Part shown: positions 1-64,000 of the stretch, one piece after another | Layout of the letters: each line of letters starts with the position of its first letter | Position numbering within the stretch: position 1 is the stretch's first letter | Assembly: GCA_029775915.1 (NCBI GenBank) | Contig: JARVKA010000002.1 | Location: forward strand, 1-64,000 | Direction of reading: 5' to 3' | Length of the DNA stretch: 64,000 nucleotides | Source: Nitrososphaeria archaeon | GTDB taxonomy: Archaea > Thermoproteota > Nitrososphaeria > Nitrososphaerales > JANXEG01 | Translations under genes and position numbers: made by a program | The notes under the pieces: generated by a model | What the model saw: only the letters and a program-made list of their open reading frames with translations | Told to the model about the DNA's origin: nothing | The model's database searches: none

Positions 1-152
1 TCTTGGAACTTTAGTAGGTTGGTTTTTTGGAAACTTCATTCTTAAATAAGATTTTGTAATAATACATCTTAATTAACTGAATTAATGAAAATTTAAGACT
101 TTTAATGGGGATAAAAAGAGCTTTCCAATATATAATTTTCAATTAATGACGT

Positions 153-530
153 GTGGATATGATTAAAGAGTGGATCGATAAGGTTTTGGATAATATATCG
201 AGAGTTATCGTTGGAAAGAGAAATGGTATTAAACTTGCTTTAATAGCGCTTCTTTGTGAAGGGCATATACTTATTGAGGATATTCTAGGTATTGGGAAGA
301 CGACTTTCGCTCGTGCTCTTGCTTGCTCAGTCAGTTGTAGTTTTCTATGTATACAATTTACACCAGATGTTCTCCCATCAGATATCGTAGGAGTTACTAC
401 TTTAATAAAAAACGAATGATTTTGAGTTTCGACTTGGTCCAATCATGGCAAATATTGTGTTAGCAGATGAGATTAATCGTGTAACCCCACGAACTCAATC
501 ATGCTTATTTGAATTAGAAGCGTATATTTG
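153..530 (+). pseudogene. MoxR-type AAA+ ATPase, broken remnant
   Basis: The first 88 codons match the start of MoxR ATPases: an N-terminal IVGK segment, a Walker A-like ILGIGKTT in which the usual proline is leucine, then [14 protein letters not shown] stop occurs at 417-419. The family continues one frame over from 418 with [20 protein letters not shown] (Walker B region) and PRTQS, then stops at 529-531. The lid domain and the rest of a roughly 310-residue protein are absent. MoxR proteins are chaperone-like ATPases normally paired with DUF58/VWA genes, and none are here. I see a frameshifted and truncated pseudogene. A sequencing error could explain the shift but not the missing C-terminus. 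Confidence 0.75.
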
Positions 531-646
531 AGATAAATACGCATCCTCTTTTTTCAAAAGAAATTCTATCCCAACTCAAAGGTAATTTAAACCAAAGTAT
601 TATAAATCAAGCTTTCGTAATAATCTTGAAATGAATAAACACGCCT

Positions 647-967
647 ATGAATGGTCATAAATCTATAGCCGTTTCATTAAAGGATGAGGATGTGGCAACC
701 CCTCACTTAAAATTGAAACAATGGGGCTTTGAGAGTTTAAATGAGTATGTGAAAGGTATTGTTTCTGGTAAAATTTCAACTCCTCAACTCATAGATGAGT
801 TGGCTACACTTATAGCTGACAAAATTACTAGTAGGTTACTAGTAAAGGAATTGCCACTTTCCGTTAACGCTTTGAATTGCGAAGCATCTCAAAGGGTTAT
901 ATTGGTAGCCCGGGGCAGATTCGAACTGCCGTCACCGGCTCCAAAGGCCGGTATTCAAGGGTTTTAA
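647..967 (+). CDS. Short ORF running into tRNA-Gln; possible SSV-type integrase N-terminal fragment
   Basis: This 106-codon frame begins at ATG 647, after an in-frame stop at 632-634. Residues 5-45 look like a ribbon-helix-helix or small helical N-terminal domain (IAVSLKDEDV, then GFESLNEYVKGIVSGKI). The last approximately 20 codons are the complement of the 3' half of the tRNA-Gln gene (RGRFELPSPAPK). An ORF entering a tRNA from its 3' end and reading against it is exactly how the int(N) fragment of SSV-type integrases lies after integration. Frames through tRNA complements are often open by chance, so only the geometry and the N-terminal resemblance support this. No catalytic integrase residues are present. 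It could also be an unrelated orphan reading frame. Confidence 0.35.
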   Translation: MNGHKSIAVSLKDEDVATPHLKLKQWGFESLNEYVKGIVSGKISTPQLIDELATLIADKITSRLLVKELPLSVNALNCEASQRVILVARGRFELPSPAPKAGIQGF

Positions 968-1013
968 CCTTGCTTGACCGCTACACTCGGCGAATATTTT
1001 TCTCCACCGGGCT
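906..1013 (-). tRNA. tRNA-Gln(TTG) with two non-canonical introns
   Basis: The acceptor AGCCCGG pairs with CCGGGCT, the T arm is GGCAG-TTCGAAT-CTGCC, and the anticodon arm is CCGGC-CTTTGGA-GCCGG, giving anticodon TTG. To form a D arm (GTGT with GCAT), two inserts must be removed: 18 nt at 987-1004 between positions 9 and 10, and 17 nt at 954-970 between positions 24 and 25. The spliced length is 73 nt. CCA is encoded at 903-905. There is no intron at the canonical 37/38 site. The 3' half is identical to that of the tRNA-Gln(CTG) gene at 46166-46267. Confidence 0.88.
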
Positions 1014-1044
1014 TCCGAGCTACCACATATTAATATTATTAGGA

Positions 1045-2121
1045 TTATTGATTAAGTTTTCCCTTTATTATTGAATCGATAATTGTTAAAATCTTAACTA
1101 TTGGATCTTCCATTCTCTTCAAGATATTATCCGCCTTTTTCTTTAAATGTGATTTATACTTTTCATTCTCGAGTAGTTTCTCTAAAGTTTTTATCATATT
1201 ATCTATACTTTGGGGCTTAATTATCAATCCTTTTTTTATCAAATAATTTTCAACATAGTGAGATTTTTCGGGATATGCAGATATCGTTGGTATACCAAGT
1301 AAAGCCGATTCAGTATTCATAGTTCCTCCCATCCCTATGAATACATCTGTATGAATAAGTAAGTTAATACCATCAAAGCCATTCTTAGGGATTATGAGCT
1401 TCGATCCATAATGAGCTTCAATCTCTTTAATTTGCTCATCATACCTACATAAAACTACGATATTGCAATTTATGAATTGGGATGTGATTTTATTTAATAA
1501 ATCCATATAAGCATTTTTATTAATGTGAAGAAGGTATGAGGCTTTAACCTCTGGCAATCGAATGGTAATCGTTTTTTTAGATTTATCGAGGTTTAATTCA
1601 AGTCGATTTATTTGCTTTCTTCTTTTAATCCATACTACTGGATCTAAAGCTTTATACTTAATGATTCTCTCTTTCGATATTCCGTATTTAACCCATTCTG
1701 ATATCGGTATAATCCATGGTGTTAGTAAATAATGTGATAAAGGTATGGTAAGTTTTGATACACTCTCTGCATGAGGGGAATCACTAATACAAATATGCTT
1801 TATACCAAGACCATGGGATACACGAGCACACTCAGGTGAGCTGAAAGATATTGAACAATTTGGATTTTTTTCACTCACAATCTCAGCGAGTTGAATAATT
1901 CTCTTACTACTTGCAATAAGCTTTTGATAAAGATTATCACCACCATGCTCACCTATAAAATCAGCTTTAATATTAAATCTTTTAATTAATAATTCAACCT
2001 CTCGATAATGGCGAGAAGTTATTAATGTATAATAACCATTCTTCTCCAACTCTTGTATAAGTGGTTGGAAGAATAATACTTGCTTAGGCGTTAATATATC
2101 AATCCAAACTTTCAATTCCAT
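1045..2121 (-). CDS. DUF354 family protein (predicted glycosyltransferase/epimerase fold)
   Basis: The 358-residue protein opens with KVWIDILTPKQVLFFQPLI and continues with a histidine-containing GEHGGDNLYQK, then SFSSPECARVSHGLGIKHIC and ISDSPHAESVSKL. This series is typical of archaeal DUF354 proteins, whose fold resembles GT-B enzymes such as UDP-GlcNAc 2-epimerase. A C-terminal Rossmann-like part carries DVFIGMGGTMNTESALLGIPTISAYP, the kind of glycine-rich nucleotide-sugar site seen in GT-B folds. A role in surface polysaccharide or lipid glycosylation is inferred. The length fits the family. It stands alone, tail to head with tRNA-Gln. Confidence 0.8.
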   Translation of the reverse strand: MELKVWIDILTPKQVLFFQPLIQELEKNGYYTLITSRHYREVELLIKRFNIKADFIGEHGGDNLYQKLIASSKRIIQLAEIVSEKNPNCSISFSSPECARVSHGLGIKHICISDSPHAESVSKLTIPLSHYLLTPWIIPISEWVKYGISKERIIKYKALDPVVWIKRRKQINRLELNLDKSKKTITIRLPEVKASYLLHINKNAYMDLLNKITSQFINCNIVVLCRYDEQIKEIEAHYGSKLIIPKNGFDGINLLIHTDVFIGMGGTMNTESALLGIPTISAYPEKSHYVENYLIKKGLIIKPQSIDNMIKTLEKLLENEKYKSHLKKKADNILKRMEDPIVKILTIIDSIIKGKLNQ

Positions 2122-2211
2122 TTTTAATGATAAAAGGTTATTTAATTTTTTTACTCATTTATATTGAGATTTTACAATAAATTATCACTTATAATTATGT
2201 TATATTGTTCA

Positions 2212-2607
2212 TTACTTAAGCATACTAATTCCGATTGTTAAACCAGCAATTGAGACGATTATTAAAATCTTATAAAATAATGGTATTGCGATTAATGCAA
2301 GTAGTGAGATACCAACGCCCTCACTAAATCCCGTAATTAATCTAAGTTTATTATTACTAACTCTTATTCGCCAAGATTGTGTTACCCAATCTAGAATTAC
2401 CGGTATTGCTAATAAAATGCATAAAATTATTTGATAAGTAATTGGTAAGGAAAAAAAGAATGTGAGATTGAGATTGATAGATAAGATTGATAAGCTAATG
2501 AATCCTAAAATAACACCTGTACATCGAGCACAAAGCTTAATACTTTTACTCCCAAAGCTTATTGTAAACCAATGATTATGAGCTATTAATAACTCCCACA
2601 ACTTCAT
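2212..2607 (-). CDS. DUF2085 small membrane protein
   Basis: This 131-residue protein has about four hydrophobic segments. It shows the DUF2085 signature: CARCTGVILGF near residue 28, then DWVTQSWRIR followed by SNNKLRLITGFSEGVG. These cysteines and arginines are conserved across the family, whose function is unknown. Its start ATG shares one base with the stop of the preceding gene (TAATG), so the two are translationally coupled. Confidence 0.8.
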   Translation of the reverse strand: MKLWELLIAHNHWFTISFGSKSIKLCARCTGVILGFISLSILSINLNLTFFFSLPITYQIILCILLAIPVILDWVTQSWRIRVSNNKLRLITGFSEGVGISLLALIAIPLFYKILIIVSIAGLTIGISMLK

Positions 2608-3146
2608 TATGCAAGCACCTGCTTTTCACCACAATAAGGGCAATGAACAAAGTCTGAGAGTAACATTCTGCCACATTTCGCACAAGCCTTTAGAAAATGT
2701 ATCTTTAATGGTAAGCGAGCCTTTAAAGATTGTATTCGTGATCTAGCTTGCGGGCTGTATGTAGTTCTAATGAATGTTCCGCCACCTTCAACCTCAGTTA
2801 ACTCAAAAACAACACCACCCTCAACTCTGCTATTCATTTTGAGTAATCGAGGACTCATCTCTTCCACCACCTCAAATTTTGCACCTTTATTAGACTCTCT
2901 TTTAAAAATGCCTACATAGGATTGCTTAACTTCTTCACGCTCCCACTCTTTTGTAAACCCTTTTATAAGCTCAAAAGTATTTGAGATGCTTTGTGGAGTG
3001 AACCATACATCCATTTCAAAATATCCCGTTAAAGCTCTACTATCAGCGCGTTGTCGAAGCATAGGCATGAGCATACAACATATTAATAAGGGTAAGAGAA
3101 GTAAGAGGCTTTCAAAACCAGCTTGCAATATAAGGTTAGACATCAT
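2607..3146 (-). CDS. Membrane-anchored protein with C-terminal zinc ribbon
   Basis: The protein has 179 residues. Residues 5-30 form one transmembrane helix (SLLLLLPLLICCMLMPML). A middle domain of about 110 residues, with many beta-strand-like hydrophobic and charged alternations, resembles START/SRPBCC-type folds (FEMDVWFTP, FELTEVEGGGTFIRTTY). The C-terminus is a zinc ribbon, CAKCGRMLLSDFVHCPYCGEK. I do not recognise a named family. It is coupled to the DUF2085 gene by a one-base overlap, so a shared membrane process is likely but unknown. Confidence 0.65.
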   Translation of the reverse strand: MMSNLILQAGFESLLLLLPLLICCMLMPMLRQRADSRALTGYFEMDVWFTPQSISNTFELIKGFTKEWEREEVKQSYVGIFKRESNKGAKFEVVEEMSPRLLKMNSRVEGGVVFELTEVEGGGTFIRTTYSPQARSRIQSLKARLPLKIHFLKACAKCGRMLLSDFVHCPYCGEKQVLA

Positions 3147-3378
3147 TATTTATTATGCACGTCCCCAATTGGCTAAAGGTAATAATAATACTTAAAGTTT
3201 CTTATTCTGCAATAAGCTTTGGGATAAAATAAAAAGATTCATAAGATTTGCTAAAAGATTGTAAGAGATCTTTAAAATACAGCATGTTTTTAGATAATTA
3301 AATAACAACTCAATAAAGATTACATTGTAATAGATTTAATAGGGTTACTTTCAAATACCTCAGCTGCATAATTTAATA

Positions 3379-4713
3379 ATGATCTTAAGGAAGGTTAGAA
3401 TGTTTAAAAGTACTATAAAATGGTTAAGTGATGTAATTCCTATTGAAAATTTAGGAGAGTTAGCGAAAAGTATTGAGGTTGTGAGTAAATCTTCATCAAA
3501 CTTATGCTTACTTTGCAAAGGCAGTCGTATGCTTTGTGGTAAGGTTCGATGTCCAATTATAATAAAAGCTCAATCTATAGTTAAGTATGAGTCTTTGCTC
3601 AAGGATCATATTCATGGCTCTACTCCGCCAAGTGTGTTTGTAGGTAGAATAGGTTATCCAAAGGTGTATATTGGCCCCATGGTACCTCCATACTTTGGTG
3701 GGACTGAGATACTTGATACACCTGAAGTTTGGATTGGTAAATCGATTGATGAAATTATAGATTATCGCTTTTCTTTAATCCGTGGTAAGGTAAGAGCGAG
3801 TATTTTTAATGTTCGAAAAAGTGATCGATTGCTCGATACATTGCAAGAGCTTGCGATGGGTAAGGAGCCAATAGATGCAGAAGTAATATTCATGAAAAAA
3901 CCTAGAAAGGTATTGAGTTTAAGTGAAGAAACTCAACCATTTGGGCCTTCAGCACCGTTAAAATCATTAAAAGTAGGTAATGTAAGTGTAGATCGAAGGA
4001 TCGAGAATGCCTTTTATGATCGTGATTTAAAAGCAAGTGATGCTATTTACAAACTTTACGATGAGGGAGTACTCATTACTAAAATACAAAGGGCTTTTAG
4101 CATGGGTATGTTTGGTATTGGAGTATATAGAAAACTCGTTCCTACGAGGTGGAGTATTACAGCCGTTGATAGCATTATATCTATGAAATTGATAAATGAG
4201 ATAAAGCAGTATGAGAGTATTAATGAATATCGAGTTTATAGTTTCAAAAATCTTGATAATATTTTCATTGTGATCTTAATGCCTGAAAAATGGTGCTTTG
4301 AATGGATTGAGGCTTGGTTTCCAAAAACGGTATGGAATGTAAAGAGTAAAACGCCAATATTAATGGGCGATTATGAAAGTTATTGGGGTAGAACAACTTA
4401 TGCGAGTGTTGGTGGGTGCTATTATGCAGCCCGTTTTGCTGTAGCTGAAAAATTAAGAATGGAGAGAAGGCAAGCATCAGCATTATTATTAAGAGAGATA
4501 CATCCTGGCTATATATTACCAGTTGGTGTATGGAATGTAAGAGAGAGTGTTAGAAGGGCTTTAAAAAATAATCCAATGAAGTTTGATAATTTAAATACAG
4601 CGTGGAAGTATGCTTGTACAAAATTAACAATTCCATCAAAGGATTGGATAGCAAATAGCTTCATTTTAAAACAAGCTTTCTTTCAAAAAAGAATAACAGA
4701 TTATTTAACTTGA
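3379..4713 (+). CDS. nreA: NreA-like archaeal DNA repair protein
   Basis: The 444-residue protein has a zinc-binding CLLCKGSRMLCGKVRCP near residue 43, then VFVGRIGYPKVYIGPMVPP, followed by conserved D-rich and R-rich segments, as in archaeal Nre proteins. Haloarchaeal NreA acts in DNA damage repair and binds PCNA through a C-terminal PIP box. Here the C-terminus ends ILKQAFFQKRITDYLT, whose Q and paired aromatic residues resemble a degenerate PIP motif. ATG 3400 (residue 8) is an alternative start preceded by a purine-rich AAGGAAGG. The gene is monocistronic. Confidence 0.82.
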   Translation: MILRKVRMFKSTIKWLSDVIPIENLGELAKSIEVVSKSSSNLCLLCKGSRMLCGKVRCPIIIKAQSIVKYESLLKDHIHGSTPPSVFVGRIGYPKVYIGPMVPPYFGGTEILDTPEVWIGKSIDEIIDYRFSLIRGKVRASIFNVRKSDRLLDTLQELAMGKEPIDAEVIFMKKPRKVLSLSEETQPFGPSAPLKSLKVGNVSVDRRIENAFYDRDLKASDAIYKLYDEGVLITKIQRAFSMGMFGIGVYRKLVPTRWSITAVDSIISMKLINEIKQYESINEYRVYSFKNLDNIFIVILMPEKWCFEWIEAWFPKTVWNVKSKTPILMGDYESYWGRTTYASVGGCYYAARFAVAEKLRMERRQASALLLREIHPGYILPVGVWNVRESVRRALKNNPMKFDNLNTAWKYACTKLTIPSKDWIANSFILKQAFFQKRITDYLT

Positions 4714-4797
4714 AGGAATCATAAAATTCTGATTAAGTTTTTAATAGTAAAATCTATTCGTTTGCTCCTTACAAAATTAAAAGATAATTTACGAATT

Positions 4798-5966
4798 TTA
4801 TATAAGAAATGGTATGTAAATAATCATATTTACACTTGTTATTAAACCACCATACTTTAAAAATTCATTAAACCTTATTGTCGTCTTCATTCTTGATTCC
4901 AAGTATTCAAGTATAATTATATTCGAGGCTGCGCCTAAAATTGTTAAATTACCAGCGATTGTTGAGGCTACAGCTAAAGTGAGCCATGCATTAACATCAT
5001 TAACATCATATTTCAAACTCTCCATATACCTTACGAAAAGTTTAGCGAAAGGAACATTACTTATCAATTGACTTAATGTAATTGATGCAAGCGATATGCT
5101 AATGATACTCAAAATTCCACCACTTTTAGAATTTAATAATATCGTAAGTAGTGGTGTTAAAATACCGCTTCTCCAAATCCCTTCCATAGTTACAAACATG
5201 GTTATAAAGAAAATTATTGTACCCCAATCAACACTTGATATTAATTTTCTTGGATTACTTGAGAATGGGTAAATACCAGCTGCTATAATGAATGGTATAA
5301 ATCCTTTTTTACTAATATATGGCATATTTAAAAGCTCGAGGATATCATTTGTAATAAGTATCATTATGGATAAAGTTAATCCAACAGCTGCTAATATCGC
5401 ATCTCTACGATCACGTAAAGCTTCATGAGGAATTAAAATTAATTTTACTTCACTCTCCTCAACTTTAAACACTTTCATGAGAAGGTGTGATGTTATAAAA
5501 AGATTTAACAACGTTGGTATAAAAAGTTTATAAAAGAAGGTGATAATGGAGCTTTCATACCAGATCCAATAGTTATTAAAATATTTTGAGGATTTCCTAT
5601 AGGTGTCATAGTTGAGCCTATAGTTATTGAAAAGGCGAGTAAGAGAAACATCATTTTCGGCTTTATTTTAGCCACTCTAGATATTGTGTAAGCTATTGGT
5701 GGGCCCATTAACGCAATAGTATCATTAACAGCTACAGCAGCTAATAAACCAAACATTAATGATGATCCATAAATCAAAGCTTTTTTATGCTTAAACTTGC
5801 TTATAAACCACGTTGCAATTGCATTAAGCAATCCAGAAGATTCTGCAAGTCCAACCATACTAAACATACCGATTAAGAATAATATCACATCCATATCTAT
5901 AATAATCCCAAGATCATCAAAATTAACAAGATTAAAAATTACTGTAATGAATGCTGTAAATGACAT
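4798..5966 (-). pseudogene. ArsB/NhaD/SLC13-type ion permease, frameshifted
   Basis: Two adjacent frames make one permease. Codons 5966-5505 hold NDTIALMGPP and TPIGNPQNI, and codons 5511-4798 hold GNLTILGAASNIIILE, the two pseudo-symmetric GNxxxxGxxxN motifs of the COG1055 family. One extra T in the T5 run (plus-strand A5 at 5521-5525) would rejoin them as FINFFIPTLLNLFI. Upstream, codons back to about 6080 stay open in frame and encode a plausible first helix (GFATLLLLIITLIIRGK) but offer no ATG, GTG or TTG. The gene is therefore either a recent pseudogene or carries homopolymer sequencing errors. The transported ion cannot be told (Na+/H+, arsenite or anion). Confidence 0.75.
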
Positions 5967-6291
5967 TATACTCCATATTGGGATGCGTGTTACCTTGCCT
6001 CTAATAATTAATGTGATAATTAGGAGTAAAAGAGTAGCAAATCCTATGATCGCATTGTATAAATTGCTTATTGTGAGCGTTGCTTAACACCGCTTGTATT
6101 ACTATTAAACTTTTATAAAAATGATTACCTTAATATTATTAAGCTATAAAATTAGCTTAATAGCTAAATTAAAAATGAATATCTTCTTAAATTTAAAATC
6201 CCATCATATAAGTATTGATTTTATTAAAGCTAATGCTCTAAAAGAATTTTTAAGTTTATATTATTGTTGTGTCTTTATTATAGAGATTTAT

Positions 6292-6522
6292 ATGGTATCA
6301 GCATGTGTTCTTATCCGCTCTGAAAGAGGAAAGTCTGATGAAGTTTTAAATAGATTGAGACAAATACCAGGGGTAGTTAAAGCTTTTTCATCATTAGGAA
6401 GGTATGATGTAGTTATTCAACTTGAAGCTCCTAATTACAAAGTTTTAGGTCAAACGATTCTTAGAATGGGCGCCATATCTGGCGTTATATTCACAGAGAC
6501 TCTTATTGAGGTTGAGAGGTGA
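6292..6522 (+). CDS. Stand-alone Lrp/AsnC ligand-binding (RAM) domain protein
   Basis: Starting at ATG 6292, the 76 residues form a single RAM domain: ACVLIRSERGKSDEV, IPGVVKAFSSLGRYDVVIQLEAP, then a C-terminal TETLIEVER strand. The upstream open frame back to 6121 is low complexity and probably untranslated. There is no helix-turn-helix. Such free-standing RAM proteins bind amino acids or co-assemble with full-length Lrp proteins. It is followed four bases later by a second copy, probably one operon. Confidence 0.82.
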   Translation: MVSACVLIRSERGKSDEVLNRLRQIPGVVKAFSSLGRYDVVIQLEAPNYKVLGQTILRMGAISGVIFTETLIEVER

Positions 6523-6526
6523 TAAT

Positions 6527-6751
6527 ATGCTGAATGGTGTTATTTTAATAAAGACTTGGACGATTCGTACAGAAGATGTTTTAAAAGAGGTTCAAAAAAT
6601 ACCTGAAGTTAAGAAAGCATTCATAACATATGGAAGATTCGATATTTGTGCTTTTATAGAAGTGCCAAATTATGACACAATTAAATCAATAGTAAATAAA
6701 GTAAATGCATTGGAAGCTGTAAGAAGTACGGAAACGTTAATCGAAGCATAA
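6527..6751 (+). CDS. Second stand-alone RAM domain protein
   Basis: The 74-residue protein starts at ATG 6527, placed by the GAGGTGAT site at 6515-6522 inside the end of the preceding gene. The fold signature repeats that of its neighbour: GVILIKTWTIRTEDVLKEV, IPEVKKAFITYGRFDICAFIEVP, ending RSTETLIEA. Sequence identity between the two is modest, so they are probably old paralogues or heteromer partners. No DNA-binding domain is present. Ligand unknown. Confidence 0.82.
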   Translation: MLNGVILIKTWTIRTEDVLKEVQKIPEVKKAFITYGRFDICAFIEVPNYDTIKSIVNKVNALEAVRSTETLIEA

Positions 6752-6768
6752 GGGTTAAAATTAATAAC

Positions 6769-6993
6769 TCACATACCTTTTTTTGGCACAATAGCTATCG
6801 CAAAGTCTGGACAATAAATTTCACAAATTCCACACTGAGTACATTTATCTTGACCGATTGGCGTAACTATACCTTTTAACTCATCCTTCACAGTAAATAC
6901 GTGATATGGACATATATTTATACAAATTCCACAACCCTTACAAAGCTTTTCATCTACAAAGACTTTATCCAATTCACTCAACCTGCATTCCAA
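6769..6993 (-). CDS. korD: 2-oxoacid:ferredoxin oxidoreductase, delta (ferredoxin) subunit
   Basis: This 74-residue protein is a 2[4Fe-4S] ferredoxin with CKGCGICINICP and CTQCGICEIYCP. It overlaps the gamma subunit by 20 bases and is the last gene of the korABGD run. In the complex it carries electrons from the TPP-bound intermediate to soluble ferredoxin. The four-subunit layout, with a separate delta chain, is the 2-oxoglutarate-type arrangement. Confidence 0.9.
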   Translation of the reverse strand: MECRLSELDKVFVDEKLCKGCGICINICPYHVFTVKDELKGIVTPIGQDKCTQCGICEIYCPDFAIAIVPKKGM

Positions 6994-7504
6994 AGCCTAA
7001 TTTTAAAGCCTCGATATTTTTCTCAACCCCAGCTTTTACATTCTCTTTAATAGCTATTTTAGTATCTTCAATAGATATCGATTTAATAAATTTAAGTAAT
7101 ACCCCAAGCATAATCATATTTGCAAAGAGCTTCCTTCCAAATTTCTCAAGAGCTAACTTTGAAGCTGGGATTTTAATTATTTTATAATTACCATTAATCT
7201 TTCTATCCAAAAACTCCTCATCTATTAATAACAAACCATTATTCTTCAATAATTTAAGCTCCATATCTAAAGCTTTTGAATGAAGAGCGATTAAAGCATC
7301 AAGAGCAATAGCAAATGGATACTTAATTGGTTTATCAGAAATAACAACATGGCTATACGCATATGTTCCTCTAACTTCAGCCCCATAACTACTGGTTTTT
7401 GTTGCATACAAGCCTGAGAGAATGGCTGCATGGCCAAGTATAGTACCAATTAAAACCGTACCTTGACCACCCATACCACCAAATCTCACTTCGAATCTAC
7501 TCAT
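6974..7504 (-). CDS. korG: 2-oxoacid:ferredoxin oxidoreductase, gamma subunit
   Basis: The 176-residue protein begins with EVRFGGMGGQGTVLIG, the hallmark of the gamma domain of pyruvate/2-oxoglutarate ferredoxin oxidoreductases, followed by SYGAEVRGTYAYSHVVIS. This subunit contributes to the CoA site. It overlaps the beta gene by 4 bases (ATGA) and the delta gene by 20. Confidence 0.92.
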   Translation of the reverse strand: MSRFEVRFGGMGGQGTVLIGTILGHAAILSGLYATKTSSYGAEVRGTYAYSHVVISDKPIKYPFAIALDALIALHSKALDMELKLLKNNGLLLIDEEFLDRKINGNYKIIKIPASKLALEKFGRKLFANMIMLGVLLKFIKSISIEDTKIAIKENVKAGVEKNIEALKLGFGMQVE

Positions 7505-8331
7505 AATTTCACCCTCGCTTTATTAATAACTTGTTTATATAATGAAGTAAAACCTAACTTCTCTCTATCTACAAATATACCTACAACAAATTTATCTTTT
7601 AACTCCTCATCACTCATATTTTTAGCCTTCTCAATTGGTACACTATGTTCTTTAAAGTATTTCAACATATCGTAAGCAGATTTAAAACCAGCTCTTCTAC
7701 CATAAATTGTAGGACATTGGCTAACAACTTCTATGAAAGAAAAGCCATTCTTTTTAATAGCGGTTTTTATCGTTCTTATTAATGGTATTATATGATAAGT
7801 TGTCCATCTTGCTGCAAAAGAAGCACCAGCAGCATCAATAACCTTTACCACATCTAAGGGCTTCTCAATATTGCCATAAGGAGAGGTTAAGGTAAGTGAT
7901 TCAAATGGTGTTGTAGGTGATAATTGACCTCCAGTCATAGCGTACGTGAAGTTATTAGCCATAATAACCACAATCTCTAAATTTCTTTTAGCTGCATGAA
8001 TAAGATGGCCTATTCCTATGCCTGCAATATCACCATCACCTCCAAACACTACCACATGATGCTCGGGTCTCACCATCTTCACACCAAAAGCTACAGCTAC
8101 CGCTCTACCATGAAGCGTATGAATACTATCAGCTTTAAAGTGGGGGGAAGGTATCCATGCAGTACATCCAATACCGCTACAAAATATGAAATCATTCAAA
8201 TTGGAATAGCCAAGCTCTTCTACAGCTTTGAGAAAGCAATTTATTATAATACCAAGCCCACAACCAGGGCAAAATGTGGATGGTAAAACTTCTTCACGCA
8301 AATACTTTCTAGCAAAATGTTTTAAAATCAT
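7501..8331 (-). CDS. korB: 2-oxoacid:ferredoxin oxidoreductase, beta (TPP) subunit
   Basis: The 276-residue TPP-binding subunit has cluster-ligand cysteines in FCPGCGLG and CSGIGCTAW, and a TPP/Mg motif GDGDIAGIGIGH ending in MANN. The segment YAMTGGQLSPTTP is characteristic of the KorB/PorB group. It overlaps korA and korG by 4 bases each. 2-Oxoglutarate is the most likely substrate from subunit order and residues, but other 2-oxoacids are possible. Confidence 0.92.
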   Translation of the reverse strand: MILKHFARKYLREEVLPSTFCPGCGLGIIINCFLKAVEELGYSNLNDFIFCSGIGCTAWIPSPHFKADSIHTLHGRAVAVAFGVKMVRPEHHVVVFGGDGDIAGIGIGHLIHAAKRNLEIVVIMANNFTYAMTGGQLSPTTPFESLTLTSPYGNIEKPLDVVKVIDAAGASFAARWTTYHIIPLIRTIKTAIKKNGFSFIEVVSQCPTIYGRRAGFKSAYDMLKYFKEHSVPIEKAKNMSDEELKDKFVVGIFVDREKLGFTSLYKQVINKARVKL

Positions 8332-9446
8332 CTTAACACCTCAAATATCTTTGAAAGAATTTCATGCGGTGTTATTGGTAATCCTCCAATTTTACTCAAT
8401 AAAATCACTTCAGCCTTACCTTCAACGATTCTCTCAACCTCTAATGAAAGTTGACCAAGACTCATTTCAGGCACTATAATCACCTTTACCCTTTCAGCTA
8501 AAGCTTTAATCTCTTTTTCTGGTGGTGGCCATAAAGTCTTTAACCTCACATGTCCTATTATTATGCCCTTTTCATTAGCTAAATCGGATGCTTCATAAAC
8601 ACTTCTTGATGTTCCTCCATAAGAGACTATACCTATATCCGCATTATCCAAATTTTGCATTTCTACCCTCTTAATCTTATCAGCATTTAATAGAATCTTA
8701 TTCATTAAACGCCTTACTAAACGATCATGAACGATAGGATCTGCGGTTTTTCTATAACCATATTCATCATGAGTTGAGCCTGTTACAAGAATGTTAAAAT
8801 CATCACCGAGTGAAGCTATGGGTGGTATGAGTGAACCTCCGAAAGGAGCCTCACTTATATCTTTTAACTTTCTTCTACTTATCAAATTAACCTTAGATGG
8901 TACTTCTACACGTTCTTGCATATGCGCTATGAATTCATCCGAGAGTAATATAACAGGTGTGCGATATTCTTCAGCTAAATTAAAAGCATCTATAGTTAAA
9001 TCAAACATTTCTTGAGGTGAATTTGGAGCTAAAACTATTAACATTTGATCACCATGCCTACCCCATCTCGCTTGCATAAAATCACCTTGAGCACAACGTG
9101 TTGCTTGACCTGTGGATGGACCTGCTCTTTGTACATTTACAATAACACAAGGCGTTTCAGTCATTATTGCATAACCAATACCCTCTTGCATAAGGCTAAA
9201 ACCAGGACCGCTAGTAGCAGTCATAGCTTTTGCACCAGCCCAAGATGCTCCAATCACTGAATTAATAGCTGCTAACTCGTCCTCCATTTGAAGAAATATA
9301 CCACCTACTTCAGGCATTCTAAAGGCTAATCGATCTAAAATTTCAGATTGTGGTGTAATAGGGTACCCTGCAAAGAATTTACAACCAGCTATTAAAGCCC
9401 CTTCCGCACAAGCTACATTTCCTTCCCAAAAATAAACATTATTCAA
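8328..9446 (-). CDS. korA: 2-oxoacid:ferredoxin oxidoreductase, alpha subunit
   Basis: The 372-residue alpha chain starts WEGNVACAEGALIAGCKFFAGYPITPQSE, with the TPP-domain ITPSSE-like motif, then MEDELAAINSVIGASWAGAKAMTATSGPGF and QRAGPSTGQATR. It is the first gene of korABGD, transcribed away from the acyl-CoA dehydrogenase gene. A TATA-like CATAAATAAAG lies about 30 bases upstream. The complex makes acyl-CoA, CO2 and reduced ferredoxin in the cytoplasm. Confidence 0.92.
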   Translation of the reverse strand: MNNVYFWEGNVACAEGALIAGCKFFAGYPITPQSEILDRLAFRMPEVGGIFLQMEDELAAINSVIGASWAGAKAMTATSGPGFSLMQEGIGYAIMTETPCVIVNVQRAGPSTGQATRCAQGDFMQARWGRHGDQMLIVLAPNSPQEMFDLTIDAFNLAEEYRTPVILLSDEFIAHMQERVEVPSKVNLISRRKLKDISEAPFGGSLIPPIASLGDDFNILVTGSTHDEYGYRKTADPIVHDRLVRRLMNKILLNADKIKRVEMQNLDNADIGIVSYGGTSRSVYEASDLANEKGIIIGHVRLKTLWPPPEKEIKALAERVKVIIVPEMSLGQLSLEVERIVEGKAEVILLSKIGGLPITPHEILSKIFEVLR

Positions 9447-9550
9447 TTCTCAAAAAAATTTGGTGATAAGCTTTATTTATGCTTATATTGAATAAAGTAA
9501 TTACTTTTTAAAGAATATCCTTATATATGATCTAAAATAAGATAGAAATT
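9447..9550. promoter_or_regulatory. Divergent promoter region korA / acyl-CoA dehydrogenase
   Basis: This 104-base spacer separates korA (minus) from the acyl-CoA dehydrogenase gene (plus). On the plus strand CCTTATATATG at 9519-9529 lies about 26 bases before ATG 9551, predicting a leaderless transcript. On the minus strand an A/T-rich CATAAATAAAGC box near 9472-9483 precedes korA. I see no obvious operator palindrome. Confidence 0.55.
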
Positions 9551-10783
9551 ATGCCAATAGACTTTTCATTTACTGAAGATCAAGAATTAATAAGAAAAGC
9601 TGTTAAAGAATGGTGTGAGAGAAATTTAACATTGGAAAAAGTTAGAGAGATGGATACTAAAGGCGAGATTCCAAGAGAGATATGGAAAGGCTTGGCTGAG
9701 CTTGGTGTTTTATTACCAACCGTTCCTAAAGAGCATGGTGGTGCTGGAGTCGATTGGGTAACCCATTGCATCATTGGTGAAGAAATAGGTTATGCTGATA
9801 TAACTATAGCAACTGCTGCAGCCTTTATAGTAGTTGAAGGAGCTTGGGGCTTTACTCTCGATAAATACTGTTCTGAAGAAGTAAGAGAGAAGTATGTTAA
9901 ACCCGCTATTAGAGGAGAAAAATTTGTAGGTATAGCTACTACGGAGGCTGGAGGAGGTTCAGATGTAGCTGCTTTCAAAACTACAGCTAAAAAAAGTGGA
10001 AATGAATGGATTATAAATGGTGAAAAAATGTACATTAGTGGGACTGAAGAGTGTAAAAAGTATGGTGGAGGTTATTGGATTTTAGCTAGAACCTCACCGG
10101 CTCCACCAGAAGCGCCCCATAGAGGTATGACTGCTTTCTTCCTTCCTTTTGATACACCAGGTGTTGAGATTACAAAGCGTTTCGAGGATTGTGGTAGAAT
10201 GGCTATTTCAACTGGTGGCTTTAAGATGGAGGATGTAAGACTTCCTGATGAATATAGACTTGGAGAGGAGGGTAAAGGCTTTTACTATACAATGGAGGGT
10301 TTTGATAATGCAAGGCTTATAATAGCAGCGAGCGCTATGGGCGTTACTCAAAGGGTATTGGAAATAGGTATTGATTATATTAAGCAAAGAAAAGCCTTTG
10401 GATGGCCCATTGGCAAATTTGAAGGCATAAGCTTTGAGTTGGCTGATTTATGGACTGAGATGGAAGCTACTAAAGCGCTCGTATATAAAACTGCTTGGAT
10501 GAATGATTTAAAGTATAAAGGAAAGTTCTCAGCAAGAGAGGTTTCCAAGTATATATCCATGTGCAAGTTAAAAGCACCTCACTTAGCCCTTAAAGCTTGT
10601 GAAAAAGTGATGATATGGCATGGAGCTTATGGATATACTAAAGAATGTCCAGTAGAGATGGGATGGAGAGGTGTAATGTCTTATTGCATAGGCGCAGAAG
10701 GAGCGGCTAATATCCAAAGAGTCGTGCTTGTAAGAGAATTACTCGGACCAGATTACGTTGCGTATAAAAAACTTAAAGAATAA
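9551..10783 (+). CDS. Acyl-CoA dehydrogenase
   Basis: The 410-residue flavoprotein has the full family layout. The N-terminal helical domain starts FSFTEDQELIRKAVKEW. The middle beta domain has GIATTEAGGGSDVAAFKT (flavin-binding) and WIINGEKMYISG. The C-terminal helices carry RKAFGWPIGKFEGISFELAD. The catalytic base is probably Glu365 in HGAYGYTKECPVE. It oxidises an acyl-CoA to the 2-enoyl-CoA and passes electrons to ETF. Its genes for ETF and an ETF-linked membrane oxidoreductase follow at once. Chain length or branched-acid preference cannot be read from sequence alone. Confidence 0.93.
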   Translation: MPIDFSFTEDQELIRKAVKEWCERNLTLEKVREMDTKGEIPREIWKGLAELGVLLPTVPKEHGGAGVDWVTHCIIGEEIGYADITIATAAAFIVVEGAWGFTLDKYCSEEVREKYVKPAIRGEKFVGIATTEAGGGSDVAAFKTTAKKSGNEWIINGEKMYISGTEECKKYGGGYWILARTSPAPPEAPHRGMTAFFLPFDTPGVEITKRFEDCGRMAISTGGFKMEDVRLPDEYRLGEEGKGFYYTMEGFDNARLIIAASAMGVTQRVLEIGIDYIKQRKAFGWPIGKFEGISFELADLWTEMEATKALVYKTAWMNDLKYKGKFSAREVSKYISMCKLKAPHLALKACEKVMIWHGAYGYTKECPVEMGWRGVMSYCIGAEGAANIQRVVLVRELLGPDYVAYKKLKE

Positions 10784-10840
10784 AACCACATTTTTCTTTT
10801 TTATTCAAGCATTAAAAGGGCTTTTTAGGAGAAAGATAGG

Positions 10841-13015
10841 ATGGAGATTGAATTATTTTCGATTTTTTACATGATTGGCATGGCAATTGCTGTAGTTGGT
10901 GGAGGTATTAGAGTTTGGAATTGGATTAGTAGTTTTCCAATCTCTGAAAGTTATAAAGTTATTACCGATATTGTAAAATCAGCATTTTCAACTTTTTTTA
11001 GTAAAAAAATTTGCTATATAATTAAAGGCTTATTTTTAGGCATTTTCACAAAAGCAAAGTTACGTTCATCAAATATATCAAATGGATTTTTTAAGGTAGC
11101 TTTTATTATAGCGTATTTATTGCTTATAATAGCATATCACATTAAAGTTGAAAACATACCACAACTTAAAAGCTTTCCAATTTACATTTCATTCTTTATA
11201 GCACCATTTGCAGACTTTTACTTCCTAAGTAAAACTTCAATTGAATCATTTACCATTGCAGATGCTTTTTTTGGTTTCATCCATGACTTTTTTGCTTTAA
11301 TTATAATATCTTATCTTTTATTCATGATATATAAAAGAGTTATTAGAAGAGTTCATTTAAAAATCAATTTTGAAGATATCTTTTGTGATGCAATCATAAT
11401 ATTATGGTTCGTATCAAAACTCATGGCTGAAACATCAACCATTATAGCTTTTAATATTCATTCATCAATTGCTAAATATTGGTTTTTTAGTTACGCTTTA
11501 TCTACAATGCTTAAAAATTTAAATCTCCCATGGTTAACCCTTTACCACATACTTTGGAATATTTCAGGATTATTCTTAGGGGTATTAATCGCTTCCATAC
11601 CTTTTACTAAACTTTGGCACATTATAGTTGGACCTATTCAAATTTTGAGAAGGTATAGTATTGGAGAGAAGCCTATAGTTATAAGCTTTGGTAAGAAGCT
11701 TTCAAAACCATTTGATCTTCGTAAACTTTTGGAAACCGAAAGTTTTGAAGTTAAAATTGGTATTAAAACCATTAAGGATATGAGTTGGAGGCAGAGAATA
11801 AGTTTAGAACCTTGTATTAGATGTGGAAGGTGTCAAGATTCTTGCCCAGCTTATGCAGCTGGTAGAGAATTATCCCCGATGGAAGTAGTTTTAAACTTAA
11901 ATAGTAGTTTAAAACTAATCTTCATTTCAGATATTCTTAACTTTATGGCGCATGTAGCTAAATGGTTGAATTTTAAAAATTATATTTCAAGCCTTTCTGA
12001 GAAAAGTGAGAAACTCTTATTACTTAATGGGAAATTAAAGGATGAAACTGTTTGGTCTTGTACTACTTGTGGAGCGTGTGTAGCAATATGCCCAGTAGAT
12101 ATTAGTAATTTTGAACCTCTTATCGAGAGGCGAAGATTTTTAGTAACTGAAGGTAAACTTGACTCAATAAAGATGGATATATTGAAAAACCTTATTGAAA
12201 AATCTAACCCTTATGGTATGCCAATTTCAGATAGGGATTTATGGATGAAAAATCTTAGTGTGAAAACTTTAAAAGAGAATCCAAATCCTGAGTACCTTTA
12301 TTGGGTTGGTTGCTCATCATCTTACGATAAAAGAAATCAAAATATCGCAAAATCAATGGTTAATATATTGAATAAAGCTGGTGTAAACTTTGTGGTATTA
12401 GGCTTAGAGGAGAGGTGTTGTGGAGATACTTTGAGAAGAATGGGTGATGAAGGTAGATTTCAAGAATTGGCTTTAGCAAATATTGAAGTTCTCAAGAGTT
12501 ACAATGTTAAGAAGATAATCACACATTGTCCCCATTGCTATAACACGCTTAAAAATGAGTATAAGGAATTTGGAGGTGATTTTGAGGTTATTCATCACTC
12601 GGAATTTCTTCTTAATCTTTTGAAGATGGGAAAGATTAAATTGATTAAAGTGATTGAAGAAGAGACTTTATACCATGATCCATGCTATCTTGGAAGATAC
12701 AATGGAATTTATGATGCTCCAAGAATTCTCCTTCAAATGATATCAAATCTCAAAGTTAAGGAGTTTGAGAAGCATCATGTGAATAGTTTTTGTTGCGGTG
12801 GTGGAGGTGGGAATGTTTGGTATGAAGTTCCAGAAAAAGAGAAGATGAGTGTTTTAAGAATTAAAGAGGCTGAAAAGATTGGTGTGAATTTAATTTCAGT
12901 AGCTTGTCCCTATTGCATTACAATGCTTGAAGATGCTTTAAAAACTAAGGGATTGGAGGGGAAGATTAAAATTAAGGATATTGCAGAAACTTTAAGTGAG
13001 GTGATTGGAGAATAA
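10841..13015 (+). CDS. Membrane-bound Fe-S oxidoreductase (ETF:quinone oxidoreductase-like, HdrD/NarI-type fusion)
   Basis: The 724-residue protein joins three parts. Residues 1-270 contain about six membrane helices with histidines, resembling a NarI-type cytochrome b domain. Residues 325-335 (CIRCGRCQDSC) and 407-417 (CTTCGACVAIC) are two [4Fe-4S] motifs. Residues 490-720 hold two CCG domains (RCCGDTLRRMG at about 526; FCCGGGGGN at about 651), as in heterodisulfide reductase subunit D. The same architecture next to etf genes in bacteria is proposed to move electrons from ETF to menaquinone. Position between acyl-CoA dehydrogenase and etfBA (14 bases before etfB) supports that role here. Confidence 0.88.
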   Translation: MEIELFSIFYMIGMAIAVVGGGIRVWNWISSFPISESYKVITDIVKSAFSTFFSKKICYIIKGLFLGIFTKAKLRSSNISNGFFKVAFIIAYLLLIIAYHIKVENIPQLKSFPIYISFFIAPFADFYFLSKTSIESFTIADAFFGFIHDFFALIIISYLLFMIYKRVIRRVHLKINFEDIFCDAIIILWFVSKLMAETSTIIAFNIHSSIAKYWFFSYALSTMLKNLNLPWLTLYHILWNISGLFLGVLIASIPFTKLWHIIVGPIQILRRYSIGEKPIVISFGKKLSKPFDLRKLLETESFEVKIGIKTIKDMSWRQRISLEPCIRCGRCQDSCPAYAAGRELSPMEVVLNLNSSLKLIFISDILNFMAHVAKWLNFKNYISSLSEKSEKLLLLNGKLKDETVWSCTTCGACVAICPVDISNFEPLIERRRFLVTEGKLDSIKMDILKNLIEKSNPYGMPISDRDLWMKNLSVKTLKENPNPEYLYWVGCSSSYDKRNQNIAKSMVNILNKAGVNFVVLGLEERCCGDTLRRMGDEGRFQELALANIEVLKSYNVKKIITHCPHCYNTLKNEYKEFGGDFEVIHHSEFLLNLLKMGKIKLIKVIEEETLYHDPCYLGRYNGIYDAPRILLQMISNLKVKEFEKHHVNSFCCGGGGGNVWYEVPEKEKMSVLRIKEAEKIGVNLISVACPYCITMLEDALKTKGLEGKIKIKDIAETLSEVIGE

Positions 13016-13029
13016 ATTAGGTGAGAGGT

Positions 13030-13812
13030 ATGAAAATAGTAGTATGTGCTAAGTATGCTTTAGATGTGGCTGAATTAAAAATAAGTTCGGGAAAGCCTGT
13101 ATTAGAGGGTGCTCGAAGAAAAGTGAGTGATATAGATAAAAATGCAGTAGAAGCAGCAATAAGTATTAAGGAAAAGTACGGCGGAATTATTAAGGTTTTA
13201 TGCTTCGGCCCAATTTCAGCTAAAGAGGGATTGAAAGAGCTTTTGGCTATGGGTGCTGATGAAGCTTATTTAATAGAGGACCCTTCGGAAGGTATGCTTG
13301 ATACAGCTGCGACTGTTGAAGCTTTAGCCTTAGCTATTCAAAAAATGGATGGCTTCGATTTAATCCTTTGTGGTGAGGCGACTATTGATGGATATACAAG
13401 CCAAGTCGGTCCAAGATTGGCTGAAAGGCTTAAAGTACCCCAAATAACATATGTAAGGAGTATTAAGATTGATGGTAATAATGTGATAGCTGAGAGAGAT
13501 TTAGAAGATGTATATCAAACGGTTAAAGTGCCTATGCCTTTATTAATTACAGTAACTCGTGAGATAAATACGCCAAGAATCCCAAACTTAATGGCTATTT
13601 TGAAAGCTTCAAAAAAACCTATTACCATTTGGAAAATTGAAGATTTGGGCCTCTCAAAAGATAAGCTTGAACAAATCTCAAGTCTTCATACTTTAAGCCT
13701 TGAAGGTTTTACGGTTGAAAGAAAGAGGATAATAATTAAGGATAAACCAGTAGATGAGGCTGTTCAAGAGCTTATCTCTTACTTATTAAAGGAAAAGGTT
13801 TTAGGTGTGTGA
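13030..13812 (+). CDS. etfB: Electron transfer flavoprotein beta subunit
   Basis: I place the start at ATG 13030 because AGGTGAG at 13019-13025 sits just upstream. A GTG at 13021 is in frame but inside that site. The 260-residue protein begins KIVVCAKYALDVAEL and has DLILCGEATIDGYTSQVGPRLAERL, the AMP/FAD-binding signature of EtfB, then TVTREINTPRIPNLMAILKASKKP. It forms a soluble heterodimer with EtfA, shuttling electrons from acyl-CoA dehydrogenase to the membrane oxidoreductase. It overlaps etfA by one base. Confidence 0.93.
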   Translation: MKIVVCAKYALDVAELKISSGKPVLEGARRKVSDIDKNAVEAAISIKEKYGGIIKVLCFGPISAKEGLKELLAMGADEAYLIEDPSEGMLDTAATVEALALAIQKMDGFDLILCGEATIDGYTSQVGPRLAERLKVPQITYVRSIKIDGNNVIAERDLEDVYQTVKVPMPLLITVTREINTPRIPNLMAILKASKKPITIWKIEDLGLSKDKLEQISSLHTLSLEGFTVERKRIIIKDKPVDEAVQELISYLLKEKVLGV

Positions 13813-14786
13813 TGGGATTGGAAGGGAATTATAAAGGAATAATGGTTTACTCTGAAGATATTGATACACTATTTGAATTAATTAGTAAGAGTAGAGAGTT
13901 AGCCAATCAAATTCAAACAGATGTCTCAGCAATCTTATTGGGTGATAGAATTGAGATTATACCAAATGAATTAGCCGCTTATGGTGTTGATAAAGTTTAT
14001 ATGGTTGAAAATCCTCAACTCAAAGGATTAATTGCAGAAGCTTGCGCTGAGAGTATTAGCATAATTATAAATCGAGTTAAGCCTGAGGCGCTCTTTATAG
14101 GTGCTACAAAAAGGGGTAAGGAGTTAGCTCCAAAAATTGCTGAAAAACTTAAAACTGGGTGTGTATCTGAATGTGTATCTTTAGATATTGATAAAGCAAA
14201 AAGAGATTTTATAATGAAACGAATAATCTTTGGTGGTAAAGTTGTATCCACTCATACCATTGTTAAGAGACCTATCATCGCTACTATCCCACCTAGAATT
14301 TTTGAAAAGAAAAGAATTGAAGGGCGTGCAGCTCAAGTAATTAAGATTGATCTTGAAATACCATCATCCAAATTTGAGATATTAGAAGTTAAAAATAAAG
14401 TTGTGAGTGGTAAAAAAATTGAGGAAGCATCTATTGTAATTTGTGGTGGGCGCGGATTAAAGCAAAAAGAGGATTTTAAATTATTGGATGAGTTAGCGAA
14501 TGTTCTTAAAGGACAAGTTGGATGTACTCGACCTATAGCAGCAGATAGGGGTTGGTTCACAGAATGGATAGGTCTTTCAGGTAAGAAGATTAAACCGAAT
14601 CTCTATATAACGGTTGGAATATCGGGAGCTATTCAACATGTAGCTGGTGTGAGGGGAGCGAAAGTTATAGTCTCTATAAATAAGGATCCTGAAGCACCAA
14701 TCTTTTCAGAATCAGATTATGGAATTGTGGGCGATCTTTACAAAGTAATTCCAGCCTTAATCGAACATCTTAAGAAAATCAAGTAA
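13812..14786 (+). CDS. etfA: Electron transfer flavoprotein alpha subunit
   Basis: ATG 13812 overlaps the etfB stop (TGATG); a GTG one codon earlier is also possible. The 324-residue protein has an N-terminal EtfAB domain and a C-terminal FAD domain: ICGGRGLKQKEDF, GCTRPIAADRGW, IGLSGKKIKPNLYITVGISG and VSINKDPEAPIFSESDYGIVGD. All FAD-binding elements are present. It is the last gene of the acyl-CoA dehydrogenase operon; a 12-bp inverted repeat follows the stop. Confidence 0.93.
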   Translation: MGLEGNYKGIMVYSEDIDTLFELISKSRELANQIQTDVSAILLGDRIEIIPNELAAYGVDKVYMVENPQLKGLIAEACAESISIIINRVKPEALFIGATKRGKELAPKIAEKLKTGCVSECVSLDIDKAKRDFIMKRIIFGGKVVSTHTIVKRPIIATIPPRIFEKKRIEGRAAQVIKIDLEIPSSKFEILEVKNKVVSGKKIEEASIVICGGRGLKQKEDFKLLDELANVLKGQVGCTRPIAADRGWFTEWIGLSGKKIKPNLYITVGISGAIQHVAGVRGAKVIVSINKDPEAPIFSESDYGIVGDLYKVIPALIEHLKKIK

Positions 14787-14787
14787 A

Positions 14788-14830
14788 AATATTATCAGTC
14801 TTTAAATTCTTTTGGAATACTGATAATATT
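14788..14830 (+). terminator. Inverted repeat after etfA, possible 3'-end hairpin
   Basis: AATATTATCAGT at 14788-14799 is perfectly complementary to ACTGATAATATT at 14819-14830, with a 19-base spacer. It starts two bases after the etfA stop codon. It may end or stabilise the operon transcript. There is no long T run directly after it, so calling it a terminator is uncertain. Confidence 0.5.
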
Positions 14831-14990
14831 ACACATTATATTCAATAAACTCCGTGAGAAGATAATGCTCAATCCTTAAGATAAGGTTGGAGAGAAGAAT
14901 ATAAAATATTACCAAATGGTTATTATGGTTATTTTAAAGCGGAAGTATTTTACTCGGTTCACTATTTAAGTTATTATTTAATAAAGAAGT

Positions 14991-15368
14991 TCATTCACAA
15001 CAAACGTTACAATTGTTTATATCAAGCTCTGGCTCAATCTTTTTATGAAGGGGGCAAATAATCTTCTTGCGCTTAATATATCGAACCGCATCATTAAAAG
15101 CGTATATAATTGTGAGTCGATCTGAACTTTGTAAAATTTTTGTCACAATCCATGATGCAACGGTTTGAATATCCTCAGAATTTTCCAATCCAAAAGCTAA
15201 TCCCCTTACATTTCGAATATAGTTACTCACAGCTGCTTGTGTTAATCCGAGCATTTTCGCTACTTGTTGCTGATTTAAGCGTTGCTCATTTATCAATCGC
15301 TTAGCAACAACAGCTCTAAGTATAGGGAGTGTTATGCGTGCCTCAACCTCTGCAGGTAGTAACATCAT
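14991..15368 (-). CDS. Archaeal HTH transcriptional regulator with C-terminal cysteine cluster (COG2522-like)
   Basis: The 125-residue protein has a helix-turn-helix at about residues 28-55 (RLNQQQVAKMLGLTQAAVSNYIR). The C-terminal CPLHKKIEPELDINNCNVCC carries four cysteines and a histidine that could bind metal or sense redox. This layout occurs in a family of archaeal predicted regulators. The effector and targets are unknown. The neighbouring DUF1847 protein is also cysteine-rich, which hints at a metal or redox theme. Confidence 0.75.
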   Translation of the reverse strand: MMLLPAEVEARITLPILRAVVAKRLINEQRLNQQQVAKMLGLTQAAVSNYIRNVRGLAFGLENSEDIQTVASWIVTKILQSSDRLTIIYAFNDAVRYIKRKKIICPLHKKIEPELDINNCNVCCE

Positions 15369-15418
15369 TAAAGTTAAAACTTTGTTATAATAAATAAGTT
15401 TTACGATATTCTTTGAGT

Positions 15419-16078
15419 TTATGGATAAAGCTTCTTTCGATAATAACCTTGACTCGTATAAAGTGCTCCTAATGGATTGTGAGCTAAAATTCTATCCTTT
15501 ACAGCTATTGGTGTTACATCAGCCTTTGAGTATTTAATAAAGAGTATATCATGTCCTATACAAAGACCTAACATTACATTAAGCTCCGTTTGCTCTCTAT
15601 TGAGAACCTCAGCTTGCATAATTGGATTGCAAATTACACTACTAGCAGAAGGATAATTCTCATAACCTACTTCATCACGAGTTGGAGCTCCTGACATACA
15701 AGCTATCGAAACCACTTCAAAACCATTCTTTTCTAATATGTCTGTTAGTATTTTAGCTTCATCCTTTAAGCCTACACAAAAGGCTAAGCCGAGCTTTTTA
15801 TATCCCATTCTCTTGCTATACTCTATAAGCTCCTTAATTCGGCACCAATTATAATTACCTTTTTCATCTCTTCCATCTTTTACAACTTCTTCGCAAACTC
15901 GATTTGTCTTCTTACTATCGGGATTATCAAACCAACCCTCCTTTATAGTCGCTTTTCTAACATCCGCATAATTTTCATGTGGGCAAAATATTGGATATTC
16001 AGCCTTGATTTCAGGATTGCGGCACTTATACACACTACATTTTGCACAAGCAGGTGTAATTCTCTTTGATGTCTTCAA
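15419..16078 (-). CDS. DUF1847 cysteine-rich putative metal-binding protein
   Basis: The 219-residue protein opens with CAKCSVYKCRNP followed by FCPHENY, a cysteine-rich N-terminal domain, then GLAFCVGLKDEAKILTDIL, VSIACMSGAPTRDEVG and MLGLCIGHDILFIKYSKADVTP. These match DUF1847, found in anaerobic bacteria and archaea. The segment around the GLCIGHD motif is conserved, but no activity is established. It lies 50 bases before the COG2522-like regulator and may be cotranscribed with it. Confidence 0.8.
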   Translation of the reverse strand: MKTSKRITPACAKCSVYKCRNPEIKAEYPIFCPHENYADVRKATIKEGWFDNPDSKKTNRVCEEVVKDGRDEKGNYNWCRIKELIEYSKRMGYKKLGLAFCVGLKDEAKILTDILEKNGFEVVSIACMSGAPTRDEVGYENYPSASSVICNPIMQAEVLNREQTELNVMLGLCIGHDILFIKYSKADVTPIAVKDRILAHNPLGALYTSQGYYRKKLYP

Positions 16079-16215
16079 GATGTTTTCAATTTCTAATTAA
16101 CATTATTTAAGCGTTACTTTATCAATTATAGAAATGAATAAAAATTGCATATTTTAACCTTTCTATGCTATAATATTCAAAAATTTGTAAAATTACAAAG
16201 AATTTAATAATTTAA

Positions 16216-17541
16216 TTAAACTGGCTCCACAATCAAAATCTTATTTTCTATACCTATTACTCTTATCCTCATGCCCGATTTAATAGGAGTTTTTGATTTA
16301 GCTTTCCAATACTCGCCTCCAACTACAACATAACCTATAGTGTTTGGACCGAGATCATCAACAGCCCTTCCTTCACCCTTTGGGTATGGCTCAATAAATC
16401 TCTTCATCTTCCTCGCTTCAACAATTTTATAAAGCATGAATGCGAAAAATATACCAAAAGCAGATATAACTAAAGCGACCGTTTTAATAAAGATATCTAT
16501 ATAAAGTGAAGAGATGAGTAATGGGAGGGTTGGTTGGGTAATCATTAAAGCCATACCTATCCCCAAAGTGATTAAACCTCCCAAGCCTATAATTCCAAAT
16601 CCAGGTGTATAAATTTCGAATAAGAGTAGCATTGAGCCAATAACCATTAATACTATAGCAGTGAGATTCACATTCAAGCCTTGGCCAACAAGACCCAATA
16701 GTAAAAGAATTACTCCTAAGACTTCTGCACCCCATCCCGGTGATGATAAACCCAAGATTAATGCGAGAAAACCAATACCTATCATAATGCTAGAAATTAT
16801 AGGATCTGATAATATCTTTAAGATACTCACTCGTATACTTGGGTTGTATACTTCTATACGTGCGTTTTTAGTATCCAAAACCTTCTCACCTCTCAATGTC
16901 CATACTTTCGCTTCATGAGCTTTATTAAGCAACTCCTCAGGTGTTTCAGCTATCATCTCAATAACGTTTCTACTTAAAGCTTCCTCTGGTGAAAGATTGT
17001 CATTATGTGTTATGAATCGCTTAGCTTGAGTAACATTTCTTTTATGGAGTTGAGCGAGTACCTCAATCTTCTTTACATAAGCGTTAATAATTTTCGATTC
17101 ATTTATAGGTGTAGTACCCATAACGGGTTGTGATGAGCCTATTGTGGTGTAAGGAGCCATAACTGCGTAATCTGTAGCCATTAAAATAAATACGCCAGCT
17201 GATAATGCTTTTCTCCCAGCTGGATATACAAATCCAATTACAGGTACGGGCGAAGATTGTATATGCTCAATAATCTTATCCATTGAATCTGCAGAACCTC
17301 CATAAGTATCTAATGTGATAATTATAGCATTAAAGCTCGATTTAGAATTAACGTAATGAATTGCACTCTCAATATGCTCCGCTACCGCTGGTGATATGAA
17401 ATCCTTCACTTCAACCAATAAAACTTGCTTTTCTGCAAAACTCGGTTGAATTGTTGTAATGAACGCTAACGATAATAGCGAGTATATTAATAACACATTA
17501 AGCCTTTTACTTAGCTTGAGTTTTTTGCTGTGAGATCTCAC
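16216..17541 (-). CDS. NfeD-family membrane-bound ClpP-class serine protease
   Basis: The 441-residue protein starts at GTG 17541 with a signal peptide or anchor (residues 15-35). A ClpP-like domain follows, with LDTYGGSADSM. By comparison with Pyrococcus PH1510, the catalytic pair is Ser114 (ALSAGVF) and Lys150 (ESKIINAY). Several membrane helices (about 240-370) lead to a C-terminal OB-fold (YVVVGGEYWKAKSKTPIKSG). This group cleaves the hydrophobic C-terminal segment of its stomatin partner. The first 35 bases overlap the end of the stomatin gene, so the two are coupled. Confidence 0.92.
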   Translation of the reverse strand: MRSHSKKLKLSKRLNVLLIYSLLSLAFITTIQPSFAEKQVLLVEVKDFISPAVAEHIESAIHYVNSKSSFNAIIITLDTYGGSADSMDKIIEHIQSSPVPVIGFVYPAGRKALSAGVFILMATDYAVMAPYTTIGSSQPVMGTTPINESKIINAYVKKIEVLAQLHKRNVTQAKRFITHNDNLSPEEALSRNVIEMIAETPEELLNKAHEAKVWTLRGEKVLDTKNARIEVYNPSIRVSILKILSDPIISSIMIGIGFLALILGLSSPGWGAEVLGVILLLLGLVGQGLNVNLTAIVLMVIGSMLLLFEIYTPGFGIIGLGGLITLGIGMALMITQPTLPLLISSLYIDIFIKTVALVISAFGIFFAFMLYKIVEARKMKRFIEPYPKGEGRAVDDLGPNTIGYVVVGGEYWKAKSKTPIKSGMRIRVIGIENKILIVEPV

Positions 17542-18328
17542 GAGCTACCCCCAACAACGTGCCAAAAGATGATGCTCCACTTTCAGTAACGACTATTAAA
17601 TTCTTTTCACGTGAAATCTCAGTCCAAGTTTGTAACTCTCTTAACCTCATAGCTAATGGGTTTTGTGAGTAAAAAGTTGCTGCCTCAGCCATTTTCTCCG
17701 CAGCTAAACGCTCACCTTCAGCCATTATAATTCTACTCCTTTTCTCTCTTTCAGCCTCAGCTTGCTTAGCTATAGCTCTTTGCATCTCTTCAGGAATTAC
17801 CGCATCCTTAAGCGCTACCGCAGTAACTTTAACACCCCAAGCCTCTGTAACTTCATCCAATATCGCTTGAATCCTTTTATTCAACTCATCACGTTTGGAG
17901 AGTAAATCATCAAACTCAACTTGACCTATTACATCTCTTAAAGTGGTTTGAGATAATAAACTTGCAGCTGTGATATAATCCATAACTTTTACTACTGCGC
18001 TAATTGGATCTGCAACTCTAAAGTACACTACTGCATCAACATCTACAGAAACGTTATCTCGAGTGATAATCCTTTGTTTAGGAACATCCATTGTTATCAA
18101 TCTAAGATCTACAACTCTTACTCTATCGATAAATGGTATCACAAATGTTAAACCTGGACCTTTAGCTCCTACCAATCTTCCCAATCTGAAAACCACAATT
18201 CTCTCATACTCTTTAATTATTTTAATCGACATTGGTAATATGATAAAGAAAATTATGAAAATGAGAAATGCGAGTGGTAATACAGTACCCAATTGTAGCG
18301 TTAATCTTGATAAAATCGCTTCAAACAT
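17507..18328 (-). CDS. Stomatin/prohibitin-like SPFH protein
   Basis: The 273-residue protein has one N-terminal membrane helix (residues 13-35) and an SPFH domain: EYERIVVFRLGRLVGAKGPG, VDLRLITMDVPKQRIITRDNV, TLRDVIGQVEFDDLLSKRDEL. A charged coiled coil (AIAKQAEAEREKRSRIIMAEGE) and a C-terminal hydrophobic stretch follow. It is the usual partner and likely substrate of the overlapping NfeD protease. It probably organises membrane microdomains. Confidence 0.92.
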   Translation of the reverse strand: MFEAILSRLTLQLGTVLPLAFLIFIIFFIILPMSIKIIKEYERIVVFRLGRLVGAKGPGLTFVIPFIDRVRVVDLRLITMDVPKQRIITRDNVSVDVDAVVYFRVADPISAVVKVMDYITAASLLSQTTLRDVIGQVEFDDLLSKRDELNKRIQAILDEVTEAWGVKVTAVALKDAVIPEEMQRAIAKQAEAEREKRSRIIMAEGERLAAEKMAEAATFYSQNPLAMRLRELQTWTEISREKNLIVVTESGASSFGTLLGVAREISQQKTQAK

Positions 18329-18387
18329 ATTATGTATAAGTGATAACTACCTTATATACACTTTGCAATAATAAATTCATTAATCTT

Positions 18388-19539
18388 CTACATTAAAGCT
18401 TTAGCTAATTTCACAGCTAAAATTGGATGCTTTAATAATTTGAATGTAACGTTAGTAAGATTTAATCCATTAGCTAAATCTAGTATATCTTGAGCATTAA
18501 GAATTTCTTGGAGCATATTTAACTCATTATCACTCAACTTCTCAAAAGCTCTCATAGCCTTTAAGCTCTTTTTTATTCTTGCACCCCAAGGCTCTTCATA
18601 TTTACTATTAAATTCCATCAATCTTTTTTGAGAAGTATCTCCTTCAGCTATAGCTTTAGCCGCTACTTCACCAGCTATTAGCCCTGCAGCGATTGATGAA
18701 TGAATACCAGCACCTGTAAAAGGAATAACATGTCCAGCCGCATCACCTATAAGTATTGCACCATCTACTACATTTTGCTTAATCATCCCACCTATAGGTA
18801 CAAGCGCGCCTCTATAATCTATAATTTGTGCATTTTTAAACTCCTTTTCAAACATCTTCACAAACTTATCCAAATAAACTTTAGCCGTACCTTTCCTTAC
18901 ACCTATACCAACTCCAGCAATTCGGTCATCTTTAGGAAAGATCCAAGCGTAACCACCAGGTGCGATTTCATTACCCAAATAAAATCTTACAGAATTTGGA
19001 TACTCTAAATCACAATTTACCATTACGTATTGAATTGTGGGTATAGGCTCGGACTTCTCTGTAATATTGAGACTTTTTGCAACTGTAGAATTGTATCCAT
19101 CAGCTCCGATCACAACTTTGGATAAATATTCCCCATGGGTAGTTTTAACCAACATCATAGAGTTTTTTCTAATTACTTGTTGAACCTCCTCTCTAACATG
19201 TATTTGAGCGCCAGCTTCAGCAGCTTGTTCAGCGATGTATTGAATAAATAATGATTTATTTATCGCAAAACCAACCTCCTTAATCTCAATAAACTTCATA
19301 TTCGGAGCAAATACCAATGCATTCACTTTACGGAGAACAATACTCGGCTTTGGAGGCACATTCGCAGTAATAAATGTATTTTGACTCGTTGCTTCACCAC
19401 AAGGCTTATTCGCCATAATTGTAGAGCATTTTTCAATTAGTAAAGTGTGTGCACCATGCTTTGCAGCGCTCTTTGCTGCCGATACTCCAGCTGGCCCACC
19501 ACCCACTACAATAACATCATAATAATTCATTTTACTCAA
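18388..19539 (-). CDS. Geranylgeranyl reductase family flavoprotein
   Basis: The 383-residue protein begins YYDVIVVGGGPAGVSAAKSAAK (FAD dinucleotide fold), then EKCSTIMANKPCGEATSQN, a middle VIGADGYNSTVAK and a second FAD motif GAILIGDAAGHVIPFTGAGIH. This is the archaeal digeranylgeranylglycerophospholipid reductase type, which saturates isoprenoid chains of membrane lipids. Genomes often carry several paralogues, so the substrate (lipid, quinone or another isoprenoid) is not certain. Confidence 0.88.
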   Translation of the reverse strand: MSKMNYYDVIVVGGGPAGVSAAKSAAKHGAHTLLIEKCSTIMANKPCGEATSQNTFITANVPPKPSIVLRKVNALVFAPNMKFIEIKEVGFAINKSLFIQYIAEQAAEAGAQIHVREEVQQVIRKNSMMLVKTTHGEYLSKVVIGADGYNSTVAKSLNITEKSEPIPTIQYVMVNCDLEYPNSVRFYLGNEIAPGGYAWIFPKDDRIAGVGIGVRKGTAKVYLDKFVKMFEKEFKNAQIIDYRGALVPIGGMIKQNVVDGAILIGDAAGHVIPFTGAGIHSSIAAGLIAGEVAAKAIAEGDTSQKRLMEFNSKYEEPWGARIKKSLKAMRAFEKLSDNELNMLQEILNAQDILDLANGLNLTNVTFKLLKHPILAVKLAKALM

Positions 19540-19646
19540 TGATTCACATAGCTACCAATCATATATTAATATCGGTATTTTAATAATCAAAGATGAGAAA
19601 GAGCGATTTTGAATTAAGTGAATAATCGAAAATTAATTCTCATAAA

Positions 19647-19883
19647 TTATGGAAAGATTCTTTTTGAAAGATTACCATACTTATCAAGAAGTTTACACTC
19701 AATCAACTTCAATTTAGCATTATCAACCACTAAATAACAAGACTTATTCACATCTAAACCCTTTGGGGGTTTGCCTTTAAATGTAGCGTATCTAACCCTT
19801 CCAGCATAATTTAATACTATACGTGTGATATCATTGATCGAATCTCTATCGATCTTTATAATGTAACCACGAATCTTTTTCAT
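19647..19883 (-). CDS. Hypothetical 78-residue basic protein downstream of dnaK
   Basis: A lysine-rich small protein starting MKKIRGYIIKIDRDSIND, with alternating hydrophobic strands (ITRIVLNYAGRVRYATF, SCYLVVDNAKLKLIECKLL). The pattern suggests a small beta-barrel such as an OB or SH3-like fold, but I do not recognise a family. It lies 48 bases beyond the dnaK stop on the same strand, where many organisms have dnaJ. Whether it belongs to the chaperone operon is open. Confidence 0.6.
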   Translation of the reverse strand: MKKIRGYIIKIDRDSINDITRIVLNYAGRVRYATFKGKPPKGLDVNKSCYLVVDNAKLKLIECKLLDKYGNLSKRIFP

Positions 19884-19931
19884 AAGAACAAATGCATCAA
19901 GTATAGAAATTGAGGGATGATCGTTTAATAA

Positions 19932-21794
19932 CTACTTTTTCTCTTCATCCACCACTTTATAATCTGCATCCATAACCTTTTCTTTTGATGCAGATCCTGT
20001 CTCAGTCTTGGTACTCTCCCTTCGAGTTGTTTGTTGATACACAGTAGCACCTATTTCTTGAAGGATTTTAGCAAGATTTTCAGTAGCGGCTTTGATCTTT
20101 TCCACATCCTTGCCCGATAAAGCTGCTCTAACTTCAGCTGCTGCTTTATCAATCCTCTCCACTTGCTCCTTCGTAAGCTTATCCTTCAAATCACTCTTAG
20201 TTTTTTCAGCAGTGTATAAGACTGAATCGGCATTATTACGAGCTTCAGCCTCTTCCCTCTTCTTTTTATCCAATTCTGCATATTGCTCAGCTTCTCTAAT
20301 CATACGCTCCTTCTCCTCTTTAGATAGCTTCGTTGAACCCGTTATTGTGATCGAAGCTTCTTTTCCAGTAGCTAAATCTTTCGCTGTGACATGCAAAATA
20401 CCATTCGCATCTATATCGAATGTTACTTCTATTTGAGGTACTCCTCTTGGTGCTGGTGGGATTCCAGTTAAATGGAACATACCGAGTGAAATATTATCAG
20501 CAGCCATAGCTCGCTCACCTTGGAGAACATGGATAGTTACGCTTGTTTGAAAATCAGCAGCTGTCGTAAAGATTTGACTCCTCCTTATTGGTATTGGGGT
20601 GTTGCGCTCAATGATCTTTGTAAAGATGCCACCAAGCGTTTCAACACCGAGGGATAAGGGAGTAACATCAACAAGCAATATATCCTTAATCTCTCCCGCA
20701 AGTACAGCGCCTTGTATAGCTGCCCCAATAGCTACAGCTTCCATGGGATCTACTCCCCTCTCTACAGGTTTGCCCATGAGTTCCTCAATAAACCTTCTAA
20801 CGAGAGGCATTCTCGTTTGCCCTCCAATGAGTATAATTTTATCTATATCTTTAGGTTCAAGCTTCGCATCAGCAAGTACCCTTCTAATAGGCGCCTCAAC
20901 CCTTTTTACAATGGGATAAGCCAATTCTTCAAGCTTCGCTCTTGTAAGGGTCATGTGTAAATGCTTTGGCCCACTCGCATCAGTAGCTATGAATGGTAAG
21001 TCTATGGTCGTTGTTAACAAATTGGAAAGCTCGATCTTAGCCTTCTCTGCTGCTTCTTTTAATCTAACCATAGCCATTTTATCTTTTCTGAGATCGATAC
21101 CGGTTTGCTTCTTAAACTCTTCGACTAAGTAATCCACTATCGCATTATCTATATCGGCACCACCAGTTTGAGTATCACCACTCGTAGCAAGTACTTGAAA
21201 GACCCCTTGACCAAAATCCATTATGGTTACATCATGTGTACCTCCTCCAAAGCTAAAGACCATAATCTTCATCGCTTTATCGAGTTTATCTAGCCCATAG
21301 GCTAAGCAAGCGGCTGTGGGCTCATTTATAATTCTAACAACTTCTAAGCCAGCAATCTCTCCAGCATCCTTTGTTGCTTGCCTTTGATTATCATTGAAGT
21401 GAGCAGGGACTGTGATAACAGCCTTCTTTATTGGATAACCAAGGAATGCTTCAGCATCTCTCTTAATCTTTTGCAATATAAATGCTGAGATTTGTTCAGG
21501 TGTGTATTCTTTTCCACGTATTCTTACTTTATAATCTGTACCCATCTTTCTTTTAATCTCAAAAATCGTTCCATCAGGGTTAACGGTCGCTTGCCTTTTA
21601 GCAGGCTCACCTACAAGTAACTCTCCATCCGGTGTGAATGCAACTACGGATGGGAACATCTTTCCAGCTATCGTTGGGCCTTCAGCACTTGGAATAACAA
21701 TAGGCCTTCCACCTTCTATTATAGCCGCTGCTGAATTCGTAGTTCCTAAATCAATACCGATGATTTTTTCAACGTTACCTTTAGACGAGCTCAT
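19932..21794 (-). CDS. dnaK: Hsp70 chaperone DnaK
   Basis: The 620-residue protein has the Hsp70 ATPase domain ([50 protein letters not shown]), the linker [14 protein letters not shown] and a full substrate-binding domain and lid. One motif is altered: the usual DLGGGTFDV is [10 protein letters not shown], so the first aspartate of the phosphate-2 loop is serine and Phe is His. The C-terminus ends [12 protein letters not shown], like bacterial DnaK. DnaK is patchily distributed in archaea and was gained from bacteria. It follows grpE by 10 bases; no dnaJ is in the run. Confidence 0.95.
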
Positions 21795-21804
21795 AAAATC
21801 ACCT

Positions 21805-22383
21805 TTATTTCGCAGGAGGCTTTGCAGTAACTTTTACCAAACTCGGTCTAATAACCTTTCCTTTAAATGTGAATCCCTTTCGAATCTCCTCAATTATTGT
21901 ACCCTCCTCGTATTTTTCATTTATAACAACCTCCGCAGATTCATGTTTATTGGGATCGAACTTATTACCCAAAGCTTCAATCTTCGCTAAACCTTGACTT
22001 TCAAGTAATAAATATAAATTCTTGAGAACCATTTCCAAACCTTTCAAAATCGCTTCTTTATCACTACTCTCTCTTGCAGCTTTTAATGCTAGTTCTAATT
22101 CATCAACTACATTTAATAAACTTCTTACAAGAGATTCATTACTCATTTGCTTTGCTTCTGCTATCTCCTTCTCAACTCTTCTACGATAATTCTCGAAATC
22201 GGCTTGTAGATATTGTAATTGCCTGAAGTAATCATTAGCTCTTTGCCTCTCTTTATCAAGCTCTTTTTGCAATTGATCCAAACTTATTTCCTCCTTTTTA
22301 GAAGGTTCCATAGGTTGTTCATTCTTGCTTGAAGGGTTTATAACATTTTTACTCTCCATATTTGGGAGCATAAAAAACACCAT
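21805..22383 (-). CDS. grpE: GrpE nucleotide exchange factor
   Basis: The 192-residue protein has a long coiled coil ([39 protein letters not shown], residues about 35-75), the four-helix part with [12 protein letters not shown], and the C-terminal beta wing ([25 protein letters not shown]). ATG codons at residues 5 and 9 are alternative starts. It exchanges ADP on DnaK. It sits between the thermosome gene (48 bases upstream) and dnaK (10 bases downstream). Confidence 0.93.
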
Positions 22384-22431
22384 AAAAATTATTAAATAAA
22401 AAATAAAAAAATATGGGGATAGCCTTAAAAA

Positions 22432-24087
22432 TTAATACTCGCTGGTGGTTTCTTCTCCAGTTTTAGGAGGTTTCGTTGATTCCTTCATTCTCCCTGCAGC
22501 TATCACATCATCTATGCGCAATATCATGCTTGCAGCTTCTGTTGCTGATTTTATTATTTGCTCTTTAACAGCCAATGGTTCGAATATATTCTTCTCGTAA
22601 ATATCTGCTACTCCGCCATCCATCGCACTAATGCCATACCAAATCTTCCCTTCTCCATGCTTAGCTCTAAGCTCTACCATTGTATCAATCGGATCAAGAC
22701 CAGCATTTTCAGCAAGAGTTAATGGTATCGTTTCGAGTGCTTCTGCAAACTTTTGAGCTGCTAATTGCTCCCTACCTGATAATTTGGTAGACCATTCCCT
22801 TAATTCATGAGCCACTTGTGCTTCAGGCGCACCTCCACCAGCCACTATAGCTGGTTTTTCCATTACATCTTTTACTACCATTAATGCATCATGCATGGAT
22901 CTCTCAGCCTCATCCACAACCCTTTGTGACCCTCCTCTAATGAGTATGGTTACAGCTTTTGGATTCTTGCATCCCTCTACAAATACCCATTTATCCTCCT
23001 CAATCTTTCTCTCTTCAACGAGGTCTGCATAACCAAGATCCTTTTCTGATAAATCATCAATATTTGTGACAACCCTACCACCAGTAGCTTTTGCTAATTT
23101 TGTCATATCACTCTCTTTCACTCTTCTCACAGCTAAAATACCTGCTTTAGCTAAGTAATGTTGAGCGATATCATCTATACCTTTTTGGCATATAACTACA
23201 TTCGCACCAGCAGCTTTGATCTTATCAACCATGTCTTTAAGCATAGCAGCCTCTTCATCAAGAAAGCTCTTCATCAATGTTGGATCATTAATTCTTATCT
23301 CTGCACTCATCTCAGTCTTCTCTATTTCAATTGGGCAATTTAATAAAGCGATCTTGGCATTTTCTACCCTCTTTGGCATGCCTGCATGAACCACTTCTTT
23401 ATCCAAAGCTATACCATTGATAAGCTTAGTATCTAAAAGAGAGCCTCCAGGTTTCTTCTCAACCTTTACATTATCAATATCTACTTTATACCCTGTTGGT
23501 GTTTTTTCGGCTACTTGCAATAAAGCATTTACAACCATTTCCGCCAATTGCTCAGATTCTTCTGACACTAATTTCGTGAGCATACTAGTCCTAGCTATTT
23601 TTAATAACCACTCTCTATCATCTGGTGAGATTTTTATAGCGATATTATTGAGGATTGATAAGGCCTTATCAGCTGCAGTTCTATAACCATCTACAATTAT
23701 TGTAGGATGTACATCTTTAGCTAATAACTCTTCAGCCTTCTCAAGTAACGCACCAGCTAATACCACAGCTGATGTTGTACCATCACCCACTTCATTATCT
23801 GTAGCTTTTGCTACTTCTACTAACATTTTTGCAGCTGGATGTTGTACATCAATCTCTTTCAATATCGTTGCACCATCATTGGTTATAGTTACATCACCGA
23901 GTGTATCAACGAGCATTTTATCCATACCTCTTGGACCCAATGATTTGCGAACAATTTCAGCTATTAATTTAGCTGCAGTAATATTATTCCTTTGAGCCTC
24001 TCTTCCTCTCGTTTGGCTACTTCCTTCCTTTAATATCAATATAGGTTGACCGGTTGAGGTAATTGCAGGAATAGCAGTTGCAGACAT
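22432..24087 (-). CDS. Thermosome (group II chaperonin) subunit
   Basis: The 551-residue subunit has all group II ATPase motifs: [46 protein letters not shown] and a C-terminal [13 protein letters not shown] with [14 protein letters not shown]. The C-terminal tail ends TTSEY without the Gly-Gly-Met repeat seen in many subunits. The promoter has a TATA-like GTTTATATAG, and GGAGGAG precedes the start. Only one subunit gene is visible here; paralogues could lie elsewhere. Confidence 0.96.
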
Positions 24088-24163
24088 AATGTATCTACTC
24101 CTCCGGTATATAACCTAAAGTAGTAAACTATATAAACATTACCCTCTTAATAATTTTAGGTGA
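24088..24163. promoter_or_regulatory. Bidirectional promoter thermosome / HTH regulator
   Basis: The 76-base spacer contains ACTATATAAAC at 24128-24138, a TATA box readable on both strands. On the minus strand it lies about 45 bases from the thermosome start, which is preceded by GGAGGAG. On the plus strand it lies about 27 bases from the regulator start at 24164. Shared boxes suggest linked control of heat-shock chaperonin and regulator. Confidence 0.6.
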
Positions 24164-24832
24164 GTGTTGAGCTCCACAAGTGAGCTTGATCGATTATTAA
24201 CAATTGTACAAAATCCAATAAGGCGAGAGATTATTCGAAGATTAAGCCAAGAGCCTAGTTACCCACTTGAGATTTCAGAAGATTTAGGAATATACCAACC
24301 ACTCGTTTCGAAACATCTTAAAGTGATGGAAGAGGCAGAAGTTGTAGAAGCTAAAACTGAGTCGAGTCCTTACGGACCAGATAGAAAGGTGTATTATCTT
24401 GCAAAAGCGGTATCATTAACGGTTGATTTCTCACCAGATCTTTACAATATTCGTATGTCATCATTACAACGCGTCCCATTGCCCAAATCGATAGGTGAAT
24501 TTAAAGATCGTCTCAATCATCTCTCTATGAAGCATCACACTTTAGATCAATATGCAGAATTGATTGCTGAATTGGATAAGAGAATTGCTGAGTTAGAGCG
24601 AGAAAGAGCAGCTTTACTTCATTTAAAAAGTTTAGCTATGCGCGCAGCAAAAGAGAGTATTAAAGGTAAGCAAGTATCTTTTATTGAAAGGATGATCGCT
24701 TACCATATTTTAAATAAAAATGAAAGAACTGTAAGAGAGATTTCAAAAAGTCTTAATGTGAGTGAAGATTTAGTGAAGCGCGTATTAGATCAACTTATGA
24801 AAAAAGCGATTATTCGCCACTTCGATTATTAA
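24164..24832 (+). CDS. ArsR-like winged-helix regulator with coiled coil and second HTH
   Basis: The 222-residue protein starts at GTG 24164 (TTG 24167 is an alternative). Residues 10-80 are an ArsR-type winged helix (NPIRREIIRRLSQ, LEISEDLGIYQPLVSKHLKVMEE). Residues 125-160 form a coiled coil (YAELIAELDKRIAELERERAALL). Residues 175-222 look like a second helix-turn-helix (RTVREISKSLNVSEDLVKRVLDQL). It is divergent from the thermosome gene and may control it. Function inferred from position only. Confidence 0.82.
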   Translation: MLSSTSELDRLLTIVQNPIRREIIRRLSQEPSYPLEISEDLGIYQPLVSKHLKVMEEAEVVEAKTESSPYGPDRKVYYLAKAVSLTVDFSPDLYNIRMSSLQRVPLPKSIGEFKDRLNHLSMKHHTLDQYAELIAELDKRIAELERERAALLHLKSLAMRAAKESIKGKQVSFIERMIAYHILNKNERTVREISKSLNVSEDLVKRVLDQLMKKAIIRHFDY

Positions 24833-24940
24833 AAGCTCATTCCATCATAGAATTAAGGAATGTGAAGTATCGATTAAATACAATCTTTGCTAAAGACTTT
24901 TATCAATGGTGGAAATAAACTTTAAAGGGATATTAAAGGG

Positions 24941-25210
24941 ATGATTCATTTAAGAGTAAGAACTGTTCTTTTCTACTTAATGATAACTTTTTCACTCATA
25001 AGTTTATTAACAGGTATAATTCTATACTTGTGGCCTCACGGACCACGTGCTGGAAGATTATTATTCTTAGGAGTTGATAGATTTACTTGGAGTGAGTGGC
25101 ATACCTATTCTTCATTATTTGCTTTAATAACCATCATAATTCACATAATTATTAATCGAAAACTCGTGAAGTTATATATAAAATGGGCGATAGGAGAGCG
25201 CTTAGATTAA
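24941..25210 (+). CDS. Small DUF4405-like membrane protein, possible cytochrome b
   Basis: The 89-residue protein has two membrane helices, residues 8-30 and 55-72, linked by WPHGPRAGRLLFLGVDRFTWSEWHTYSS. Histidines in SEWHTYSS and IIHIIINRK could bind haem, as in DUF4405 and formate dehydrogenase gamma-like proteins. No partner genes adjoin. Function unknown. Confidence 0.65.
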   Translation: MIHLRVRTVLFYLMITFSLISLLTGIILYLWPHGPRAGRLLFLGVDRFTWSEWHTYSSLFALITIIIHIIINRKLVKLYIKWAIGERLD

Positions 25211-25363
25211 TTAGCATGATTTTGAATTATGAGTAAGTATAATAATCCCAACTTGGTCTTAATAAATTTACAAAATAAAAATAATGAAAATCGTTACCAT
25301 TCGATTTAGCTTTATGTTATTAATCTTCCGAATTTTTTAGTATTTCATAATGGATGGATAGAA

Positions 25364-25672
25364 ATGAAAGTTCTATTAAAAATCAGAGCGGTGGATGTAC
25401 TGTGTTTAAGGAACTTTGCTTTTGGGGATATGAGTAACTGTCAACTCAAATGCCCTTTCTGTTTTACTCGGGAGCAAAAAGTTAATGATTCATTATCAAA
25501 TTTAAGCAAGAGAGATTTATGTGATATTAAAGTCTTAATAAGATTGAGATTTTTCCACAGTGGAATTAATAAACCGATGTTTAAGTTCGTTTATCCAACA
25601 AATAAGAATCGTTTAATGTTCGATCCAAACGCATGGTATGTAAGAATGAATTATATTTTTAGAGACAAATAA
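25364..25672 (+). pseudogene. Radical SAM-like fragment
   Basis: The 102-codon frame contains NCQLKCPFCFTRE, a good CX3CX2C radical SAM cluster motif with the usual aromatic residue. The rest does not extend into a TIM-barrel domain; only scattered hydrophobic segments follow and the frame ends 70 codons later. A full radical SAM enzyme needs over 200 residues, so this is probably a decayed gene. It lies in a 900-base stretch with no intact gene. Confidence 0.5.
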
Positions 25673-26184
25673 AAATTTGTGGTAGAAAGGATAAAACTGG
25701 CGCTGACGGCTGCTAGGAATGGGTAAGCGGTATCAGAGGATAATAGAATACTTAAAGAGCGAAAATCTTCTAATTGAAGACCGATTTAAATCTCCATTAC
25801 TAAAAAGTTTCGTGAAAAACATATTACTACGAAAGAGGAGATAATATTTATCAACATGTATCCGTAAAATAATGAATACTTTAAGACGGGGATAATTACC
25901 GATTTTAAAACCTTTCCATTTTAATTTCATTGATTTCGTATAAAACCACTCATTTTTGGTGTCTATACTTTTGTTATAAGTGAAAAATTATTGTTTCATT
26001 TTGTTATTTTCGGAAAAGGAATTTTGGAAATTTGGCTTCTCTTTTCATTAAATATAACTAAATTATAGAACTACGATTATTTAGATATAATGTCTAAGAA
26101 TTTCTCTAATCAATAATTGATTCTTTATAACCTACTTTTTACATTATAGAGAACCTCTTCGAAGATTAAGGTTAATTTATTTAG
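25673..26184. other. Gene-free decayed stretch
   Basis: Short open frames on both strands are interrupted by many stops and match nothing I recognise. The segment after the radical SAM-like fragment probably belongs to the same decayed locus. No repeat, RNA gene or promoter stands out until tRNA-Ser. Confidence 0.5.
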
Positions 26185-26317
26185 CGCCGGGGGTGGGATT
26201 CGAACCCACGAGACCTCGAATGAGGTCACAGGCTTTCTATTATGAACTCAAGGCTTACGCTCCTTATGGAACTGCGCATTATTGTGTATTCTCATAGTCC
26301 ACTCTGCCACCCCGGCA
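26185..26317 (-). tRNA. tRNA-Ser(TGA) with three introns
   Basis: The acceptor GCCGGGG pairs with CCCCGGC, the discriminator is G, the T arm is GTGGG-TTCGAAT-CCCAC and the long class II variable arm is GACCTC-ATTC-GAGGTC. A sound D arm and anticodon arm (CAGGC-CTTGAGA-GCCTG) form only after removing three inserts: 15 nt at 26280-26294 in the D loop, 17 nt at 26255-26271 between positions 29 and 30, and 12 nt at 26235-26246 at the canonical 37/38 site. The spliced length is 89 nt. CCA is not encoded. Confidence 0.88.
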
Positions 26318-26425
26318 TTGTTATTATCTAATTTAATACCGACTAATAATTATTCCTTAACCAAAAAATAATAATAAGCATTTGAGTTACCTATCTATGG
26401 TATGATTTCTTCAACTCCATTAAAT

Positions 26426-26434
26426 TTTTAAATC
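26426..26434 (+). promoter_or_regulatory. TATA-like box before deoxyhypusine synthase
   Basis: TTTTTAAAT is centred about 26 bases before ATG 26456, the spacing expected for a leaderless archaeal transcript. No ribosome site is visible before this ATG. Confidence 0.45.
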
Positions 26435-26455
26435 CATATAAACATAGTTTGTATT

Positions 26456-27520
26456 ATGCATGTCAGTAATGAAACTTTTCAAGGTAAAGAGATTCAATTA
26501 ATGAAAATAAGTGAAAAGATGAGTATTATAGATTTGATTGAAGTCTTTAATAAATCCGGAGCGTATAATGCTGGAAGACTCGCTAAAGGTTGTAAAATTT
26601 ATGAAAAAATGTTAGATAACAATGCAACGATTGGTTTAACTCTCGCTGGTGCACTCACACCTGCTGGCATGGGTAGTGCAATAAGTACTTTAATAGAAAA
26701 GGGTTTGGTTGATTTCATAATTTCTACAGGGGCTAATATTTATCATGATCTTCATTTCGCATTGGGCTTGCCTTTGTATCAAGGCTATCCTGAGGTTAAT
26801 GATGAAAAATTGTTAAGAGAAGAAATCTCGCGCATATATGATGTATTTATATCTCATAATGTAATGAAAGAGACTGATAAATTTCTTAGAGATATTTATC
26901 GATCTAAAAAAATTGATAAGCCTATATCAACTGCTGAGTTGCACAAAATTATTGGTGAAGCTTTATGGGAAAAAGCAAAGTATCCTGAAAGATCCTTCTT
27001 AGCTAATGCAGTTAAGAATGATGTACCTGTTTACACGCCAGCTTTTGGCGACTCATCTATTGGTTTAAATTTGGCTGAAGTAAGCTTAAGGGACAAAAGC
27101 ATACTTATCGATCCAAATTTAGATGTAATTGAAACTACAGCCATAGTCTTTAATAGTGAGAAAAATGGTGCAATAATTTTGGGTGGAGGCGCTCCTAAAA
27201 ACTTTTACTTGCAAACACAACCGATGCTTTCACAAATTTTAGGAAGAACATTAAAAGGGCATGATTATTTTATTCAAATAACAACTGATGTACCTCAATA
27301 TGGTGGTTTATCAGGTGCAACACCTTATGAAGCGGTATCATGGGGAAAAGTAGATCCTGCAAGTTTAGAAAATTGTGTTGTAATACATGCAGATGTAACA
27401 ATAGCTGCACCTATTTTATTCGCATACATTATATCTACAAAAAGAGAAAGAGAGAAGCGCAGATTATATTTAAAGAGGGAAGAATTTATAATGAATCTTA
27501 AAAAATACTTCTTAAAGTGA
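26456..27520 (+). CDS. Deoxyhypusine synthase
   Basis: The 354-residue protein makes deoxyhypusine on translation factor aIF5A from spermidine and NAD. It has TLAGALTPAGMGSAISTLIEKG, ISTGANIYHDLHFALG, the NAD segment VPVYTPAFGDSSIGLN and IILGGGAPKNF. The catalytic lysine is conserved as Lys298 in GATPYEAVSWGKVDP. That motif separates true synthases from homospermidine synthase-like relatives. A later ATG at residue 16 is an alternative start. It leads a tight run with an HD protein, a sugar kinase and a nucleoside hydrolase. Confidence 0.93.
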   Translation: MHVSNETFQGKEIQLMKISEKMSIIDLIEVFNKSGAYNAGRLAKGCKIYEKMLDNNATIGLTLAGALTPAGMGSAISTLIEKGLVDFIISTGANIYHDLHFALGLPLYQGYPEVNDEKLLREEISRIYDVFISHNVMKETDKFLRDIYRSKKIDKPISTAELHKIIGEALWEKAKYPERSFLANAVKNDVPVYTPAFGDSSIGLNLAEVSLRDKSILIDPNLDVIETTAIVFNSEKNGAIILGGGAPKNFYLQTQPMLSQILGRTLKGHDYFIQITTDVPQYGGLSGATPYEAVSWGKVDPASLENCVVIHADVTIAAPILFAYIISTKREREKRRLYLKREEFIMNLKKYFLK

Positions 27521-27524
27521 TTGT

Positions 27525-28076
27525 ATGAATAGAAATGAAGCGCTTAATTTGATTAAAATGAATCTCAAAAAGGATAGTATGGTAAAGCATGTATTAGCTG
27601 TAGAAGCGATTATGGAAGCACTTGCAGATTATTTTAATGAGGATAAGGATTTGTGGGGCTTAACTGGTTTATTGCATGATATAGATTATGAAGTTGTTAA
27701 GGGTGATATGGCGAAGCATGGTTTAATTGCAGAAAGCATACTTCATAGCAAAGTAAATGATTCGATTATTCGAGCTATTAAATCTCACAATTACATGAAT
27801 ACAAATGTTATGCCAGAATCGAAAATGGAAAAGGCTTTAATCTCTGCCGACGCTATCTCAGGTTTAATTATTGCATGTGCTTTAGTAATGCCTTCAAAAA
27901 AGTTGAGTGAAGTTAAGGTGGATACCATTGCTAAAAAGTTTAAGGATAAGGATTTTGCAAGAGGCTCAGATCGCTCAAGGATCTTAATGTGTGAATCGAT
28001 AGGACTTAATAAAGAGAGATTTTTTGAAATCGCTTTAAAAGCTTTACAAAAGATTCATAAAGAATTGGATTTGTAA
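27525..28076 (+). CDS. HD-domain phosphohydrolase
   Basis: The 183-residue protein has the metal-dependent HD motif: KHVLAVEAIMEALAD, GLLHDIDYEVV and HGLIAESILH, with later ALISADAISGLI. It begins four bases after the deoxyhypusine synthase stop. Relatives hydrolyse nucleotides or phosphate esters. With a nucleoside hydrolase and sugar kinase downstream, a nucleotide substrate is a reasonable guess but not shown. Confidence 0.85.
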   Translation: MNRNEALNLIKMNLKKDSMVKHVLAVEAIMEALADYFNEDKDLWGLTGLLHDIDYEVVKGDMAKHGLIAESILHSKVNDSIIRAIKSHNYMNTNVMPESKMEKALISADAISGLIIACALVMPSKKLSEVKVDTIAKKFKDKDFARGSDRSRILMCESIGLNKERFFEIALKALQKIHKELDL

Positions 28077-28119
28077 AGTTTATGGATTTAAATAGTTTAT
28101 AATATTAACTAAGATTGCA

Positions 28120-29079
28120 TTGATTAGTCTTATTTGTTGCGGAGCTATAAATTGGGATATTAATCTATTTGTGCGCAAAATACCGAAGATTGGAGAAGAG
28201 GTTGAAGTTTTAAAAATCACAAAAGTTCCCGGCGGTACTGGTGCGAATGTTTCAGTCGCTGCATCGAGAATTCTTGGATTTAAAAGTGTAGCGTTAATAG
28301 GTGCTTTAGGTAATGATGAGATAGGTAAAAAGCAAATCGAGATTTTAAAGAATGAAGGTATTGAAACTTCGGGTATAAAGATTGTTAATAGCGTTGAGTC
28401 TGGTCAAGCTTATATATTAATTGATGAGAATGGGAATAATGTTATCAATACCTTTCTTGGAGCAAATAAATACCTTCTTCCTGAAGATTTTAATCGTGAT
28501 GAGATAAAAACCCTTCTTAAAGAGGCAAAGGTTGTAGTGGTAATGGATCCACCATTAATAACTGCGGAGCATATTGTAAATGAAGCGCGTAAAGCTGGAA
28601 AGATTGTAATTTGGGATCCTGGACTTTATGTTGAGATGGGTCTTGAAGTATTATCACCAATATTAAAGAATGCAGATTATTTCATAATTAATATGATTGA
28701 ACTTGAGAAGTTAATTGGCATATCAAATCCAAGAATTGCAAAAGAAAAGATTCAAACGAATTTAATTATAAAGCAAGGGTCGAAAGGATCCACCCTTGTA
28801 AAAGATCATAAAATTATCTCAATAAATGCAGTACCATTAGAGATTCTTAATCTTAAAGTTGTAAATACTACAGGTTGTGGTGATGTATTCATAGGTGCTT
28901 TTGCATCATTCAAAGTATTAAATTTGGATGATGAAGAAGCACTTAAAAGAGCGAATTGTGCAGCAGCTATTAAAGCAACAAGATATGAAACAAGAGGTGG
29001 GCCTACAATCGATCAATTTGAAGATTTTTATAAAAGGGTTGAAAATTATTTAAAAGTTCATTATGAGAGGTGTGATTAA
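28120..29079 (+). CDS. PfkB/ribokinase family carbohydrate or nucleoside kinase
   Basis: The 319-residue kinase starts at TTG 28120. Signature 1 is VPGGTGANVSVAASRILG, and signature 2 is NTTGCGDVFIGAFASF, in which the aspartate is the catalytic base and the usual alanine is cysteine. An N-terminal lid strand (INLFVRKIPKIGEE) is present. Candidate substrates include ribose, fructose 6-phosphate or a nucleoside. Placement four bases before a nucleoside hydrolase favours ribose or nucleoside salvage. Confidence 0.88.
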   Translation: MISLICCGAINWDINLFVRKIPKIGEEVEVLKITKVPGGTGANVSVAASRILGFKSVALIGALGNDEIGKKQIEILKNEGIETSGIKIVNSVESGQAYILIDENGNNVINTFLGANKYLLPEDFNRDEIKTLLKEAKVVVVMDPPLITAEHIVNEARKAGKIVIWDPGLYVEMGLEVLSPILKNADYFIINMIELEKLIGISNPRIAKEKIQTNLIIKQGSKGSTLVKDHKIISINAVPLEILNLKVVNTTGCGDVFIGAFASFKVLNLDDEEALKRANCAAAIKATRYETRGGPTIDQFEDFYKRVENYLKVHYERCD

Positions 29080-29082
29080 TAA

Positions 29083-30030
29083 TTGAAAGTTATATTAGAT
29101 ATGGATCCTGGTGTTGATGATGCTTTAGCTTTGATTTTAGCTTTAAACTCAAAAGAGTTAGAGGTATTGGCTGTAACGATTGTAGCCGGGAATACTTCAT
29201 TATCAAATGCAACTATTAATGCATTAAGAGTTTTAGAGCTTATTGGTTGTGATGTGCCTGTAGCTATGGGTGAGTCTAAATCAATTATGGGTTATGAGTT
29301 GGCTATGCCATTCACATTTATTCATGGTTACGACGGTCTTGGAGATCTTAACTTACCAATTCCAAATAAAAAGGCTGAATCAATTCATGCAATCGATTTA
29401 ATCATTGATAAATTAAAATCTCATAGTTATGGTGAAATAACTATTATAGCTACAGGACCTTTAACGAATATAGCTAAATTTATAATTAAGGACTATGAAG
29501 TTGCAAAAAAGGTTAATCAAATAATATCTATGGGCGGAGCTTTTAATATTACACCATATGGTATTGGTAATCAAACACCAGTTGCTGAATTTAATATATT
29601 TAGAGATCCTGAAGCTGCAAGTATCGTTTACAACTCAAGGTTAAATGTAACTGCGGTAGGGCTTGATGTAACTATGAACCCATCAATATTTATTGATAAA
29701 GAAATGCATAAAAAGATCTTGGAAAAGGATACAAAAACTTCCAAATTCGTTGCGAATATTATCAAAAGATCGATAGAAAATTATGGCTTTTTTGCTCCTC
29801 ATGATCCACTCGCTGTTGCAATATCTATAGATCCGAAATTGGTTAAAATAATGCCCTTACATGTTAAGGTAGAAACTAAAGGAGAATTTACGAGGGGTCA
29901 AACGATAATTGATAAAAGATGGTGGGTAAAGAAGAAAGAAGATGAGAAAAGCAATGTGAATGTTTGTGTTGATGTGGATGGGAAAAGATTTCTTGATATG
30001 TTTATGGAAAGAGTAGTTGAAAATTGGTAA
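29083..30030 (+). CDS. Inosine/uridine-preferring nucleoside hydrolase
   Basis: The 315-residue protein starts at TTG 29083 with VILDMDPGVDDALALILAL, the calcium-binding DxDxGxDD site. It continues with VAGNTSLSNATINALRVLELIG, ATGPLTNIAKFI, QIISMGGAFN and the C-terminal active-site histidine in FFAPHDPLAVAISIDP. It hydrolyses the glycosidic bond of nucleosides to free base and ribose, which the kinase just upstream could phosphorylate. Confidence 0.92.
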   Translation: MKVILDMDPGVDDALALILALNSKELEVLAVTIVAGNTSLSNATINALRVLELIGCDVPVAMGESKSIMGYELAMPFTFIHGYDGLGDLNLPIPNKKAESIHAIDLIIDKLKSHSYGEITIIATGPLTNIAKFIIKDYEVAKKVNQIISMGGAFNITPYGIGNQTPVAEFNIFRDPEAASIVYNSRLNVTAVGLDVTMNPSIFIDKEMHKKILEKDTKTSKFVANIIKRSIENYGFFAPHDPLAVAISIDPKLVKIMPLHVKVETKGEFTRGQTIIDKRWWVKKKEDEKSNVNVCVDVDGKRFLDMFMERVVENW

Positions 30031-30046
30031 TAATCATTAGGACTTT

Positions 30047-30487
30047 CTATTGTATAGTTCGCTCCAACCTTTTATGCTCAATCATCATGCACTTATCCAT
30101 TATAACCTCCAAACCAACACTTCTTGCAAGCTCAGCAGCTTTATCATTAATTATACCTAATTGCATCCAAATAAAGTAAGGTTTACCATAATTTTTCTTT
30201 AATTGAATCGCTTGTTCAACGATTGGAAGAACTTCTTCTGATGGTCTGAATATATCGATAATCTCGATCGTTTTTTGAATATCCTCTGGAATATCGAGTA
30301 AGCTTTTATAACACTTCTCACCCAAAATTTCATCTGCAAAAGGATTAATAGGAATTATATGATAACCATTCGCCTTTAAATATTCAGCCACTTTATAGCT
30401 ATCTTTATTTGGATCTCTTGATAATCCAACTATAGCGATCGTTTTAAATTTAAGAGCTGATTTTATTTTATCATCGATCAATTTCAT
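30047..30487 (-). CDS. CoA-binding (YccU-type) Rossmann protein
   Basis: From ATG 30487 the 146-residue protein shows TIAIVGLSRDPNKDSYKVAEYL, a CoA/NAD-binding Rossmann motif, then HIIPINPFADEILGEKCYKSL, IDIFRPSEEVLPIVEQAI, YFIWMQLGIIND and the conserved DKCMMIEH. Longer starts (30502 and 30565) add residues not seen in the family. Relatives bind CoA and are sometimes linked to protein CoAlation or acyl-CoA metabolism; no reaction is known. Confidence 0.85.
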   Translation of the reverse strand: MKLIDDKIKSALKFKTIAIVGLSRDPNKDSYKVAEYLKANGYHIIPINPFADEILGEKCYKSLLDIPEDIQKTIEIIDIFRPSEEVLPIVEQAIQLKKNYGKPYFIWMQLGIINDKAAELARSVGLEVIMDKCMMIEHKRLERTIQ

Positions 30488-30677
30488 TATTTTTATCTTC
30501 ATACTTAAATAAAAGCCTTTGATAAATCGAGTTTCTTTAAAAAGATAATCTTTTGAGAGCTTCATCCTTATAATCTAAGAATTATTCTTAGCATTTAATA
30601 TACAGGAATGGGGTTTTCTTTAAAAATGAAGAAGTCGAAAAATTTAAAAAATTACGGGAATTAAAAGCAAAAATGAG

Positions 30678-30780
30678 TGGACCGGGAGGGACTCGAACCC
30701 TCGACCACCCGAGTTCTTGGCTTAAATGCTTGCAAGTCGGGTTTTAGAGTTTTGCAATTCTACCCCTGAACTACCGGCCC
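30678..30780 (-). tRNA. tRNA-Ala(TGC) with two introns
   Basis: The acceptor GGGCCGG pairs with CCGGTCC (one G-T), the T arm is GAGGG-TTCGAGT-CCCTC and the anticodon arm is CCCGA-CTTGCAA-TCGGG. Two inserts must be removed: about 14 nt around 30742-30756, between the D arm and the anticodon stem, and 17 nt around 30713-30730 at or next to position 37/38. The spliced length is 72 nt. CCA is not encoded. Confidence 0.85.
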
Positions 30781-31018
30781 ATTTTTGACATTTAGTAAAC
30801 ACCAACAGGTATTTTATATCTGTTTGCTATAAACTTAGCTTTTAATTTATTGAAGTTTATTTCATCAAACCTCTTAATCTTCAATTCGGCCTCAAAAATT
30901 TCTGGGTTTAATATCATTCTTTTAGATAAATAGCTACTCAAATAAAAATATCAATCGAATAAAGACAAAAATGGCACTATTCAAAGTATTAATACCTCTA
31001 ATTATCAATATTTTGTGT

Positions 31019-31708
31019 ATGAGTATAGAGTATGATGAAGCTTTTGTTAAAATTGCAGGTAATGTAGTTGCTAATCCTAACCCTGGTAAAGCTTTAAAGT
31101 CGTGGAGGGAGAGGCTCGGTATTAAGCAAGTGGATTTGGCTAAAGAATTATCGATCTCACCATCGGTGTTAAGCGATTATGAAAGCGGTAGGCGCTTATC
31201 ACCTGGTGTAGTCTTTGTTAGAAAGTATATTGAAGCTTTGTTAAAGCTTGATCGAAACCAAAAGCGAGTAATAGATAAGTTAATCCCTATACAAAATAAC
31301 TCAGCAATTATTGCTATGTGTGAGTTTAAGCAGCCAATAAAGGCTAGCGAGTTAATAAAAATTCTTCAATGTAATGTATTAAAAGGAGATAATCAATTAT
31401 CTGCACCCATTTATGGTTACACGATTTTGGATAGCATAAAAGCGATTTACGCTCTTTCTGGATTCGATTTTTATCGAGTTTTTGGTGCTACATCAGAAAG
31501 GGCTTTAATATTCACAAAGGTTGGTATGGGTAGATCACCATTAGTAGCGATTAGAGTCTCACAAATTAAGCCCCGATTGGTAGTATTACATGGACCAAAG
31601 GTTGTAGATCAACTCGCTTTAGACTTGGCTGAGAGGGAGAGAATTATTCTTACATTATCATCATTACCGAATGAAGAAAGTTTTATAGAAATTTTGAGTA
31701 AACTTTAA
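31019..31708 (+). CDS. Archaeal XRE-type HTH regulator (COG1709-like)
   Basis: I prefer ATG 31019 over 30971, because the extra N-terminus is hydrophobic and not family-like. The 229-residue protein has an XRE helix-turn-helix (KSWRERLGIKQVDLAKELSISPSVLSDYESGRRLSPG) and a C-terminal domain (ALSGFDFYRVFGATSERALIFTKVGMG, then PRLVVLHGPKVVDQLALDLAERE). This matches a widely distributed archaeal regulator family without known target. It precedes the DUF92 gene by 28 bases. Confidence 0.8.
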   Translation: MSIEYDEAFVKIAGNVVANPNPGKALKSWRERLGIKQVDLAKELSISPSVLSDYESGRRLSPGVVFVRKYIEALLKLDRNQKRVIDKLIPIQNNSAIIAMCEFKQPIKASELIKILQCNVLKGDNQLSAPIYGYTILDSIKAIYALSGFDFYRVFGATSERALIFTKVGMGRSPLVAIRVSQIKPRLVVLHGPKVVDQLALDLAERERIILTLSSLPNEESFIEILSKL

Positions 31709-31736
31709 GTTAAATCTTAGTAAAGGATTGGTTAAA

Positions 31737-32564
31737 ATGCAAATCCCATTAGAAATCATAATAAAGTTGGGAGTGGTTTTATTATTAGCAATAATCTCTT
31801 ATTTAAATAATATGATCGATCAAATGGGTACTTTAGCAGCGATTTTTATCGGATTTTCAGTAATATTGGGTGGTGGTTGGTCTTGGTTTATAACACTCCT
31901 AATCTTCTTTGTAGTCTCTACCCAATTCACAAAATTCAAGTACAATTATAAGAAAGAAATAGGTTGTGCTGAGGGTAATGGTGGTCGTAGAGGTTGGAAA
32001 AATATCATTGCAAATGGTGGTGTTGCTGCTATCGCAGCCTTTATGGAGGGCATACCAATTGGTAATGAATTTGAAAGAGTTATATATGCCATAGCTTTCA
32101 TTGGAGCTATCTCCACAGCTACTGCAGATACATTGGCTACTGAGATTGGATTAATAAGCAAATCTTCTCCTAGGTTAATAACAAACTTAAAGAAAAAAGT
32201 TACTCCAGGCATATCAGGAGGTGTTACATTATTGGGCATATTTGCAAGTATTTCAGGAGCTTTAATTATAGGATTTGCAGCTGCATTATTAAATGTGGCA
32301 AATGTTCCAATGATTAAAATAATTGCAATTTCGATAATTAGTGGCTTTATAGGTTCAATTATCGATAGTATTTTAGGTGCTACGATTCAAGAGCTTTATA
32401 AATGTTCGATTTGCGGTGTAATTACGGAAAATTATCAACATCACAATACTAAAGCAATTCACATTAAGGGCTTTCATCTTATAAATAACCATGTAATTAA
32501 TTTTATTGCTACTTCAGCTGGTGCATTAATAGCTATTAGCCTATTCTTTATTTTTAATGCTTAA
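31737..32564 (+). CDS. DUF92 family membrane protein
   Basis: The 275-residue protein starts at ATG 31737 and has about seven membrane helices. The DUF92 signatures are present: GWKNIIANGGVAAIAAF, TATADTLATEIGLISK, TPGISGGVTLLGIFAS and IGSIIDSILGATIQ. The family includes plant phytyl-phosphate kinase VTE6, so an isoprenoid-phosphate kinase-like role in lipid metabolism is possible. A short cysteine pair (KCSICG) follows the final DSILGA motif. It overlaps the end of glyS by 4 bases, tail to tail. Confidence 0.82.
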   Translation: MQIPLEIIIKLGVVLLLAIISYLNNMIDQMGTLAAIFIGFSVILGGGWSWFITLLIFFVVSTQFTKFKYNYKKEIGCAEGNGGRRGWKNIIANGGVAAIAAFMEGIPIGNEFERVIYAIAFIGAISTATADTLATEIGLISKSSPRLITNLKKKVTPGISGGVTLLGIFASISGALIIGFAAALLNVANVPMIKIIAISIISGFIGSIIDSILGATIQELYKCSICGVITENYQHHNTKAIHIKGFHLINNHVINFIATSAGALIAISLFFIFNA

Positions 32565-34015
32565 TCGTATTTGTATATAATTTGCCTTAAAGTCTCTTTA
32601 AGATTAGCTATGCTTACTCTGAATTGTTTCATAGAGTCTCTATCCCTAATAGTAATGGTATCATCCTTTAAAGTTTGATAATCTATTGTGATATTAATAG
32701 GTGTGCCTATTTCATCCATTCTTCTATACCTTCTTCCTATCGAACCTGATTCATCATAAAATACATCAAAATCATCTCTTAACATTAAGTATATCGATCT
32801 CGCTTTCTCGGGAAGAGAGTCACGATTTACCAATGGAAAAATGCTTACTTGAATCGGTGCAAGATAAGGCTTTAAACTGAGTAAAAGGCGCTCACCATCT
32901 CTTTTCAAATTATGCTCAAGTATGCAGTAAATACTTCTATCTACACCCATAGATAACTCAAATATGTGGGGAATAATTTTCTCACCATTATCCATAACTC
33001 TCACATCCTTACCACTAACCTTACCATGTCCACTCATATCGTAATCAGTTCGATAATTACATGCAACAAGCTCAATCCAACCTAAACTGGTCTCTACTTC
33101 AAAATCATAAGCTACTTGTGCATAAAAAGCTCTTTCATATTCAGCTAATGTTCTGAATCTACTTCTTTCCATATCTATCCCAGTCTTATCATAAAATTTC
33201 TGAATAAGCGCAAGATAGTATGTTATCAATTTATTAGGAGTTAATTGCTTATCCAAAGCTTCTTGACAAGTAACCTTTTCAATTTTACCATCCTTAAATA
33301 TTCTCAATGAGTAATCTTTAATTAAATTAAACTTTTCAAACTCATTAGCTTTTTTAGGGTTGAAGAAAACCTCAATCTCAGCTTGATAAAACTCTCTTAA
33401 TCTTATTAAGCTTTGTCTAGGTGAGATTTCATTTCTAAAGCTTTTACCAAATTGTGCAAAGCCCAATGGTAACTTTCCTCTCATTATTTTGAATAATCTT
33501 GGAAAGTTTGTAAAGATTGTTTGACAAGTCTCAGGCCTTAAATAAGCCTCATCTTCAGCTGGACCAATGCCCACTTTAAACATCATATTGAATCTCTTAG
33601 TTTTAGAAAACTCACCATTACAATTTGGGCATCTTAAACCATAAGATTGTATAAGCTTATCGAACTCTTCATTACTCAATCTCTCAGGAATATACTTACC
33701 AATCTTCTCAGTTATGAATTTATCAGCTCTCAATATAGTATTACAATTTTTACAAGAAATGATAGGGTCTGCAAAGCTCTCAAGATGGCCCGATGCTATA
33801 AATACACTCTTTGGCATAATTTGTGCACCATCGATTTCAATCATCCCATCTTTACGAACAAGTTCTCTTCTCCAAAGCTCTATGAATCGATTTCGAAGAT
33901 TTAACCCCAACGGCCCATAATCCCAAAAACCCCCTGGTGCATCAGAATAAATCTCACAACTAGGCATGAAAAATCCTCTTTCCAATCCGAGCCTTAAAAC
34001 TTCTTCGTAATTCAT
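32561..34015 (-). CDS. glyS: Glycyl-tRNA synthetase
   Basis: The 484-residue class II synthetase has motif 1 near FMPSCEIYSDAPGGFWDYGP, motif 2 FGKSFRNEISPRQSLIRLREF and motif 3 in the FELSMGVDRSIYCIL region, then an anticodon-binding domain (QVSIFPLVNRDSL). A zinc ribbon-like insert has CKNCNTILRAD and LRCPNCNGEF. It is somewhat shorter than many archaeal and eukaryotic enzymes, with reduced inserts, but complete in the catalytic core. Confidence 0.94.
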   Translation of the reverse strand: MNYEEVLRLGLERGFFMPSCEIYSDAPGGFWDYGPLGLNLRNRFIELWRRELVRKDGMIEIDGAQIMPKSVFIASGHLESFADPIISCKNCNTILRADKFITEKIGKYIPERLSNEEFDKLIQSYGLRCPNCNGEFSKTKRFNMMFKVGIGPAEDEAYLRPETCQTIFTNFPRLFKIMRGKLPLGFAQFGKSFRNEISPRQSLIRLREFYQAEIEVFFNPKKANEFEKFNLIKDYSLRIFKDGKIEKVTCQEALDKQLTPNKLITYYLALIQKFYDKTGIDMERSRFRTLAEYERAFYAQVAYDFEVETSLGWIELVACNYRTDYDMSGHGKVSGKDVRVMDNGEKIIPHIFELSMGVDRSIYCILEHNLKRDGERLLLSLKPYLAPIQVSIFPLVNRDSLPEKARSIYLMLRDDFDVFYDESGSIGRRYRRMDEIGTPINITIDYQTLKDDTITIRDRDSMKQFRVSIANLKETLRQIIYKYD

Positions 34016-34144
34016 ACCTCTTTATGGCTTATAAAAGCCTAAATTTATCTTTAACCCTAAGTATAACTTTCGTTAATTGATACATTCGTATTTAAATAGG
34101 GATATTAATATAGGGTATGGTGAGAGAATTAGGGGGTGATTTAA

Positions 34145-34285
34145 GTGGTAGAAGCATATTGTGTGAAATGCAAGAAAAAGGTTGAAATAAAAAATCCACA
34201 AACTGTAACTCTTAAGAATAAAAGGCAAGCGACTAAAGGTCAATGCCCGAATTGTGGAACTACCATATATAGGATAGGGAAGTAA
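34145..34285 (+). CDS. Small zinc-ribbon protein (DUF5679-like)
   Basis: A 46-residue protein starts at GTG 34145, with AGGGGGTGAT at 34131-34140 as a strong ribosome site and TTTAAATA upstream as a TATA box. It carries YCVKCKKKVEI and, 25 residues later, GQCPNCGTTIYRIGK, a four-cysteine zinc ribbon. This matches DUF5679 proteins, common in archaea and of unknown function. It is too short for many gene finders. Confidence 0.8.
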   Translation: MVEAYCVKCKKKVEIKNPQTVTLKNKRQATKGQCPNCGTTIYRIGK

Positions 34286-34488
34286 AAGCCCTATCCACCA
34301 TTTTTATTTTCTTTAAGGCTTTATTTTATTCTTAATGAAAAGGTTCTTTAATACGCTTGAATTATGAAATAAATATTACAGCAATAACAACACAATCCAT
34401 TTACTCTTAAAAATGGCATATATTTTAAAATCATGGAAGTACAAAATTGCATAATAGTTAAATACTTTTTAAGTTTTATTGAGATTGT

Positions 34489-34992
34489 ATGGAGCAAGAA
34501 ATCCTGAGAATTATTAAACAAGCTCAAGAGGATGCAATAGAGTATGATATGAAGTATTTTGGTTGTGCTCAAGCAGTTTTGAAATCTTTACAAAAGAATT
34601 TGAATATGGGAAGTGTGGATTCTTTTAAAGCGGCTAGTATTCTTGCTGGAGGGGTTGCGAGGCGTGGAGAGACATGTGGAGCAGTGATAGGTGCGCTTAT
34701 GGCTTTAGGTTTAGTAATAGGGCGTGAGAAGATTGAGGATGTTGAAACTTATAAGAGAGCATTTGAACCAGCGTATGAATTTTGTGATAAATTTGTAAAA
34801 GAGTATGGTAGTACGATTTGTTGTGAAATTCAAAAGAAGTTATACAGTATGTGCTTTAATATGAGAGATCAGAGAGGTTATGAGCAATTCTTATTGGCAG
34901 GTGGTCATTCGAGAGAAGGTTGCCCAAAAGTATGTGGATTCGCAGCTAAAACTATGGCAGAGATCATTTTGAGGCTAAGGGGTGCAAAATAA
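34489..34992 (+). CDS. C_GCAxxG_C_C family redox-active protein
   Basis: The 167-residue protein has FGCAQAVLKSL, then SILAGGVARRGETCGAVIGALMALGLVIGRE, and paired cysteines in STICCEIQ and REGCPKVCGFAAK. This cysteine pattern (C, GCAxxG, C, C) defines a family of predicted redox or metal-binding proteins of anaerobes. It may bind a cluster or act in thiol exchange. It ends 14 bases before tRNA-Gly. Confidence 0.85.
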   Translation: MEQEILRIIKQAQEDAIEYDMKYFGCAQAVLKSLQKNLNMGSVDSFKAASILAGGVARRGETCGAVIGALMALGLVIGREKIEDVETYKRAFEPAYEFCDKFVKEYGSTICCEIQKKLYSMCFNMRDQRGYEQFLLAGGHSREGCPKVCGFAAKTMAEIILRLRGAK

Positions 34993-35006
34993 CGAAATAA
35001 AATAAG

Positions 35007-35098
35007 TGCGGTCGCCGGGATTTGAACCCGGGTCGTCAGCTTGGAGGGCTTACACGCCGATTGGCTTGATGTCCTAGACCAGGCTAGACGACGACCGC
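35007..35098 (-). tRNA. tRNA-Gly(TCC) with one non-canonical intron
   Basis: The acceptor GCGGTCG pairs with CGACCGC, the T arm is CCGGG-TTCAAAT-CCCGG, the D stem is GTCT with GGAC. The anticodon stem TCAGC with GCTGA forms only when a 17-nt insert at 35050-35066 between positions 29 and 30 is removed. The loop is CCTCCAA, so anticodon TCC is preceded by C33 rather than the near-universal T33. The spliced length is 75 nt. CCA is not encoded. Confidence 0.85.
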
Positions 35099-35132
35099 AC
35101 ATCTTATTTTATAAAAAACTTGGTCATAAATA

Positions 35133-35846
35133 TTAATGTGATATACCAATTTGCTTCTCATATTCGTAAATGATACGAGCTATAACGGTATGCGCTTCAA
35201 GTGATAATTTATGTATAGAGTAAAGATGATCAAAATGTGAAGATATATCTTTAGAAAAATGCCCCTTTGGAAAGCCACCAACAACTACTACAGAATTCTC
35301 CCTTGATGAAAGCTCTTTAGCAACCTTTTGACAAGTAGATTCTTCACCAATTCTCGATAACCCTATGATTAAGGATGGTTTAATTTGTGTTATGAGTTCT
35401 GAAAAGTTCATATTTCTCATCTCAAGCAAAATATTATTATTTGATACAATTTTTCCTTGCTTAAAGAGTTGCTCCATTAAACCTTCAAAACGGAAGTATG
35501 ATTTTGGTAAGCGAACCATTTCACCAATTCGGATTACCATATCATTTATTGTATGAACATAAACCTTCAACAAGTTTGAAAGGTATAAAGGCGTACTGCA
35601 AGCCTCAAGTAAAGAGAAATGAATCAAATCCGGCCTCCCCCTTTTTATTGAGTTTTTCAATTTAAGCATAGCTGAGTGATGATAACTGCGATCTAAAAGA
35701 ATTTCACTAGGATCTTTTTTCTTTATTGCAGCATGCTTCTTCACAGCTGGATGATTCCATAATGATTTAGGGATAGTTTCCAACGCAGCTTCAACGATCA
35801 ATAAATTGAGCATACACATTATTATAGTGAAGTTTTTATTATTCAT
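35133..35846 (-). CDS. Nep1/Emg1 rRNA pseudouridine N1-methyltransferase
   Basis: The 237-residue SPOUT enzyme has IVEAALETIPKSLWNHPAVKKH, ILLDRSYHHSAMLKLKNSIKRGRPDLIHFSLLEACSTPLY and the C-terminal knot GGFPKGHFSK. These match Nep1, which methylates a pseudouridine of 16S rRNA during small-subunit assembly. It is divergent from the RNase P component 4 gene with only 17 bases between. Later ATG codons at residues 10 and 12 are possible starts. Confidence 0.93.
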   Translation of the reverse strand: MNNKNFTIIMCMLNLLIVEAALETIPKSLWNHPAVKKHAAIKKKDPSEILLDRSYHHSAMLKLKNSIKRGRPDLIHFSLLEACSTPLYLSNLLKVYVHTINDMVIRIGEMVRLPKSYFRFEGLMEQLFKQGKIVSNNNILLEMRNMNFSELITQIKPSLIIGLSRIGEESTCQKVAKELSSRENSVVVVGGFPKGHFSKDISSHFDHLYSIHKLSLEAHTVIARIIYEYEKQIGISH

Positions 35847-35863
35847 ATTTATCCAACTATTAT

Positions 35864-36187
35864 GTGAAGAGTCTTCGATTAATATGGAAGGAATTGGCGA
35901 AGCAAAGGGTTGATATTTTATTAAAGAATGCGTTAAAGTATGCTACAATTAATATGGATTTAGCTCAAAGGCAAGCACAAATTGCAAGGCGTATTTGTAT
36001 GAAGTATAATATTAGACTCCCTTATGAGAAAAAACAACTCTTTTGTAAAGGATGTAAAAAACTCATAATCCCTGGTTTAAATGCAAGGGTTAGATTAAGT
36101 AAAAAAATAAAATCTGTGGTTATTACGTGTATGGAATGTGGGCATGTGTATCATAAAATTTTTCCAAGATCGATGAATAATCGTTAA
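35864..36187 (+). CDS. rnp4: RNase P protein component 4 (Rpp21/Rpr2)
   Basis: The 107-residue protein starts at GTG 35864. A basic helical N-terminus (ALKYATINMDLAQRQAQIARRICMKYNIRLP) is followed by a zinc ribbon, CKGCKKLIIPG and then CMECGHVYHK. This is the Rpp21/Rpr2 protein of archaeal RNase P, which helps the RNA process tRNA 5' ends. A ribosomal-protein run follows. Confidence 0.92.
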   Translation: MKSLRLIWKELAKQRVDILLKNALKYATINMDLAQRQAQIARRICMKYNIRLPYEKKQLFCKGCKKLIIPGLNARVRLSKKIKSVVITCMECGHVYHKIFPRSMNNR

Positions 36188-36200
36188 GTTAATAAGTTAA

Positions 36201-36210
36201 TCTTTATAAA
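36201..36210 (+). promoter_or_regulatory. TATA box upstream of S19e
   Basis: TCTTTATAAA, followed by GCC, lies 43 bases before ATG 36253. Transcription would start near 36230, giving a short leader. It likely drives the S19e-PDCD5-L39e-L31e run. Confidence 0.5.
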
Positions 36211-36252
36211 GCCTAAATAGGTGCAGTATTACTATCAAAACGTTGAATAAAA

Positions 36253-36708
36253 ATGCCTACAGTTTATGATGTCCCCCAAGATATATTAATCAAAAGATTA
36301 GCTGAACAACTAAAGAAGATGCCACAAATCAAGCCACCAGCATGGGTTAGCTTCGTTAAAACTGGATCACATGCTGAGCGTCCACCTCAAGATAAAGATT
36401 GGTGGTATATAAGATGCGCATCACTCTTACGTAAATTATACATTCACGGACCTTTAGGATTAAATGATTTAAAATCGATGTATGGTGGTAGGGTGCGTAA
36501 AGGTTTAGCACCAGCTCATCATAGAGATGCTGGTGGATCTATTATTAGAAAAGCTTTACAACAATTGGAAGTAGTAGGTTTAGTAGCTAAGCAAGATGGA
36601 AAAGGTCGTATGTTAACGAATTTAGGGAGGAAAAAATTGGATAAACTTGCAACTGAAATATTTAAAGAGTTGGTAAAGGAAAATCCTTCTTTAGCAAGGT
36701 ATGCTTGA
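36253..36708 (+). CDS. rps19e: Ribosomal protein S19e
   Basis: The 151-residue protein has VYDVPQDILIKRLAEQL, KPPAWVSFVKTGSHAERPPQ, DWWYIRCASLLRKLYIHGPLG, YGGRVRKGLAPAHHRDAGGS and IIRKALQQLE, diagnostic of S19e. This protein is found in archaea and eukaryotes only. It leads a run with PDCD5, L39e and L31e. Confidence 0.96.
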   Translation: MPTVYDVPQDILIKRLAEQLKKMPQIKPPAWVSFVKTGSHAERPPQDKDWWYIRCASLLRKLYIHGPLGLNDLKSMYGGRVRKGLAPAHHRDAGGSIIRKALQQLEVVGLVAKQDGKGRMLTNLGRKKLDKLATEIFKELVKENPSLARYA

Positions 36709-36720
36709 AGGTGATGAAAA

Positions 36721-37002
36721 ATGGCTGAAAATTATGAAAAAGAATTATCAACATCAATTGAAGAGCGTAAGAAGCAATTAATACGCTTAAATTTGTTAAG
36801 AATTGCACTTACACCAGAAGCTCGCCAAAGACTTGCCAATGTAAAAATGGTAAGGCCTGAAGTTGCTAAGATGATTGAAGATCAAATTATTCAACTCGTT
36901 GCATCTGGTAAGCTTCGCAAACCTATTACCGATGAAGAATTGAAAGAGATTTTAGCAAGTTTACAACAACCTAAGAGAGAGTTTAAGATTAGGTGGGCAT
37001 AA
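36721..37002 (+). CDS. PDCD5-family DNA-binding protein
   Basis: The 93-residue protein has [32 protein letters not shown] and ends KREFKIRWA, the conserved PDCD5 signature. Archaeal members are small helical nucleic-acid-binding proteins, often between S19e and L39e as here. The function in archaea is poorly defined. Confidence 0.93.
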
Positions 37003-37003
37003 T

Positions 37004-37162
37004 TTGGCTAAGAATAAACCTTCAGGTGTTAAGAATAGGCTTTACAGTAAGATAAAGCAAAATAATCCAGTCCCTACTTGGGTTATTGTAAAAACTCGTA
37101 GAAAAGTTCGTACGAATCCAAAAAGGAGGATGTGGAGAAGGGATAGATTGAAGGTTAAATAA
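37004..37162 (+). CDS. rpl39e: Ribosomal protein L39e
   Basis: The 52-residue basic protein starts at TTG 37004, right after the PDCD5 stop, with AGGTGGG as ribosome site inside the previous gene. It reads [19 protein letters not shown], then [15 protein letters not shown] and [15 protein letters not shown], the complete L39e. It is missed by length cut-offs but clear by sequence and order. Confidence 0.95.
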
Positions 37163-37176
37163 TAGGGTGAGTATAT

Positions 37177-37452
37177 TTGTCTGAAGAAGGTGGAGAGCTC
37201 TCCCGTATTTATGTAATACCTTTAAGAAAGGCTTGGTTAGCTCCTAAGCATAGAAGAGCGAAAAGAGCGATTAATTTAATTAGAGAGTTTGCAGAGAGGC
37301 ATATGAAAAGTTCTGATATAAAGATTGATACATCTCTTAATGAGTTGATTTGGAGTAAAGGTATTGAGAATCCGCCTAGAAAGATTGCAGTAAAAATGGT
37401 TAAGGATAAAGATGGAGTAGTTACCGTAAGTTTACCTTCTGAGAAGACTTGA
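37177..37452 (+). CDS. rpl31e: Ribosomal protein L31e
   Basis: The 91-residue protein starts at TTG 37177 after GGGTGAG. It has RIYVIPLRKAWLAPKHRRAKRAINLIREFAERHMK, then IDTSLNELIWSKGIENPPRKIAVK, diagnostic of L31e. In many archaea translation factor aIF6 follows; here a tRNA-Arg and a decayed region come instead. Confidence 0.95.
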   Translation: MSEEGGELSRIYVIPLRKAWLAPKHRRAKRAINLIREFAERHMKSSDIKIDTSLNELIWSKGIENPPRKIAVKMVKDKDGVVTVSLPSEKT

Positions 37453-37612
37453 TTTATAGCCTTATTACAGCTCCAATATATATTTTTTAATTTTTATCAT
37501 CTTAGGTTATGGCTTAAAGATTTAGAATAAGAAAGGATTAATTTTGTAAAAAATCTCGTAACTTCTCAATTGAATATTTATATCTCATGAATTCTTTAAT
37601 TAGACTCAAAGA

Positions 37613-37705
37613 GGGCCCGTAGCCTAGTATGGATAGGGCGTCGAAATTAAATATTGCGCAAGCCTTCGGAGCCGAAGGTCGTGGGTTCAAATCCCACCGG
37701 GCCCG
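37613..37705 (+). tRNA. tRNA-Arg(TCG) with one non-canonical intron
   Basis: The acceptor GGGCCCG pairs with CGGGCCC, the T arm is GTGGG-TTCAAAT-CCCAC. The anticodon arm TCGGC-CTTCGGA-GCCGA forms after removing an 18-nt insert at 37644-37661 between positions 29 and 30. The spliced length is 75 nt. CCA is encoded at 37706-37708. No canonical 37/38 intron. Confidence 0.88.
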
Positions 37706-37708
37706 CCA

Positions 37709-38084
37709 TTTCATAATTAAAGAATAGAAAATTTTAATTATTTTTAGAATTTAGAATCAAGCCTTTAATTATTCTTATCGCCTACTTTAACTTTCATAAC
37801 TCTGAAAATTTAGCCATTCTCTAACCTAATGAATTAATCATTTATCACAACTATATCACGAGGAAGCTCGATGCATCTACAGAGTAAAAGAGGATACTCA
37901 AATTGTAGAGAATCAATATTTTAATTATGAAATAAGGAAATAAATTTTGAGTTTATAACGAGGGAAAAATTTCAAAATTAATCCCTAATTCATATAAGAA
38001 AAATTACCAGAGATTATAAAGAGCATAGATTTCTTTCATTAAAAGAAAATTGTTCAAGCTTATTATCCATTTACATATTTCAAA
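37709..38084. other. Gene-free stretch before the topoisomerase remnant
   Basis: No open frame of note and no repeat recognised. It may hold further, unrecognisable parts of the decayed topoisomerase gene, since the recognisable part at 38085-38355 is only the C-terminal end. Confidence 0.4.
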
Positions 38085-38355
38085 ATGGTTTTAATGATTA
38101 AAGAAAGGGGAATAGGAAGACCATCTACTTACGCTAAAATTTTAAAAAATATGTGAACGGAATTAACAAAAAGCTTATTCCAACTTGCTCGGTTTTAGGG
38201 TTTGCAGCTTTTTGAAGGAAATATATGGAAAATACTCAAATGAAAATTAAAAAAAATAGATAGGATTGAAAAAATGAGGTAAAAGCTCAGAGGTGATGAA
38301 AGAGTTTTATAAGGAAGTTAAAGAAATGATGGAGAGTGTTAGAAAATATAAGTGA
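38085..38355 (+). pseudogene. Type IA topoisomerase (possibly reverse gyrase) C-terminal remnant
   Basis: Fragments in different frames appear in family order. MVLMI is followed, one frame over, by KERGIGRPSTYAKILKNM (to stop 38155-38157). INKKLIPT and LGFAA come next in a shifted frame. Then GKSSEVMKEFYKEVKEMM runs to the TGA at 38353-38355. The IGRPSTYA and KLIPT motifs are diagnostic of type IA topoisomerases, and the EFYKEV tail resembles reverse gyrase C-termini. At least three frameshifts and stops make it non-functional. Bacterial-type TopA is an alternative origin. Confidence 0.65.
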
Positions 38356-38537
38356 AGTTTAAAAGCGATCTTTTTCAAAAATTATTAATTAGCAAAGGTT
38401 CAGCGATAAGTTGTTAAGAGATAAGTAATAAGGTTGCACTATAAATAGATAAAAATGGAAAATTAAGGAGAAAATCAAGACATTTAACATCCATAAATAT
38501 GAAAAAGTTTATCTACTTCATAAATTTTATATAAATT

Positions 38538-39776
38538 ATGTCTTCTGTGCCTTCTGAAAAAGTTGATAGACGTGCATATTTAAAGTATCTCGCATCATTC
38601 ATTGTTGGTGCAGTAATATTTGGTGGCGGTATAGCTGCATATTATTCATCATTACCACCGAGAAAAGAAGTTGTAACAGAAACTGTGAAAACAACAGTAA
38701 CAGGGCCTACTGTAACACAAACCATTACTGTAACAGTTACACAAACTCCTACACCAACATTCACACCACCCCCTAAGCCAGCGAAAATGACATGGAATGC
38801 TAATACATCAGAACCAGGAACTGTAGGCTATATAGCAATAGCTGCAATAGCAGATTTAGTAACAAAAACTTATCCAGATGTATTAGAAGTTCTTCCAATA
38901 TCGGTTGGAGGCGCAACAACTACAGTTAAGGTTTGGGATAGAGGCGAAGGCCATAGTTGTTACAATACATTGCAACATCTTTGGCAAGTGAAGGTTGGAG
39001 CAGGACCCTTTGATCCAGCACAATATAAGATGAAAAGGGCGAATGAATTTTGGCAAGTCTTATGGATGTATCCTTTAATATACTTTGGTATGATTAGAGC
39101 TGCAGATGCTGGTAAGATAAAATCTTGGAGTGATTTTGCTGGAAGAGCGGTATTTCCAACACCACCCGGTTATGGGAGTCATGAAGTATTTAGAGCGGTA
39201 TTTGGTAAAGATGGATTGAATATTATTGATAAAATGGATTTAAAAAGTATGAGTGTTGAAGCAGCTGCAGATAATTTAAAAATGGGTGTAATGGATGTAT
39301 GTTGGGCTTATTGTGATCCTGGAGCTTTAGCAAAATGGTGCATGGATGTAGATGTTAGAGTAGGAGTTGCTGTAGTTCCACCGACTGAAGAGGAATTGAA
39401 AAAAGCTTTAGCAGCTGGTCCATGGTTAAGTAAATATAAAGTGGATCCAAGTACTTTATTCACAAGCCCCCTCGCTAAAGCAACAAAACCATTTGATACT
39501 GTGGCGATGCCATTCGGTATAGCTGCAGGTAAAGATGTTAGTGATGCTCATGTGTATTATTTTGTAAAAGCAGTATTTGAGAAGAAGGAGGAGCTTGGTA
39601 AGGTAGTCGCCACATTTACTGACTTTGCTAAAAGAGGTCTTGAATGGAATATTGAGGTCTTTAAGGATCAATCCAAGCCACCTATATCCACACCTATTCA
39701 TCCTGGAGTAGCTTTATACTTAAGAGAGAAGGGATATAATCCAGAAGCTCTTGGGATACTCGTAGGGAAGAGATAG
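38538..39776 (+). CDS. TRAP transporter solute receptor, TAXI family
   Basis: The 412-residue protein has an N-terminal anchor with a Tat-like twin arginine (DRRAYLKYLASF, helix 17-37), a Thr/Pro/Val-rich linker (about 42-80) and a substrate-binding domain (GTVGYIAIAAIADLVTKTYP, NEFWQVLWMYPLIYFGMI, CWAYCDPGALAKWCM). TAXI receptors capture dicarboxylates or other organic acids outside the cell and hand them to the fused TRAP permease. No AXA cleavage site is clear, so it is probably membrane-tethered. The permease gene starts 6 bases after its stop. Confidence 0.9.
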   Translation: MSSVPSEKVDRRAYLKYLASFIVGAVIFGGGIAAYYSSLPPRKEVVTETVKTTVTGPTVTQTITVTVTQTPTPTFTPPPKPAKMTWNANTSEPGTVGYIAIAAIADLVTKTYPDVLEVLPISVGGATTTVKVWDRGEGHSCYNTLQHLWQVKVGAGPFDPAQYKMKRANEFWQVLWMYPLIYFGMIRAADAGKIKSWSDFAGRAVFPTPPGYGSHEVFRAVFGKDGLNIIDKMDLKSMSVEAAADNLKMGVMDVCWAYCDPGALAKWCMDVDVRVGVAVVPPTEEELKKALAAGPWLSKYKVDPSTLFTSPLAKATKPFDTVAMPFGIAAGKDVSDAHVYYFVKAVFEKKEELGKVVATFTDFAKRGLEWNIEVFKDQSKPPISTPIHPGVALYLREKGYNPEALGILVGKR

Positions 39777-39782
39777 ATTGTA

Positions 39783-41777
39783 ATGAGTGGGGTAAGTTCA
39801 TCAAAACCCCTCCCATCTTTTTTTAAAAGTAAGGTAGGAATCGCTTATCTTTTGGTATGCACGATACTTGTAGCTTGGGTTTTATGGTATGCAGCTAAAC
39901 CAACGATAGAGAGGCAATTAATGAGTATAGTTTTTCTCCATATTTGCATCATAATGCTTGCAATACGATCATGGATTTTTGAAGAGTATGGAATCTTTAA
40001 AATGAGAGGAAAGATTAACAAAATTTTATGCACAATCTTCACAATCTTATCCATTTTTATAATGGTGTATTTTATAAGTCAATATTATGAGTTAACCTAT
40101 TGGAGAGCTGGTGCTCCCAATATAATCGATATAATACTTGGTGGTATTGCAATGATTCTCGTTCTTGAAACTGCAAGGAAAGATACTGGCTATTGGATAC
40201 CAATTATAGTCATCATATTCTTAATTTATGGTTATATAGGTAGTTACATGCCAGGTATGCTTCGCCATATAGGATTTGGATTATTCAGACTTATAGAGAT
40301 TTGTAGTGTAGAGTTGGGTATTGGTATATACGGATCACTCACTGGAATTGCTGCAACATGGATTGCAGCTTTTGTAATGTTTGCTGGATTAGCTTCAGGA
40401 TTTGGAGCTTTAGATGGCATAATAAAGCTAGCCAAGTATGTGGCCGCAAAATGGAAGTATGGTATACCACAAACAGGTGTAATTGCCAGTATGTTCTTTG
40501 GTATGTGCTCCGGAAGTGCTCCAGCGAATGTTGCTGGAACAGGTAGCTTTACAATACCATTGAATAAGAGTTATGGCATACCTGCGAAGTTCGCTGGAGC
40601 GATAGAAGCGGTAGCATCCTCAGGGGGTTTAATCATGCCTCCTATAATGGGTGCTGCAGCTTTTATAATAGCTGCATATCTTGGAACAACGTATTGGCAT
40701 ATAGTTTTAGTCGCTTTTCCCGCAGCTTTTCTCTATTATACTACAACAGCTTTCTCAGTTTATCTTATAAGTTTGAGATATATGAAGAATATCGTTGTTA
40801 AACTTGAAGTGGAACCTTTATCCCTCATTATTAAAGAGTTATCTCCTTTAATCATCGGGTTGATTGTATTGATTTACTTTTTAGCTCAACTTTATGATCC
40901 TTTAATTGCAGGCTTTTACGCTATTTTAACACTTTTAATAACCTCATTCATTTTATTCTTAATAAAATTCTATAAAAGTGGAGGATTGAAAAAGGTTTTA
41001 AAAGAATATGGTAAAGGCTTTATAGGTGGTATAGTAAATGGTGCAGAGATAGCCGCTACAACAGGGATTATGCTAGCTGCGATTATGATGATAGTTTCAG
41101 TTTTAACGGTATCAGGCTTAGGTGTTAAGCTTTCTATGGGCATGGTTTATATCTCAGGAGGTAATCTCATATTATTATCGTTACTTGTTGCTATTGTTTG
41201 TATAGTATTTGGTATGGGTGTATCAGCAACAGCTGCATACATACTAACTGTAGTGATAGCAGCTCCCGCATTCATAGCGATAGGTGTTAATCCATTGAGT
41301 GCTCATTTTTATGTTTTCTATTTTTCAATTTTATCCGCTATAACACCACCAGTAGCGATAGCAGCTGTTGTAGCATCTAGAATCTCAGGAGCTCCCTATT
41401 TCCAAGTTTGTATCGAATCGATTAAAATCGGTATAACACTCTTTATTTTACCAATTATATTCATTATGTATCCTGATATTCTTGCTTTAAATATAAACAC
41501 ATTAAGAATCTTCATCTTCTTATTAATCACATTTTGGGGCTTAAGCGTGGGTATGTATGGTTTTGAAGTTTATCCTGGGAGATTTGGTTTAATTATGAGG
41601 GTTGGAATACTCGCGCTATCCCTTTTCACATTAATAGCCCCTATTTATATCGGTTGGTTAATCACTTACATTTTATTATTCATACTGCTACTTTTAACCG
41701 TATCTAAAGTTGTAGGCGCACAATTAATCACACGAATTATTGGCACTAGCTTAAAACTGGATAAGTCTAAAGATTAA
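39783..41777 (+). CDS. TRAP transporter fused permease (4TM/12TM)
   Basis: The 664-residue membrane protein fuses the small (DctQ-like) and large (DctM-like) subunits. DctM signatures include FGMCSGSAPANVAGTGSFTIPLNKSYGIPAKFAGAIEAVASSGG, GLIMPPIMGAAAFIIAAYLG and later VFGMGVSATAAYILTVVIAAPA and SAITPPVAIAAVVASRISGAPY. About 18 hydrophobic segments. It uses an ion gradient to import the ligand of the adjacent TAXI receptor. Confidence 0.93.
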   Translation: MSGVSSSKPLPSFFKSKVGIAYLLVCTILVAWVLWYAAKPTIERQLMSIVFLHICIIMLAIRSWIFEEYGIFKMRGKINKILCTIFTILSIFIMVYFISQYYELTYWRAGAPNIIDIILGGIAMILVLETARKDTGYWIPIIVIIFLIYGYIGSYMPGMLRHIGFGLFRLIEICSVELGIGIYGSLTGIAATWIAAFVMFAGLASGFGALDGIIKLAKYVAAKWKYGIPQTGVIASMFFGMCSGSAPANVAGTGSFTIPLNKSYGIPAKFAGAIEAVASSGGLIMPPIMGAAAFIIAAYLGTTYWHIVLVAFPAAFLYYTTTAFSVYLISLRYMKNIVVKLEVEPLSLIIKELSPLIIGLIVLIYFLAQLYDPLIAGFYAILTLLITSFILFLIKFYKSGGLKKVLKEYGKGFIGGIVNGAEIAATTGIMLAAIMMIVSVLTVSGLGVKLSMGMVYISGGNLILLSLLVAIVCIVFGMGVSATAAYILTVVIAAPAFIAIGVNPLSAHFYVFYFSILSAITPPVAIAAVVASRISGAPYFQVCIESIKIGITLFILPIIFIMYPDILALNINTLRIFIFLLITFWGLSVGMYGFEVYPGRFGLIMRVGILALSLFTLIAPIYIGWLITYILLFILLLLTVSKVVGAQLITRIIGTSLKLDKSKD

Positions 41778-41843
41778 AGTTATTAATTCATCCACTTAAC
41801 TTTCCATTTATCTATAGCTTATTCCTTTTAATTTTTAAAAGGA

Positions 41844-42761
41844 TTATCTTCCTAAAATCTCACCAACAGTAAGATTAATTGATGAAACGTATTGAGTTGC
41901 AGATATTTTGGGAGAGTTAATAGGTTGAACTCTCTTTACTAATATGCTACCTTCTTTTGTAGCAACAATAAAGCCTTCATCTGTTATTTTCACAACCTCT
42001 CCAGGTTTTGCACCCTCAAAAACTGATCGTTTCTCACAATCGAATATTTTAAGCTTTTTCCCTCTAAAGTAAGTGGTAGCTCCAGGTTGGGGATTTGTCC
42101 CTCGAATTAAATTATAAACTTTTTGTACTGATTGTGACCAATCGATTATTGCATGCTCTTCACGACATGGTGGCTCATAAGTAGCTTGTGATTCATCTTG
42201 AGGGATTTTAGGTGCTATACCTTTCTCAATCATCTCTATAGCTTCTATCATAGCCTCAACACCCAATGGAAAGAGTTTATTGTAGTATAAAGAACCCGCA
42301 GTATCATCAGGCTCAATCTCTACCTCTTTTTGAAGTAAAATAGGTCCAGTATCAATACCAGCATCAGGCCAAAATATAGTTATTCCAGTTTTTGTTTCAC
42401 CATTTATTATAGCCCAATTTATAGCACTCGCACCACGATGCTTAGGTAATAAGGATGGATGATATTCAATAGTCCCCAATCTTGGCAATTCAATAATAGA
42501 TATAGGTATAATATCAGTAACGTAAGCCATAACTCCTAAATCTGGTGATAAACTTTTATAAATTTCATAAACTTTAGGATCACGCCAATTTTGAGGTTGA
42601 AATAATGGAATATTGAGCGCTAATGCTGAATCTTTTAATGGGTTTGGTCGATTAGGAATATCTGGATTTGTAAATACTCCCACAACTTCCCATCCTTTAT
42701 TAAGAATTGCTTTTAATACAGCTTCACCAAAAGCAGCTCTACCTATTAATGTGATACGCAT
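41844..42761 (-). CDS. 10-formyltetrahydrofolate hydrolase-like formyltransferase
   Basis: The 305-residue protein has the formyltransferase core with catalytic His and Asp: EYHPSLLPKHRGASAINW and DAGIDTGPILLQKEVEIEPDD, plus a C-terminal OB domain (PGEVVKITDEGFIVATKEGS). These segments resemble the hydrolase domain of 10-formyl-THF dehydrogenase (ALDH1L) more than bacterial Met-tRNA formyltransferase. Archaea do not formylate initiator Met-tRNA, so a folate or nucleotide-sugar formyl reaction is more likely. The product could be formate. No partner ACP or aldehyde dehydrogenase domain is present. Confidence 0.78.
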   Translation of the reverse strand: MRITLIGRAAFGEAVLKAILNKGWEVVGVFTNPDIPNRPNPLKDSALALNIPLFQPQNWRDPKVYEIYKSLSPDLGVMAYVTDIIPISIIELPRLGTIEYHPSLLPKHRGASAINWAIINGETKTGITIFWPDAGIDTGPILLQKEVEIEPDDTAGSLYYNKLFPLGVEAMIEAIEMIEKGIAPKIPQDESQATYEPPCREEHAIIDWSQSVQKVYNLIRGTNPQPGATTYFRGKKLKIFDCEKRSVFEGAKPGEVVKITDEGFIVATKEGSILVKRVQPINSPKISATQYVSSINLTVGEILGR

Positions 42762-42881
42762 AATTCACCTCTTCTAAAAATTCTCTCCGTAGTTTTTATC
42801 CTTTTCCTCGCTAAAGCTGATTATTTATAAATTAAAATTTCGTGACAATCTTTTTAAATTTGCAACCTTTTACATAAATTT

Positions 42882-43196
42882 TTGGTGCAGTATTTGGAAG
42901 AGCAATATACAATCAATGTTAAAGTAAAATATTTTGCACAAATGAGAGATATTACAGGTAAGAAAGAGGATATACTTAATCTTACAAAAGGTTCAACGAT
43001 ACACGATGTGTTAAATGAGTTATGTAAAATGTTTGGTGATGAAATGAGAAAATACCTCTTTAAAAATGATAATCAATTACGTGAAGAGTTACAAATATTG
43101 GTGAATGGTTTATCTATCGATTCATCAACCCTTCATAAAAAGAATCTTTTGAATGGAGATACTATAGTAATTATACCCCCTGTTGGAGGAGGCTAA
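42882..43196 (+). CDS. MoaD/ThiS-like ubiquitin-fold sulfur carrier
   Basis: The 104-residue protein starts at TTG 42882 or GTG 42885. It has a beta-grasp fold pattern (INVKVKYFAQMRDITGKKEDILNL, GSTIHDVLNELCKMFG) and ends IIPPVGGG, with the terminal Gly-Gly used for activation by an E1-like enzyme. It may serve molybdopterin or tungstopterin synthesis (needed by the formate dehydrogenase here), tRNA thiolation, or SAMP-type protein conjugation. A methylthiotransferase gene follows 24 bases later. Confidence 0.88.
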   Translation: MVQYLEEQYTINVKVKYFAQMRDITGKKEDILNLTKGSTIHDVLNELCKMFGDEMRKYLFKNDNQLREELQILVNGLSIDSSTLHKKNLLNGDTIVIIPPVGGG

Positions 43197-43220
43197 AAGA
43201 AAGATTGTGAGATAAGGGTG

Positions 43221-44489
43221 ATGAGAGCATATATTGAAGTTTATGGTTGTAGTGCAAATGTAGCAGATTGTGAGATGATAATGGGTTTATTAAAAGAAGC
43301 TGGTTTTCAATTCGTTAATAATGAATATGAAGCTGATGTTAATTTAATCGTTACTTGTACAGTAAAAACACCAACTTCACAAAGAATGGTATATAGAATT
43401 AAGAAATTGACTGAAACAAAAAAGCCTTTAATTGTAGCGGGATGTATGCCAAAGACTGAAAAACAATTAATTGAAAGAATAAATCCTCACGCTAGTCTTG
43501 TAGGACCTAATGCAATACATAAAATAGTTGATGCAGCTATTAATGCAATCCATGGTTGTGAAAGTGTCTTTATTGAGGATTTGAATATTCCAAAGTTGCA
43601 CCTCCCAAGAGTTAGAGTTAATCCCATAATAGGTATAATAGAAATTGCTAATGGATGTTTAAGTAAATGTAGTTTTTGCCAAGTAAAGCTTGCAAGAGGC
43701 AATCTCATAAGTTACTCAATAAGTGATATAGTGAGAGAGGCGAGAGATTCTATAAATGAAGGTTGTAAAGAATTATGGATAACATCCCAAGATAATGGAT
43801 GTTATGGAATGGATATTGGAACTAATCTCCCACAACTTTTAAATGAATTATGCAAAATTGATGGTAATTTTTACATTAGAGTGGGTATGATGAATCCACA
43901 ATTCACACTCAAGATTCTTAATGAGTTAATAGAAGTGTATAAAAATCCAAAAATCTTTAAATTTCTTCACTTACCGTTACAAAGTGGTAGTGATAGAATA
44001 TTAAGGTTAATGAGAAGAGGTTATACATCAGAACAATTTCTATACATAGTTCAAAAGTTTAAGAGTGAAATTAATCATTTAACTCTTAGTACAGATGTAA
44101 TTGTAGGTTTCCCAACGGAAGATGATGAAGATTTTCAAATGACTATTAATTTATTAGAGCAAGCTAAACCAGATATTGTGAATATTTCACGATTCGGTCC
44201 TCGACCAGGGACTGAAGCAGCACACTTTCCTCAATTAAGTAATGAGTTAATAAAGAAAAGAAGTAAAGAACTTCATCAAATTACGAGAAGGATATCATTA
44301 GAAAATAATAAAAGATGGATTGGATGGTGCGGAAGAGTAATTATTGATGAGATTGTTAATAACGGAGTTGTAGGTAGGAATTTTGCTTATAAGCCCATCT
44401 TTATAAATTCCAAATTGCCATTGGGTATGGAATTTAATGTGAAAATCATAAATGTGACATCTTCATGTTTATTAGGTGAAATAAACTGA
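43221..44489 (+). CDS. tRNA methylthiotransferase, archaeal MtaB/CDKAL1-type (MiaB family)
   Basis: From ATG 43221 (after AAGGGTG) the 422-residue enzyme has the N-terminal MTTase cysteines (YGCSANVADCEM, TCTVKTPTSQRM, AGCMPKTEK), the radical SAM motif CLSKCSFCQVKLARG, HLPLQSGSDRILRLMRRGYT and TDVIVGFPTEDDEDF, and a C-terminal TRAM-like domain. It adds a methylthio group to t6A37 of tRNAs that read ANN codons, using two [4Fe-4S] clusters. It lies next to a MoaD-like protein, which could be a sulfur donor by context. Confidence 0.92.
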   Translation: MRAYIEVYGCSANVADCEMIMGLLKEAGFQFVNNEYEADVNLIVTCTVKTPTSQRMVYRIKKLTETKKPLIVAGCMPKTEKQLIERINPHASLVGPNAIHKIVDAAINAIHGCESVFIEDLNIPKLHLPRVRVNPIIGIIEIANGCLSKCSFCQVKLARGNLISYSISDIVREARDSINEGCKELWITSQDNGCYGMDIGTNLPQLLNELCKIDGNFYIRVGMMNPQFTLKILNELIEVYKNPKIFKFLHLPLQSGSDRILRLMRRGYTSEQFLYIVQKFKSEINHLTLSTDVIVGFPTEDDEDFQMTINLLEQAKPDIVNISRFGPRPGTEAAHFPQLSNELIKKRSKELHQITRRISLENNKRWIGWCGRVIIDEIVNNGVVGRNFAYKPIFINSKLPLGMEFNVKIINVTSSCLLGEIN

Positions 44490-44635
44490 ATTGTAAAATG
44501 TACTTGAAGCTAATATATCAAAAAGCGACGTAATGCCAAAGCTCATACAAATAATTTACTAGAGCATTTATCCCTTGACCATCTTTAAATAGTTTTTAAT
44601 AAGATGTTCAATATCTATGAAATTTGCTTAACATT

Positions 44636-44665
44636 ATGAGTTTCACTTTATTTTTTTAAACTCAT
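44636..44665 (+). repeat. Short inverted repeat upstream of the FtsZ-like gene
   Basis: ATGAGTTT at 44636-44643 is complementary to AAACTCAT at 44658-44665 with a T-rich 14-base spacer. It lies between the methylthiotransferase and FtsZ-like genes and could be a 3'-end hairpin or an operator. An 8-bp stem is weak evidence in such AT-rich DNA. Confidence 0.3.
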
Positions 44666-44722
44666 TGTATATTTTATTATCTCTAATATGTTAAATATAA
44701 AGTTAAAAAACAATTATTCGTA

Positions 44723-45778
44723 ATGATTACTGGGGTTACAATCGATTTATTAAGTTTTTTAAACACACCATCTTATCGCAATAGAGTTTTAGCTATAGGT
44801 ATTGGTACTGCAGGTTGTAGAATAGCATCCCAACTTCAACATATGAGTAGTTCAATTGGTAAATTTATTTATGTAAGTTGTGATGAACAAGACTTTCCAC
44901 AAATTGGTGAGAGAATTTTAATACCATTAGGAGTTTTAGGAAAATTATCTCCAAAGGTTGTAAGAGGTGCTGCATTGAAATATTTAAAAAATATTGATGA
45001 GTTAATGAAAGATTCCTTCTTAATCTTTCTTATTTCAGGGCTTGGTGGTAGTGTAGGTACTGGATTAGCACCCCTGTTAGCTGAGCGCATTCATAAATCT
45101 GGAGCACTTGGCGTTGGCATATTTACTATGCCATTCAAATTTGAGAAAGATAAGCACTTTTATTCAGCTATTACATTACAGAGATTAAAAGGCTTAATGG
45201 ATGCGATGATAATTATCGATAATGATGAGATTTTAGAGAGTATGAAAGAGTTACCCATAATCGATAGTTATAAATCCATAAATCGATTAATAGCCTCAGC
45301 TTTAAACTCTATGATTGAAGCTTCGGCTGAATCTGGACTCAATGTAGGTATTAGAAAATTTATTGATACTGTTAAGTGCAATGGTTATTCAATTTTATGC
45401 TTAAGCCAATCATCATCAATTAATCGAGGTGAAGAAGCGATTATAGGAGCAATTCACTCATTATATCGAGTAGCAGATCCTGAGAAAGCTACAAAAGCGA
45501 TTTTATTCCTAATGGGTGGGAGTGTATCTTTAAATGAGGTTTCTACAGTGATTTCTCGATTAAATTCACTTGTAGGAAATGGTGCGGTAGAAATTCATTA
45601 TGGAGTGAATAATAATTTAAGTACAAATTCTTTACTTACAGTAGCGTTACTGACATCCGGATTTCCAAAAACAAAGTTTGATGATTATGACCCTTTTGCA
45701 AAAATTCCCTATAATATAGATGATGAAGTGGATATATCTATCGATTTAGAGCTACCTAAGTTAGAGAGAATAGATTGA
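44723..45778 (+). CDS. Divergent FtsZ/tubulin-like protein
   Basis: The 351-residue protein follows FtsZ order: LAIGIGTAGCRIASQLQHM at the N-terminus, then the G-box region FLISGLGGSVGTGLAPLLAE (residues 102-121), GVGIFTMPFKFE, and NVGIRKFIDTV with CLSQSSSINRGEEAI. Canonical FtsZ has GGGTGTG, but residues 108-114 here are GGSVGTG. The T7 loop NxDxxD is NVGIRK (207-212), lacking both catalytic aspartates. It probably binds nucleotide weakly and hydrolyses poorly. No cell-division partners adjoin. It may be a scaffold or a divergent TACK-archaeal FtsZ. Confidence 0.82.
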   Translation: MITGVTIDLLSFLNTPSYRNRVLAIGIGTAGCRIASQLQHMSSSIGKFIYVSCDEQDFPQIGERILIPLGVLGKLSPKVVRGAALKYLKNIDELMKDSFLIFLISGLGGSVGTGLAPLLAERIHKSGALGVGIFTMPFKFEKDKHFYSAITLQRLKGLMDAMIIIDNDEILESMKELPIIDSYKSINRLIASALNSMIEASAESGLNVGIRKFIDTVKCNGYSILCLSQSSSINRGEEAIIGAIHSLYRVADPEKATKAILFLMGGSVSLNEVSTVISRLNSLVGNGAVEIHYGVNNNLSTNSLLTVALLTSGFPKTKFDDYDPFAKIPYNIDDEVDISIDLELPKLERID

Positions 45779-46025
45779 TAAATTAATAATGAAAATCAAT
45801 CGAATAAGATTAGTTAATTAAAAACTTCTAAAGAAAGCTCATAGTTTCAAATAGAGGTAGCTAATATGTAATGAAAATTTTTAACTTTTTATATATCATC
45901 ATTCGATTTTTGCCTCATAAATGTATTTAAAAATGAGTGAAAAATAATCCTTTCCCATTTTTCTCTTTTATGTTTTAATATAGACTCATAAAATGGGAAT
46001 GATTAAAAGAGTTGTGTGAGTGATG

Positions 46026-46088
46026 ATTAGTGTTAGATTCAGTGTTGTGAGTAAGAAAAATTATTTTTTCTAAAAATCTAACACTAAT
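46026..46088 (+). repeat. Terminal-inverted-repeat element, copy 1
   Basis: A 63-bp unit begins ATTAGTGTTAGATT (46026-46039) and ends with its perfect complement AATCTAACACTAAT (46075-46088). The middle includes GTGAGTAAG, AAAAATTATTTTTTC and AAAAATC. The same unit, inverted, occurs at 57221-57288. There is no coding capacity and no clear target duplication. It could be a miniature transposon (MITE-like) or a structured RNA. It lies between the FtsZ-like gene and tRNA-Gln(CTG). Confidence 0.75.
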
Positions 46089-46165
46089 TTACGAAGTTTT
46101 TAAATTTATTATAAAGCTGGCATAGAACCTTAATGCAAAAATACAATGATATGGGATAAAAATGG

Positions 46166-46267
46166 TAGCCCGGGGCAGATTCGAACTGCCGTCACCGGCT
46201 AACCCCTATTAAAGATCCAGAGGCCGGTATCCTTAGCCCTTGGGGTTGGCCGCTAGACCACCGGGCT
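46166..46267 (-). tRNA. tRNA-Gln(CTG) with two introns
   Basis: The acceptor AGCCCGG pairs with CCGGGCT, and the T arm is GGCAG-TTCGAAT-CTGCC. The anticodon arm CCGGC-CTCTGGA-GCCGG forms after removing a 16-nt insert at 46201-46216 at the canonical 37/38 site. A D arm (GTCT with GGAT) forms after removing 13 nt at 46233-46245 between positions 21 and 22. The spliced length is 73 nt. CCA is encoded at 46163-46165. Confidence 0.9.
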
Positions 46268-46969
46268 AACCACAAATAAATTAAGTAAAGGTTCGATTAA
46301 GCATTTTCCTATAATTTGATTCATAAAGAGTTTTTAAAGTATGATGCGATTTTAAAGGTTCGTGAATCATCACCAGATTTAACAGCAACTGGTGTAAATA
46401 CATCTCTCTTTTAATTCCCTTTATTGGGATTTCCCTTATGAATCCGATACCTTTTCTTGCCTTTTTTGACTGGAGGGGCTCTTTTCTTAGCGTTTTGCCG
46501 ACCACTCTTCGATTATCTATTAATTGCAAAACCCTTTATAAAGATAATCGAGAAAATAATTAATTAATTAAGCTTTTCATTAAACTCTAAAAACTACTAT
46601 ATATACAAATTTTTTTCATTTCTTTAATGAATGGTTTTATTCATATACTACACATAAAGCCAACAGAAAGATAGCCAAGAGAAACATGAAGAATATATTC
46701 TGAAAGAGCTTAATGTAAAAATGCAAGGATATTACTCAAATTTACTGGTATAATAAAAATGTTCTTCGTATCATTATGCTTACAAACTTGCAAAATATAC
46801 TAAATAGATCTATATATTAATTAAAGACCATATTAAAAGAGTCTTAAACACATAAAAATTATGAAAGAATAAAATATCCCATAATAAAACTATAAACAAA
46901 AATTTTGCAAGATGGATATAAACAAATATGCTACAGTGAAAGTTTAAAAGAAGGTGATATTATTCTTCT
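46268..46969. other. Gene-poor stretch with an uncertain 82-codon frame
   Basis: A minus-strand frame at 46281-46529 encodes a basic peptide (KKARKGIGFIREIPIKG) matching nothing I know; a neighbouring frame over the same bases is also partly open, so it may be a decayed gene. The remaining 440 bases are AT-rich with stops in all frames. No RNA gene or repeat recognised. Confidence 0.4.
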
Positions 46970-47709
46970 TTAGTTATTAAGCTTCTTAGCCACTCTGAAT
47001 TTTGGTGAAATTCCATTAACGAGTTTTCCAGCTTCATAGAGAAGTTTTTCATAATTTAGCTCCGTGTATTCATGGATATGTTTCTCAATTTGGCTAAGTT
47101 ACTATGCTAACGGCCATCTGACTATTCATCAAGTTCGCTTCAGCGATTCTAAGCGGGTAGTCTGAATAATATTCAACTAACCCAAGCCTCTTAGCAAAAA
47201 CTATGTGGCGGCATATATTCAGCATAGCTTTTATCGCCTTATGCATGGCTCTTTCAAATGCGTAGATCCTTTCTCAATAGAAGCTTCTTATCAATATGTG
47301 GGTCTTCTTTCAACCATAAATTGCACAGATACTCATAATCAGTGTTGTAAACAAGATAATTCTTTATGACATCGATAATAAGTGCACTTTCCGTATCATC
47401 TTTATCTACAAGTTTTATGCCTTGAGTTAAAATTTTATATTTTTAAGGTAAACCAGCTTTTTCAATATCCACAATATCCACTTTATTCTCAGGAACCTTT
47501 AAAGCTCTCGCAATCTCACTTATTAAGATAACCATAATGCTAAAATCTTCTTTAGACCTCAATTTTAAGGCTAAGTTAACATCGTGAGCGCTAAAGCCCT
47601 CAGCCACGGAGCCAAATAAGTATGCAAGAACAACATCATATCCGTTGAGAAGTTGCCGCAAAGACTCTATACACTTAATCCTAGAAATCTTGAAGAAGGA
47701 ATGCATCAA
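46970..47709 (-). pseudogene. Decayed MntA-HepT (nucleotidyltransferase-HEPN) toxin-antitoxin pair
   Basis: From ATG 47709 the frame shows a minimal nucleotidyltransferase: YLFGSVAEGFSAHDVNLAL, in which the catalytic DxD is DxN. An in-frame stop at 47443-47445 is followed in the same frame by KYKILTQGIKLVDKDDTES and NYLVYNTDYEY, the rest of MntA. Then, near 47273, a HEPN protein begins (ERIYAFERAMHKAIKAMLNI, RHIVFAKRLGLVEYYSDYP), broken by stops, with its tail HEYTELNYEKLLYEAGKL in another frame. In intact systems MntA AMPylates and neutralises HepT ribonuclease. Both halves are dead here. Confidence 0.72.
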
Positions 47710-48054
47710 AAATTCCGAGAAGTTTCCACGGAACTACGCAAGAAGGTTAAGGTTCACGAGAAGGTGGAAGCTTAAGGCATTGGCTTCCGAACTCGATTGA
47801 TTGCGTCTAGGAGACTGGAGCTGTTACAACCTTTCGCAACAGTCATTATAGATTTCTATAACGCCGCCCATGGAGTAATTTAGAACGCCTATTGAAATTT
47901 CTTATGACATCCCTACTCATTATTCTGAGATATCTTTTCGGCCAATGTCGAGGTATTTAGACTATCCCCACTTCTTAACATCCCTTCTCGATCAATCTAG
48001 TTAGTTGCTTTACCATTGAGGTAGGAATAAGGTATATTTATACTTGTGGTATAG
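47710..48054. other. Gene-free stretch of unusual composition
   Basis: The segment is richer in G+C than its surroundings, with a short plus-strand frame from 47701 (24 codons). Stops interrupt all frames and I recognise no protein, repeat or RNA. The composition suggests foreign origin, like the adjoining dead toxin-antitoxin locus. Confidence 0.35.
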
Positions 48055-48147
48055 CGCCCTGGCCGGGATTTGAACCCGGGTCGGAGCGGTGACAGCGCCC
48101 CATACTCGACCGGATTGTACGAACCAAGTTCTCTATACTACCAGGGC
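48055..48147 (-). tRNA. tRNA-Asp(GTC) with a D-loop intron
   Basis: The acceptor GCCCTGG pairs with CCAGGGC, the T arm is CCGGG-TTCAAAT-CCCGG and the anticodon arm is GGGCG-CTGTCAC-CGCTC, giving GTC. The D arm (GTAT with GTAT, loop containing GGTC) forms after removing a 20-nt insert at 48113-48132 around position 15/16. The spliced length is 73 nt. CCA is not encoded. The canonical 37/38 site is uninterrupted. Confidence 0.88.
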
Positions 48148-48260
48148 ATCTAAATTTAAGATATACTTTGGATTTTTTAAATTTATCGAATAACTTAAAT
48201 TCCTTTTCTCATTAAGCTAAAAGTTTATTTAATAGTTGTGTAGATTGTGAATGGGGTTTA

Positions 48261-49130
48261 ATGGTTATAATGGAAAGATTATCAGTAAATGATTCAATAA
48301 AGATTATTGATAATTTGATTATTAATTATCCAGATTTACGCAATCTCCTAGAGTTACAAAAACAGATTTTAATAGCTCAAAGGAGAATTAGAGAGAGTCC
48401 AAATAAAGGAACCAATATAAATTGGGAAGAATCGCATTTTATCATTTCAAATTTGCAAGAAAGTATTCGCAAATCCAATAAACCTTTAATTAATTTTCTC
48501 AATCCATCTATATTCAATTTTGATGAATTACTAAATACTTTTAATCAAGTGATTGAAGTTTTATCTAAAATAATTGTGAAAAAAGATGATTTATTAAAAA
48601 ACTTATCGAATGAGTTAATTAAAGATATTGAAGCGCTTATAACTGCATATTTAAAGAATGATGAAGATTTTTTCATAAATTATAGTAAAAAGTTAAGCAT
48701 TAGCCCAACTTTAATCATTTTCATTATTAATATTTTGATTCAACCATGCTTTGAGGAAATAGCGAACAGAATCGATTCATCAATATTGGAGAATTGGTGG
48801 CAAGCACCTTGCCCAATTTGTGGGAGAAAGCCTATAGTAGCTAAGTTGAAGAATCGTAAGCGCTACCTTATATGCTCTTTATGTAATGTAGAATATCTCG
48901 CTGATCTCTTTCTTTGTGTTAATTGTGGTAATATAGATCCTGCAACCTTTAAGTTTCTCACTCCAGAAAATCATTCAGAATTTCGAGTAGATTTTTGTGA
49001 AAAATGTAAGCATTATATAAAGGTTATAGATGAGGAGAAGTTAAAAAAACCTATTCCAAAAGGGTTTGAGGATATTCTCACAATAGATCTTGATATTATG
49101 GCTGAAAAAGCTGGATTAATTAGAGATTAA
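48261..49130 (+). CDS. fdhE: FdhE-like formate dehydrogenase accessory protein
   Basis: The 289-residue protein has a helical N-terminus and C-terminal zinc ribbons starting at Cys184: CPICGRKPIVAK, ICSLCNVEYLADLFLCVNCG and FCEKCKHYIKVID. This series matches FdhE, an iron-binding maturation factor that helps export or activate formate dehydrogenase. The fdhABC genes lie on the opposite strand 0.7-6 kb away, which strengthens the call. Its last bases overlap the convergent neighbouring gene by 4. Confidence 0.86.
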   Translation: MVIMERLSVNDSIKIIDNLIINYPDLRNLLELQKQILIAQRRIRESPNKGTNINWEESHFIISNLQESIRKSNKPLINFLNPSIFNFDELLNTFNQVIEVLSKIIVKKDDLLKNLSNELIKDIEALITAYLKNDEDFFINYSKKLSISPTLIIFIINILIQPCFEEIANRIDSSILENWWQAPCPICGRKPIVAKLKNRKRYLICSLCNVEYLADLFLCVNCGNIDPATFKFLTPENHSEFRVDFCEKCKHYIKVIDEEKLKKPIPKGFEDILTIDLDIMAEKAGLIRD

Positions 49131-49663
49131 CCCCAACACGGTTCAATAATTCGAACAGGTTTACAATAAAAGTTTTGAATCTTCTCTTCTCCATCATTAA
49201 CCTTCACAATAGCCTTTTCATCCTTATATCCTGGTATAGATACAGATAACTCATAAGTATCTCCAACTAAATTTTTAAACTCATAATAGCCATTTTTATT
49301 AAGAGAAGCATAACGATTCGAGATGGGCATTATAAGAGTTACAGTACCGCCCGTTATTGGCTTATTTGTTTCAGCATCATAAACACTTCCGTGAATTTTT
49401 GCGTTTCCTACAGCCTCACTCAATTGGAAATTCGTTACAACCGTTTCACCCTCTTTTAAAGTTATAGTTTTACTATCACTTTTAAAGCCCTTTAAAGTCA
49501 CGCTAATAGTATAAGTTCCCGGCTTCACATCATTAAACTCATACGTGCCATCAAATAATGTAAATGTCTCTTTGCCATCACAAATCACTCTCACACCTCT
49601 TAATCTCATGCCTTTTGTATCATAAACATGCCCAATGATTCTACATAACGATTGTACACTCAT
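49127..49663 (-). CDS. Carboxypeptidase-regulatory-like (CarboxypepD_reg) repeat protein
   Basis: The 178-residue protein has two tandem beta-sandwich repeats: RIIGHVYDTKGMRLRGVRV with GTYEFNDVKPGTYTISVTLKG, and KIHGSVYDAETNKPITGG with GYYEFKNLVGDTYELSVSIPG. No signal peptide is evident at the N-terminus. Such domains bind carbohydrate or protein surfaces. It lies between FdhE and the formate dehydrogenase gamma subunit, but no role there is known. Confidence 0.8.
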   Translation of the reverse strand: MSVQSLCRIIGHVYDTKGMRLRGVRVICDGKETFTLFDGTYEFNDVKPGTYTISVTLKGFKSDSKTITLKEGETVVTNFQLSEAVGNAKIHGSVYDAETNKPITGGTVTLIMPISNRYASLNKNGYYEFKNLVGDTYELSVSIPGYKDEKAIVKVNDGEEKIQNFYCKPVRIIEPCWG

Positions 49664-49860
49664 ACCGCTTACTTTTTATGAGCGATGCATTTTTTAACTT
49701 TTACACCTTATATTGATTTCCTAAATTTACATAAGTAAAAAATCAATAGTTACTAACAGTTTTTCACTTAATGTACATTTGTAAGCATATTTAACAACAC
49801 CTAACTTTATCCTTCATTACCCATTGAATCTATCTGAAAACTCTTAATAATCAATTGATT

Positions 49861-50511
49861 TTATTGATTACTTCCCTTAACTTCTTTATACCATAATGAA
49901 TGATGCTCTCGAGCAAATTCAGCTGGAATCATACCATCGGTGAACATTCCCTCAAGCAATGGGCGATGCTCCTTGTAAAGAGTGCTCATGTAGAAGTGGA
50001 ACATGAGTACGAAGAGTATAAGGAAGAAGAAGACATCGTGCACTACTAATGCCCATTCATGAATCCATGATGCAAAGTAAGACGGAAACATAAGTATAAT
50101 GCCTGAAATGCCCATAAAGATCATAAACCATACAGCCATTAGCCAATATACCAAAATCTTCTCTGTAGGATTGTGAAAACCAATCTCTGGCTTTTCATTG
50201 CTTAACCCCATGTAATACTTAATCAATTTTATAGAGTCTTTAATATCTTTAATTGTTACTATAATCTTTGTTCGCTTTAAAGCGATTGTATGGTAAAGTA
50301 TGTGGAAGATGCCTACAGCTAAATATAAACCAGCTGCCATTCTATGAATAGTTCTAAACAAATCCATTGTAATAGGTGTTGTTACCATCCAACCGAACCA
50401 TTCTATCTTTAATAATGGTAAGCCTGTAATGATAAAGATTGGCATTAATACCATTATTATTAAATGCTCAACCCTTTCCGCTAACGCCCAACGAAGAATT
50501 TTTTCACTCAT
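49861..50511 (-). CDS. Formate dehydrogenase gamma subunit, cytochrome b
   Basis: The 216-residue protein has four membrane helices with histidines placed as haem ligands: ERVEHLIIMVLMPIF, RTIHRMAAGLYLAVGIFHILYH and WALVVHDVFFFLILFVLMFHFYM. It matches formate dehydrogenase-N gamma (cytochrome b556). It anchors the complex and passes electrons to quinone. It abuts the beta subunit stop (50512), so translation is coupled. Confidence 0.9.
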   Translation of the reverse strand: MSEKILRWALAERVEHLIIMVLMPIFIITGLPLLKIEWFGWMVTTPITMDLFRTIHRMAAGLYLAVGIFHILYHTIALKRTKIIVTIKDIKDSIKLIKYYMGLSNEKPEIGFHNPTEKILVYWLMAVWFMIFMGISGIILMFPSYFASWIHEWALVVHDVFFFLILFVLMFHFYMSTLYKEHRPLLEGMFTDGMIPAEFAREHHSLWYKEVKGSNQ

Positions 50512-51297
50512 TTATTTACTCACCTCCTTACTCTTAACATTAATTTTCTCTCTACGATTAGCTATCCATGACATAGCTACCATTGAACCTAATACAGCAA
50601 GCGTAACTACTCCACCAGCAATTTCTACAAAGTTCTTCATTTGCATCGATAATGGTTGAGTTTTAGCTATTTTGTGATATCCCAATTGCTCAGGCGGGGT
50701 GTCAGTGATTATAAATACAGATGTCCCTTCATTTTCTTCAACTCCATACAAGTAGCCCTTTATTTTATTCTTCTTTTCAATAGCTTTTGCCAACATTTCA
50801 TCACGCTCTCCAAACTCTAAAGCATCCGTAGGGCATGCTTGTACACAAGCGGGCTCTAACCCCTCTCTAATACGATCTGGGCACATTGTACATTTGTAAA
50901 CTTTATTGCTTACTGGATCATATCTTGGGATTTTGAATGGGCATGCAGCAACACAATATTTGCAACCTATACATTTATCCACATTTATTACTACTGGCCC
51001 TTCATTATACTTTGTTATAGCACCAACTGGACAAACATTTCTACAAGTTGGATTTAAACAATGCATACACCTTTCTTGTACGAATTTCCACTTAAATTCA
51101 TCACCTTCACCTATTCCAACAAACTTTACTAATAACCAAGTATTTGGAGTGAGATCAAGCGGATTCGTCCATTCACTACTCTTTGCTGCACTTAACTTAG
51201 TATTCTCAGCTTTAAGTTCCCACCATCTCTTGCAACTCACTTGGCATGCTCTACATGCTATACATCTTGTCGAATCAAATTTTATTGCTTTAGCCAT
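50512..51297 (-). CDS. Formate dehydrogenase beta subunit, 4x[4Fe-4S]
   Basis: I place the start at ATG 51297, after GAGGTGAT; the longer frame from 51363 overlaps fdhA. The 261-residue protein has four cysteine groups: CIACRACQVSC, CMHCLNPTCRNVCP, CIGCKYCVAACP and CTMCPDRIREGLEPACVQACP. A C-terminal membrane helix (EIAGGVVTLAVLGSMVAMSW) anchors it, as in FdhN beta. It relays electrons from the catalytic subunit to cytochrome b. Confidence 0.92.
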   Translation of the reverse strand: MAKAIKFDSTRCIACRACQVSCKRWWELKAENTKLSAAKSSEWTNPLDLTPNTWLLVKFVGIGEGDEFKWKFVQERCMHCLNPTCRNVCPVGAITKYNEGPVVINVDKCIGCKYCVAACPFKIPRYDPVSNKVYKCTMCPDRIREGLEPACVQACPTDALEFGERDEMLAKAIEKKNKIKGYLYGVEENEGTSVFIITDTPPEQLGYHKIAKTQPLSMQMKNFVEIAGGVVTLAVLGSMVAMSWIANRREKINVKSKEVSK

Positions 51298-51307
51298 TTT
51301 TATCACC

Positions 51308-54300
51308 TCATGATGCTTTCTCCACCTTACATAAACAAGCTTTATACTCTGGTATGTGAGCACTTACATCTACGGCATCTATAACCAAAACATTTGCACT
51401 TACTCCAGTGCTTAAACCTTTAAAGCCCCAATGCCAAGGCATCGCAACTTCATGAATAATTTTACCATTAATGGTTAAAGGTTGTAATCTCTCTGTCACT
51501 ATACACTTCATTTTCTCACCTTTAGGGTTCCTAGCGGTTTTCACAATCACATAATCACCACTTTTAACACCAATTTCTTTCGCAAGGGCTGGACTTATCT
51601 CTACAAACATCTCTGGATGGCATTCAATAAGCCAAGGTTGATTTCTCGTTAAACCACCAGCTTGCATATGCTCAGCTAATCTAAAGGTTGTTAATACATG
51701 AGGATACTCCTCACTTTTACCAATAGCTACCGGCTCATAATAGGTATAATAATCACCCCACATCGTTGGATACTCTTTCGCTAATTCACTATCAGGACTC
51801 TCTGCAGGTTCATTATGCAAAGGCAATCCATGATGAAGTGGGTTGGTTGGTGGCAATTTAGGATTATATAGCTGGCTAGACCATATAGCTGCCTTATCTA
51901 AACCTAACCAAACATTTTCATTCATAGCGAACCAAACGAAGAAAGTCTTAACCCCAGGGTTGCTTTCATTTATATTATAAAGAATTCTTTGATTATCCAT
52001 CCAACTCCAAGCCCAATTCTTGAAATAACCATATTTAGCATCTTGCTCATCTACGGGTCTAATATCACGCCTCTTTGGCATTATACCATCGATATCAGGT
52101 CTAGCCTCTGGATCATAAGAATTTCTATACAATACATTAGCAGCGCTTTGGAATAATGTAGTATTGCCAACCTTTATGCTCTTAGCTCCTATTTCTTTAT
52201 AAATAGATTCTGGGTCTCTTCCGAAGCGAGAAGGCCAAGCCAATTCAGGGTTAACTGGCAGATCAACACCACCTATAGTTCTCTTCACAACCACACCATT
52301 CTCTTCTCCAAACTTCTCCGATGGTAACTTTATTCCAGCTTTCTTTAAAACAAATCTTATTCTCTCATACAATTCGGTAAGATATTCTAACTCTGGCTTA
52401 CATTCACCTGGCGGATCTGCAGCTTTCCAACGCCATTGAATCCATCTTCCTGTATTGGTAATGCTACCGGATCTTTCAACTTGGAAGGTACCTGGTAATA
52501 CTATATCTGCATACCATGCAGTCTCTGTCTCAAAAAGCTCATTAACGACTAAGAAGAGATCTGGACTCGATAAGGCTTTTCTCACAAGGCCTGCATTGGG
52601 CATCGATACCGCTGGATTCTCACCATTGCATATCAAAACTTTAATCTCACCAGCCAATATCTTTCTAAAGAGTTTAACAATCGGATTACCAAATCCTACT
52701 GGTAAATCACATATAACAGGCTCATTATCCGGATCGATGCCGGGCCATGTGCCTATATAAATTCCCCAATGGTATTCAAGAGCGTTCCATGTGGGGAAAT
52801 GCCTATTGTAATATCTCTGCTCAATCTTGTTGTAAGATGGATCGTCATCATTTGCCTTTTTTGCATTCGGATCATAACATCCTCCACGCTTTACTGGATC
52901 ATAATTCTTCCACTTTTGATACCTTCTGATTTCAGTTTCATCTCTCGGTGGAGCTCTATATCCCATTATTACATGCATAAGCAGATTCATATCTGTAGAG
53001 CCTTGCACATTACTAATACCTCTTAAAGCATTAATGCCCCCTCCAGGTACGCCGATGTTTCCAAGGAGTAATTGTAGAATCGCTTGCGCTCTGATAGCTT
53101 GAGTAGCATTTGTGTGTTGCGTGGTACCCATAGCATAATAGATGTTACACGGTCTATTCTTTGGATCTGTAAAAGTATCTGCAATGAGCTTAAACTTATC
53201 TACAGGTATTCCACTAATTCTAGAAACTTCTTCTGGCGTATATTTAGCAACAAGAGCCTTCAATCTATTAAATATGGAATTGGGATGATCTAACCCGACA
53301 AGGTTACCTTGAAGATCGTAAGGTGCATTCGTTCTCTTCTCAATAAATTCCCTATCTATGCGCTCTGGTTTTTCATAAAGGAGATAGCGTATTAAGCCTA
53401 AGTATATGGCTGCTTCTGAGCCAGATCTATACCTTGCGTAAATATGAGCTTTAGAACTCGTTCTATTATACCTTGGGTCCAAATTTATTACTATAGCATT
53501 ATTCTTTTCAATAGCTTCTGTCACCCATTTGAATTCCATTGTATGTGATTCGGCTGGATTGCTCATAATAAGGAAGCATTTTGAATTCTTTGCATCCACT
53601 ATATGGTTCGTCATAGCACCAAAACCGAATGTATTAGCAAGAGCTACAACCGTTGAAGCATGGCACTTTCTTGCTTGATGTTCTACATTATTAGAGCCCA
53701 ATAAAGATATTAACTTTCTTGCAAGGTAGCACTCTTCATTATTCCAATAAGATGATCCAAGCCATGCGATGGGCGAATCTCTTCCAACATAGTAATAATC
53801 ATCTTTTCCAGTTTTAGGATTTTTTCTCTTATATGGTACTGTGGCTAAAGCATCCTTTATTTTCTCAGCGATTATAGAATAAGCCTCATCCCATGAAATC
53901 CTTACCCATTTTGGATCCTCATTCTCACCCTTCTTTGGATTGGTTCTTTTCATTGGGTAAAGAATACGACGAGGGCTATTCACAGCTTGAATTAAAGCTG
54001 ATGGCTTACTACATAAAGCTCCTTGATTTATCGGGTGGTAAGGATCGCCTTCTATCTCTATTATTTTTCCTCTCGTTGATAAATCTCTCTCTAAAAATTT
54101 AGCATAAATATCTCCTTCTTTCATATCAACAGAACTTCCTTCTAAGGTTGTTACTAATAATCCACAACCACCAGCACAATAAGGACAAATACTTGGAGTT
54201 TTTTTACCTATTTTATAATTCTGCATCCTTCCTCTTTGGGGCAAAATTGTTATTGAAGAACCTTGAACCTCAGGTATAGCTCCTAAAGCGAGTGTAGTTA

Positions 54301-54394
54301 TTGTTACTGCCCCACCGATTTTCAAAAAATCTCTTCTATTAATCTTATTTACTGTTCCATTTGATATTTCAAATAATTTAGATTCATTTGACAA
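51308..54394 (-). CDS. fdhA: Formate dehydrogenase alpha subunit, molybdopterin, Tat-exported
   Basis: The 1028-residue protein starts at TTG 54394 with a Tat signal (RRDFLKIGGAVTITTLALG, arginines 20-21). The [4Fe-4S] ligands are Cys70, Cys73, Cys77 and Cys128. The active-site residue is Cys244 in HQARKCHASTVVAL, so this is a cysteine rather than selenocysteine enzyme. Later motifs include SNPAESHTMEFKW, LLLGNIGVPGGGINALRGISNVQGS and a C-terminal molydopterin domain (EYPHVLTTFRLAEHM). Length and HQARKCH motif favour a formate dehydrogenase-N type enzyme facing outside. Bis-MGD may hold Mo or W. Confidence 0.93.
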   Translation of the reverse strand: MSNESKLFEISNGTVNKINRRDFLKIGGAVTITTLALGAIPEVQGSSITILPQRGRMQNYKIGKKTPSICPYCAGGCGLLVTTLEGSSVDMKEGDIYAKFLERDLSTRGKIIEIEGDPYHPINQGALCSKPSALIQAVNSPRRILYPMKRTNPKKGENEDPKWVRISWDEAYSIIAEKIKDALATVPYKRKNPKTGKDDYYYVGRDSPIAWLGSSYWNNEECYLARKLISLLGSNNVEHQARKCHASTVVALANTFGFGAMTNHIVDAKNSKCFLIMSNPAESHTMEFKWVTEAIEKNNAIVINLDPRYNRTSSKAHIYARYRSGSEAAIYLGLIRYLLYEKPERIDREFIEKRTNAPYDLQGNLVGLDHPNSIFNRLKALVAKYTPEEVSRISGIPVDKFKLIADTFTDPKNRPCNIYYAMGTTQHTNATQAIRAQAILQLLLGNIGVPGGGINALRGISNVQGSTDMNLLMHVIMGYRAPPRDETEIRRYQKWKNYDPVKRGGCYDPNAKKANDDDPSYNKIEQRYYNRHFPTWNALEYHWGIYIGTWPGIDPDNEPVICDLPVGFGNPIVKLFRKILAGEIKVLICNGENPAVSMPNAGLVRKALSSPDLFLVVNELFETETAWYADIVLPGTFQVERSGSITNTGRWIQWRWKAADPPGECKPELEYLTELYERIRFVLKKAGIKLPSEKFGEENGVVVKRTIGGVDLPVNPELAWPSRFGRDPESIYKEIGAKSIKVGNTTLFQSAANVLYRNSYDPEARPDIDGIMPKRRDIRPVDEQDAKYGYFKNWAWSWMDNQRILYNINESNPGVKTFFVWFAMNENVWLGLDKAAIWSSQLYNPKLPPTNPLHHGLPLHNEPAESPDSELAKEYPTMWGDYYTYYEPVAIGKSEEYPHVLTTFRLAEHMQAGGLTRNQPWLIECHPEMFVEISPALAKEIGVKSGDYVIVKTARNPKGEKMKCIVTERLQPLTINGKIIHEVAMPWHWGFKGLSTGVSANVLVIDAVDVSAHIPEYKACLCKVEKAS

Positions 54395-54515
54395 TCTTAA
54401 TCAGCCGTAAAAAAATTAAGATGAGCTACTTATATTTCTTTACTCATTTATTTATTTACTCTATTTACATCTACAATAATACTTCTCTATTTACTTAGAG
54501 ATTTCTCTTTGTATT

Positions 54516-54668
54516 TTACACATTATTGTTAATTATTCGCTCTTTTGGTGTATGCTCTTCACATAAAACTAGAGGAATCTTAATGGGAGAGTAACCGAGT
54601 CTTTTGCCACATACTATACAAATTAACTCTGTGAATACGAGCGTATCTAACTTTATATTTGTGGACAA
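54516..54668 (-). CDS. Small cysteine-rich protein upstream of fdhA
   Basis: A 50-residue protein starts at TTG 54668 with GAGGTGA five bases before it. It contains ICIVCGKRLGYSPIKIP and then VLCEEHTPKE, a CxxC...C..H set suited to bind zinc or a cluster. It is the gene just upstream of fdhA on the same strand (122 bases apart). No close family is known to me. It may be a maturation or regulatory factor of the formate dehydrogenase operon. Its ribosome site and cysteine pattern support a real gene. Confidence 0.62.
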   Translation of the reverse strand: MSTNIKLDTLVFTELICIVCGKRLGYSPIKIPLVLCEEHTPKERIINNNV

Positions 54669-54965
54669 ATGATTCACCTCACTTTAATAAGTTTTAAGCT
54701 CGCTTTAGTAAGCTATTAATATTGCGCCTCTATCCGTTAAATACATAACTGTAATTTTCTAGATATTCGTGTAAAGATCACTCAATTCTATAATCTCCAA
54801 ATGCAAAATTTTCATAAACGTTACTCTTAAGCTATGAATCATCACATATTTACCCAACTTTTAGAAGCTAAATCTAAATTAATTATCTAAACTTGAGATA
54901 GTATTAACTTTATTAGTTATTAAGGAAAAATACTATCCCCGCTCAACGATGTATAATACTCTAAA

Positions 54966-56030
54966 CTATTTCTCAAATTGCAAATTGAGATTCTCTTTTT
55001 GATTCAATAGGCAAAGTAATCCTAAAGCACCCGTTATCATATGATCGTTAAGAGGGTTGCCAAATTGGAATTGTAAATTCGTTCTCTTAATAATCTCTCG
55101 CTTCGGTCCGGTTACAATAATAGCATCTATAGGCCCTCGGCACTTTTGGTTAATATAAGCGCCATGACCACCCTCATTTAAAATTTGCTCATGTGTTAAT
55201 CTTCCATTTATTAATAATTGGATAAAACGCTCCAACTTATCTGGTGTTAAAGTTGCAGTGTGTGTCTCAAAATAGCCAACAATCTCTCCTTTTATCAACA
55301 TAGCTGCAAATGTGTGACCATTACCTATATCCAATGTAATTATCTTCTCCTTATTTATTGCATGATGGTCGAGAGAAGCACCAACACAAGCTGCAATAAC
55401 TGTATCGGTAACGTATATCTTACCTGAGAAAGATTCTCTTAATTGTTGAGAGACAGATCTCATTCTAAGAAGTGTATTTGGAATATCTTTATCCTCAAAT
55501 AATAAACTTACAGGTTTTGGATCCTTTTCAATAAATTCTTTTAATAAATTATGGCGATATTCAATCGGGGATATACCTTTTGGAGCTTTTCCATGATCTT
55601 GAACTGCAAACACAATATAATCCAACTTAGTACAAATTTCATTCTTCACAGCAAACTCTAATAAAAGTTTTAAATCGATCTCTCTTAACTCTATCGTTAT
55701 GAAATCTTTCTCATTGGAAATATGATTAACAATTTCTATTCCCATAGACTTTACGTAATTTAAATCATAATTGAATGTGAGTGCTGCTGGTAATGTTGCT
55801 TTAACTCTCTTTCCCTTACTTATTAACTCTTTTACAGATCTTGTTATCGGACCGCCACCAATTATACCGCCCGTAAGTAAAAGATTTTCATGCTTAATCT
55901 TCGATATTTTACGAGCAAAGACTTGAGTTGCTGATGGTAAAATCATTTTTGGTAAAAATTCATATGATGGGCTGTAAAATAATACATCTTGGGTACCTAA
56001 TCCTACATCAATACAGCATATAGCGACCAA
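54966..56030 (-). CDS. DUF1786 family protein (ASKHA-like fold)
   Basis: The 354-residue protein starts IDVGLGTQDVLFY, a phosphate-1-like motif, and has a second ITLDIGNGHTFAAMLIKGEI and then NEGGHGAYI and IIVTGPKRE, consistent with an acetate/sugar kinase-HSP70-actin fold. This is DUF1786, found in archaea and some anaerobic bacteria, often near radical SAM or glycyl-radical genes. Activity unknown. It precedes nothing downstream within its strand for 0.3 kb and sits 8 bases after the PadR gene, so PadR may control it. Confidence 0.8.
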   Translation of the reverse strand: MVAICCIDVGLGTQDVLFYSPSYEFLPKMILPSATQVFARKISKIKHENLLLTGGIIGGGPITRSVKELISKGKRVKATLPAALTFNYDLNYVKSMGIEIVNHISNEKDFITIELREIDLKLLLEFAVKNEICTKLDYIVFAVQDHGKAPKGISPIEYRHNLLKEFIEKDPKPVSLLFEDKDIPNTLLRMRSVSQQLRESFSGKIYVTDTVIAACVGASLDHHAINKEKIITLDIGNGHTFAAMLIKGEIVGYFETHTATLTPDKLERFIQLLINGRLTHEQILNEGGHGAYINQKCRGPIDAIIVTGPKREIIKRTNLQFQFGNPLNDHMITGALGLLCLLNQKENLNLQFEK

Positions 56031-56037
56031 TTTATTA

Positions 56038-56505
56038 TTAACTACTTTCTTCCTCTTTATTAATTCTATTCAACTCTGTTATTAAGAAATTTTTATACTT
56101 CTCTTTTTGTTCTTTACTCAATTTAAGAATATCTTCACGTAACATAGTGATTAAACCTATAATCCTATCGATTATATCTTGAGTTACAAAGCCTCCATAT
56201 GTAAATAAGCGTATAATCGCTCCAAATATTTTATCAAACTCTTCACGTACCTCAATATATTCTTCAAGCTTTCTTAATCCCTTCTCAGTAATTTTATAAC
56301 CTTTTTCAACCTCTTCAATCAACCCCTCAGATAGAAGTCTGCCCAATAATGGATAAACAAGGCCAGGAGATGGTTTCCAAGCACCTTTTGTTCTCCTTTC
56401 AGTCTCCTCAATAATCTCCTTACCCGTCATAGATTTTTCTCTCAATAATGACAGGATGTAGAATCGTGAAAAGCCCCTTGGCACCACACTTCTACCTTTG
56501 CTCAT
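56038..56505 (-). CDS. PadR-family transcriptional regulator
   Basis: From ATG 56505 the 155-residue protein has the PadR winged helix: FSRFYILSLLREKSMTGKEIIEETERRT, WKPSPGLVYPLLGRLLSEGLIEEVEKGYKITEKG, then a C-terminal helical dimerisation arm. The longer frame from 56622 would start upstream of its own promoter. A 28-bp perfect palindrome overlaps the start codon, and a TATA box lies just beyond it, so autorepression is likely. DUF1786 lies directly downstream in the same direction. Confidence 0.9.
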   Translation of the reverse strand: MSKGRSVVPRGFSRFYILSLLREKSMTGKEIIEETERRTKGAWKPSPGLVYPLLGRLLSEGLIEEVEKGYKITEKGLRKLEEYIEVREEFDKIFGAIIRLFTYGGFVTQDIIDRIIGLITMLREDILKLSKEQKEKYKNFLITELNRINKEEESS

Positions 56506-56531
56506 ATCACTAATGATATCATTAGTGATAT
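56504..56531. promoter_or_regulatory. Perfect 28-bp palindrome at the PadR start: probable operator
   Basis: The left arm ATATCACTAATGAT (56504-56517) is the exact reverse complement of the right arm ATCATTAGTGATAT (56518-56531). On the minus strand the TATA-like CTTATATATC directly precedes it, so the palindrome covers the transcription start and the start codon of a leaderless transcript. PadR dimers bind such dyads, so this is probably its autoregulatory operator. Confidence 0.8.
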
Positions 56532-56667
56532 ATAAGTTTTGTGTTAACAATAAAAGACTCAATTTATCAATTCTTTTCCTACACTTATTTATAATTTTAA
56601 GCTTGATAATCAATATCCTCAAAATTTAAGTTTTATTAGTAAGTAAAGCTATTAAATCTTGAGAGTT

Positions 56668-57114
56668 ATGAAGGTTAAGGATGTTATGAGTAAAGATGTG
56701 GTTAAGATTGAAGCGAATAAAAATGTGCTAGATGCTGCAAGGCTTATGAGTGAAAAAGGTGTTGGATGTTTAATCGTAGTTTCAAGTGGTAAAGCGATAG
56801 GGATTATTACTGAAAGAGATTTAGTATCAAGGGTTTTAGCAGAGCCTTTCGACCCCTCAAAAGTTTTAGTTAGCGATATTATGAGTACACCCTTATTTAC
56901 AATATCTTCTGATCAAACGTTAAATGAAGCTGCTGAGCTTATGTTAAAATTTAAAGTGAGAAGATTACCTGTAGTTGATAAAGGTGTTTTAGTTGGGATA
57001 ATAACTGCAACCGATTTGGCTAATGCTTTAGCCAATAAAGCGTTAAATGAAAGTTTAATACTTAAAGCGATAGCTAGATATAGTAAGCCACCTGAATTCG
57101 GTCCTTATAGATGA
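56668..57114 (+). CDS. Two-CBS-domain protein
   Basis: From ATG 56668 (TTG 56659 is an alternative) the 148-residue protein has two CBS domains: KVKDVMSKDVVKIEANKNVLDAARLM with GIITERDLVSRVL, and DIMSTPLFTISSDQTLNEAAELM with GIITATDLANAL. CBS pairs bind adenine nucleotides and act as energy or redox sensors. No catalytic partner is fused or adjacent, so the target is unknown. Confidence 0.9.
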   Translation: MKVKDVMSKDVVKIEANKNVLDAARLMSEKGVGCLIVVSSGKAIGIITERDLVSRVLAEPFDPSKVLVSDIMSTPLFTISSDQTLNEAAELMLKFKVRRLPVVDKGVLVGIITATDLANALANKALNESLILKAIARYSKPPEFGPYR

Positions 57115-57220
57115 TGAACGCTAAAAGGTAATAATTGTTACAATATTTGGTATTTTTATTATTCTTTAGCATAAAATTAATTGCAAGATGAGAAAGAGGC
57201 TTGAAGTGGTGAAGCTTTTA

Positions 57221-57288
57221 TTTAGTGTCAGATTTTTAAAAGAAAAATAATTTTTTCCTTGCTCACTTACACTAAATCTAACACTAAT
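57221..57288 (-). repeat. Terminal-inverted-repeat element, copy 2 (inverted)
   Basis: Read on the minus strand the 68-bp unit begins ATTAGTGTTAGATT (57288-57275) and ends AATCTGACACTAAA. Inside it has AGTGTAAGTGAG, AAGG and AAAAAATTATTTTTC, in the same order as the copy at 46026-46088. Two of 14 positions differ between the ends. It lies in the 309-base gap between the CBS and XPB genes, which otherwise holds no recognised feature. Confidence 0.72.
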
Positions 57289-57423
57289 GATATAATGTTC
57301 AGATAAGTTGATAAATACTTTGTAATAGAAGATATAAAGACTTATTTGAGTCTATCTGAAAAATTGATAATCTAAGAGTTATAAATAAGCAGTCTTTCTC
57401 AATGTAAATAATTTGGGCATAAA

Positions 57424-59103
57424 GTGCAGATTTTAAAGTTAAATTCTTGTTTATACAATCTTTTGATGGAGTTGAGCTTTAAAACCTTAACACTTCAAGA
57501 GTTAGAATTTGAGCTACCAATGGTAGATGAACAATCATTTAAAGAGATTCTTCAATTCACAGATTTTCTTGGTTATGATAATATTAGTAAGAGATATCAT
57601 TACAAATTGAATTTAGAAAAGTGTGCAACTATTGATAATGATAATCTTAAAAGACTTGCTCGATATGGTATTTATCTTTCAAATGATGTGTTGAGAGAGA
57701 TAGAGAGGTTAAGGGGCGAAAGGTTAGTAAATATTTCTATTCAAGGTGGAGATCTTGTTATAACATTAACACCTAGCGCATTAAATTTAATCCCAAGTTA
57801 TTGTGTGTATGAGTTAAAGACTAAAACTTATAGGGCTAAACCTAAAGATTTATGGAAAATTTTGGACCATTTTCAAAACTTATGTAAAGTGAATATTACT
57901 TTTGATATAAAGCAAAAGCTTTCATTTTCACCATTATCATGCTTTACCTTAAGAGATTATCAAGCTCGATGTTACGATGCTTGGAGAGAAAATAAGTTTA
58001 AAGGTGTAATAGTACTCTCTACAGCAGCTGGTAAGACTTTTCTCGCTCTTCAAGCGATAGCAGATCTTAAAGTTAGGACTATGATAATTGTACCCTCTAT
58101 TGATCTTTTATATCAATGGAAGAAAAAGATCAGCTTGTATCTTAATGCTCCGAATGATTGTATAGGAATATATGGAGGAGGGAGTAAAGAAGTTAAGGAT
58201 ATTACAATTATAACTTATAAGTCAGCATATTTGAATGCTGAAATACTCTCAGATAAATTTATGTTAATAATCGCCGATGAAGCACACCATTCTTTAGCCA
58301 AAGAGTTTAGAAGGATTTTCGATGTGAGTATTGCTCGCTATAGAATGGGTTTAACAGCCACACCAATGAGAAGTGATGGATTGCATAAAGATTATGAACA
58401 AATTCTTGGTCCGATTATCAATCCAGTTTCTGAGTTAGAGCTTCAAGATAAAGGATACATAGCGAAGTATGATGTTAAGAGGGTATATGTGGAACTTGGG
58501 CTTGAAGCTTTTGAAGAGTATCAAAGGCAAATTAGTATATACAATGAATATTGTGAAAGTGTTTTTCCCAATGTTAAAAACCCAAAGAGAAGGTTTGAAT
58601 TATGCCTTAAGTATGCTGCTAAAGATCCGAAAGCAAGAGATGCTTTAAGAGCTAGAAGTAAAGCGAGGATTATAGCTTTAAGTGCTGATAAGAAGATTGA
58701 GCTTGTTGGTGAACTTTTATCAAAGTATTGGGATAAAAAAGTCTTAATATTTAGTAGATATGTGGATATAGTTGAGGAAGTGAGTCGAAGATATCTCATT
58801 CCACTTATTGTGGCTGATACAAGTGTTGAAGAAAGAAAAGCAATATTGGAGATGTTTAGAAAAGGCGAGGTAACGAAAATAGCCTCAGGTATGACACTTG
58901 AGGAAGGGATTGATGTGCCCGATGCTCAAGTTGGAATTATTATAAGTGGTTCGGGGAGTAATCGTGAATATTTACAAAGAATAGGCAGATTATTAAGGCC
59001 GAAAATGGAAAGAGCTATAGTAATTGAATTAGTTACAAAAGGAACGATAGATCAGCAACTTACAATAAGGAGGAGAAGATTTCAAGAATGGGATACTTCG
59101 TGA
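57424..59103 (+). CDS. XPB/Rad25-type DNA helicase
   Basis: The 559-residue SF2 helicase has a damage-recognition-type N-terminus, Walker A STAAGKTFLAL (Lys204), Walker B IADEAHHS (Asp285), TATPMR, a RED-like region and motif VI IGRLLRPK. This is archaeal XPB. It starts at GTG 57424. It is followed 6 bases later by the nuclease Bax1; the two work as a helicase-nuclease pair in nucleotide excision repair. Confidence 0.93.
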   Translation: MQILKLNSCLYNLLMELSFKTLTLQELEFELPMVDEQSFKEILQFTDFLGYDNISKRYHYKLNLEKCATIDNDNLKRLARYGIYLSNDVLREIERLRGERLVNISIQGGDLVITLTPSALNLIPSYCVYELKTKTYRAKPKDLWKILDHFQNLCKVNITFDIKQKLSFSPLSCFTLRDYQARCYDAWRENKFKGVIVLSTAAGKTFLALQAIADLKVRTMIIVPSIDLLYQWKKKISLYLNAPNDCIGIYGGGSKEVKDITIITYKSAYLNAEILSDKFMLIIADEAHHSLAKEFRRIFDVSIARYRMGLTATPMRSDGLHKDYEQILGPIINPVSELELQDKGYIAKYDVKRVYVELGLEAFEEYQRQISIYNEYCESVFPNVKNPKRRFELCLKYAAKDPKARDALRARSKARIIALSADKKIELVGELLSKYWDKKVLIFSRYVDIVEEVSRRYLIPLIVADTSVEERKAILEMFRKGEVTKIASGMTLEEGIDVPDAQVGIIISGSGSNREYLQRIGRLLRPKMERAIVIELVTKGTIDQQLTIRRRRFQEWDTS

Positions 59104-59109
59104 TAAGAA

Positions 59110-60366
59110 TTGTTTCCAAGAACTTTGTTAAAGTATAAAATTAAGAGCGGTGTGATGCACCCTTTCTTCTTAAATCCAAATTATAGCGATCATTTATTAA
59201 TAGCAAAAAATGCATTGAGTTTTTATGAATCTCAATTAGGAATTGAAAGAGGAAATATCGATTTTAATGAATTGCGTTATAGAATAGGGGATGATAGACT
59301 TGCTGATGGATTAAGATATGCTTTAAGCCATGTCTTCACTTATAAACCAAAATTGACTTATCATTTAAAGATTGATCCTAAAACTCTTAGGCTTAAACTT
59401 TTCAAATTTGTAGGATCGATGGATTGTGGCTTTGCAAAAAATAGGGTTGAGATATTAAAACGCTTTAAAGAAGAGTGTAGTGATGAAATAAAAAGGTTAA
59501 GCTTAGAGGATTTAGATAATTTCCTTTGGAGCGATTACCCAAAGAGTTACATACTCGTGAAAGTTAAGAATCATGTTAATCCTATTGATGTTATTAAATA
59601 TTACAATTACGAGGTTTTAGATACCTTATTATCAAACTCAAGAGTGCTAACCTTCACAACGAGAGGGAGTTTTAAATTACCTAAGGGCGCATTTGTTAAA
59701 GAGATTGTGAGAAATGTGAAAGAGCTCGGTCTCATTTATGATGCGCAATTGGATAATGAATACGTTTCTGTAAGTGTTTATGGGCCTATAGAGCTTTTTG
59801 GTAGACCTACAAGGTTTGCATCAAGACTCTCCATACTCTTTAGTAAAGTTCAACCGATTTTAAAAATTGTTGAAGAATGGTTTGTAAAGATTTTAATTCA
59901 TTTAAAAAGAGGGGATGTTTATTGTAAATTAACAAATCAAAATATGCCAGATTACGCTAAAGATGTGGAGATTGATGAGCAAATCATACCTATGTTTGAT
60001 AGTAAAGTGGAGCGTAAATTCTACATAGCAATGAGTAGTGTGAGTAAGTATAAAATTGAGAGGGAAGCAGAGCCTATAATAATTGGTAATACATTAATCG
60101 TACCTGATTACATATTCACTAGGAATGATGGTGTGAAATGGTATTTGGAGATTATTGGTTATTGGAGACCTGAATATGTAGCGAAGAAAAAAGCAAAGCT
60201 TATGGAGTTGAAAAAAGCTGGATTTAATAATTTAATACTCTTAATTGAGGATAACTATATTGATTATTTCAAGGATGTAGGTTTTCCAATATTTTCATAC
60301 AAAATGAAGGGTGATAAGTTAAACGTTCCTTACGGAGCGATTGTGAATCAAATATTGCAAGGTTAA
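59110..60366 (+). CDS. Bax1-type DUF790 nuclease, XPB partner
   Basis: The 418-residue protein starts at TTG 59110. A PD-(D/E)xK-type nuclease core appears near the C-terminus: VERKFYIAMSS, LIVPDYIFTR and KWYLEIIGYWRPEYVAKKKAKLMEL supply the Asp, Glu and Lys. An N-terminal basic region contains RYRIGDDRLADGLRYALSHVF. Gene order and spacing to XPB (6 bases) are those of the archaeal XPB-Bax1 pair, which unwinds and incises damaged DNA. Confidence 0.9.
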   Translation: MFPRTLLKYKIKSGVMHPFFLNPNYSDHLLIAKNALSFYESQLGIERGNIDFNELRYRIGDDRLADGLRYALSHVFTYKPKLTYHLKIDPKTLRLKLFKFVGSMDCGFAKNRVEILKRFKEECSDEIKRLSLEDLDNFLWSDYPKSYILVKVKNHVNPIDVIKYYNYEVLDTLLSNSRVLTFTTRGSFKLPKGAFVKEIVRNVKELGLIYDAQLDNEYVSVSVYGPIELFGRPTRFASRLSILFSKVQPILKIVEEWFVKILIHLKRGDVYCKLTNQNMPDYAKDVEIDEQIIPMFDSKVERKFYIAMSSVSKYKIEREAEPIIIGNTLIVPDYIFTRNDGVKWYLEIIGYWRPEYVAKKKAKLMELKKAGFNNLILLIEDNYIDYFKDVGFPIFSYKMKGDKLNVPYGAIVNQILQG

Positions 60367-60521
60367 ATTATATAAAAGTTAGTGAGAGAATTCCTATATC
60401 GAAATTAATAAATATCCATTATCAAAACATGTTGCATTTAAATGATTTAATTAATCTTAATTCTAAATCCTTTTTAAGCAAAGATTTTATTTAAGATAAT
60501 AATAAAAATTTGTGAACGATT

Positions 60522-61208
60522 TTGGATTTAGTAGATAATTTGAATGATAGTTTAAACTTCGCTAAGAAAATGTTTGATAATCTTGGGAAACTTTTGATAC
60601 TCATCATTTTAAACATAATTCCAATTGTGAACTTCATTATAATCGGCTATGCTGCGAGGATTATAAAAGATTCGCCAAGTATCAAAGAGGCGCCAAAGCT
60701 TGAAAATTACAGATCTTTATGGATTCAAGGCCTAAAGATATTGATTGTGATACTGATTTATTCGATAATTCCAATAATTATAATGAGTGTAAGCATTATA
60801 CCTTTATTAATAATCCCATGGGCGGTTGGGCGCACATTCGAAATGTTCACAATAATGCCATTTATAAGTAAGGGCTTCGTAACTCCTATCTTTATATTGG
60901 GGTTAATATTGACCATTCTATCTCTTATTTTTAGTATAATTGGTGCAATTAATATGATCAAATATGATCAATTTAAGAAAGCCTTTGATTTAAAAGAGAT
61001 TTTAACGATCATTAAAGGGATTGGATGGGGCAAATATATAATGTGGCTTATTATTATGTTTATAATAGCTCTTTTTATTGGAGGTTTAAGCAATATACCA
61101 TACATCGGTTGGCTTATATCATTGGTAATATCGCCGATTTATTTGATTTTTCTAAGTAGATCGGCAGCATTAATATATATGGAAGGAATAACTCGTAAAA
61201 ATGAATGA
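60522..61208 (+). CDS. DUF4013 membrane protein
   Basis: The 228-residue protein starts at TTG 60522 and has about six hydrophobic segments. The signature begins NLNDSLNFAKKMFDNLGKLLILIILNIIPIVNFIIIGYAARIIK, then LENYRSLWIQGLKILIVILIY, matching DUF4013, a family of membrane proteins of unknown function in archaea and bacteria. It is followed, tail to tail, by rps10. Function unknown. Confidence 0.85.
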   Translation: MDLVDNLNDSLNFAKKMFDNLGKLLILIILNIIPIVNFIIIGYAARIIKDSPSIKEAPKLENYRSLWIQGLKILIVILIYSIIPIIIMSVSIIPLLIIPWAVGRTFEMFTIMPFISKGFVTPIFILGLILTILSLIFSIIGAINMIKYDQFKKAFDLKEILTIIKGIGWGKYIMWLIIMFIIALFIGGLSNIPYIGWLISLVISPIYLIFLSRSAALIYMEGITRKNE

Positions 61209-61300
61209 TTTAAAGAATCTGCGTAATAATCTTGAATTCATGCTTTAATAAAGCTTAATTCGAGAAAATTTTTATGTATTAACTATAATAAGTTAAAAAA

Positions 61301-61612
61301 TTAGGTTTTAAGACTCACTTCTATGAATACATCTTCAGGAACTTTAAGCCTCATCAATTGGCGCATCGTTCTATCATCAGCATCCATATCAATTAACCTT
61401 CTATGAATACGCATCTCCCATCGATCAAAGGTATGACTACCTTGGCCCGATGGCGCTTTTCTTGTAACTATCTTTAACTTCTTCGTTGGTAGAGGTATTG
61501 GACCTTTACGTTTCACACCAGTTTTCTCAGTAATGCTAATAATTTCATTACAGACTTGCTCCAAGTTCTTAAGGTTAGTGGATGTGAGTTTTATTCGTGC
61601 ATATTGTGACAT
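61301..61612 (-). CDS. rps10: Ribosomal protein S10
   Basis: The 103-residue protein has [60 protein letters not shown] and a C-terminal [13 protein letters not shown], matching archaeal S10. It follows aEF1A on the same strand by 86 bases, the usual archaeal order S7-EF1A-S10. Confidence 0.96.
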
Positions 61613-61698
61613 TTATTACCACTCTTAAGAGCTTATGGATACGTTATATATACTTTATTCTAAAGCTATTAAAGTTGGGCTTTATTTTTTAATTAATT

Positions 61699-63024
61699 TT
61701 AAGCAGTTACTTTTTCAGGCATCCATTTCTCTGTAATCTCACGTACTACGCCAGCTGCTATCGTTGTACCCATATCTCTAAGGGCAAATCTACCTAACTC
61801 TGGGAACTCTTTAAAAGTTTCAATACATAATGGTCGCAAAGGCCTTATTCTAACCAAGGCTGAATCTCCAGTTTTAATCGATTTTGGCTTTTCTTCAATA
61901 ATTTGACCAGTTCTTCGATCAATTTTAGCTATTAACTCTGCTAAACACGCAGCTACTTGAGCGGTATGTGCATGTAAAACTGGTGTGTAGCCAGCAGCTA
62001 TAGCGGTAGGATGATACACTACGATAATTTGTGCAATAAATTCCTTCGCTACTGTAGGTGGATTATCTAGAGGTCCTACCACATCCCCCCTTTTAATATC
62101 CTTCTTCGCAACACCTCTTAAGTTAAATCCAATATTATCACCAGCTATGGCTTCTTGTATAGGTACGTGATGTGTCTCAATAGACTTCACTTCAGCAGTA
62201 ATCATAGAAGGTGCAATTATAACAGTATCGCCAACTTTCATCCTACCAGTTTCTACTCGACCGACTGGCACCGTTCCAACACCAGTGATAGAGTATACAT
62301 CTTGAATAGGAATTCTTAAGGGCTTATTAACTGGTTTTTCAGGTTCTACAACTTGGTCTAAAGCCTCATATAATGTAGGACCTTTATACCAAGGCGTGTT
62401 TGGTGAGCGCTTTACGAGATTATCACCTACCCATCCCGATCCCGGTATAAAGTTAATCTTTGCCACATTGTAACCTACCGCTCTTAAAAGCTTCTCCAAC
62501 TCAGCCTTGCAATACTCATACCTTTCCTTACTATACTTCACCAATGGATCATCCATTTTATTAATCAATACAATTATTTGATTAACACCAAGTGTGAATA
62601 GAAGGAAGGAGTGTTCTCGAGTTTGACCGCCTGGCCCAATGCCCGTTTCAAATTCACCTGGCTTTGCTGAAGCTACAAGTAATGCTACATCAGCTTCACT
62701 CGCACCTGTTATCATATTCTTAACGAAATCTCTATGCCCAGGAGCGTCGATGAGTGTATAAAAGTATTTATCAGTTTCGAATTTTTGAAAAGCTAAATCT
62801 ATAGTTACACCTCTTTCACGTTCCTCTTTTAATCGATCGAGTACCCATGCAAATTTAAATGTATCACCAGCCCCAGTCTTTTCAGAATCTTTCGCATATT
62901 GCTCGATTGTTCGCTCATCTACTACGCCCAATTGATATAGAAAATGCCCCATAGCAGTTGATTTCCCATGATCAACATGCCCAACCACTACTAAGTTTAA
63001 ATGTGGTTTTTGTGGTTTTGCCAT
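61699..63024 (-). CDS. tuf: Elongation factor 1-alpha (aEF1A)
   Basis: The 441-residue GTPase has G1 [10 protein letters not shown]2 [12 protein letters not shown]3 DAPGHRDF and G4 NKMD, plus the two C-terminal beta-barrel domains ([26 protein letters not shown]). It carries aminoacyl-tRNA to the ribosome. GGGTGGG at 63031-63037 precedes the start. The gene lies between rps7 and rps10. Confidence 0.97.
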
Positions 63025-63065
63025 CTTCTTCCCACCCTAACACTTACACAAAAATTAAGTTTCAG

Positions 63066-63074
63066 CTATATAAG
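63066..63074 (-). promoter_or_regulatory. TATA box upstream of aEF1A
   Basis: On the minus strand, CTTATATAGC (63066-63075) lies about 45 bases upstream of the aEF1A ATG, leaving a leader of about 20 bases that contains GGGTGGG. This is a normal archaeal promoter with a ribosome site. Confidence 0.5.
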
Positions 63075-63209
63075 AATTTACCTAAATTTATATTTATACT
63101 TTCATGTTAAAAGTTTCGTTAAATTTAAACATTACTTATAGCTTGTAGATTATAGAAAATATTCCTATGAGAATTTTTGATAAGATTCAATACAATAGTT
63201 AAAATTCAA

Positions 63210-63809
63210 CTATCGAGAAGCCATCGCGATTCGTTCTTGTTCATTCTTCTTCCGAATTGCATAACTATTCGTATCATTATTGGCTGCTAAGATTATCTCA
63301 TCAGCTAAAGCTTCTTCAACACTCTTTGGTGAAGAAAAAGTACTCTCTCTAACACCTTCAGATATAAATCTTAAAGCGAGATCAACACGCCTTAAAGGTG
63401 AAATATCTACTGCAACATGGTACACCACACCACCATAAGCTATACGTGTTGTATCCTCATTAGGTGCAGCATTCTCAATTGCCCTCACCAAGTATTGAAT
63501 AGGGTTCCCGCCAGTTTTTAAGTAAATGATTTCAAATGCGGTTTTTACAATGTTAATCGCTCTTTGCTTCTTACCACCCATTTTACCAGTATTCTTCGCA
63601 TACTTCTTTCCAAAGTGAAGTATTGAATTAACTAATCGCTCAACGATATTCACCTCAGCCTTACCAAACCTCTTATGCTCATGACGGCCACCACTCCAAG
63701 CAATTATAACTGGTTTAAGACAAATCACTCTACGTAACCCAGGATCTGATACAGTAACACTACTCCAATCCCACTTTCTAAAGAGTTTAAAGTTCGGTAC
63801 TTCAGGCAT
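63210..63809 (-). CDS. rps7: Ribosomal protein S7
   Basis: I place the start at ATG 63809; the longer open frame back to 63893 is not family-like. The 199-residue protein has [106 protein letters not shown] and ends [11 protein letters not shown], typical of archaeal S7. It leads S7-EF1A-S10, with 185 bases before aEF1A. Confidence 0.96.
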
Positions 63810-64000
63810 GCGAGCAATAATAGAATAATAACAGTTTATAAGTTTTACACTAATGGAAGAGACTTTCAAGATAAAGCAAATGAGAATTGGCAAATATCAA
63901 TGCCTTTAAAGGAATTTATTTTATTTGTCATTACAATCAGTTGTTAAAGTTCTTGTATCAATTGTGAAGAATCTTTTTAAAAATTTTAAATTTAGCATTG

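Follow-up and report, generated by a model that had tools for sequence, protein, structure and literature searches.

We propose, with very high confidence, that the short inserts that interrupt the tRNA genes of the window, the 64,000-nucleotide stretch of archaeal DNA analyzed here (positions 1-64,000), are archaeal BHB introns, that the window samples a genome with introns in most of its tRNA genes, and that much of the load was probably gained within the lineage of the organism. The mechanism is a known one and this genome is a new and unusually heavy instance of it. Five lines of observation are relevant: the structures of the genes, the fit of their junctions to the BHB motif, conservation within the genus, the genes for the splicing enzymes, and the distribution of the introns among relatives.

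Scanning for T arms and acceptor stems yielded exactly seven tRNA genes in the window, spanning positions 906-48147, and these contain, in order, 2, 3, 2, 1, 1, 2, and 1 introns. An earlier note made from the sequence alone had claimed 12 introns in seven genes with no tRNA uninterrupted, and this is borne out both by our solver, in which the T arm and acceptor stem are fixed, candidate introns with BHB-fitting ends are removed and the resulting cloverleaf is scored, and by ARAGORN, an independent check. ARAGORN reads all seven spliced forms as full-length tRNAs with the expected anticodons, which are those of the earlier note, as is the span, and it reads none of the unspliced genes correctly (four missed and three misread). 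The introns are 12-18 nt in length, a slightly narrower range than the 12-20 nt first proposed, and nine of them are indeed at non-canonical sites, outside 37/38, while the "about three" canonical inserts turn out to be exactly three, in Ser(TGA), Ala(TGC), and Gln(CTG). The claimed sites in the D loop (Ser and Asp) and at 21/22, 24/25, and 29/30 stand, the one at 9/10 is solved as 10/11, and one at 25/26 in Ala is added.

All of the genes and their introns are on the minus strand except those of Arg(TCG), and all 12 introns recur in another genome of the same genus (G001). tRNA-Gln(TTG) (906..1013), which ARAGORN does not match when unspliced and reads as a 73-nt tRNA-Gln(ttg) when spliced, contains an 18-nt intron at 10/11 (AGAAAAATATTCGCCGAG, 986..1003; BHB pairs: 4/4 central, 3 inner) and a 17-nt intron at 24/25 (AGGTTAAAACCCTTGAA, 954..970; 4/4 central, 3 outer, 3 inner), and the same sites are occupied in G001 by introns of 19 and 16 nt, respectively. 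tRNA-Ser(TGA) (26185..26316; spliced, an 86-nt tRNA-Ser(tga)) has three introns: one of 17 nt in the D loop, at about 20/21 (26281..26297; 3/4 central), with less certain borders and a homologous insert in G001; one of 17 nt at 29/30 (TTCCATAAGGAGCGTAA, 26255..26271; 4/4 central; 18 nt in G001); and one of 12 nt at 37/38 (26235..26246) with a relaxed motif (2/4 central), where the G001 insert is by inspection equally long. tRNA-Ala(TGC) (30678..30780; 72 nt spliced, read as Ala(tgc)) has introns of 14 nt at 25/26 (30743..30756; 4/4 central, 3 outer) and 17 nt at 37/38 (30714..30730; 4/4 central, 3 outer, 2 inner). tRNA-Gly(TCC) (35007..35098; 75 nt spliced, Gly(tcc)) has a single 17-nt intron at 29/30 (35050..35066; 4/4 central, 2 outer, 3 inner); its anticodon loop is CCTCCAA (C33). 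tRNA-Arg(TCG) (37613..37705, plus strand; 75 nt spliced, Arg(tcg); misread as Phe(aaa) when unspliced) also has its one intron, of 18 nt, at 29/30 (37644..37661, plus strand; 4/4 central, 3 outer, 3 inner). tRNA-Gln(CTG) (46166..46267; 73 nt spliced, Gln(ctg)) contains introns of 13 nt at 21/22 (46233..46245; 4/4 central) and 16 nt at 37/38 (46201..46216; 4/4 central, 3 outer), and tRNA-Asp(GTC) (48055..48147; 75 nt spliced, Asp(gtc)) one of 18 nt in the D loop at 15/16 (AGAACTTGGTTCGTACAA, 48115..48132; 4/4 central, 4 inner), for which the G001 counterpart is 27 nt.

A BHB search at each junction, the check proposed with the original claim, finds at least three of the four central pairs at 11 of the 12 window introns, the weakest being Ser(TGA) 37/38, and at 59 of 61 genome-wide, although part of this fit is circular because the score by which junctions are picked rewards it. 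When the interior of each gene was shuffled with the acceptor and T arm kept, the real score was reached by none of 100 shuffles for six of the seven genes. The exception is Ser(TGA), with a two-intron score that 19 of 100 shuffles attained; the test does not separate this gene because the two-intron solver cannot represent three introns, and its structure is based on a three-intron solution from a pruned search, on ARAGORN with the spliced form, and on the matching arrangement of inserts in G001. The D-loop and 37/38 junctions of Ser(TGA) are the least certain in the window, and some D-loop borders can slide. Searches of the raw sequence with ARAGORN and at Rfam gathering thresholds gave three matches each, those of ARAGORN all misread; the matches to HPnc0260, tmRNA, Plastid-ycf2, and SpF41 overlap tRNA genes and were below threshold, and the miRNA and other matches were weak and were discarded.

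That the inserts instead persist in the mature molecules, enlarging D loops or forming extra arms, with no need for splicing, is highly improbable. ARAGORN does read the unspliced stretch 48054-48130 as an Asp tRNA, but this reading omits the first 17 nt of the gene and with them the 5' acceptor strand. Moreover, inserts split anticodon stems (29/30) and anticodon loops (37/38), so that a normal anticodon arm cannot form, and insert length varies among close relatives in which the exons are 98% identical. Comparison with G001 extends this last point genome-wide. The two genomes have 49 intron sites in common and the length differs at 30 of them, and identity is 77% in introns compared to 98.4% in exons (26 genes). 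Within the introns, identity is 92% for bases in the central helix vs 78% for the intron middle, with the junctions of both genomes placed by BHB fit and the Ser(TGA) D-loop and 37/38 borders of G001 matched to this genome by eye. Judged from these alignments, the introns diverge in the manner of spacers that are spliced out and constrained at the ends that pair. Two-sided changes in the central helix of Val(CAC) reflect a register shift and were excluded as covariation.

The concentration of interrupted genes in the window is nothing exceptional, as introns are present in most tRNA genes of the genome. Searches by Rfam, by pattern, and by similarity, together with stretches targeted around candidates, gave 43 tRNA genes that were resolved by the solver and by hand, and 37 of them (86%) are interrupted by a total of 61 introns (1.42 per gene), 14 at 37/38 and 47 at non-canonical sites. 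All seven window genes are interrupted because the whole genome carries such a heavy load, as at 86% seven out of seven is expected in one window about a third of the time. Six genes have three introns, His and Leu(TAA) have introns in the T loop, and Ser(GGA) has one in the acceptor stem at 5/6 with a near-ideal BHB (4 central, 3 outer, and 4 inner pairs), while Phe, Cys, Pro(TGG), Ser(GCT), Leu(TAG), and Ile2 are intronless. ARAGORN accepts 42 of the 43 spliced forms, the exception being Gly(CCC), which was resolved by the solver but whose 3' end was clipped at extraction; Ile2(CAT) is labeled Met, a label that its CAT anticodon explains. None of the 43 genes is split or permuted, all of them being contiguous and in order. 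Genes for Glu(CTC), Pro(CGG), and Thr(CGT) were not found in these searches, and one among these three could be split. We also consider it most unlikely that the interrupted genes are decayed pseudogenes with intact copies elsewhere. The assembly (1.47 Mb) is in 10 contigs and the gaps could hold copies, but it is 99% complete and intact second copies were not found, the spliced cloverleaves are intact, and the structures are conserved within the genus.

This load is among the heaviest known for tRNA introns and is close to the archaeal record, and it occurs in an unexpected group. Archaea overall have 0.21 introns per tRNA gene and Thermoproteales 0.84, and the published record is that of Pyrobaculum calidifontis with 71 introns in 46 genes (PMC8450103). 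The earlier statement that such loads are known mainly in Thermoproteales is broadly right on these averages, except that non-canonical tRNA introns are also documented in Thaumarchaeota (PMC8450103) and Caldiarchaeum (PMC3293823). The EF-1alpha protein is 80% identical to those of Nitrososphaeria MAGs and in a protein tree falls inside Nitrososphaeria, its exact position having moderate branch support; judging by this marker, the source organism is a Nitrososphaeria (Thaumarchaeota) MAG and not a member of the Thermoproteales. DnaK, GrpE, and a tubulin/FtsZ-family protein, whose co-occurrence with the introns had been called an unusual mix, are all confirmed by Pfam. Genes of these types are ordinary in Nitrososphaeria and Thaumarchaeota and, given the placement of the genome, the mix is therefore no paradox.

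The closest parallels to this system share some of its features and differ in others. The introns of P. calidifontis and other Thermoproteales are likewise short, of the BHB type, and mostly non-canonical, with no more than three in a gene, and the density in P. calidifontis (1.54 per gene) is similar to that found here (1.42; PMC8450103), but these organisms belong to a different class and have similar introns across tRNA species (PMC4033280, PMC4090602), which are not clearly seen in this genome. Caldiarchaeum subterraneum, from a related group, also has introns in the D, V, and T arms and some multi-intron genes, but only 13 of its 45 genes are interrupted compared to 37 of 43 (PMC3293823). 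The non-canonical introns of Thaumarchaeota share the broad group and the motif, but they number 107 over all of the surveyed genomes (PMC8450103), in contrast to about 47 in this genome alone.

Removal of the introns is predicted to follow the established archaeal route. In the pre-tRNA, pairing of the last bases 5' of the 5' splice site with the intron's 3' end would give a four-pair helix between two three-base bulges, both of which would be cut by a heteromeric (alpha-beta)2-type endonuclease before RtcB joins the exons; where introns are closely spaced, formation of one motif would have to await removal of the neighboring intron. The genome encodes RtcB ligase and, in two separate genes, a catalytic (alpha) and a more divergent structural (beta) subunit of the splicing endonuclease. 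The alpha subunit aligns best to chains from Sulfolobus, Aeropyrum, and Pyrobaculum and has the extra loop, in which a lysine aligns with Aeropyrum residue 44 and, from a residue count, corresponds to Lys44 of the Aeropyrum loop. The two subunits may form a broad-specificity endonuclease of the crenarchaeal (alpha-beta)2 type, which has the same sequence features, the loop lysine among them, and the extra loop of the alpha subunit has been tied to relaxed substrate choice (PMC12397907, PMC4033280). Because this lysine-bearing loop is also present in a relative with a low intron load (G009), the enzyme makes the load possible without accounting for it.

The distribution of the introns among relatives bears on when the load arose. 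In a more distant relative, DRTY6_bin.138 (G041), Gln(CTG), Gly(TCC), and Arg(TCG) are interrupted at the same sites, which accounts for four of the 12 window introns. Six others, in Ala(TGC), Asp, and Ser(TGA), are missing there, and the remaining two are in Gln(TTG), a gene not found in G041. The Ser(TGA) gene of G041 bears a different intron, at 8/9. In the low-load outgroup DRTY6_bin.115 (G044), introns are absent from 31 of the 37 tRNAs detected, among them Ala(TGC), Arg(TCG), Gln(CTG), Gly(TCC), and Ser(TGA). The tRNA lists of G041, G044, and G009 were generated by the automatic solver and do not cover every gene, so the totals for these genomes are approximate. Since G044 lacks all nine of the window introns that can be checked (Asp and Gln(TTG) are outside its detected set), most of the window introns look like lineage-specific gains, and the simplest reading is a stepwise gain toward the genus of this genome, with only moderate branch support in the EF-1alpha tree. 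The reverse, that Nitrososphaeria started out with the introns and other lineages lost them, is unlikely. The four introns in common with G041 show that part of the load is older than the genus, but G044 has neither these four nor the five of Ala and Ser, and G009 is without those of Ala, Ser, and Gly, so that widespread parallel loss would be needed. Much of the load was probably gained within the Nitrososphaeria lineage of this organism, a direction that we infer from these comparisons.

The source of the gained introns is less clear. In Thermoproteales, introns have spread by copying between tRNA species (PMC4033280). The near-identical introns across isotypes that mark such transposition were not found in this genome, where the highest score for two introns in different genes is 8, against 9 among shuffles, and no pair clearly exceeds the shuffles. 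In G001, the only copies above shuffles are in two isoacceptor pairs, the T-loop introns of Leu(TAG) and Leu(TAA) (22/24) and the 29/30 introns of Arg(TCG) and Arg(GCG) (17/18), and Leu(TAG) of the present genome does not have the T-loop intron. By sequence similarity, paralogues appear to have exchanged introns by copying or gene conversion, and no spread across isotypes is seen, although short and fast-changing introns could hide older cross-isotype copying. It is conceivable, as a tentative proposal, that the Nitrososphaeria underwent an expansion independent of that in Thermoproteales, reaching near the archaeal maximum mostly without cross-isotype copying and thereby representing a second route of intron gain.

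For annotation, these results are a warning that in genomes of this kind most tRNAs are overlooked or read wrongly by a general tRNA finder, as were all seven in the window. More broadly, how archaeal tRNA genes acquire introns is an unsettled question, and the interest of this lineage is that a near-record density in an unexpected group is accompanied by relatives that seem to show empty sites. The number of introns per tRNA gene goes from about 1.4 through an intermediate value to about 0.16 as the relatives become more distant, with many sites seemingly unoccupied in near neighbors, and the clade makes the rate of gain, the target preference, and the source of new introns directly testable.

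Position 33 of the anticodon loop, where T is near-universal, is C in three tRNAs of the organism's genome (G000), namely Gly(TCC), encoded at positions 35007-35098 of the window, and Gly(CCC) and Arg(TCT), with the C33 genes outside the window lying in stretches L009 and L021. The C33 of Gly(TCC) is also found in the more distant relative G041 and in the low-load outgroup G044, while the same-genus genome G001 differs from all three in having T33. Elsewhere in the window (38538-41777), a gene for a DctM-type TRAP permease adjoins one for an NMT1-like binding protein.

A search of the whole G000 genome found no gene for Glu(CTC), Pro(CGG), or Thr(CGT), and those for Glu(CTC) and Pro(CGG) are present in G001. 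Gene loss, assembly gaps, or heavier disruption of the genes could each account for the missing tRNAs.

Contig breaks in G000 fall within tRNA-Thr genes, at the ends of contigs C1, C3, and C7 and at C5:11590 (stretches L012, L013, L028, and L029), and one copy each of Thr(TGT) and Thr(GGT) have a downstream flank in common. The breaks and common flank may reflect either a mobile element or branching in the assembly; C7 carries no obvious integrase within its first 9 kb. At the end of another contig (C4:220039-220514), GTTTCAAGCC is matched eight times at a spacing of 66-68 bases, an arrangement that resembles a CRISPR array.

The 3′ half of tRNA-Ile(GAT), a portion free of introns, is duplicated on C5 next to a tyrosine integrase gene, accompanied by a DNA methylase and a neighboring gene without a Pfam match. 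These features mark this region of ∼5 kb (C5:95304-100445; L151, 1293-2159 and 6106-6450) as a likely integrated element.

Follow-up and report, generated by a model that had tools for sequence, protein, structure and literature searches.

A decayed reverse gyrase fragment beside a tRNA gene in a Nitrososphaeria genome that encodes an intact reverse gyrase, probably of another lineage

The window analyzed here is a stretch of 64,000 nucleotides at the start of contig JARVKA010000002.1 (C3) from a Nitrososphaeria archaeon (assembly GCA_029775915.1), a member of a family of the order Nitrososphaerales that appears to be deep, thermophilic and non-ammonia-oxidising. Between an intact ribosomal protein gene and an intact gene for a solute-binding protein lies a tRNA gene, followed by a stretch in which we recognise the 3' end of a reverse gyrase gene in a decayed state, with a firm extent of 38043-38352 on the + strand. 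The features of the locus are given below; L088 and L100 are the reverse gyrases of Aenigmatarchaeota Bin S16 and Parcubacteria GBS-2.

37177-37452, + strand: ribosomal protein L31e, intact; the synteny anchor, 82-84% identical in the congener G001
37613-37708, + strand: tRNA gene directly upstream, not part of the pseudogene; Phe according to ARAGORN, tRNA-Arg(UCG) by reading, its anticodon stem carrying an 18-nt intron
37837-38042, + strand: possible more-decayed upstream part; weak match to reverse gyrase from about RFIASQMK to KEFEFINR
38043-38150, + strand: segment 1, KKIVQAYYPFTYFKMVLMIKERGIGRPSTYAKILKN; aligns to residues 1061-1096 of L088 and to L100; GRPSTYA motif; TIGR01054 E 7e-8
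38147-38185, + strand: segment 2, frame changed, KYVNGINKKLIPT, with about 4-5 residues absent ahead of it; frameshift alignment to L088, L100 and L172
38188-38247, + strand: segment 3, frame changed, LGFRVCSFLKEIYGKYSNEN, then TAA; from frameshift alignment and translation
38244-38279, + strand: segment 4, frame changed, KLKKIDRIEKMR, ending at TAA; runs collinearly with the EMDxIE part of reverse gyrases
38278-38352, + strand: segment 5, frame changed, GKSSEVMKEFYKEVKEMMESVRKYK, then TGA (38353-38355); matches the very C-terminal end of reverse gyrases
38352-38387, + strand: possible C-terminal extension, VKFKSDLFQKLL, to be compared with VKYPSLFDELI at the end of L088; weak
38538-39776, + strand: TAXI-type solute-binding protein, intact, 412 aa, named by inference from its sequence; downstream boundary

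The intron of the tRNA gene lies at a non-canonical place (tcg / aaattaaatattgcgcaa / gccttcgga), and the congener's tRNA (L038, 1058-1151) has the same layout with another intron sequence. Two more tRNA genes, at 35006-35098 of the window and at 6656-6742 of L040, have anticodons that are unreadable in ARAGORN and probably also carry introns.

Read end to end, the fragment is KKIVQAYYPFTYFKMVLMIKERGIGRPSTYAKILKN / KYVNGINKKLIPT / LGFRVCSFLKEIYGKYSNEN / KLKKIDRIEKMR / GKSSEVMKEFYKEVKEMMESVRKYK, a composite peptide assembled by homology that corresponds to the last ~115 residues of the protein. Its five segments lie in five frames and contain no internal stop; about five residues are lost at two of the four frame changes. 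A first-pass annotation had noticed three motifs here, in the correct order and scattered over frames, and translation bears this out: the frame that starts at 38043 holds KERGIGRPSTYAKI, that of 38147-38185 holds KKLIPT, and that of 38278-38352, closed by the TGA, holds EFYKEVKEMM. Segments 3 and 4 were not part of that description and bridge the gaps between the motifs. GC content falls to 25-29% in this stretch, compared to 34-41% in the neighbouring genes, which fits the expectation for decaying DNA.

Beyond the firm extent, the alignment to reverse gyrase continues collinearly and weakly in both directions. The upstream extension to 37837 (reverse gyrase residue 993) is equalled by 3 of 200 shuffles with L088 and by 68 of 200 with L100; for the tail to 38387, which reaches the last residue of L088, the counts are 10 and 200 of 200. 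A search of the upstream sequence on its own gave no significant match to further reverse gyrase, and the anchored alignment is only suggestive. These extensions may possibly belong to the fragment.

The homology of the fragment to the C-terminal topoisomerase domain is beyond chance. In a whole-genome scan, the reverse gyrase profile TIGR01054 matched C3:38040-38153 unprompted (E 7e-8). In a purpose-written frameshift-tolerant alignment, with 200 dinucleotide shuffles as the null, 38043-38337 scored 169 against L088, while its shuffles had a mean of 34, a standard deviation of 5 and a maximum of 53; across the best relatives, scores of 169-170 stand against shuffle maxima of 53-63. Like reverse gyrases in general (TIGR01054; Archaeoglobus 1gku, Thermotoga 4ddt), the fragment has the GRPSTYA motif and a C-terminal topoisomerase part that is collinear to the C-terminus. 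A local LIIYH that resembles an active site amounts to five residues with E ~20-40 and was dismissed.

The fragment is the remnant of a type IA topoisomerase, and specifically of a reverse gyrase, which the first-pass annotation had offered only as a possibility. Reverse gyrase is also closer to it than topoisomerase III is. Among the NCBIfam profiles, that of reverse gyrase (TIGR01054, E 2.3e-20, 71.8 bits) fits better than that of bacterial TopA (topA_bact, E 3e-18, 66.2 bits). This lead of 5.6 bits is modest and leaves some room for an origin from a bacterial-type TopA or from that of a phage or plasmid, a reading we consider very improbable. Matches in the PDB favour reverse gyrase by six orders of magnitude (3e-14, against 2e-8 for the first TopA), full-length reverse gyrases are the best single relatives, and the end of the fragment coincides with the end of reverse gyrase. 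The phage and plasmid matches are indeed TopA genes, and they are much weaker (best E ~2e-6; 50-51 bits, against 83 for reverse gyrase). A search of viral contigs, in which few patterns were used, found no reverse gyrase.

What is left of the gene appears, on its sequence, to be a pseudogene that no longer has a coding function. Unlike intact reverse gyrases, it no longer has the helicase domain or the region of the catalytic tyrosine, and most of the gene is lost. No sequence of an N-terminal helicase-like domain is found upstream, where the tRNA gene starts 430 bp before the firm fragment; the catalytic tyrosine motif (TYHRT) falls outside the fragment; and no open reading frame spans the five frames. 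With neither a helicase domain nor an active site, and with broken frames, it shows no detectable function as a gene. Frameshifts are a typical error of long reads, and one could envision an intact gene split by sequencing errors. The chance of this is close to nil: at least four frame changes and small deletions fall within 310 bp, all neighbouring genes are open, and the upstream ~1000 codons are gone or unrecognisable. With the neighbours unbroken and ~1000 residues absent or unrecognisable, correction of sequencing errors cannot restore a gene.

Reverse gyrase is a heat-adaptation enzyme and a marker of hyperthermophily, and it is used to infer ancestral growth temperatures. The first-pass annotation had proposed that this lineage either lost the marker recently or carries a decayed second copy. 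Searching the rest of the genome, which also has a topoisomerase III-like gene, revealed an intact, unbroken reverse gyrase of 1210 aa on another contig (C2:134166-137747) that matches TIGR01054 from 1 to 1172 with 1289 bits. The lineage has therefore not lost reverse gyrase; recent loss falls away as an explanation, and the fragment is a decayed second copy. The C2 gene groups with genes of Bathyarchaeota JZ_bin_7 and Methanomethylicia. It is up to ~77% identical to the Bathyarchaeota genes (L053 and L214; JZ_bin_7, family f25) and 46% identical to the congener's, and this far greater closeness to Bathyarchaeota suggests that it was itself acquired horizontally and recently.

The fragment and the C2 gene belong to one family and are only 35% identical. 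Identity of the fragment reaches 44-47% to the lineage of L088 and L100 and 45% to some other lineages. Its nearest relatives are from Parcubacteria GBS-2 (83.5 bits), Aenigmatarchaeota Bin S16 (79.9) and SZUA-1535 (77.2), with Thermoproteota next at 76.5 bits and below. Two trees, of 94 and 44 rows, join it to GBS-2, Bin S16, Thermoprotei AUK086 and two more Thermoproteota families in one small clade (SH-aLRT 96-98), with SZUA-1535 outside; the placement is fragile because it rests on ~107 informative residues on a long branch (~1.0). A signature residue agrees with this clade. In the (P/L)(F/Y)(T/S)YS motif ahead of GRPSTYA, the fragment and all five clade members have Tyr (TYS), where Gln or Glu (TQG/TEG) is usual in reverse gyrases; outside the clade, Tyr occurs in one of 129 compared sequences (L018), which is an ordinary type IA topoisomerase and not a reverse gyrase. 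With L088 and L100 the fragment shares the PFTYS/PYSYS signature, GRPSTYAKIL and possibly the C-terminal tail, but these are intact genes of 1185-1187 aa to which the fragment is only 44-47% identical. The two intact genes, one from an Aenigmatarchaeote and the other from a Parcubacteria bacterium, share 77% identity over 1187 residues, suggesting either that one domain recently received the gene from the other or that a contig was misbinned.

Alternatively, the fragment could have arisen by tandem or dispersed duplication of the genome's own intact gene and then decayed, given that both sit in one genome. Joining the two costs 9.5 log units in the 94-row tree and is not rejected by the AU test (p-AU 0.345); in the 44-row tree it costs 17.3 and is rejected (p-AU 0.023), as is joining the fragment to the clade of the congener's gene (p-AU 0.002). 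The p-values are uncorrected for the number of tests, and the 44 rows were picked after the first tree. Decay by itself would cut identity to every lineage equally, whereas the fragment is 35% identical to its own genome's gene and 44-47% to the Aenigmatarchaeota/Parcubacteria lineage. Moreover, it lacks the PFIQGE motif of the C2 gene and has the TY of the other clade. We thus regard duplication as improbable. The fragment probably, though not provably, derives from the reverse gyrase lineage of Aenigmatarchaeota, one Parcubacterium and some Thermoproteota, and the second copy is then probably a second gene of another reverse gyrase lineage.

Synteny was compared between the window genome (G000) and one congener, G001. 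FtsY, S19e and L31e are 83%, 93% and 82% identical between them; their reverse gyrases share 46% identity and belong to separate clades in the trees. In the window genome, the C2 gene is flanked by FtsY and a small HTH gene. The same order of genes (GlmM, eIF6, prefoldin, FtsY, HTH, CysK) is found in G001, with a short spacer of ~200 bp and no reverse gyrase. The reverse gyrase of G001 lies upstream of an HTH-KaiC pair; at the orthologous pair of the window genome (C9, L208) there is an unrelated 1139-aa ORF and no reverse gyrase. At the third site, G001 has a glycerol-1-phosphate dehydrogenase gene after L31e and the tRNA, and the fragment is absent. Reverse gyrase thus occupies three sites, in three sequence lineages, in two genomes. 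The other genera compared (G013, G012 and G034) have FtsY followed by OTC without a reverse gyrase, which favours gain at the FtsY site, and with two genomes the direction of gain or loss at each of the three sites is not proven. Overall, the comparison argues for repeated gain and loss of reverse gyrase within one genus.

Across the order, substantial reverse gyrase genes are present in 4 of 41 genomes: the window genome, G034, G001 and G025, with the gene of G001 truncated by a contig end and that of G025 by contig ends. The S19e-PDCD5-L31e-eIF6-prefoldin-FtsY cluster forms an unbroken run in other families of the order (G034, G010) and is split between L31e and eIF6 in the host genus (C3/C2 in G000, C64/C48 in G001). 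Elsewhere in the class, the reverse gyrase of G090 is split into two overlapping pieces (L145 and L148, on contig C34), the N-terminal one with two in-frame stops; this may be another instance of decay, or a frameshift.

We consider it likely that a reverse gyrase of foreign lineage, acquired horizontally beside the tRNA gene, became redundant or was replaced and then decayed. The gene would have entered from the lineage of Aenigmatarchaeota, one Parcubacterium and some Thermoproteota and landed beside the tRNA gene. There, a reverse gyrase of another lineage may have made it redundant or taken its place, and it would then have eroded through 5' loss and small insertions and deletions to leave the lesions now seen. 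The fragment, its lesions, the intact second gene and the different sites in the congener are observed directly; the foreign lineage is probable, and we infer the transfer, the redundancy and the order of these events. tRNA genes are common landing places for integrating elements. Such a route is a guess for this fragment because we detected neither a repeated tRNA end nor any trace of an integrase: within the window, we found no second copy of this tRNA's 3' end, no informative repeats and no Rfam match that would mark an integrated element, and neither an integration scar nor donor flanking genes turned up.

The fragment could instead be an ancestral, vertically inherited reverse gyrase whose place was taken by a gene newly acquired at the FtsY site. 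One study infers reverse gyrase for deep Nitrososphaeria ancestors (PMC10833072), and the site of the C2 gene is empty in the congener. We judge this history to be unlikely, if a good deal less so than duplication, since the search of the order turned up neither an intact gene of the fragment's lineage nor any reverse gyrase at the L31e-tRNA site, and so few genomes (4 of 41) have a reverse gyrase at all. Horizontal acquisition followed by decay is the account we prefer.

Horizontal transfer of reverse gyrase is already known. Published work describes frequent transfer for Bathyarchaeia (PMC8407382), for Aenigmarchaeota, where the gene is said to come from Bathyarchaeota (PMC8407114), and for Nitrososphaeria (PMC10833072); a global study describes mainly vertical descent in Archaea (PMC6878951). 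Our case is like the first three in involving frequent transfer of reverse gyrase among thermophiles. It differs in the kind of evidence: transfer was inferred there from trees, and the available text of these papers contains no pseudogene and no empty-site comparison. Among open-licence papers, we found none on reverse gyrase and pseudogenes that bears on such a case. The fragment is a small, concrete case of reverse gyrase turnover, both real and explained.

A dead copy in the same genome as a live copy of another lineage, together with empty sites in a congener, provides direct genomic evidence of turnover that goes beyond tree discordance. Knowledge of the reverse gyrase enzyme itself is unchanged by the fragment. 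If the donor was an episymbiont, the fragment would also document the passage of a gene from a symbiont into a possible host. More tentatively, and at rather less than even confidence, we propose that reverse gyrase is interchangeable in this thermophilic genus: the two genomes would hold three unrelated lineages of the gene, each at its own site, and one of these, now decayed, would have been received from episymbiotic Aenigmatarchaeota or Parcubacteria or be common to them and the genus. The presence or absence of reverse gyrase would hence be a poor record of ancestral temperature in such clades.

What the first reader, a model, noticed from the sequence alone, without database searches (positions are those of the whole stretch)
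46026..57288. Two related short elements with 14-bp terminal inverted repeats
Units at 46026-46088 and, inverted, 57221-57288 share termini ATTAGTGTTAGATT/AATCTAACACTAAT and an internal order of GTGAG, AAG and AAATTATTTTT blocks. They lie only in gaps. They may be MITEs mobilised by a transposase outside the window, or copies of a structured RNA gene.
Basis: seen in the sequence. Interest (0 to 1): 0.62.

Follow-up and report, generated by a model that had tools for sequence, protein, structure and literature searches.

The report
Dispersed palindromes resembling terminase-gene site
The two short units are real and belong to a family of about 28 scattered palindromic DNA sites in this ammonia-oxidiser-related archaeon; the same site also lies between the two DNA-packaging genes of a tailed-virus-like gene cluster, so they may be copies of a viral DNA-binding (possibly packaging) site spread through the host chromosome.

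Summary
Observation confirmed: both units exist and are far beyond chance. They belong to a family of about 28 intergenic copies in this 1.47-Mb Nitrososphaeria genome and about 23 in a congener, but only four genomes across the order. The conserved design is two inverted half-sites (TTRGTGTY... and ...RACAYYAA), each about one helical turn from a central A/T palindrome. In other copies the arms carry the half-site repeated as a 12-mer.

The 14-bp repeats are not element ends: related copies share flanks beyond them. No target duplications or matching transposase were found, and arm pairing shows no covariation, so an RNA gene is unlikely. Eleven of 13 comparable positions are empty in the congener, so the sites are gained or lost quickly.

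The one position shared by distant genomes lies between a terS-like gene and terL of a tailed-virus structural cluster resembling the domesticated, gene-transfer-agent-like loci proposed for Thaumarchaeota. Another family carries short fragments of that junction, centred on the palindrome.

Best reading: non-autonomous dispersed copies of a terS-terL junction DNA site. That TerS binds it, and how it spreads, are inferred. The most novel unexcluded reading is packaging-start sites seeded through the host genome.

The parts
46026..46088 (+). Copy 1 of the dispersed palindromic element
   Evidence: fold z -5.1
46026..46039 (+). Outer left arm ATTAGTGTTAGATT
46056..46069 (.). Central A/T palindrome AAAAATTATTTTTT (A-tract)
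   Evidence: A-tract is among the most conserved columns in two genomes
46075..46088 (-). Outer right arm AATCTAACACTAAT, the most conserved half-site of the family
57221..57288 (-). Copy 2 of the dispersed palindromic element (inverted relative to copy 1)
57221..57234 (+). Arm TTTAGTGTCAGATT (2 mismatches to the 14-mer)
57243..57256 (.). Central A/T palindrome AAAAATAATTTTTT
57275..57288 (-). Arm AATCTAACACTAAT, exact copy of the 14-mer

Best explanation
The units are two members of a non-autonomous, dispersed family of extragenic palindromic DNA sites. SHOWN: each site is a pair of inverted half-sites (TTRGTGTY / RACAYYAA, in some copies tandem 12-mers TTAGTGTCRGAT) about one helical turn either side of an A/T palindrome; the same site lies between a terS-position gene and terL of a tailed-virus structural cluster; at E<1e-4 the family appears, with one weak exception, only in genomes that also hold the close terL, intact or in fragments; most chromosomal positions differ between two congeners; in one other family the copies are short pieces (75-650 bp) of the terS-terL junction centred on the site. 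INFERRED: the site is a protein-bound, bendable DNA signal of the virus-like cluster, most likely read by its TerS (packaging-start type), and hairpin-centred fragments have been copied into intergenic DNA by an unidentified process that leaves no target duplication.
For: Copy number: 28 places in G000, 23 in G001. Distribution: 3 of 201 order genomes and 4 of 300 class genomes at E<1e-4, plus a weak G035 hit. Close terL (54-79% identity) only in G000, G001, G025 (fragments) and G035. Site between the 139-aa gene and terL in G000 and G001, in G035 with different arms but the same CAGC-A6T6-GCAG centre, and in five G025 fragments, two of them (C87 5508 and C73) with reduced or altered flanks or arms. 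Within G000 the terS-terL copy scores best with a model (R2) built only from G001 and G025 copies. Terminase, portal, capsid, tail tube, tape measure identified. Conservation is very uneven (chi2 252 on 66 df in G001; 344 on 73 df in G000): GTG, A-tract and RACAC invariant, spacers free. Half-sites vary without covariation. G000 copy L028 carries a 69-bp piece 80% identical to the end of the terS-like gene.
Against: Most G000/G001 copies carry no recognisable terS/terL flank; 7-8 G000 copies share a different, non-coding 3' module. Clusters with a more distant terL (G003, G004, G012, G025-C92) and related viral contigs lack the site at terL, so it is not a general terminase feature. The TerS identity of the 139-aa protein rests on position and a marginal profile hit of its G035 relative (E=0.007). 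No binding data. The spreading mechanism is unknown. The G025 fragments were largely found through the site itself, so their centring is partly ascertainment.
Confidence: 0.45

Rival explanations
1. Ordinary MITE/REP-like family: a non-autonomous element mobilised by a transposase now lost or not searched for; one copy landed between terS and terL in an ancestral virus.
For: Inverted repeats, AT-rich, intergenic, lineage-specific positions (11 of 13 comparable sites empty in G001); a 276-bp pair 97% identical at two sites indicates recent copying; truncated MITEs can resemble REPs (PMC10969869).
Against: Copies extend past the repeats by different lengths; no target duplications; no Y1 or DDE_3 transposase and no DDE_Tnp_1 gene with these ends; junction pieces in G025 carry terS/terL coding sequence; G035 has a homologously placed hairpin with different arms.
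Confidence: 0.3
2. Remnants of many decayed proviruses: each site marks a dead integration whose other genes have eroded.
For: G025 and G035 hold several degraded terS/terL pieces; L028 in G000 has a terS piece.
Against: Other viral genes are absent next to nearly all sites; the two window copies lie in short intergenic gaps (about 310-370 bp) with syntenic host genes on both sides.
Confidence: 0.1
3. Host chromosome-organising or regulatory site (binding site of a nucleoid, segregation or transcription protein) that the virus-like cluster also carries.
For: Invariant core positions and constant helical spacing in two species; copies in G000 never closer than 8 kb (P=0.0065; gap CV P=0.07).
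Against: Rapid positional turnover between congeners; absent from nearly all other genomes of the order; no consistent gene orientation.
Confidence: 0.1
4. Copies of a structured RNA gene.
For: First window copy folds well (z -5.1).
Against: No Rfam match; no covariation above shuffles; other copies fold weakly.
Confidence: 0.03

Closest known systems
Bacterial/archaeal MITEs (PMC10969869)
   Same: Short, AT-rich, inverted-repeat, multicopy, intergenic, non-autonomous
   Different: No target duplications, no partner transposase found, repeats are not the ends of the copied unit
Repetitive extragenic palindromes with RAYT transposases (PMC3733652)
   Same: Dispersed extragenic palindromes of similar size
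   Different: No GTAG/CGTC tag seen at the ends; no Y1 (RAYT/IS200) transposase in the four carrier genomes; A-tract core with one-turn spacing
Phage pac/cos sites and host pseudo-pac sites (P22 in Salmonella, PMC11226127)
   Same: DNA site next to or between terminase genes; look-alike sites in the host chromosome
   Different: Here the chromosomal look-alikes form a large conserved family rather than chance matches; recognition by TerS untested
Thaumarchaeal tailed proviruses Nvie-Pro1, NCAV2-Pro1, CalSub-Pro, proposed as domesticated or GTA-like (PMC6563490)
   Same: Complete morphogenesis genes including a protease-capsid fusion, no integrase or replication genes found
   Different: No dispersed palindromic site family turned up when that paper was searched for these terms; here a palindrome sits at terS-terL

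Membership tests
MITE | Inverted repeats at both ends of the mobilised unit | tested here: not met
   Related copies share 30-145 bp beyond the repeats; G025 pieces extend into terS/terL
MITE | Target-site duplication (in younger copies) | tested here: not met
   No offset pair exceeds permutation in 51 copies; old copies could have lost it
MITE | Related autonomous element or transposase with the same ends | tested here: not met
   PF01797 and PF13358 absent; PF01609 loci lack the motif; other transposase families not searched
MITE | Multicopy and positionally polymorphic | tested here: met
   28 and 23 copies; 11 of 13 sites unshared
REP/RAYT | Y1 (IS200-type) REP-associated transposase in the genome | tested here: not met
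REP/RAYT | GTAG or CGTC tag at one end of the palindrome | tested here: inconclusive
   Not seen at the ends on inspection of the alignments; no systematic scan
Structured RNA family | Compensatory base changes | tested here: not met
   4 pairs with double changes vs 3.8 in shuffles
Structured RNA family | Match to a known family | tested here: not met
pac/cos packaging site | Located at the terminase genes | tested here: met
   G000, G001, G035 and G025 fragments
pac/cos packaging site | Bound by TerS and cut during packaging | not testable with these tools
   needs binding or packaged-DNA sequencing
Gene transfer agent-like cluster | Morphogenesis genes without integrase or replication genes | tested here: met
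   G000:C7 about 42-60 kb; genes beyond about 60 kb only partly classified
Gene transfer agent-like cluster | Vertical conservation at one locus | tested here: inconclusive
   terL locus orthologous in G001 but no capsid gene found in that fragmented assembly
Gene transfer agent-like cluster | Packages host DNA | not testable with these tools
   needs particle DNA sequencing

The most novel reading that the evidence does not exclude
The dispersed palindromes are packaging-initiation sites of a domesticated virus-like (gene-transfer-agent-like) particle, seeded about every 50 kb through the host chromosome so that host DNA is packaged from defined points.
Probability: 0.13. Interest if true: 0.92.

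Novelty: new variant of a known kind. Interest (0 to 1): 0.52.

Why it matters
If the dispersed sites are read by the terminase of the virus-like cluster, they would show how an archaeal gene-transfer-agent-like machine, so far only proposed from gene content in Thaumarchaeota, could choose host DNA, and would make that proposal directly testable. Even if they are only a selfish repeat, they would be a repeat family derived from, or captured by, a viral terminase junction, with no ordinary transposase signature.

Tried and rejected
MITE with the 14-bp repeats as ends: flanks shared beyond them, no target duplications, no partner transposase. IS200/IS605-derived palindromes: no Y1 transposase. 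RNA gene: no Rfam hit, no covariation. Terminator: copies occur in tandem, divergent and convergent gaps. General feature of terL junctions: absent from distant-terL clusters and 33 related viral contigs. Clean empty sites: orthologous gaps in G001 lack the site, but intergenic DNA is too diverged to define the insertion edges. First naming attempt with the 559-aa protein found nothing; SHMT placed the host among Thaumarchaeota/Nitrososphaeria. First terL search of viral contigs found nothing; the alignment search found relatives at 40-56% identity.

Full report
OBSERVATION. Both units are present where described. The 14-mer is exact at three of the four ends; the 57221 end has two mismatches. 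Within the window alone the 14-mer is weak evidence (5 near-matches against 1.9 expected), but the complete 63-bp unit finds a large family in the same genome. A profile of 23 copies (R1, alignment A2) finds 28 distinct places at E<1e-3 in the 1.47-Mb genome G000 and 23 in the only held congener G001.

HOST. The window carries archaeal genes and intron-bearing tRNA-like genes. A serine hydroxymethyltransferase from the same genome is closest to Thaumarchaeota/Nitrososphaeria MAGs (best 71-73% identity).

ANATOMY. Across the family the order is: half-site TTRGTGTY, a spacer of about 11 bp, a central A/T palindrome of about 14-16 bp (AAAAATTATTTTTT), about 9-14 bp, then half-site RACAYYAA. In G001 and G025 the arms are often tandem 12-mers TTAGTGTCRGAT / ATCYGACACTAA. 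Conservation is strongly uneven: GTG, the A-tract and RACAC are invariant or nearly so in both genomes while spacers vary (chi2 252 on 66 df and 344 on 73 df; caveat: copies were found partly through these cores). The arms pair, but in alignment A4 the changes do not covary beyond shuffles (4 pairs with double changes against 3.8), and RNAalifold found no double change among G000 copies. I read this as two protein half-sites rather than an RNA helix.

NOT THE ENDS OF A TRANSPOSON. Two copies (L003, L005) share 276 bp at 97% identity with the palindrome inside, and seven to eight G000 copies share a further non-coding module of 75-100 bp on one side. So the 14-bp repeats are internal to what was copied. 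No offset pair gives target duplications above permutation in 51 copies. No Y1 (IS200/IS605/RAYT) or DDE_3 transposase was found in the four carrier genomes, and the few DDE_Tnp_1 loci lack the motif.

TURNOVER. For 13 G000 sites the flanking gene order could be found in G001. Two are occupied in both: the terS-terL site C7:45351, and C4:218806, where the G001 copy is weak. Eleven lack the site in G001, including both window copies. A reciprocal check adds a G001 site that is empty in G000. Intergenic DNA is too diverged to read exact insertion edges. Gaps between copies in G000 are never below 8 kb (P=0.0065 by simulation; the coefficient-of-variation test gives only P=0.07).

LINK TO A VIRUS-LIKE CLUSTER. 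The site C7:45351 lies between a 139-aa gene and a 531-aa gene that is a terminase large subunit (PHROG E=6e-43, Pfam Terminase_6N E=1e-16). The 139-aa gene is in the usual terS position; its own profile hits are insignificant, and its G035 relative has only a marginal small-terminase hit (E=0.007). The cluster (about C7:42-60 kb) holds portal, protease-capsid fusion, tail tube, tape measure, neck and baseplate genes, and no integrase or replication gene was recognised. This matches the thaumarchaeal head-tail loci that Krupovic and colleagues suggested may be domesticated, gene-transfer-agent-like elements (PMC6563490). In G001 the same genes flank the site (terL 79% identical). In G035 the same junction carries a hairpin with different arms (TAGTTTAAGTT/AACTTAAACTA) but the same A6T6 centre with CAGC/GCAG flanks. 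In G025 (another family of the order) five copies carry pieces of terS and/or terL around the site, in total about 180 to 650 bp; one further copy is the bare 75-bp site; one has changed arms (CAGTACCGGATT) altered in both arms alike; a further weak hit at C30 was not inspected. G000 copy L028 carries a 69-bp piece of the terS-like gene end. A model built only from G001 and G025 copies ranks the terS-terL copy first among all G000 copies.

DISTRIBUTION. At E<1e-4 the family is found in G000, G001 and G025 of 201 order genomes, and in those plus one weak single hit (G293) in 300 class genomes; G035 has weaker hits. Apart from G293 these are the genomes with the close terL, intact or in fragments, in a 121-genome search. 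Distant-terL clusters in G003, G004, G012 and G025-C92, and viral contigs with terL 40-56% identical, lack the site. So the site belongs to one lineage of the virus-like clusters, not to terminase junctions in general.

INTERPRETATION. The evidence supports a dispersed, non-autonomous DNA site with a probable source or relative at the terS-terL junction of a tailed-virus-derived cluster. That the site is read by TerS, and that the chromosomal copies act as packaging starts, is inference. Known gene transfer agents are described as packaging host DNA non-specifically (PMC7947584 abstract), and chance pseudo-pac sites are known for P22 (PMC11226127 abstract), so a conserved dispersed set would be new. 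The main rival is a MITE/REP-like repeat whose mobiliser is missing and one copy of which entered the virus lineage; the differing-arm hairpin at the same junction in G035 and the junction pieces in G025 argue for a viral source, the unrelated flanks of most G000/G001 copies argue for the rival.

LIMITS. Metagenome-assembled, fragmented genomes; only one congener; not all transposase families were searched; no expression, binding or particle data.

Noticed in passing
L179 and L251 (G000:C7 about 42.3-59.9 kb): Tailed-virus morphogenesis cluster without recognised integrase or replication genes; terL lies next to an ABC-ATPase/acetyltransferase gene. That adjacency recurs in G003, G004, G012 and G025, other families of the order, which suggests long vertical retention.
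   Followed up: partly
window 46163-46268 (- strand): Sequence that looks like an intron-bearing tRNA gene, 94% identical in the congener but not reported by ARAGORN or Rfam at default settings.
   Followed up: no
L003 2739-3035 (G000:C4 near the contig end): CRISPR-DR2-like repeats with about 66-bp spacing, below Rfam's gathering score.
   Followed up: no
L003 and L005: 276-bp repeat, 97% identical; in L005 it sits exactly between TTGACAATC and GATTGTCAA, as if inserted into the loop of a hairpin.
   Followed up: partly
G000 copies L003, L005, L007, L010, L014, L016, L019: A subfamily shares a non-coding module of 75-100 bp after the palindrome, with a possible second hairpin AAATGTT...AACATTT.
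   Followed up: partly
L251 10252-10584 (G000:C7 63251-63583): Helix-turn-helix protein like the N-terminal part of an IS630-type transposase, without a DDE_3 domain in the genome.
   Followed up: partly
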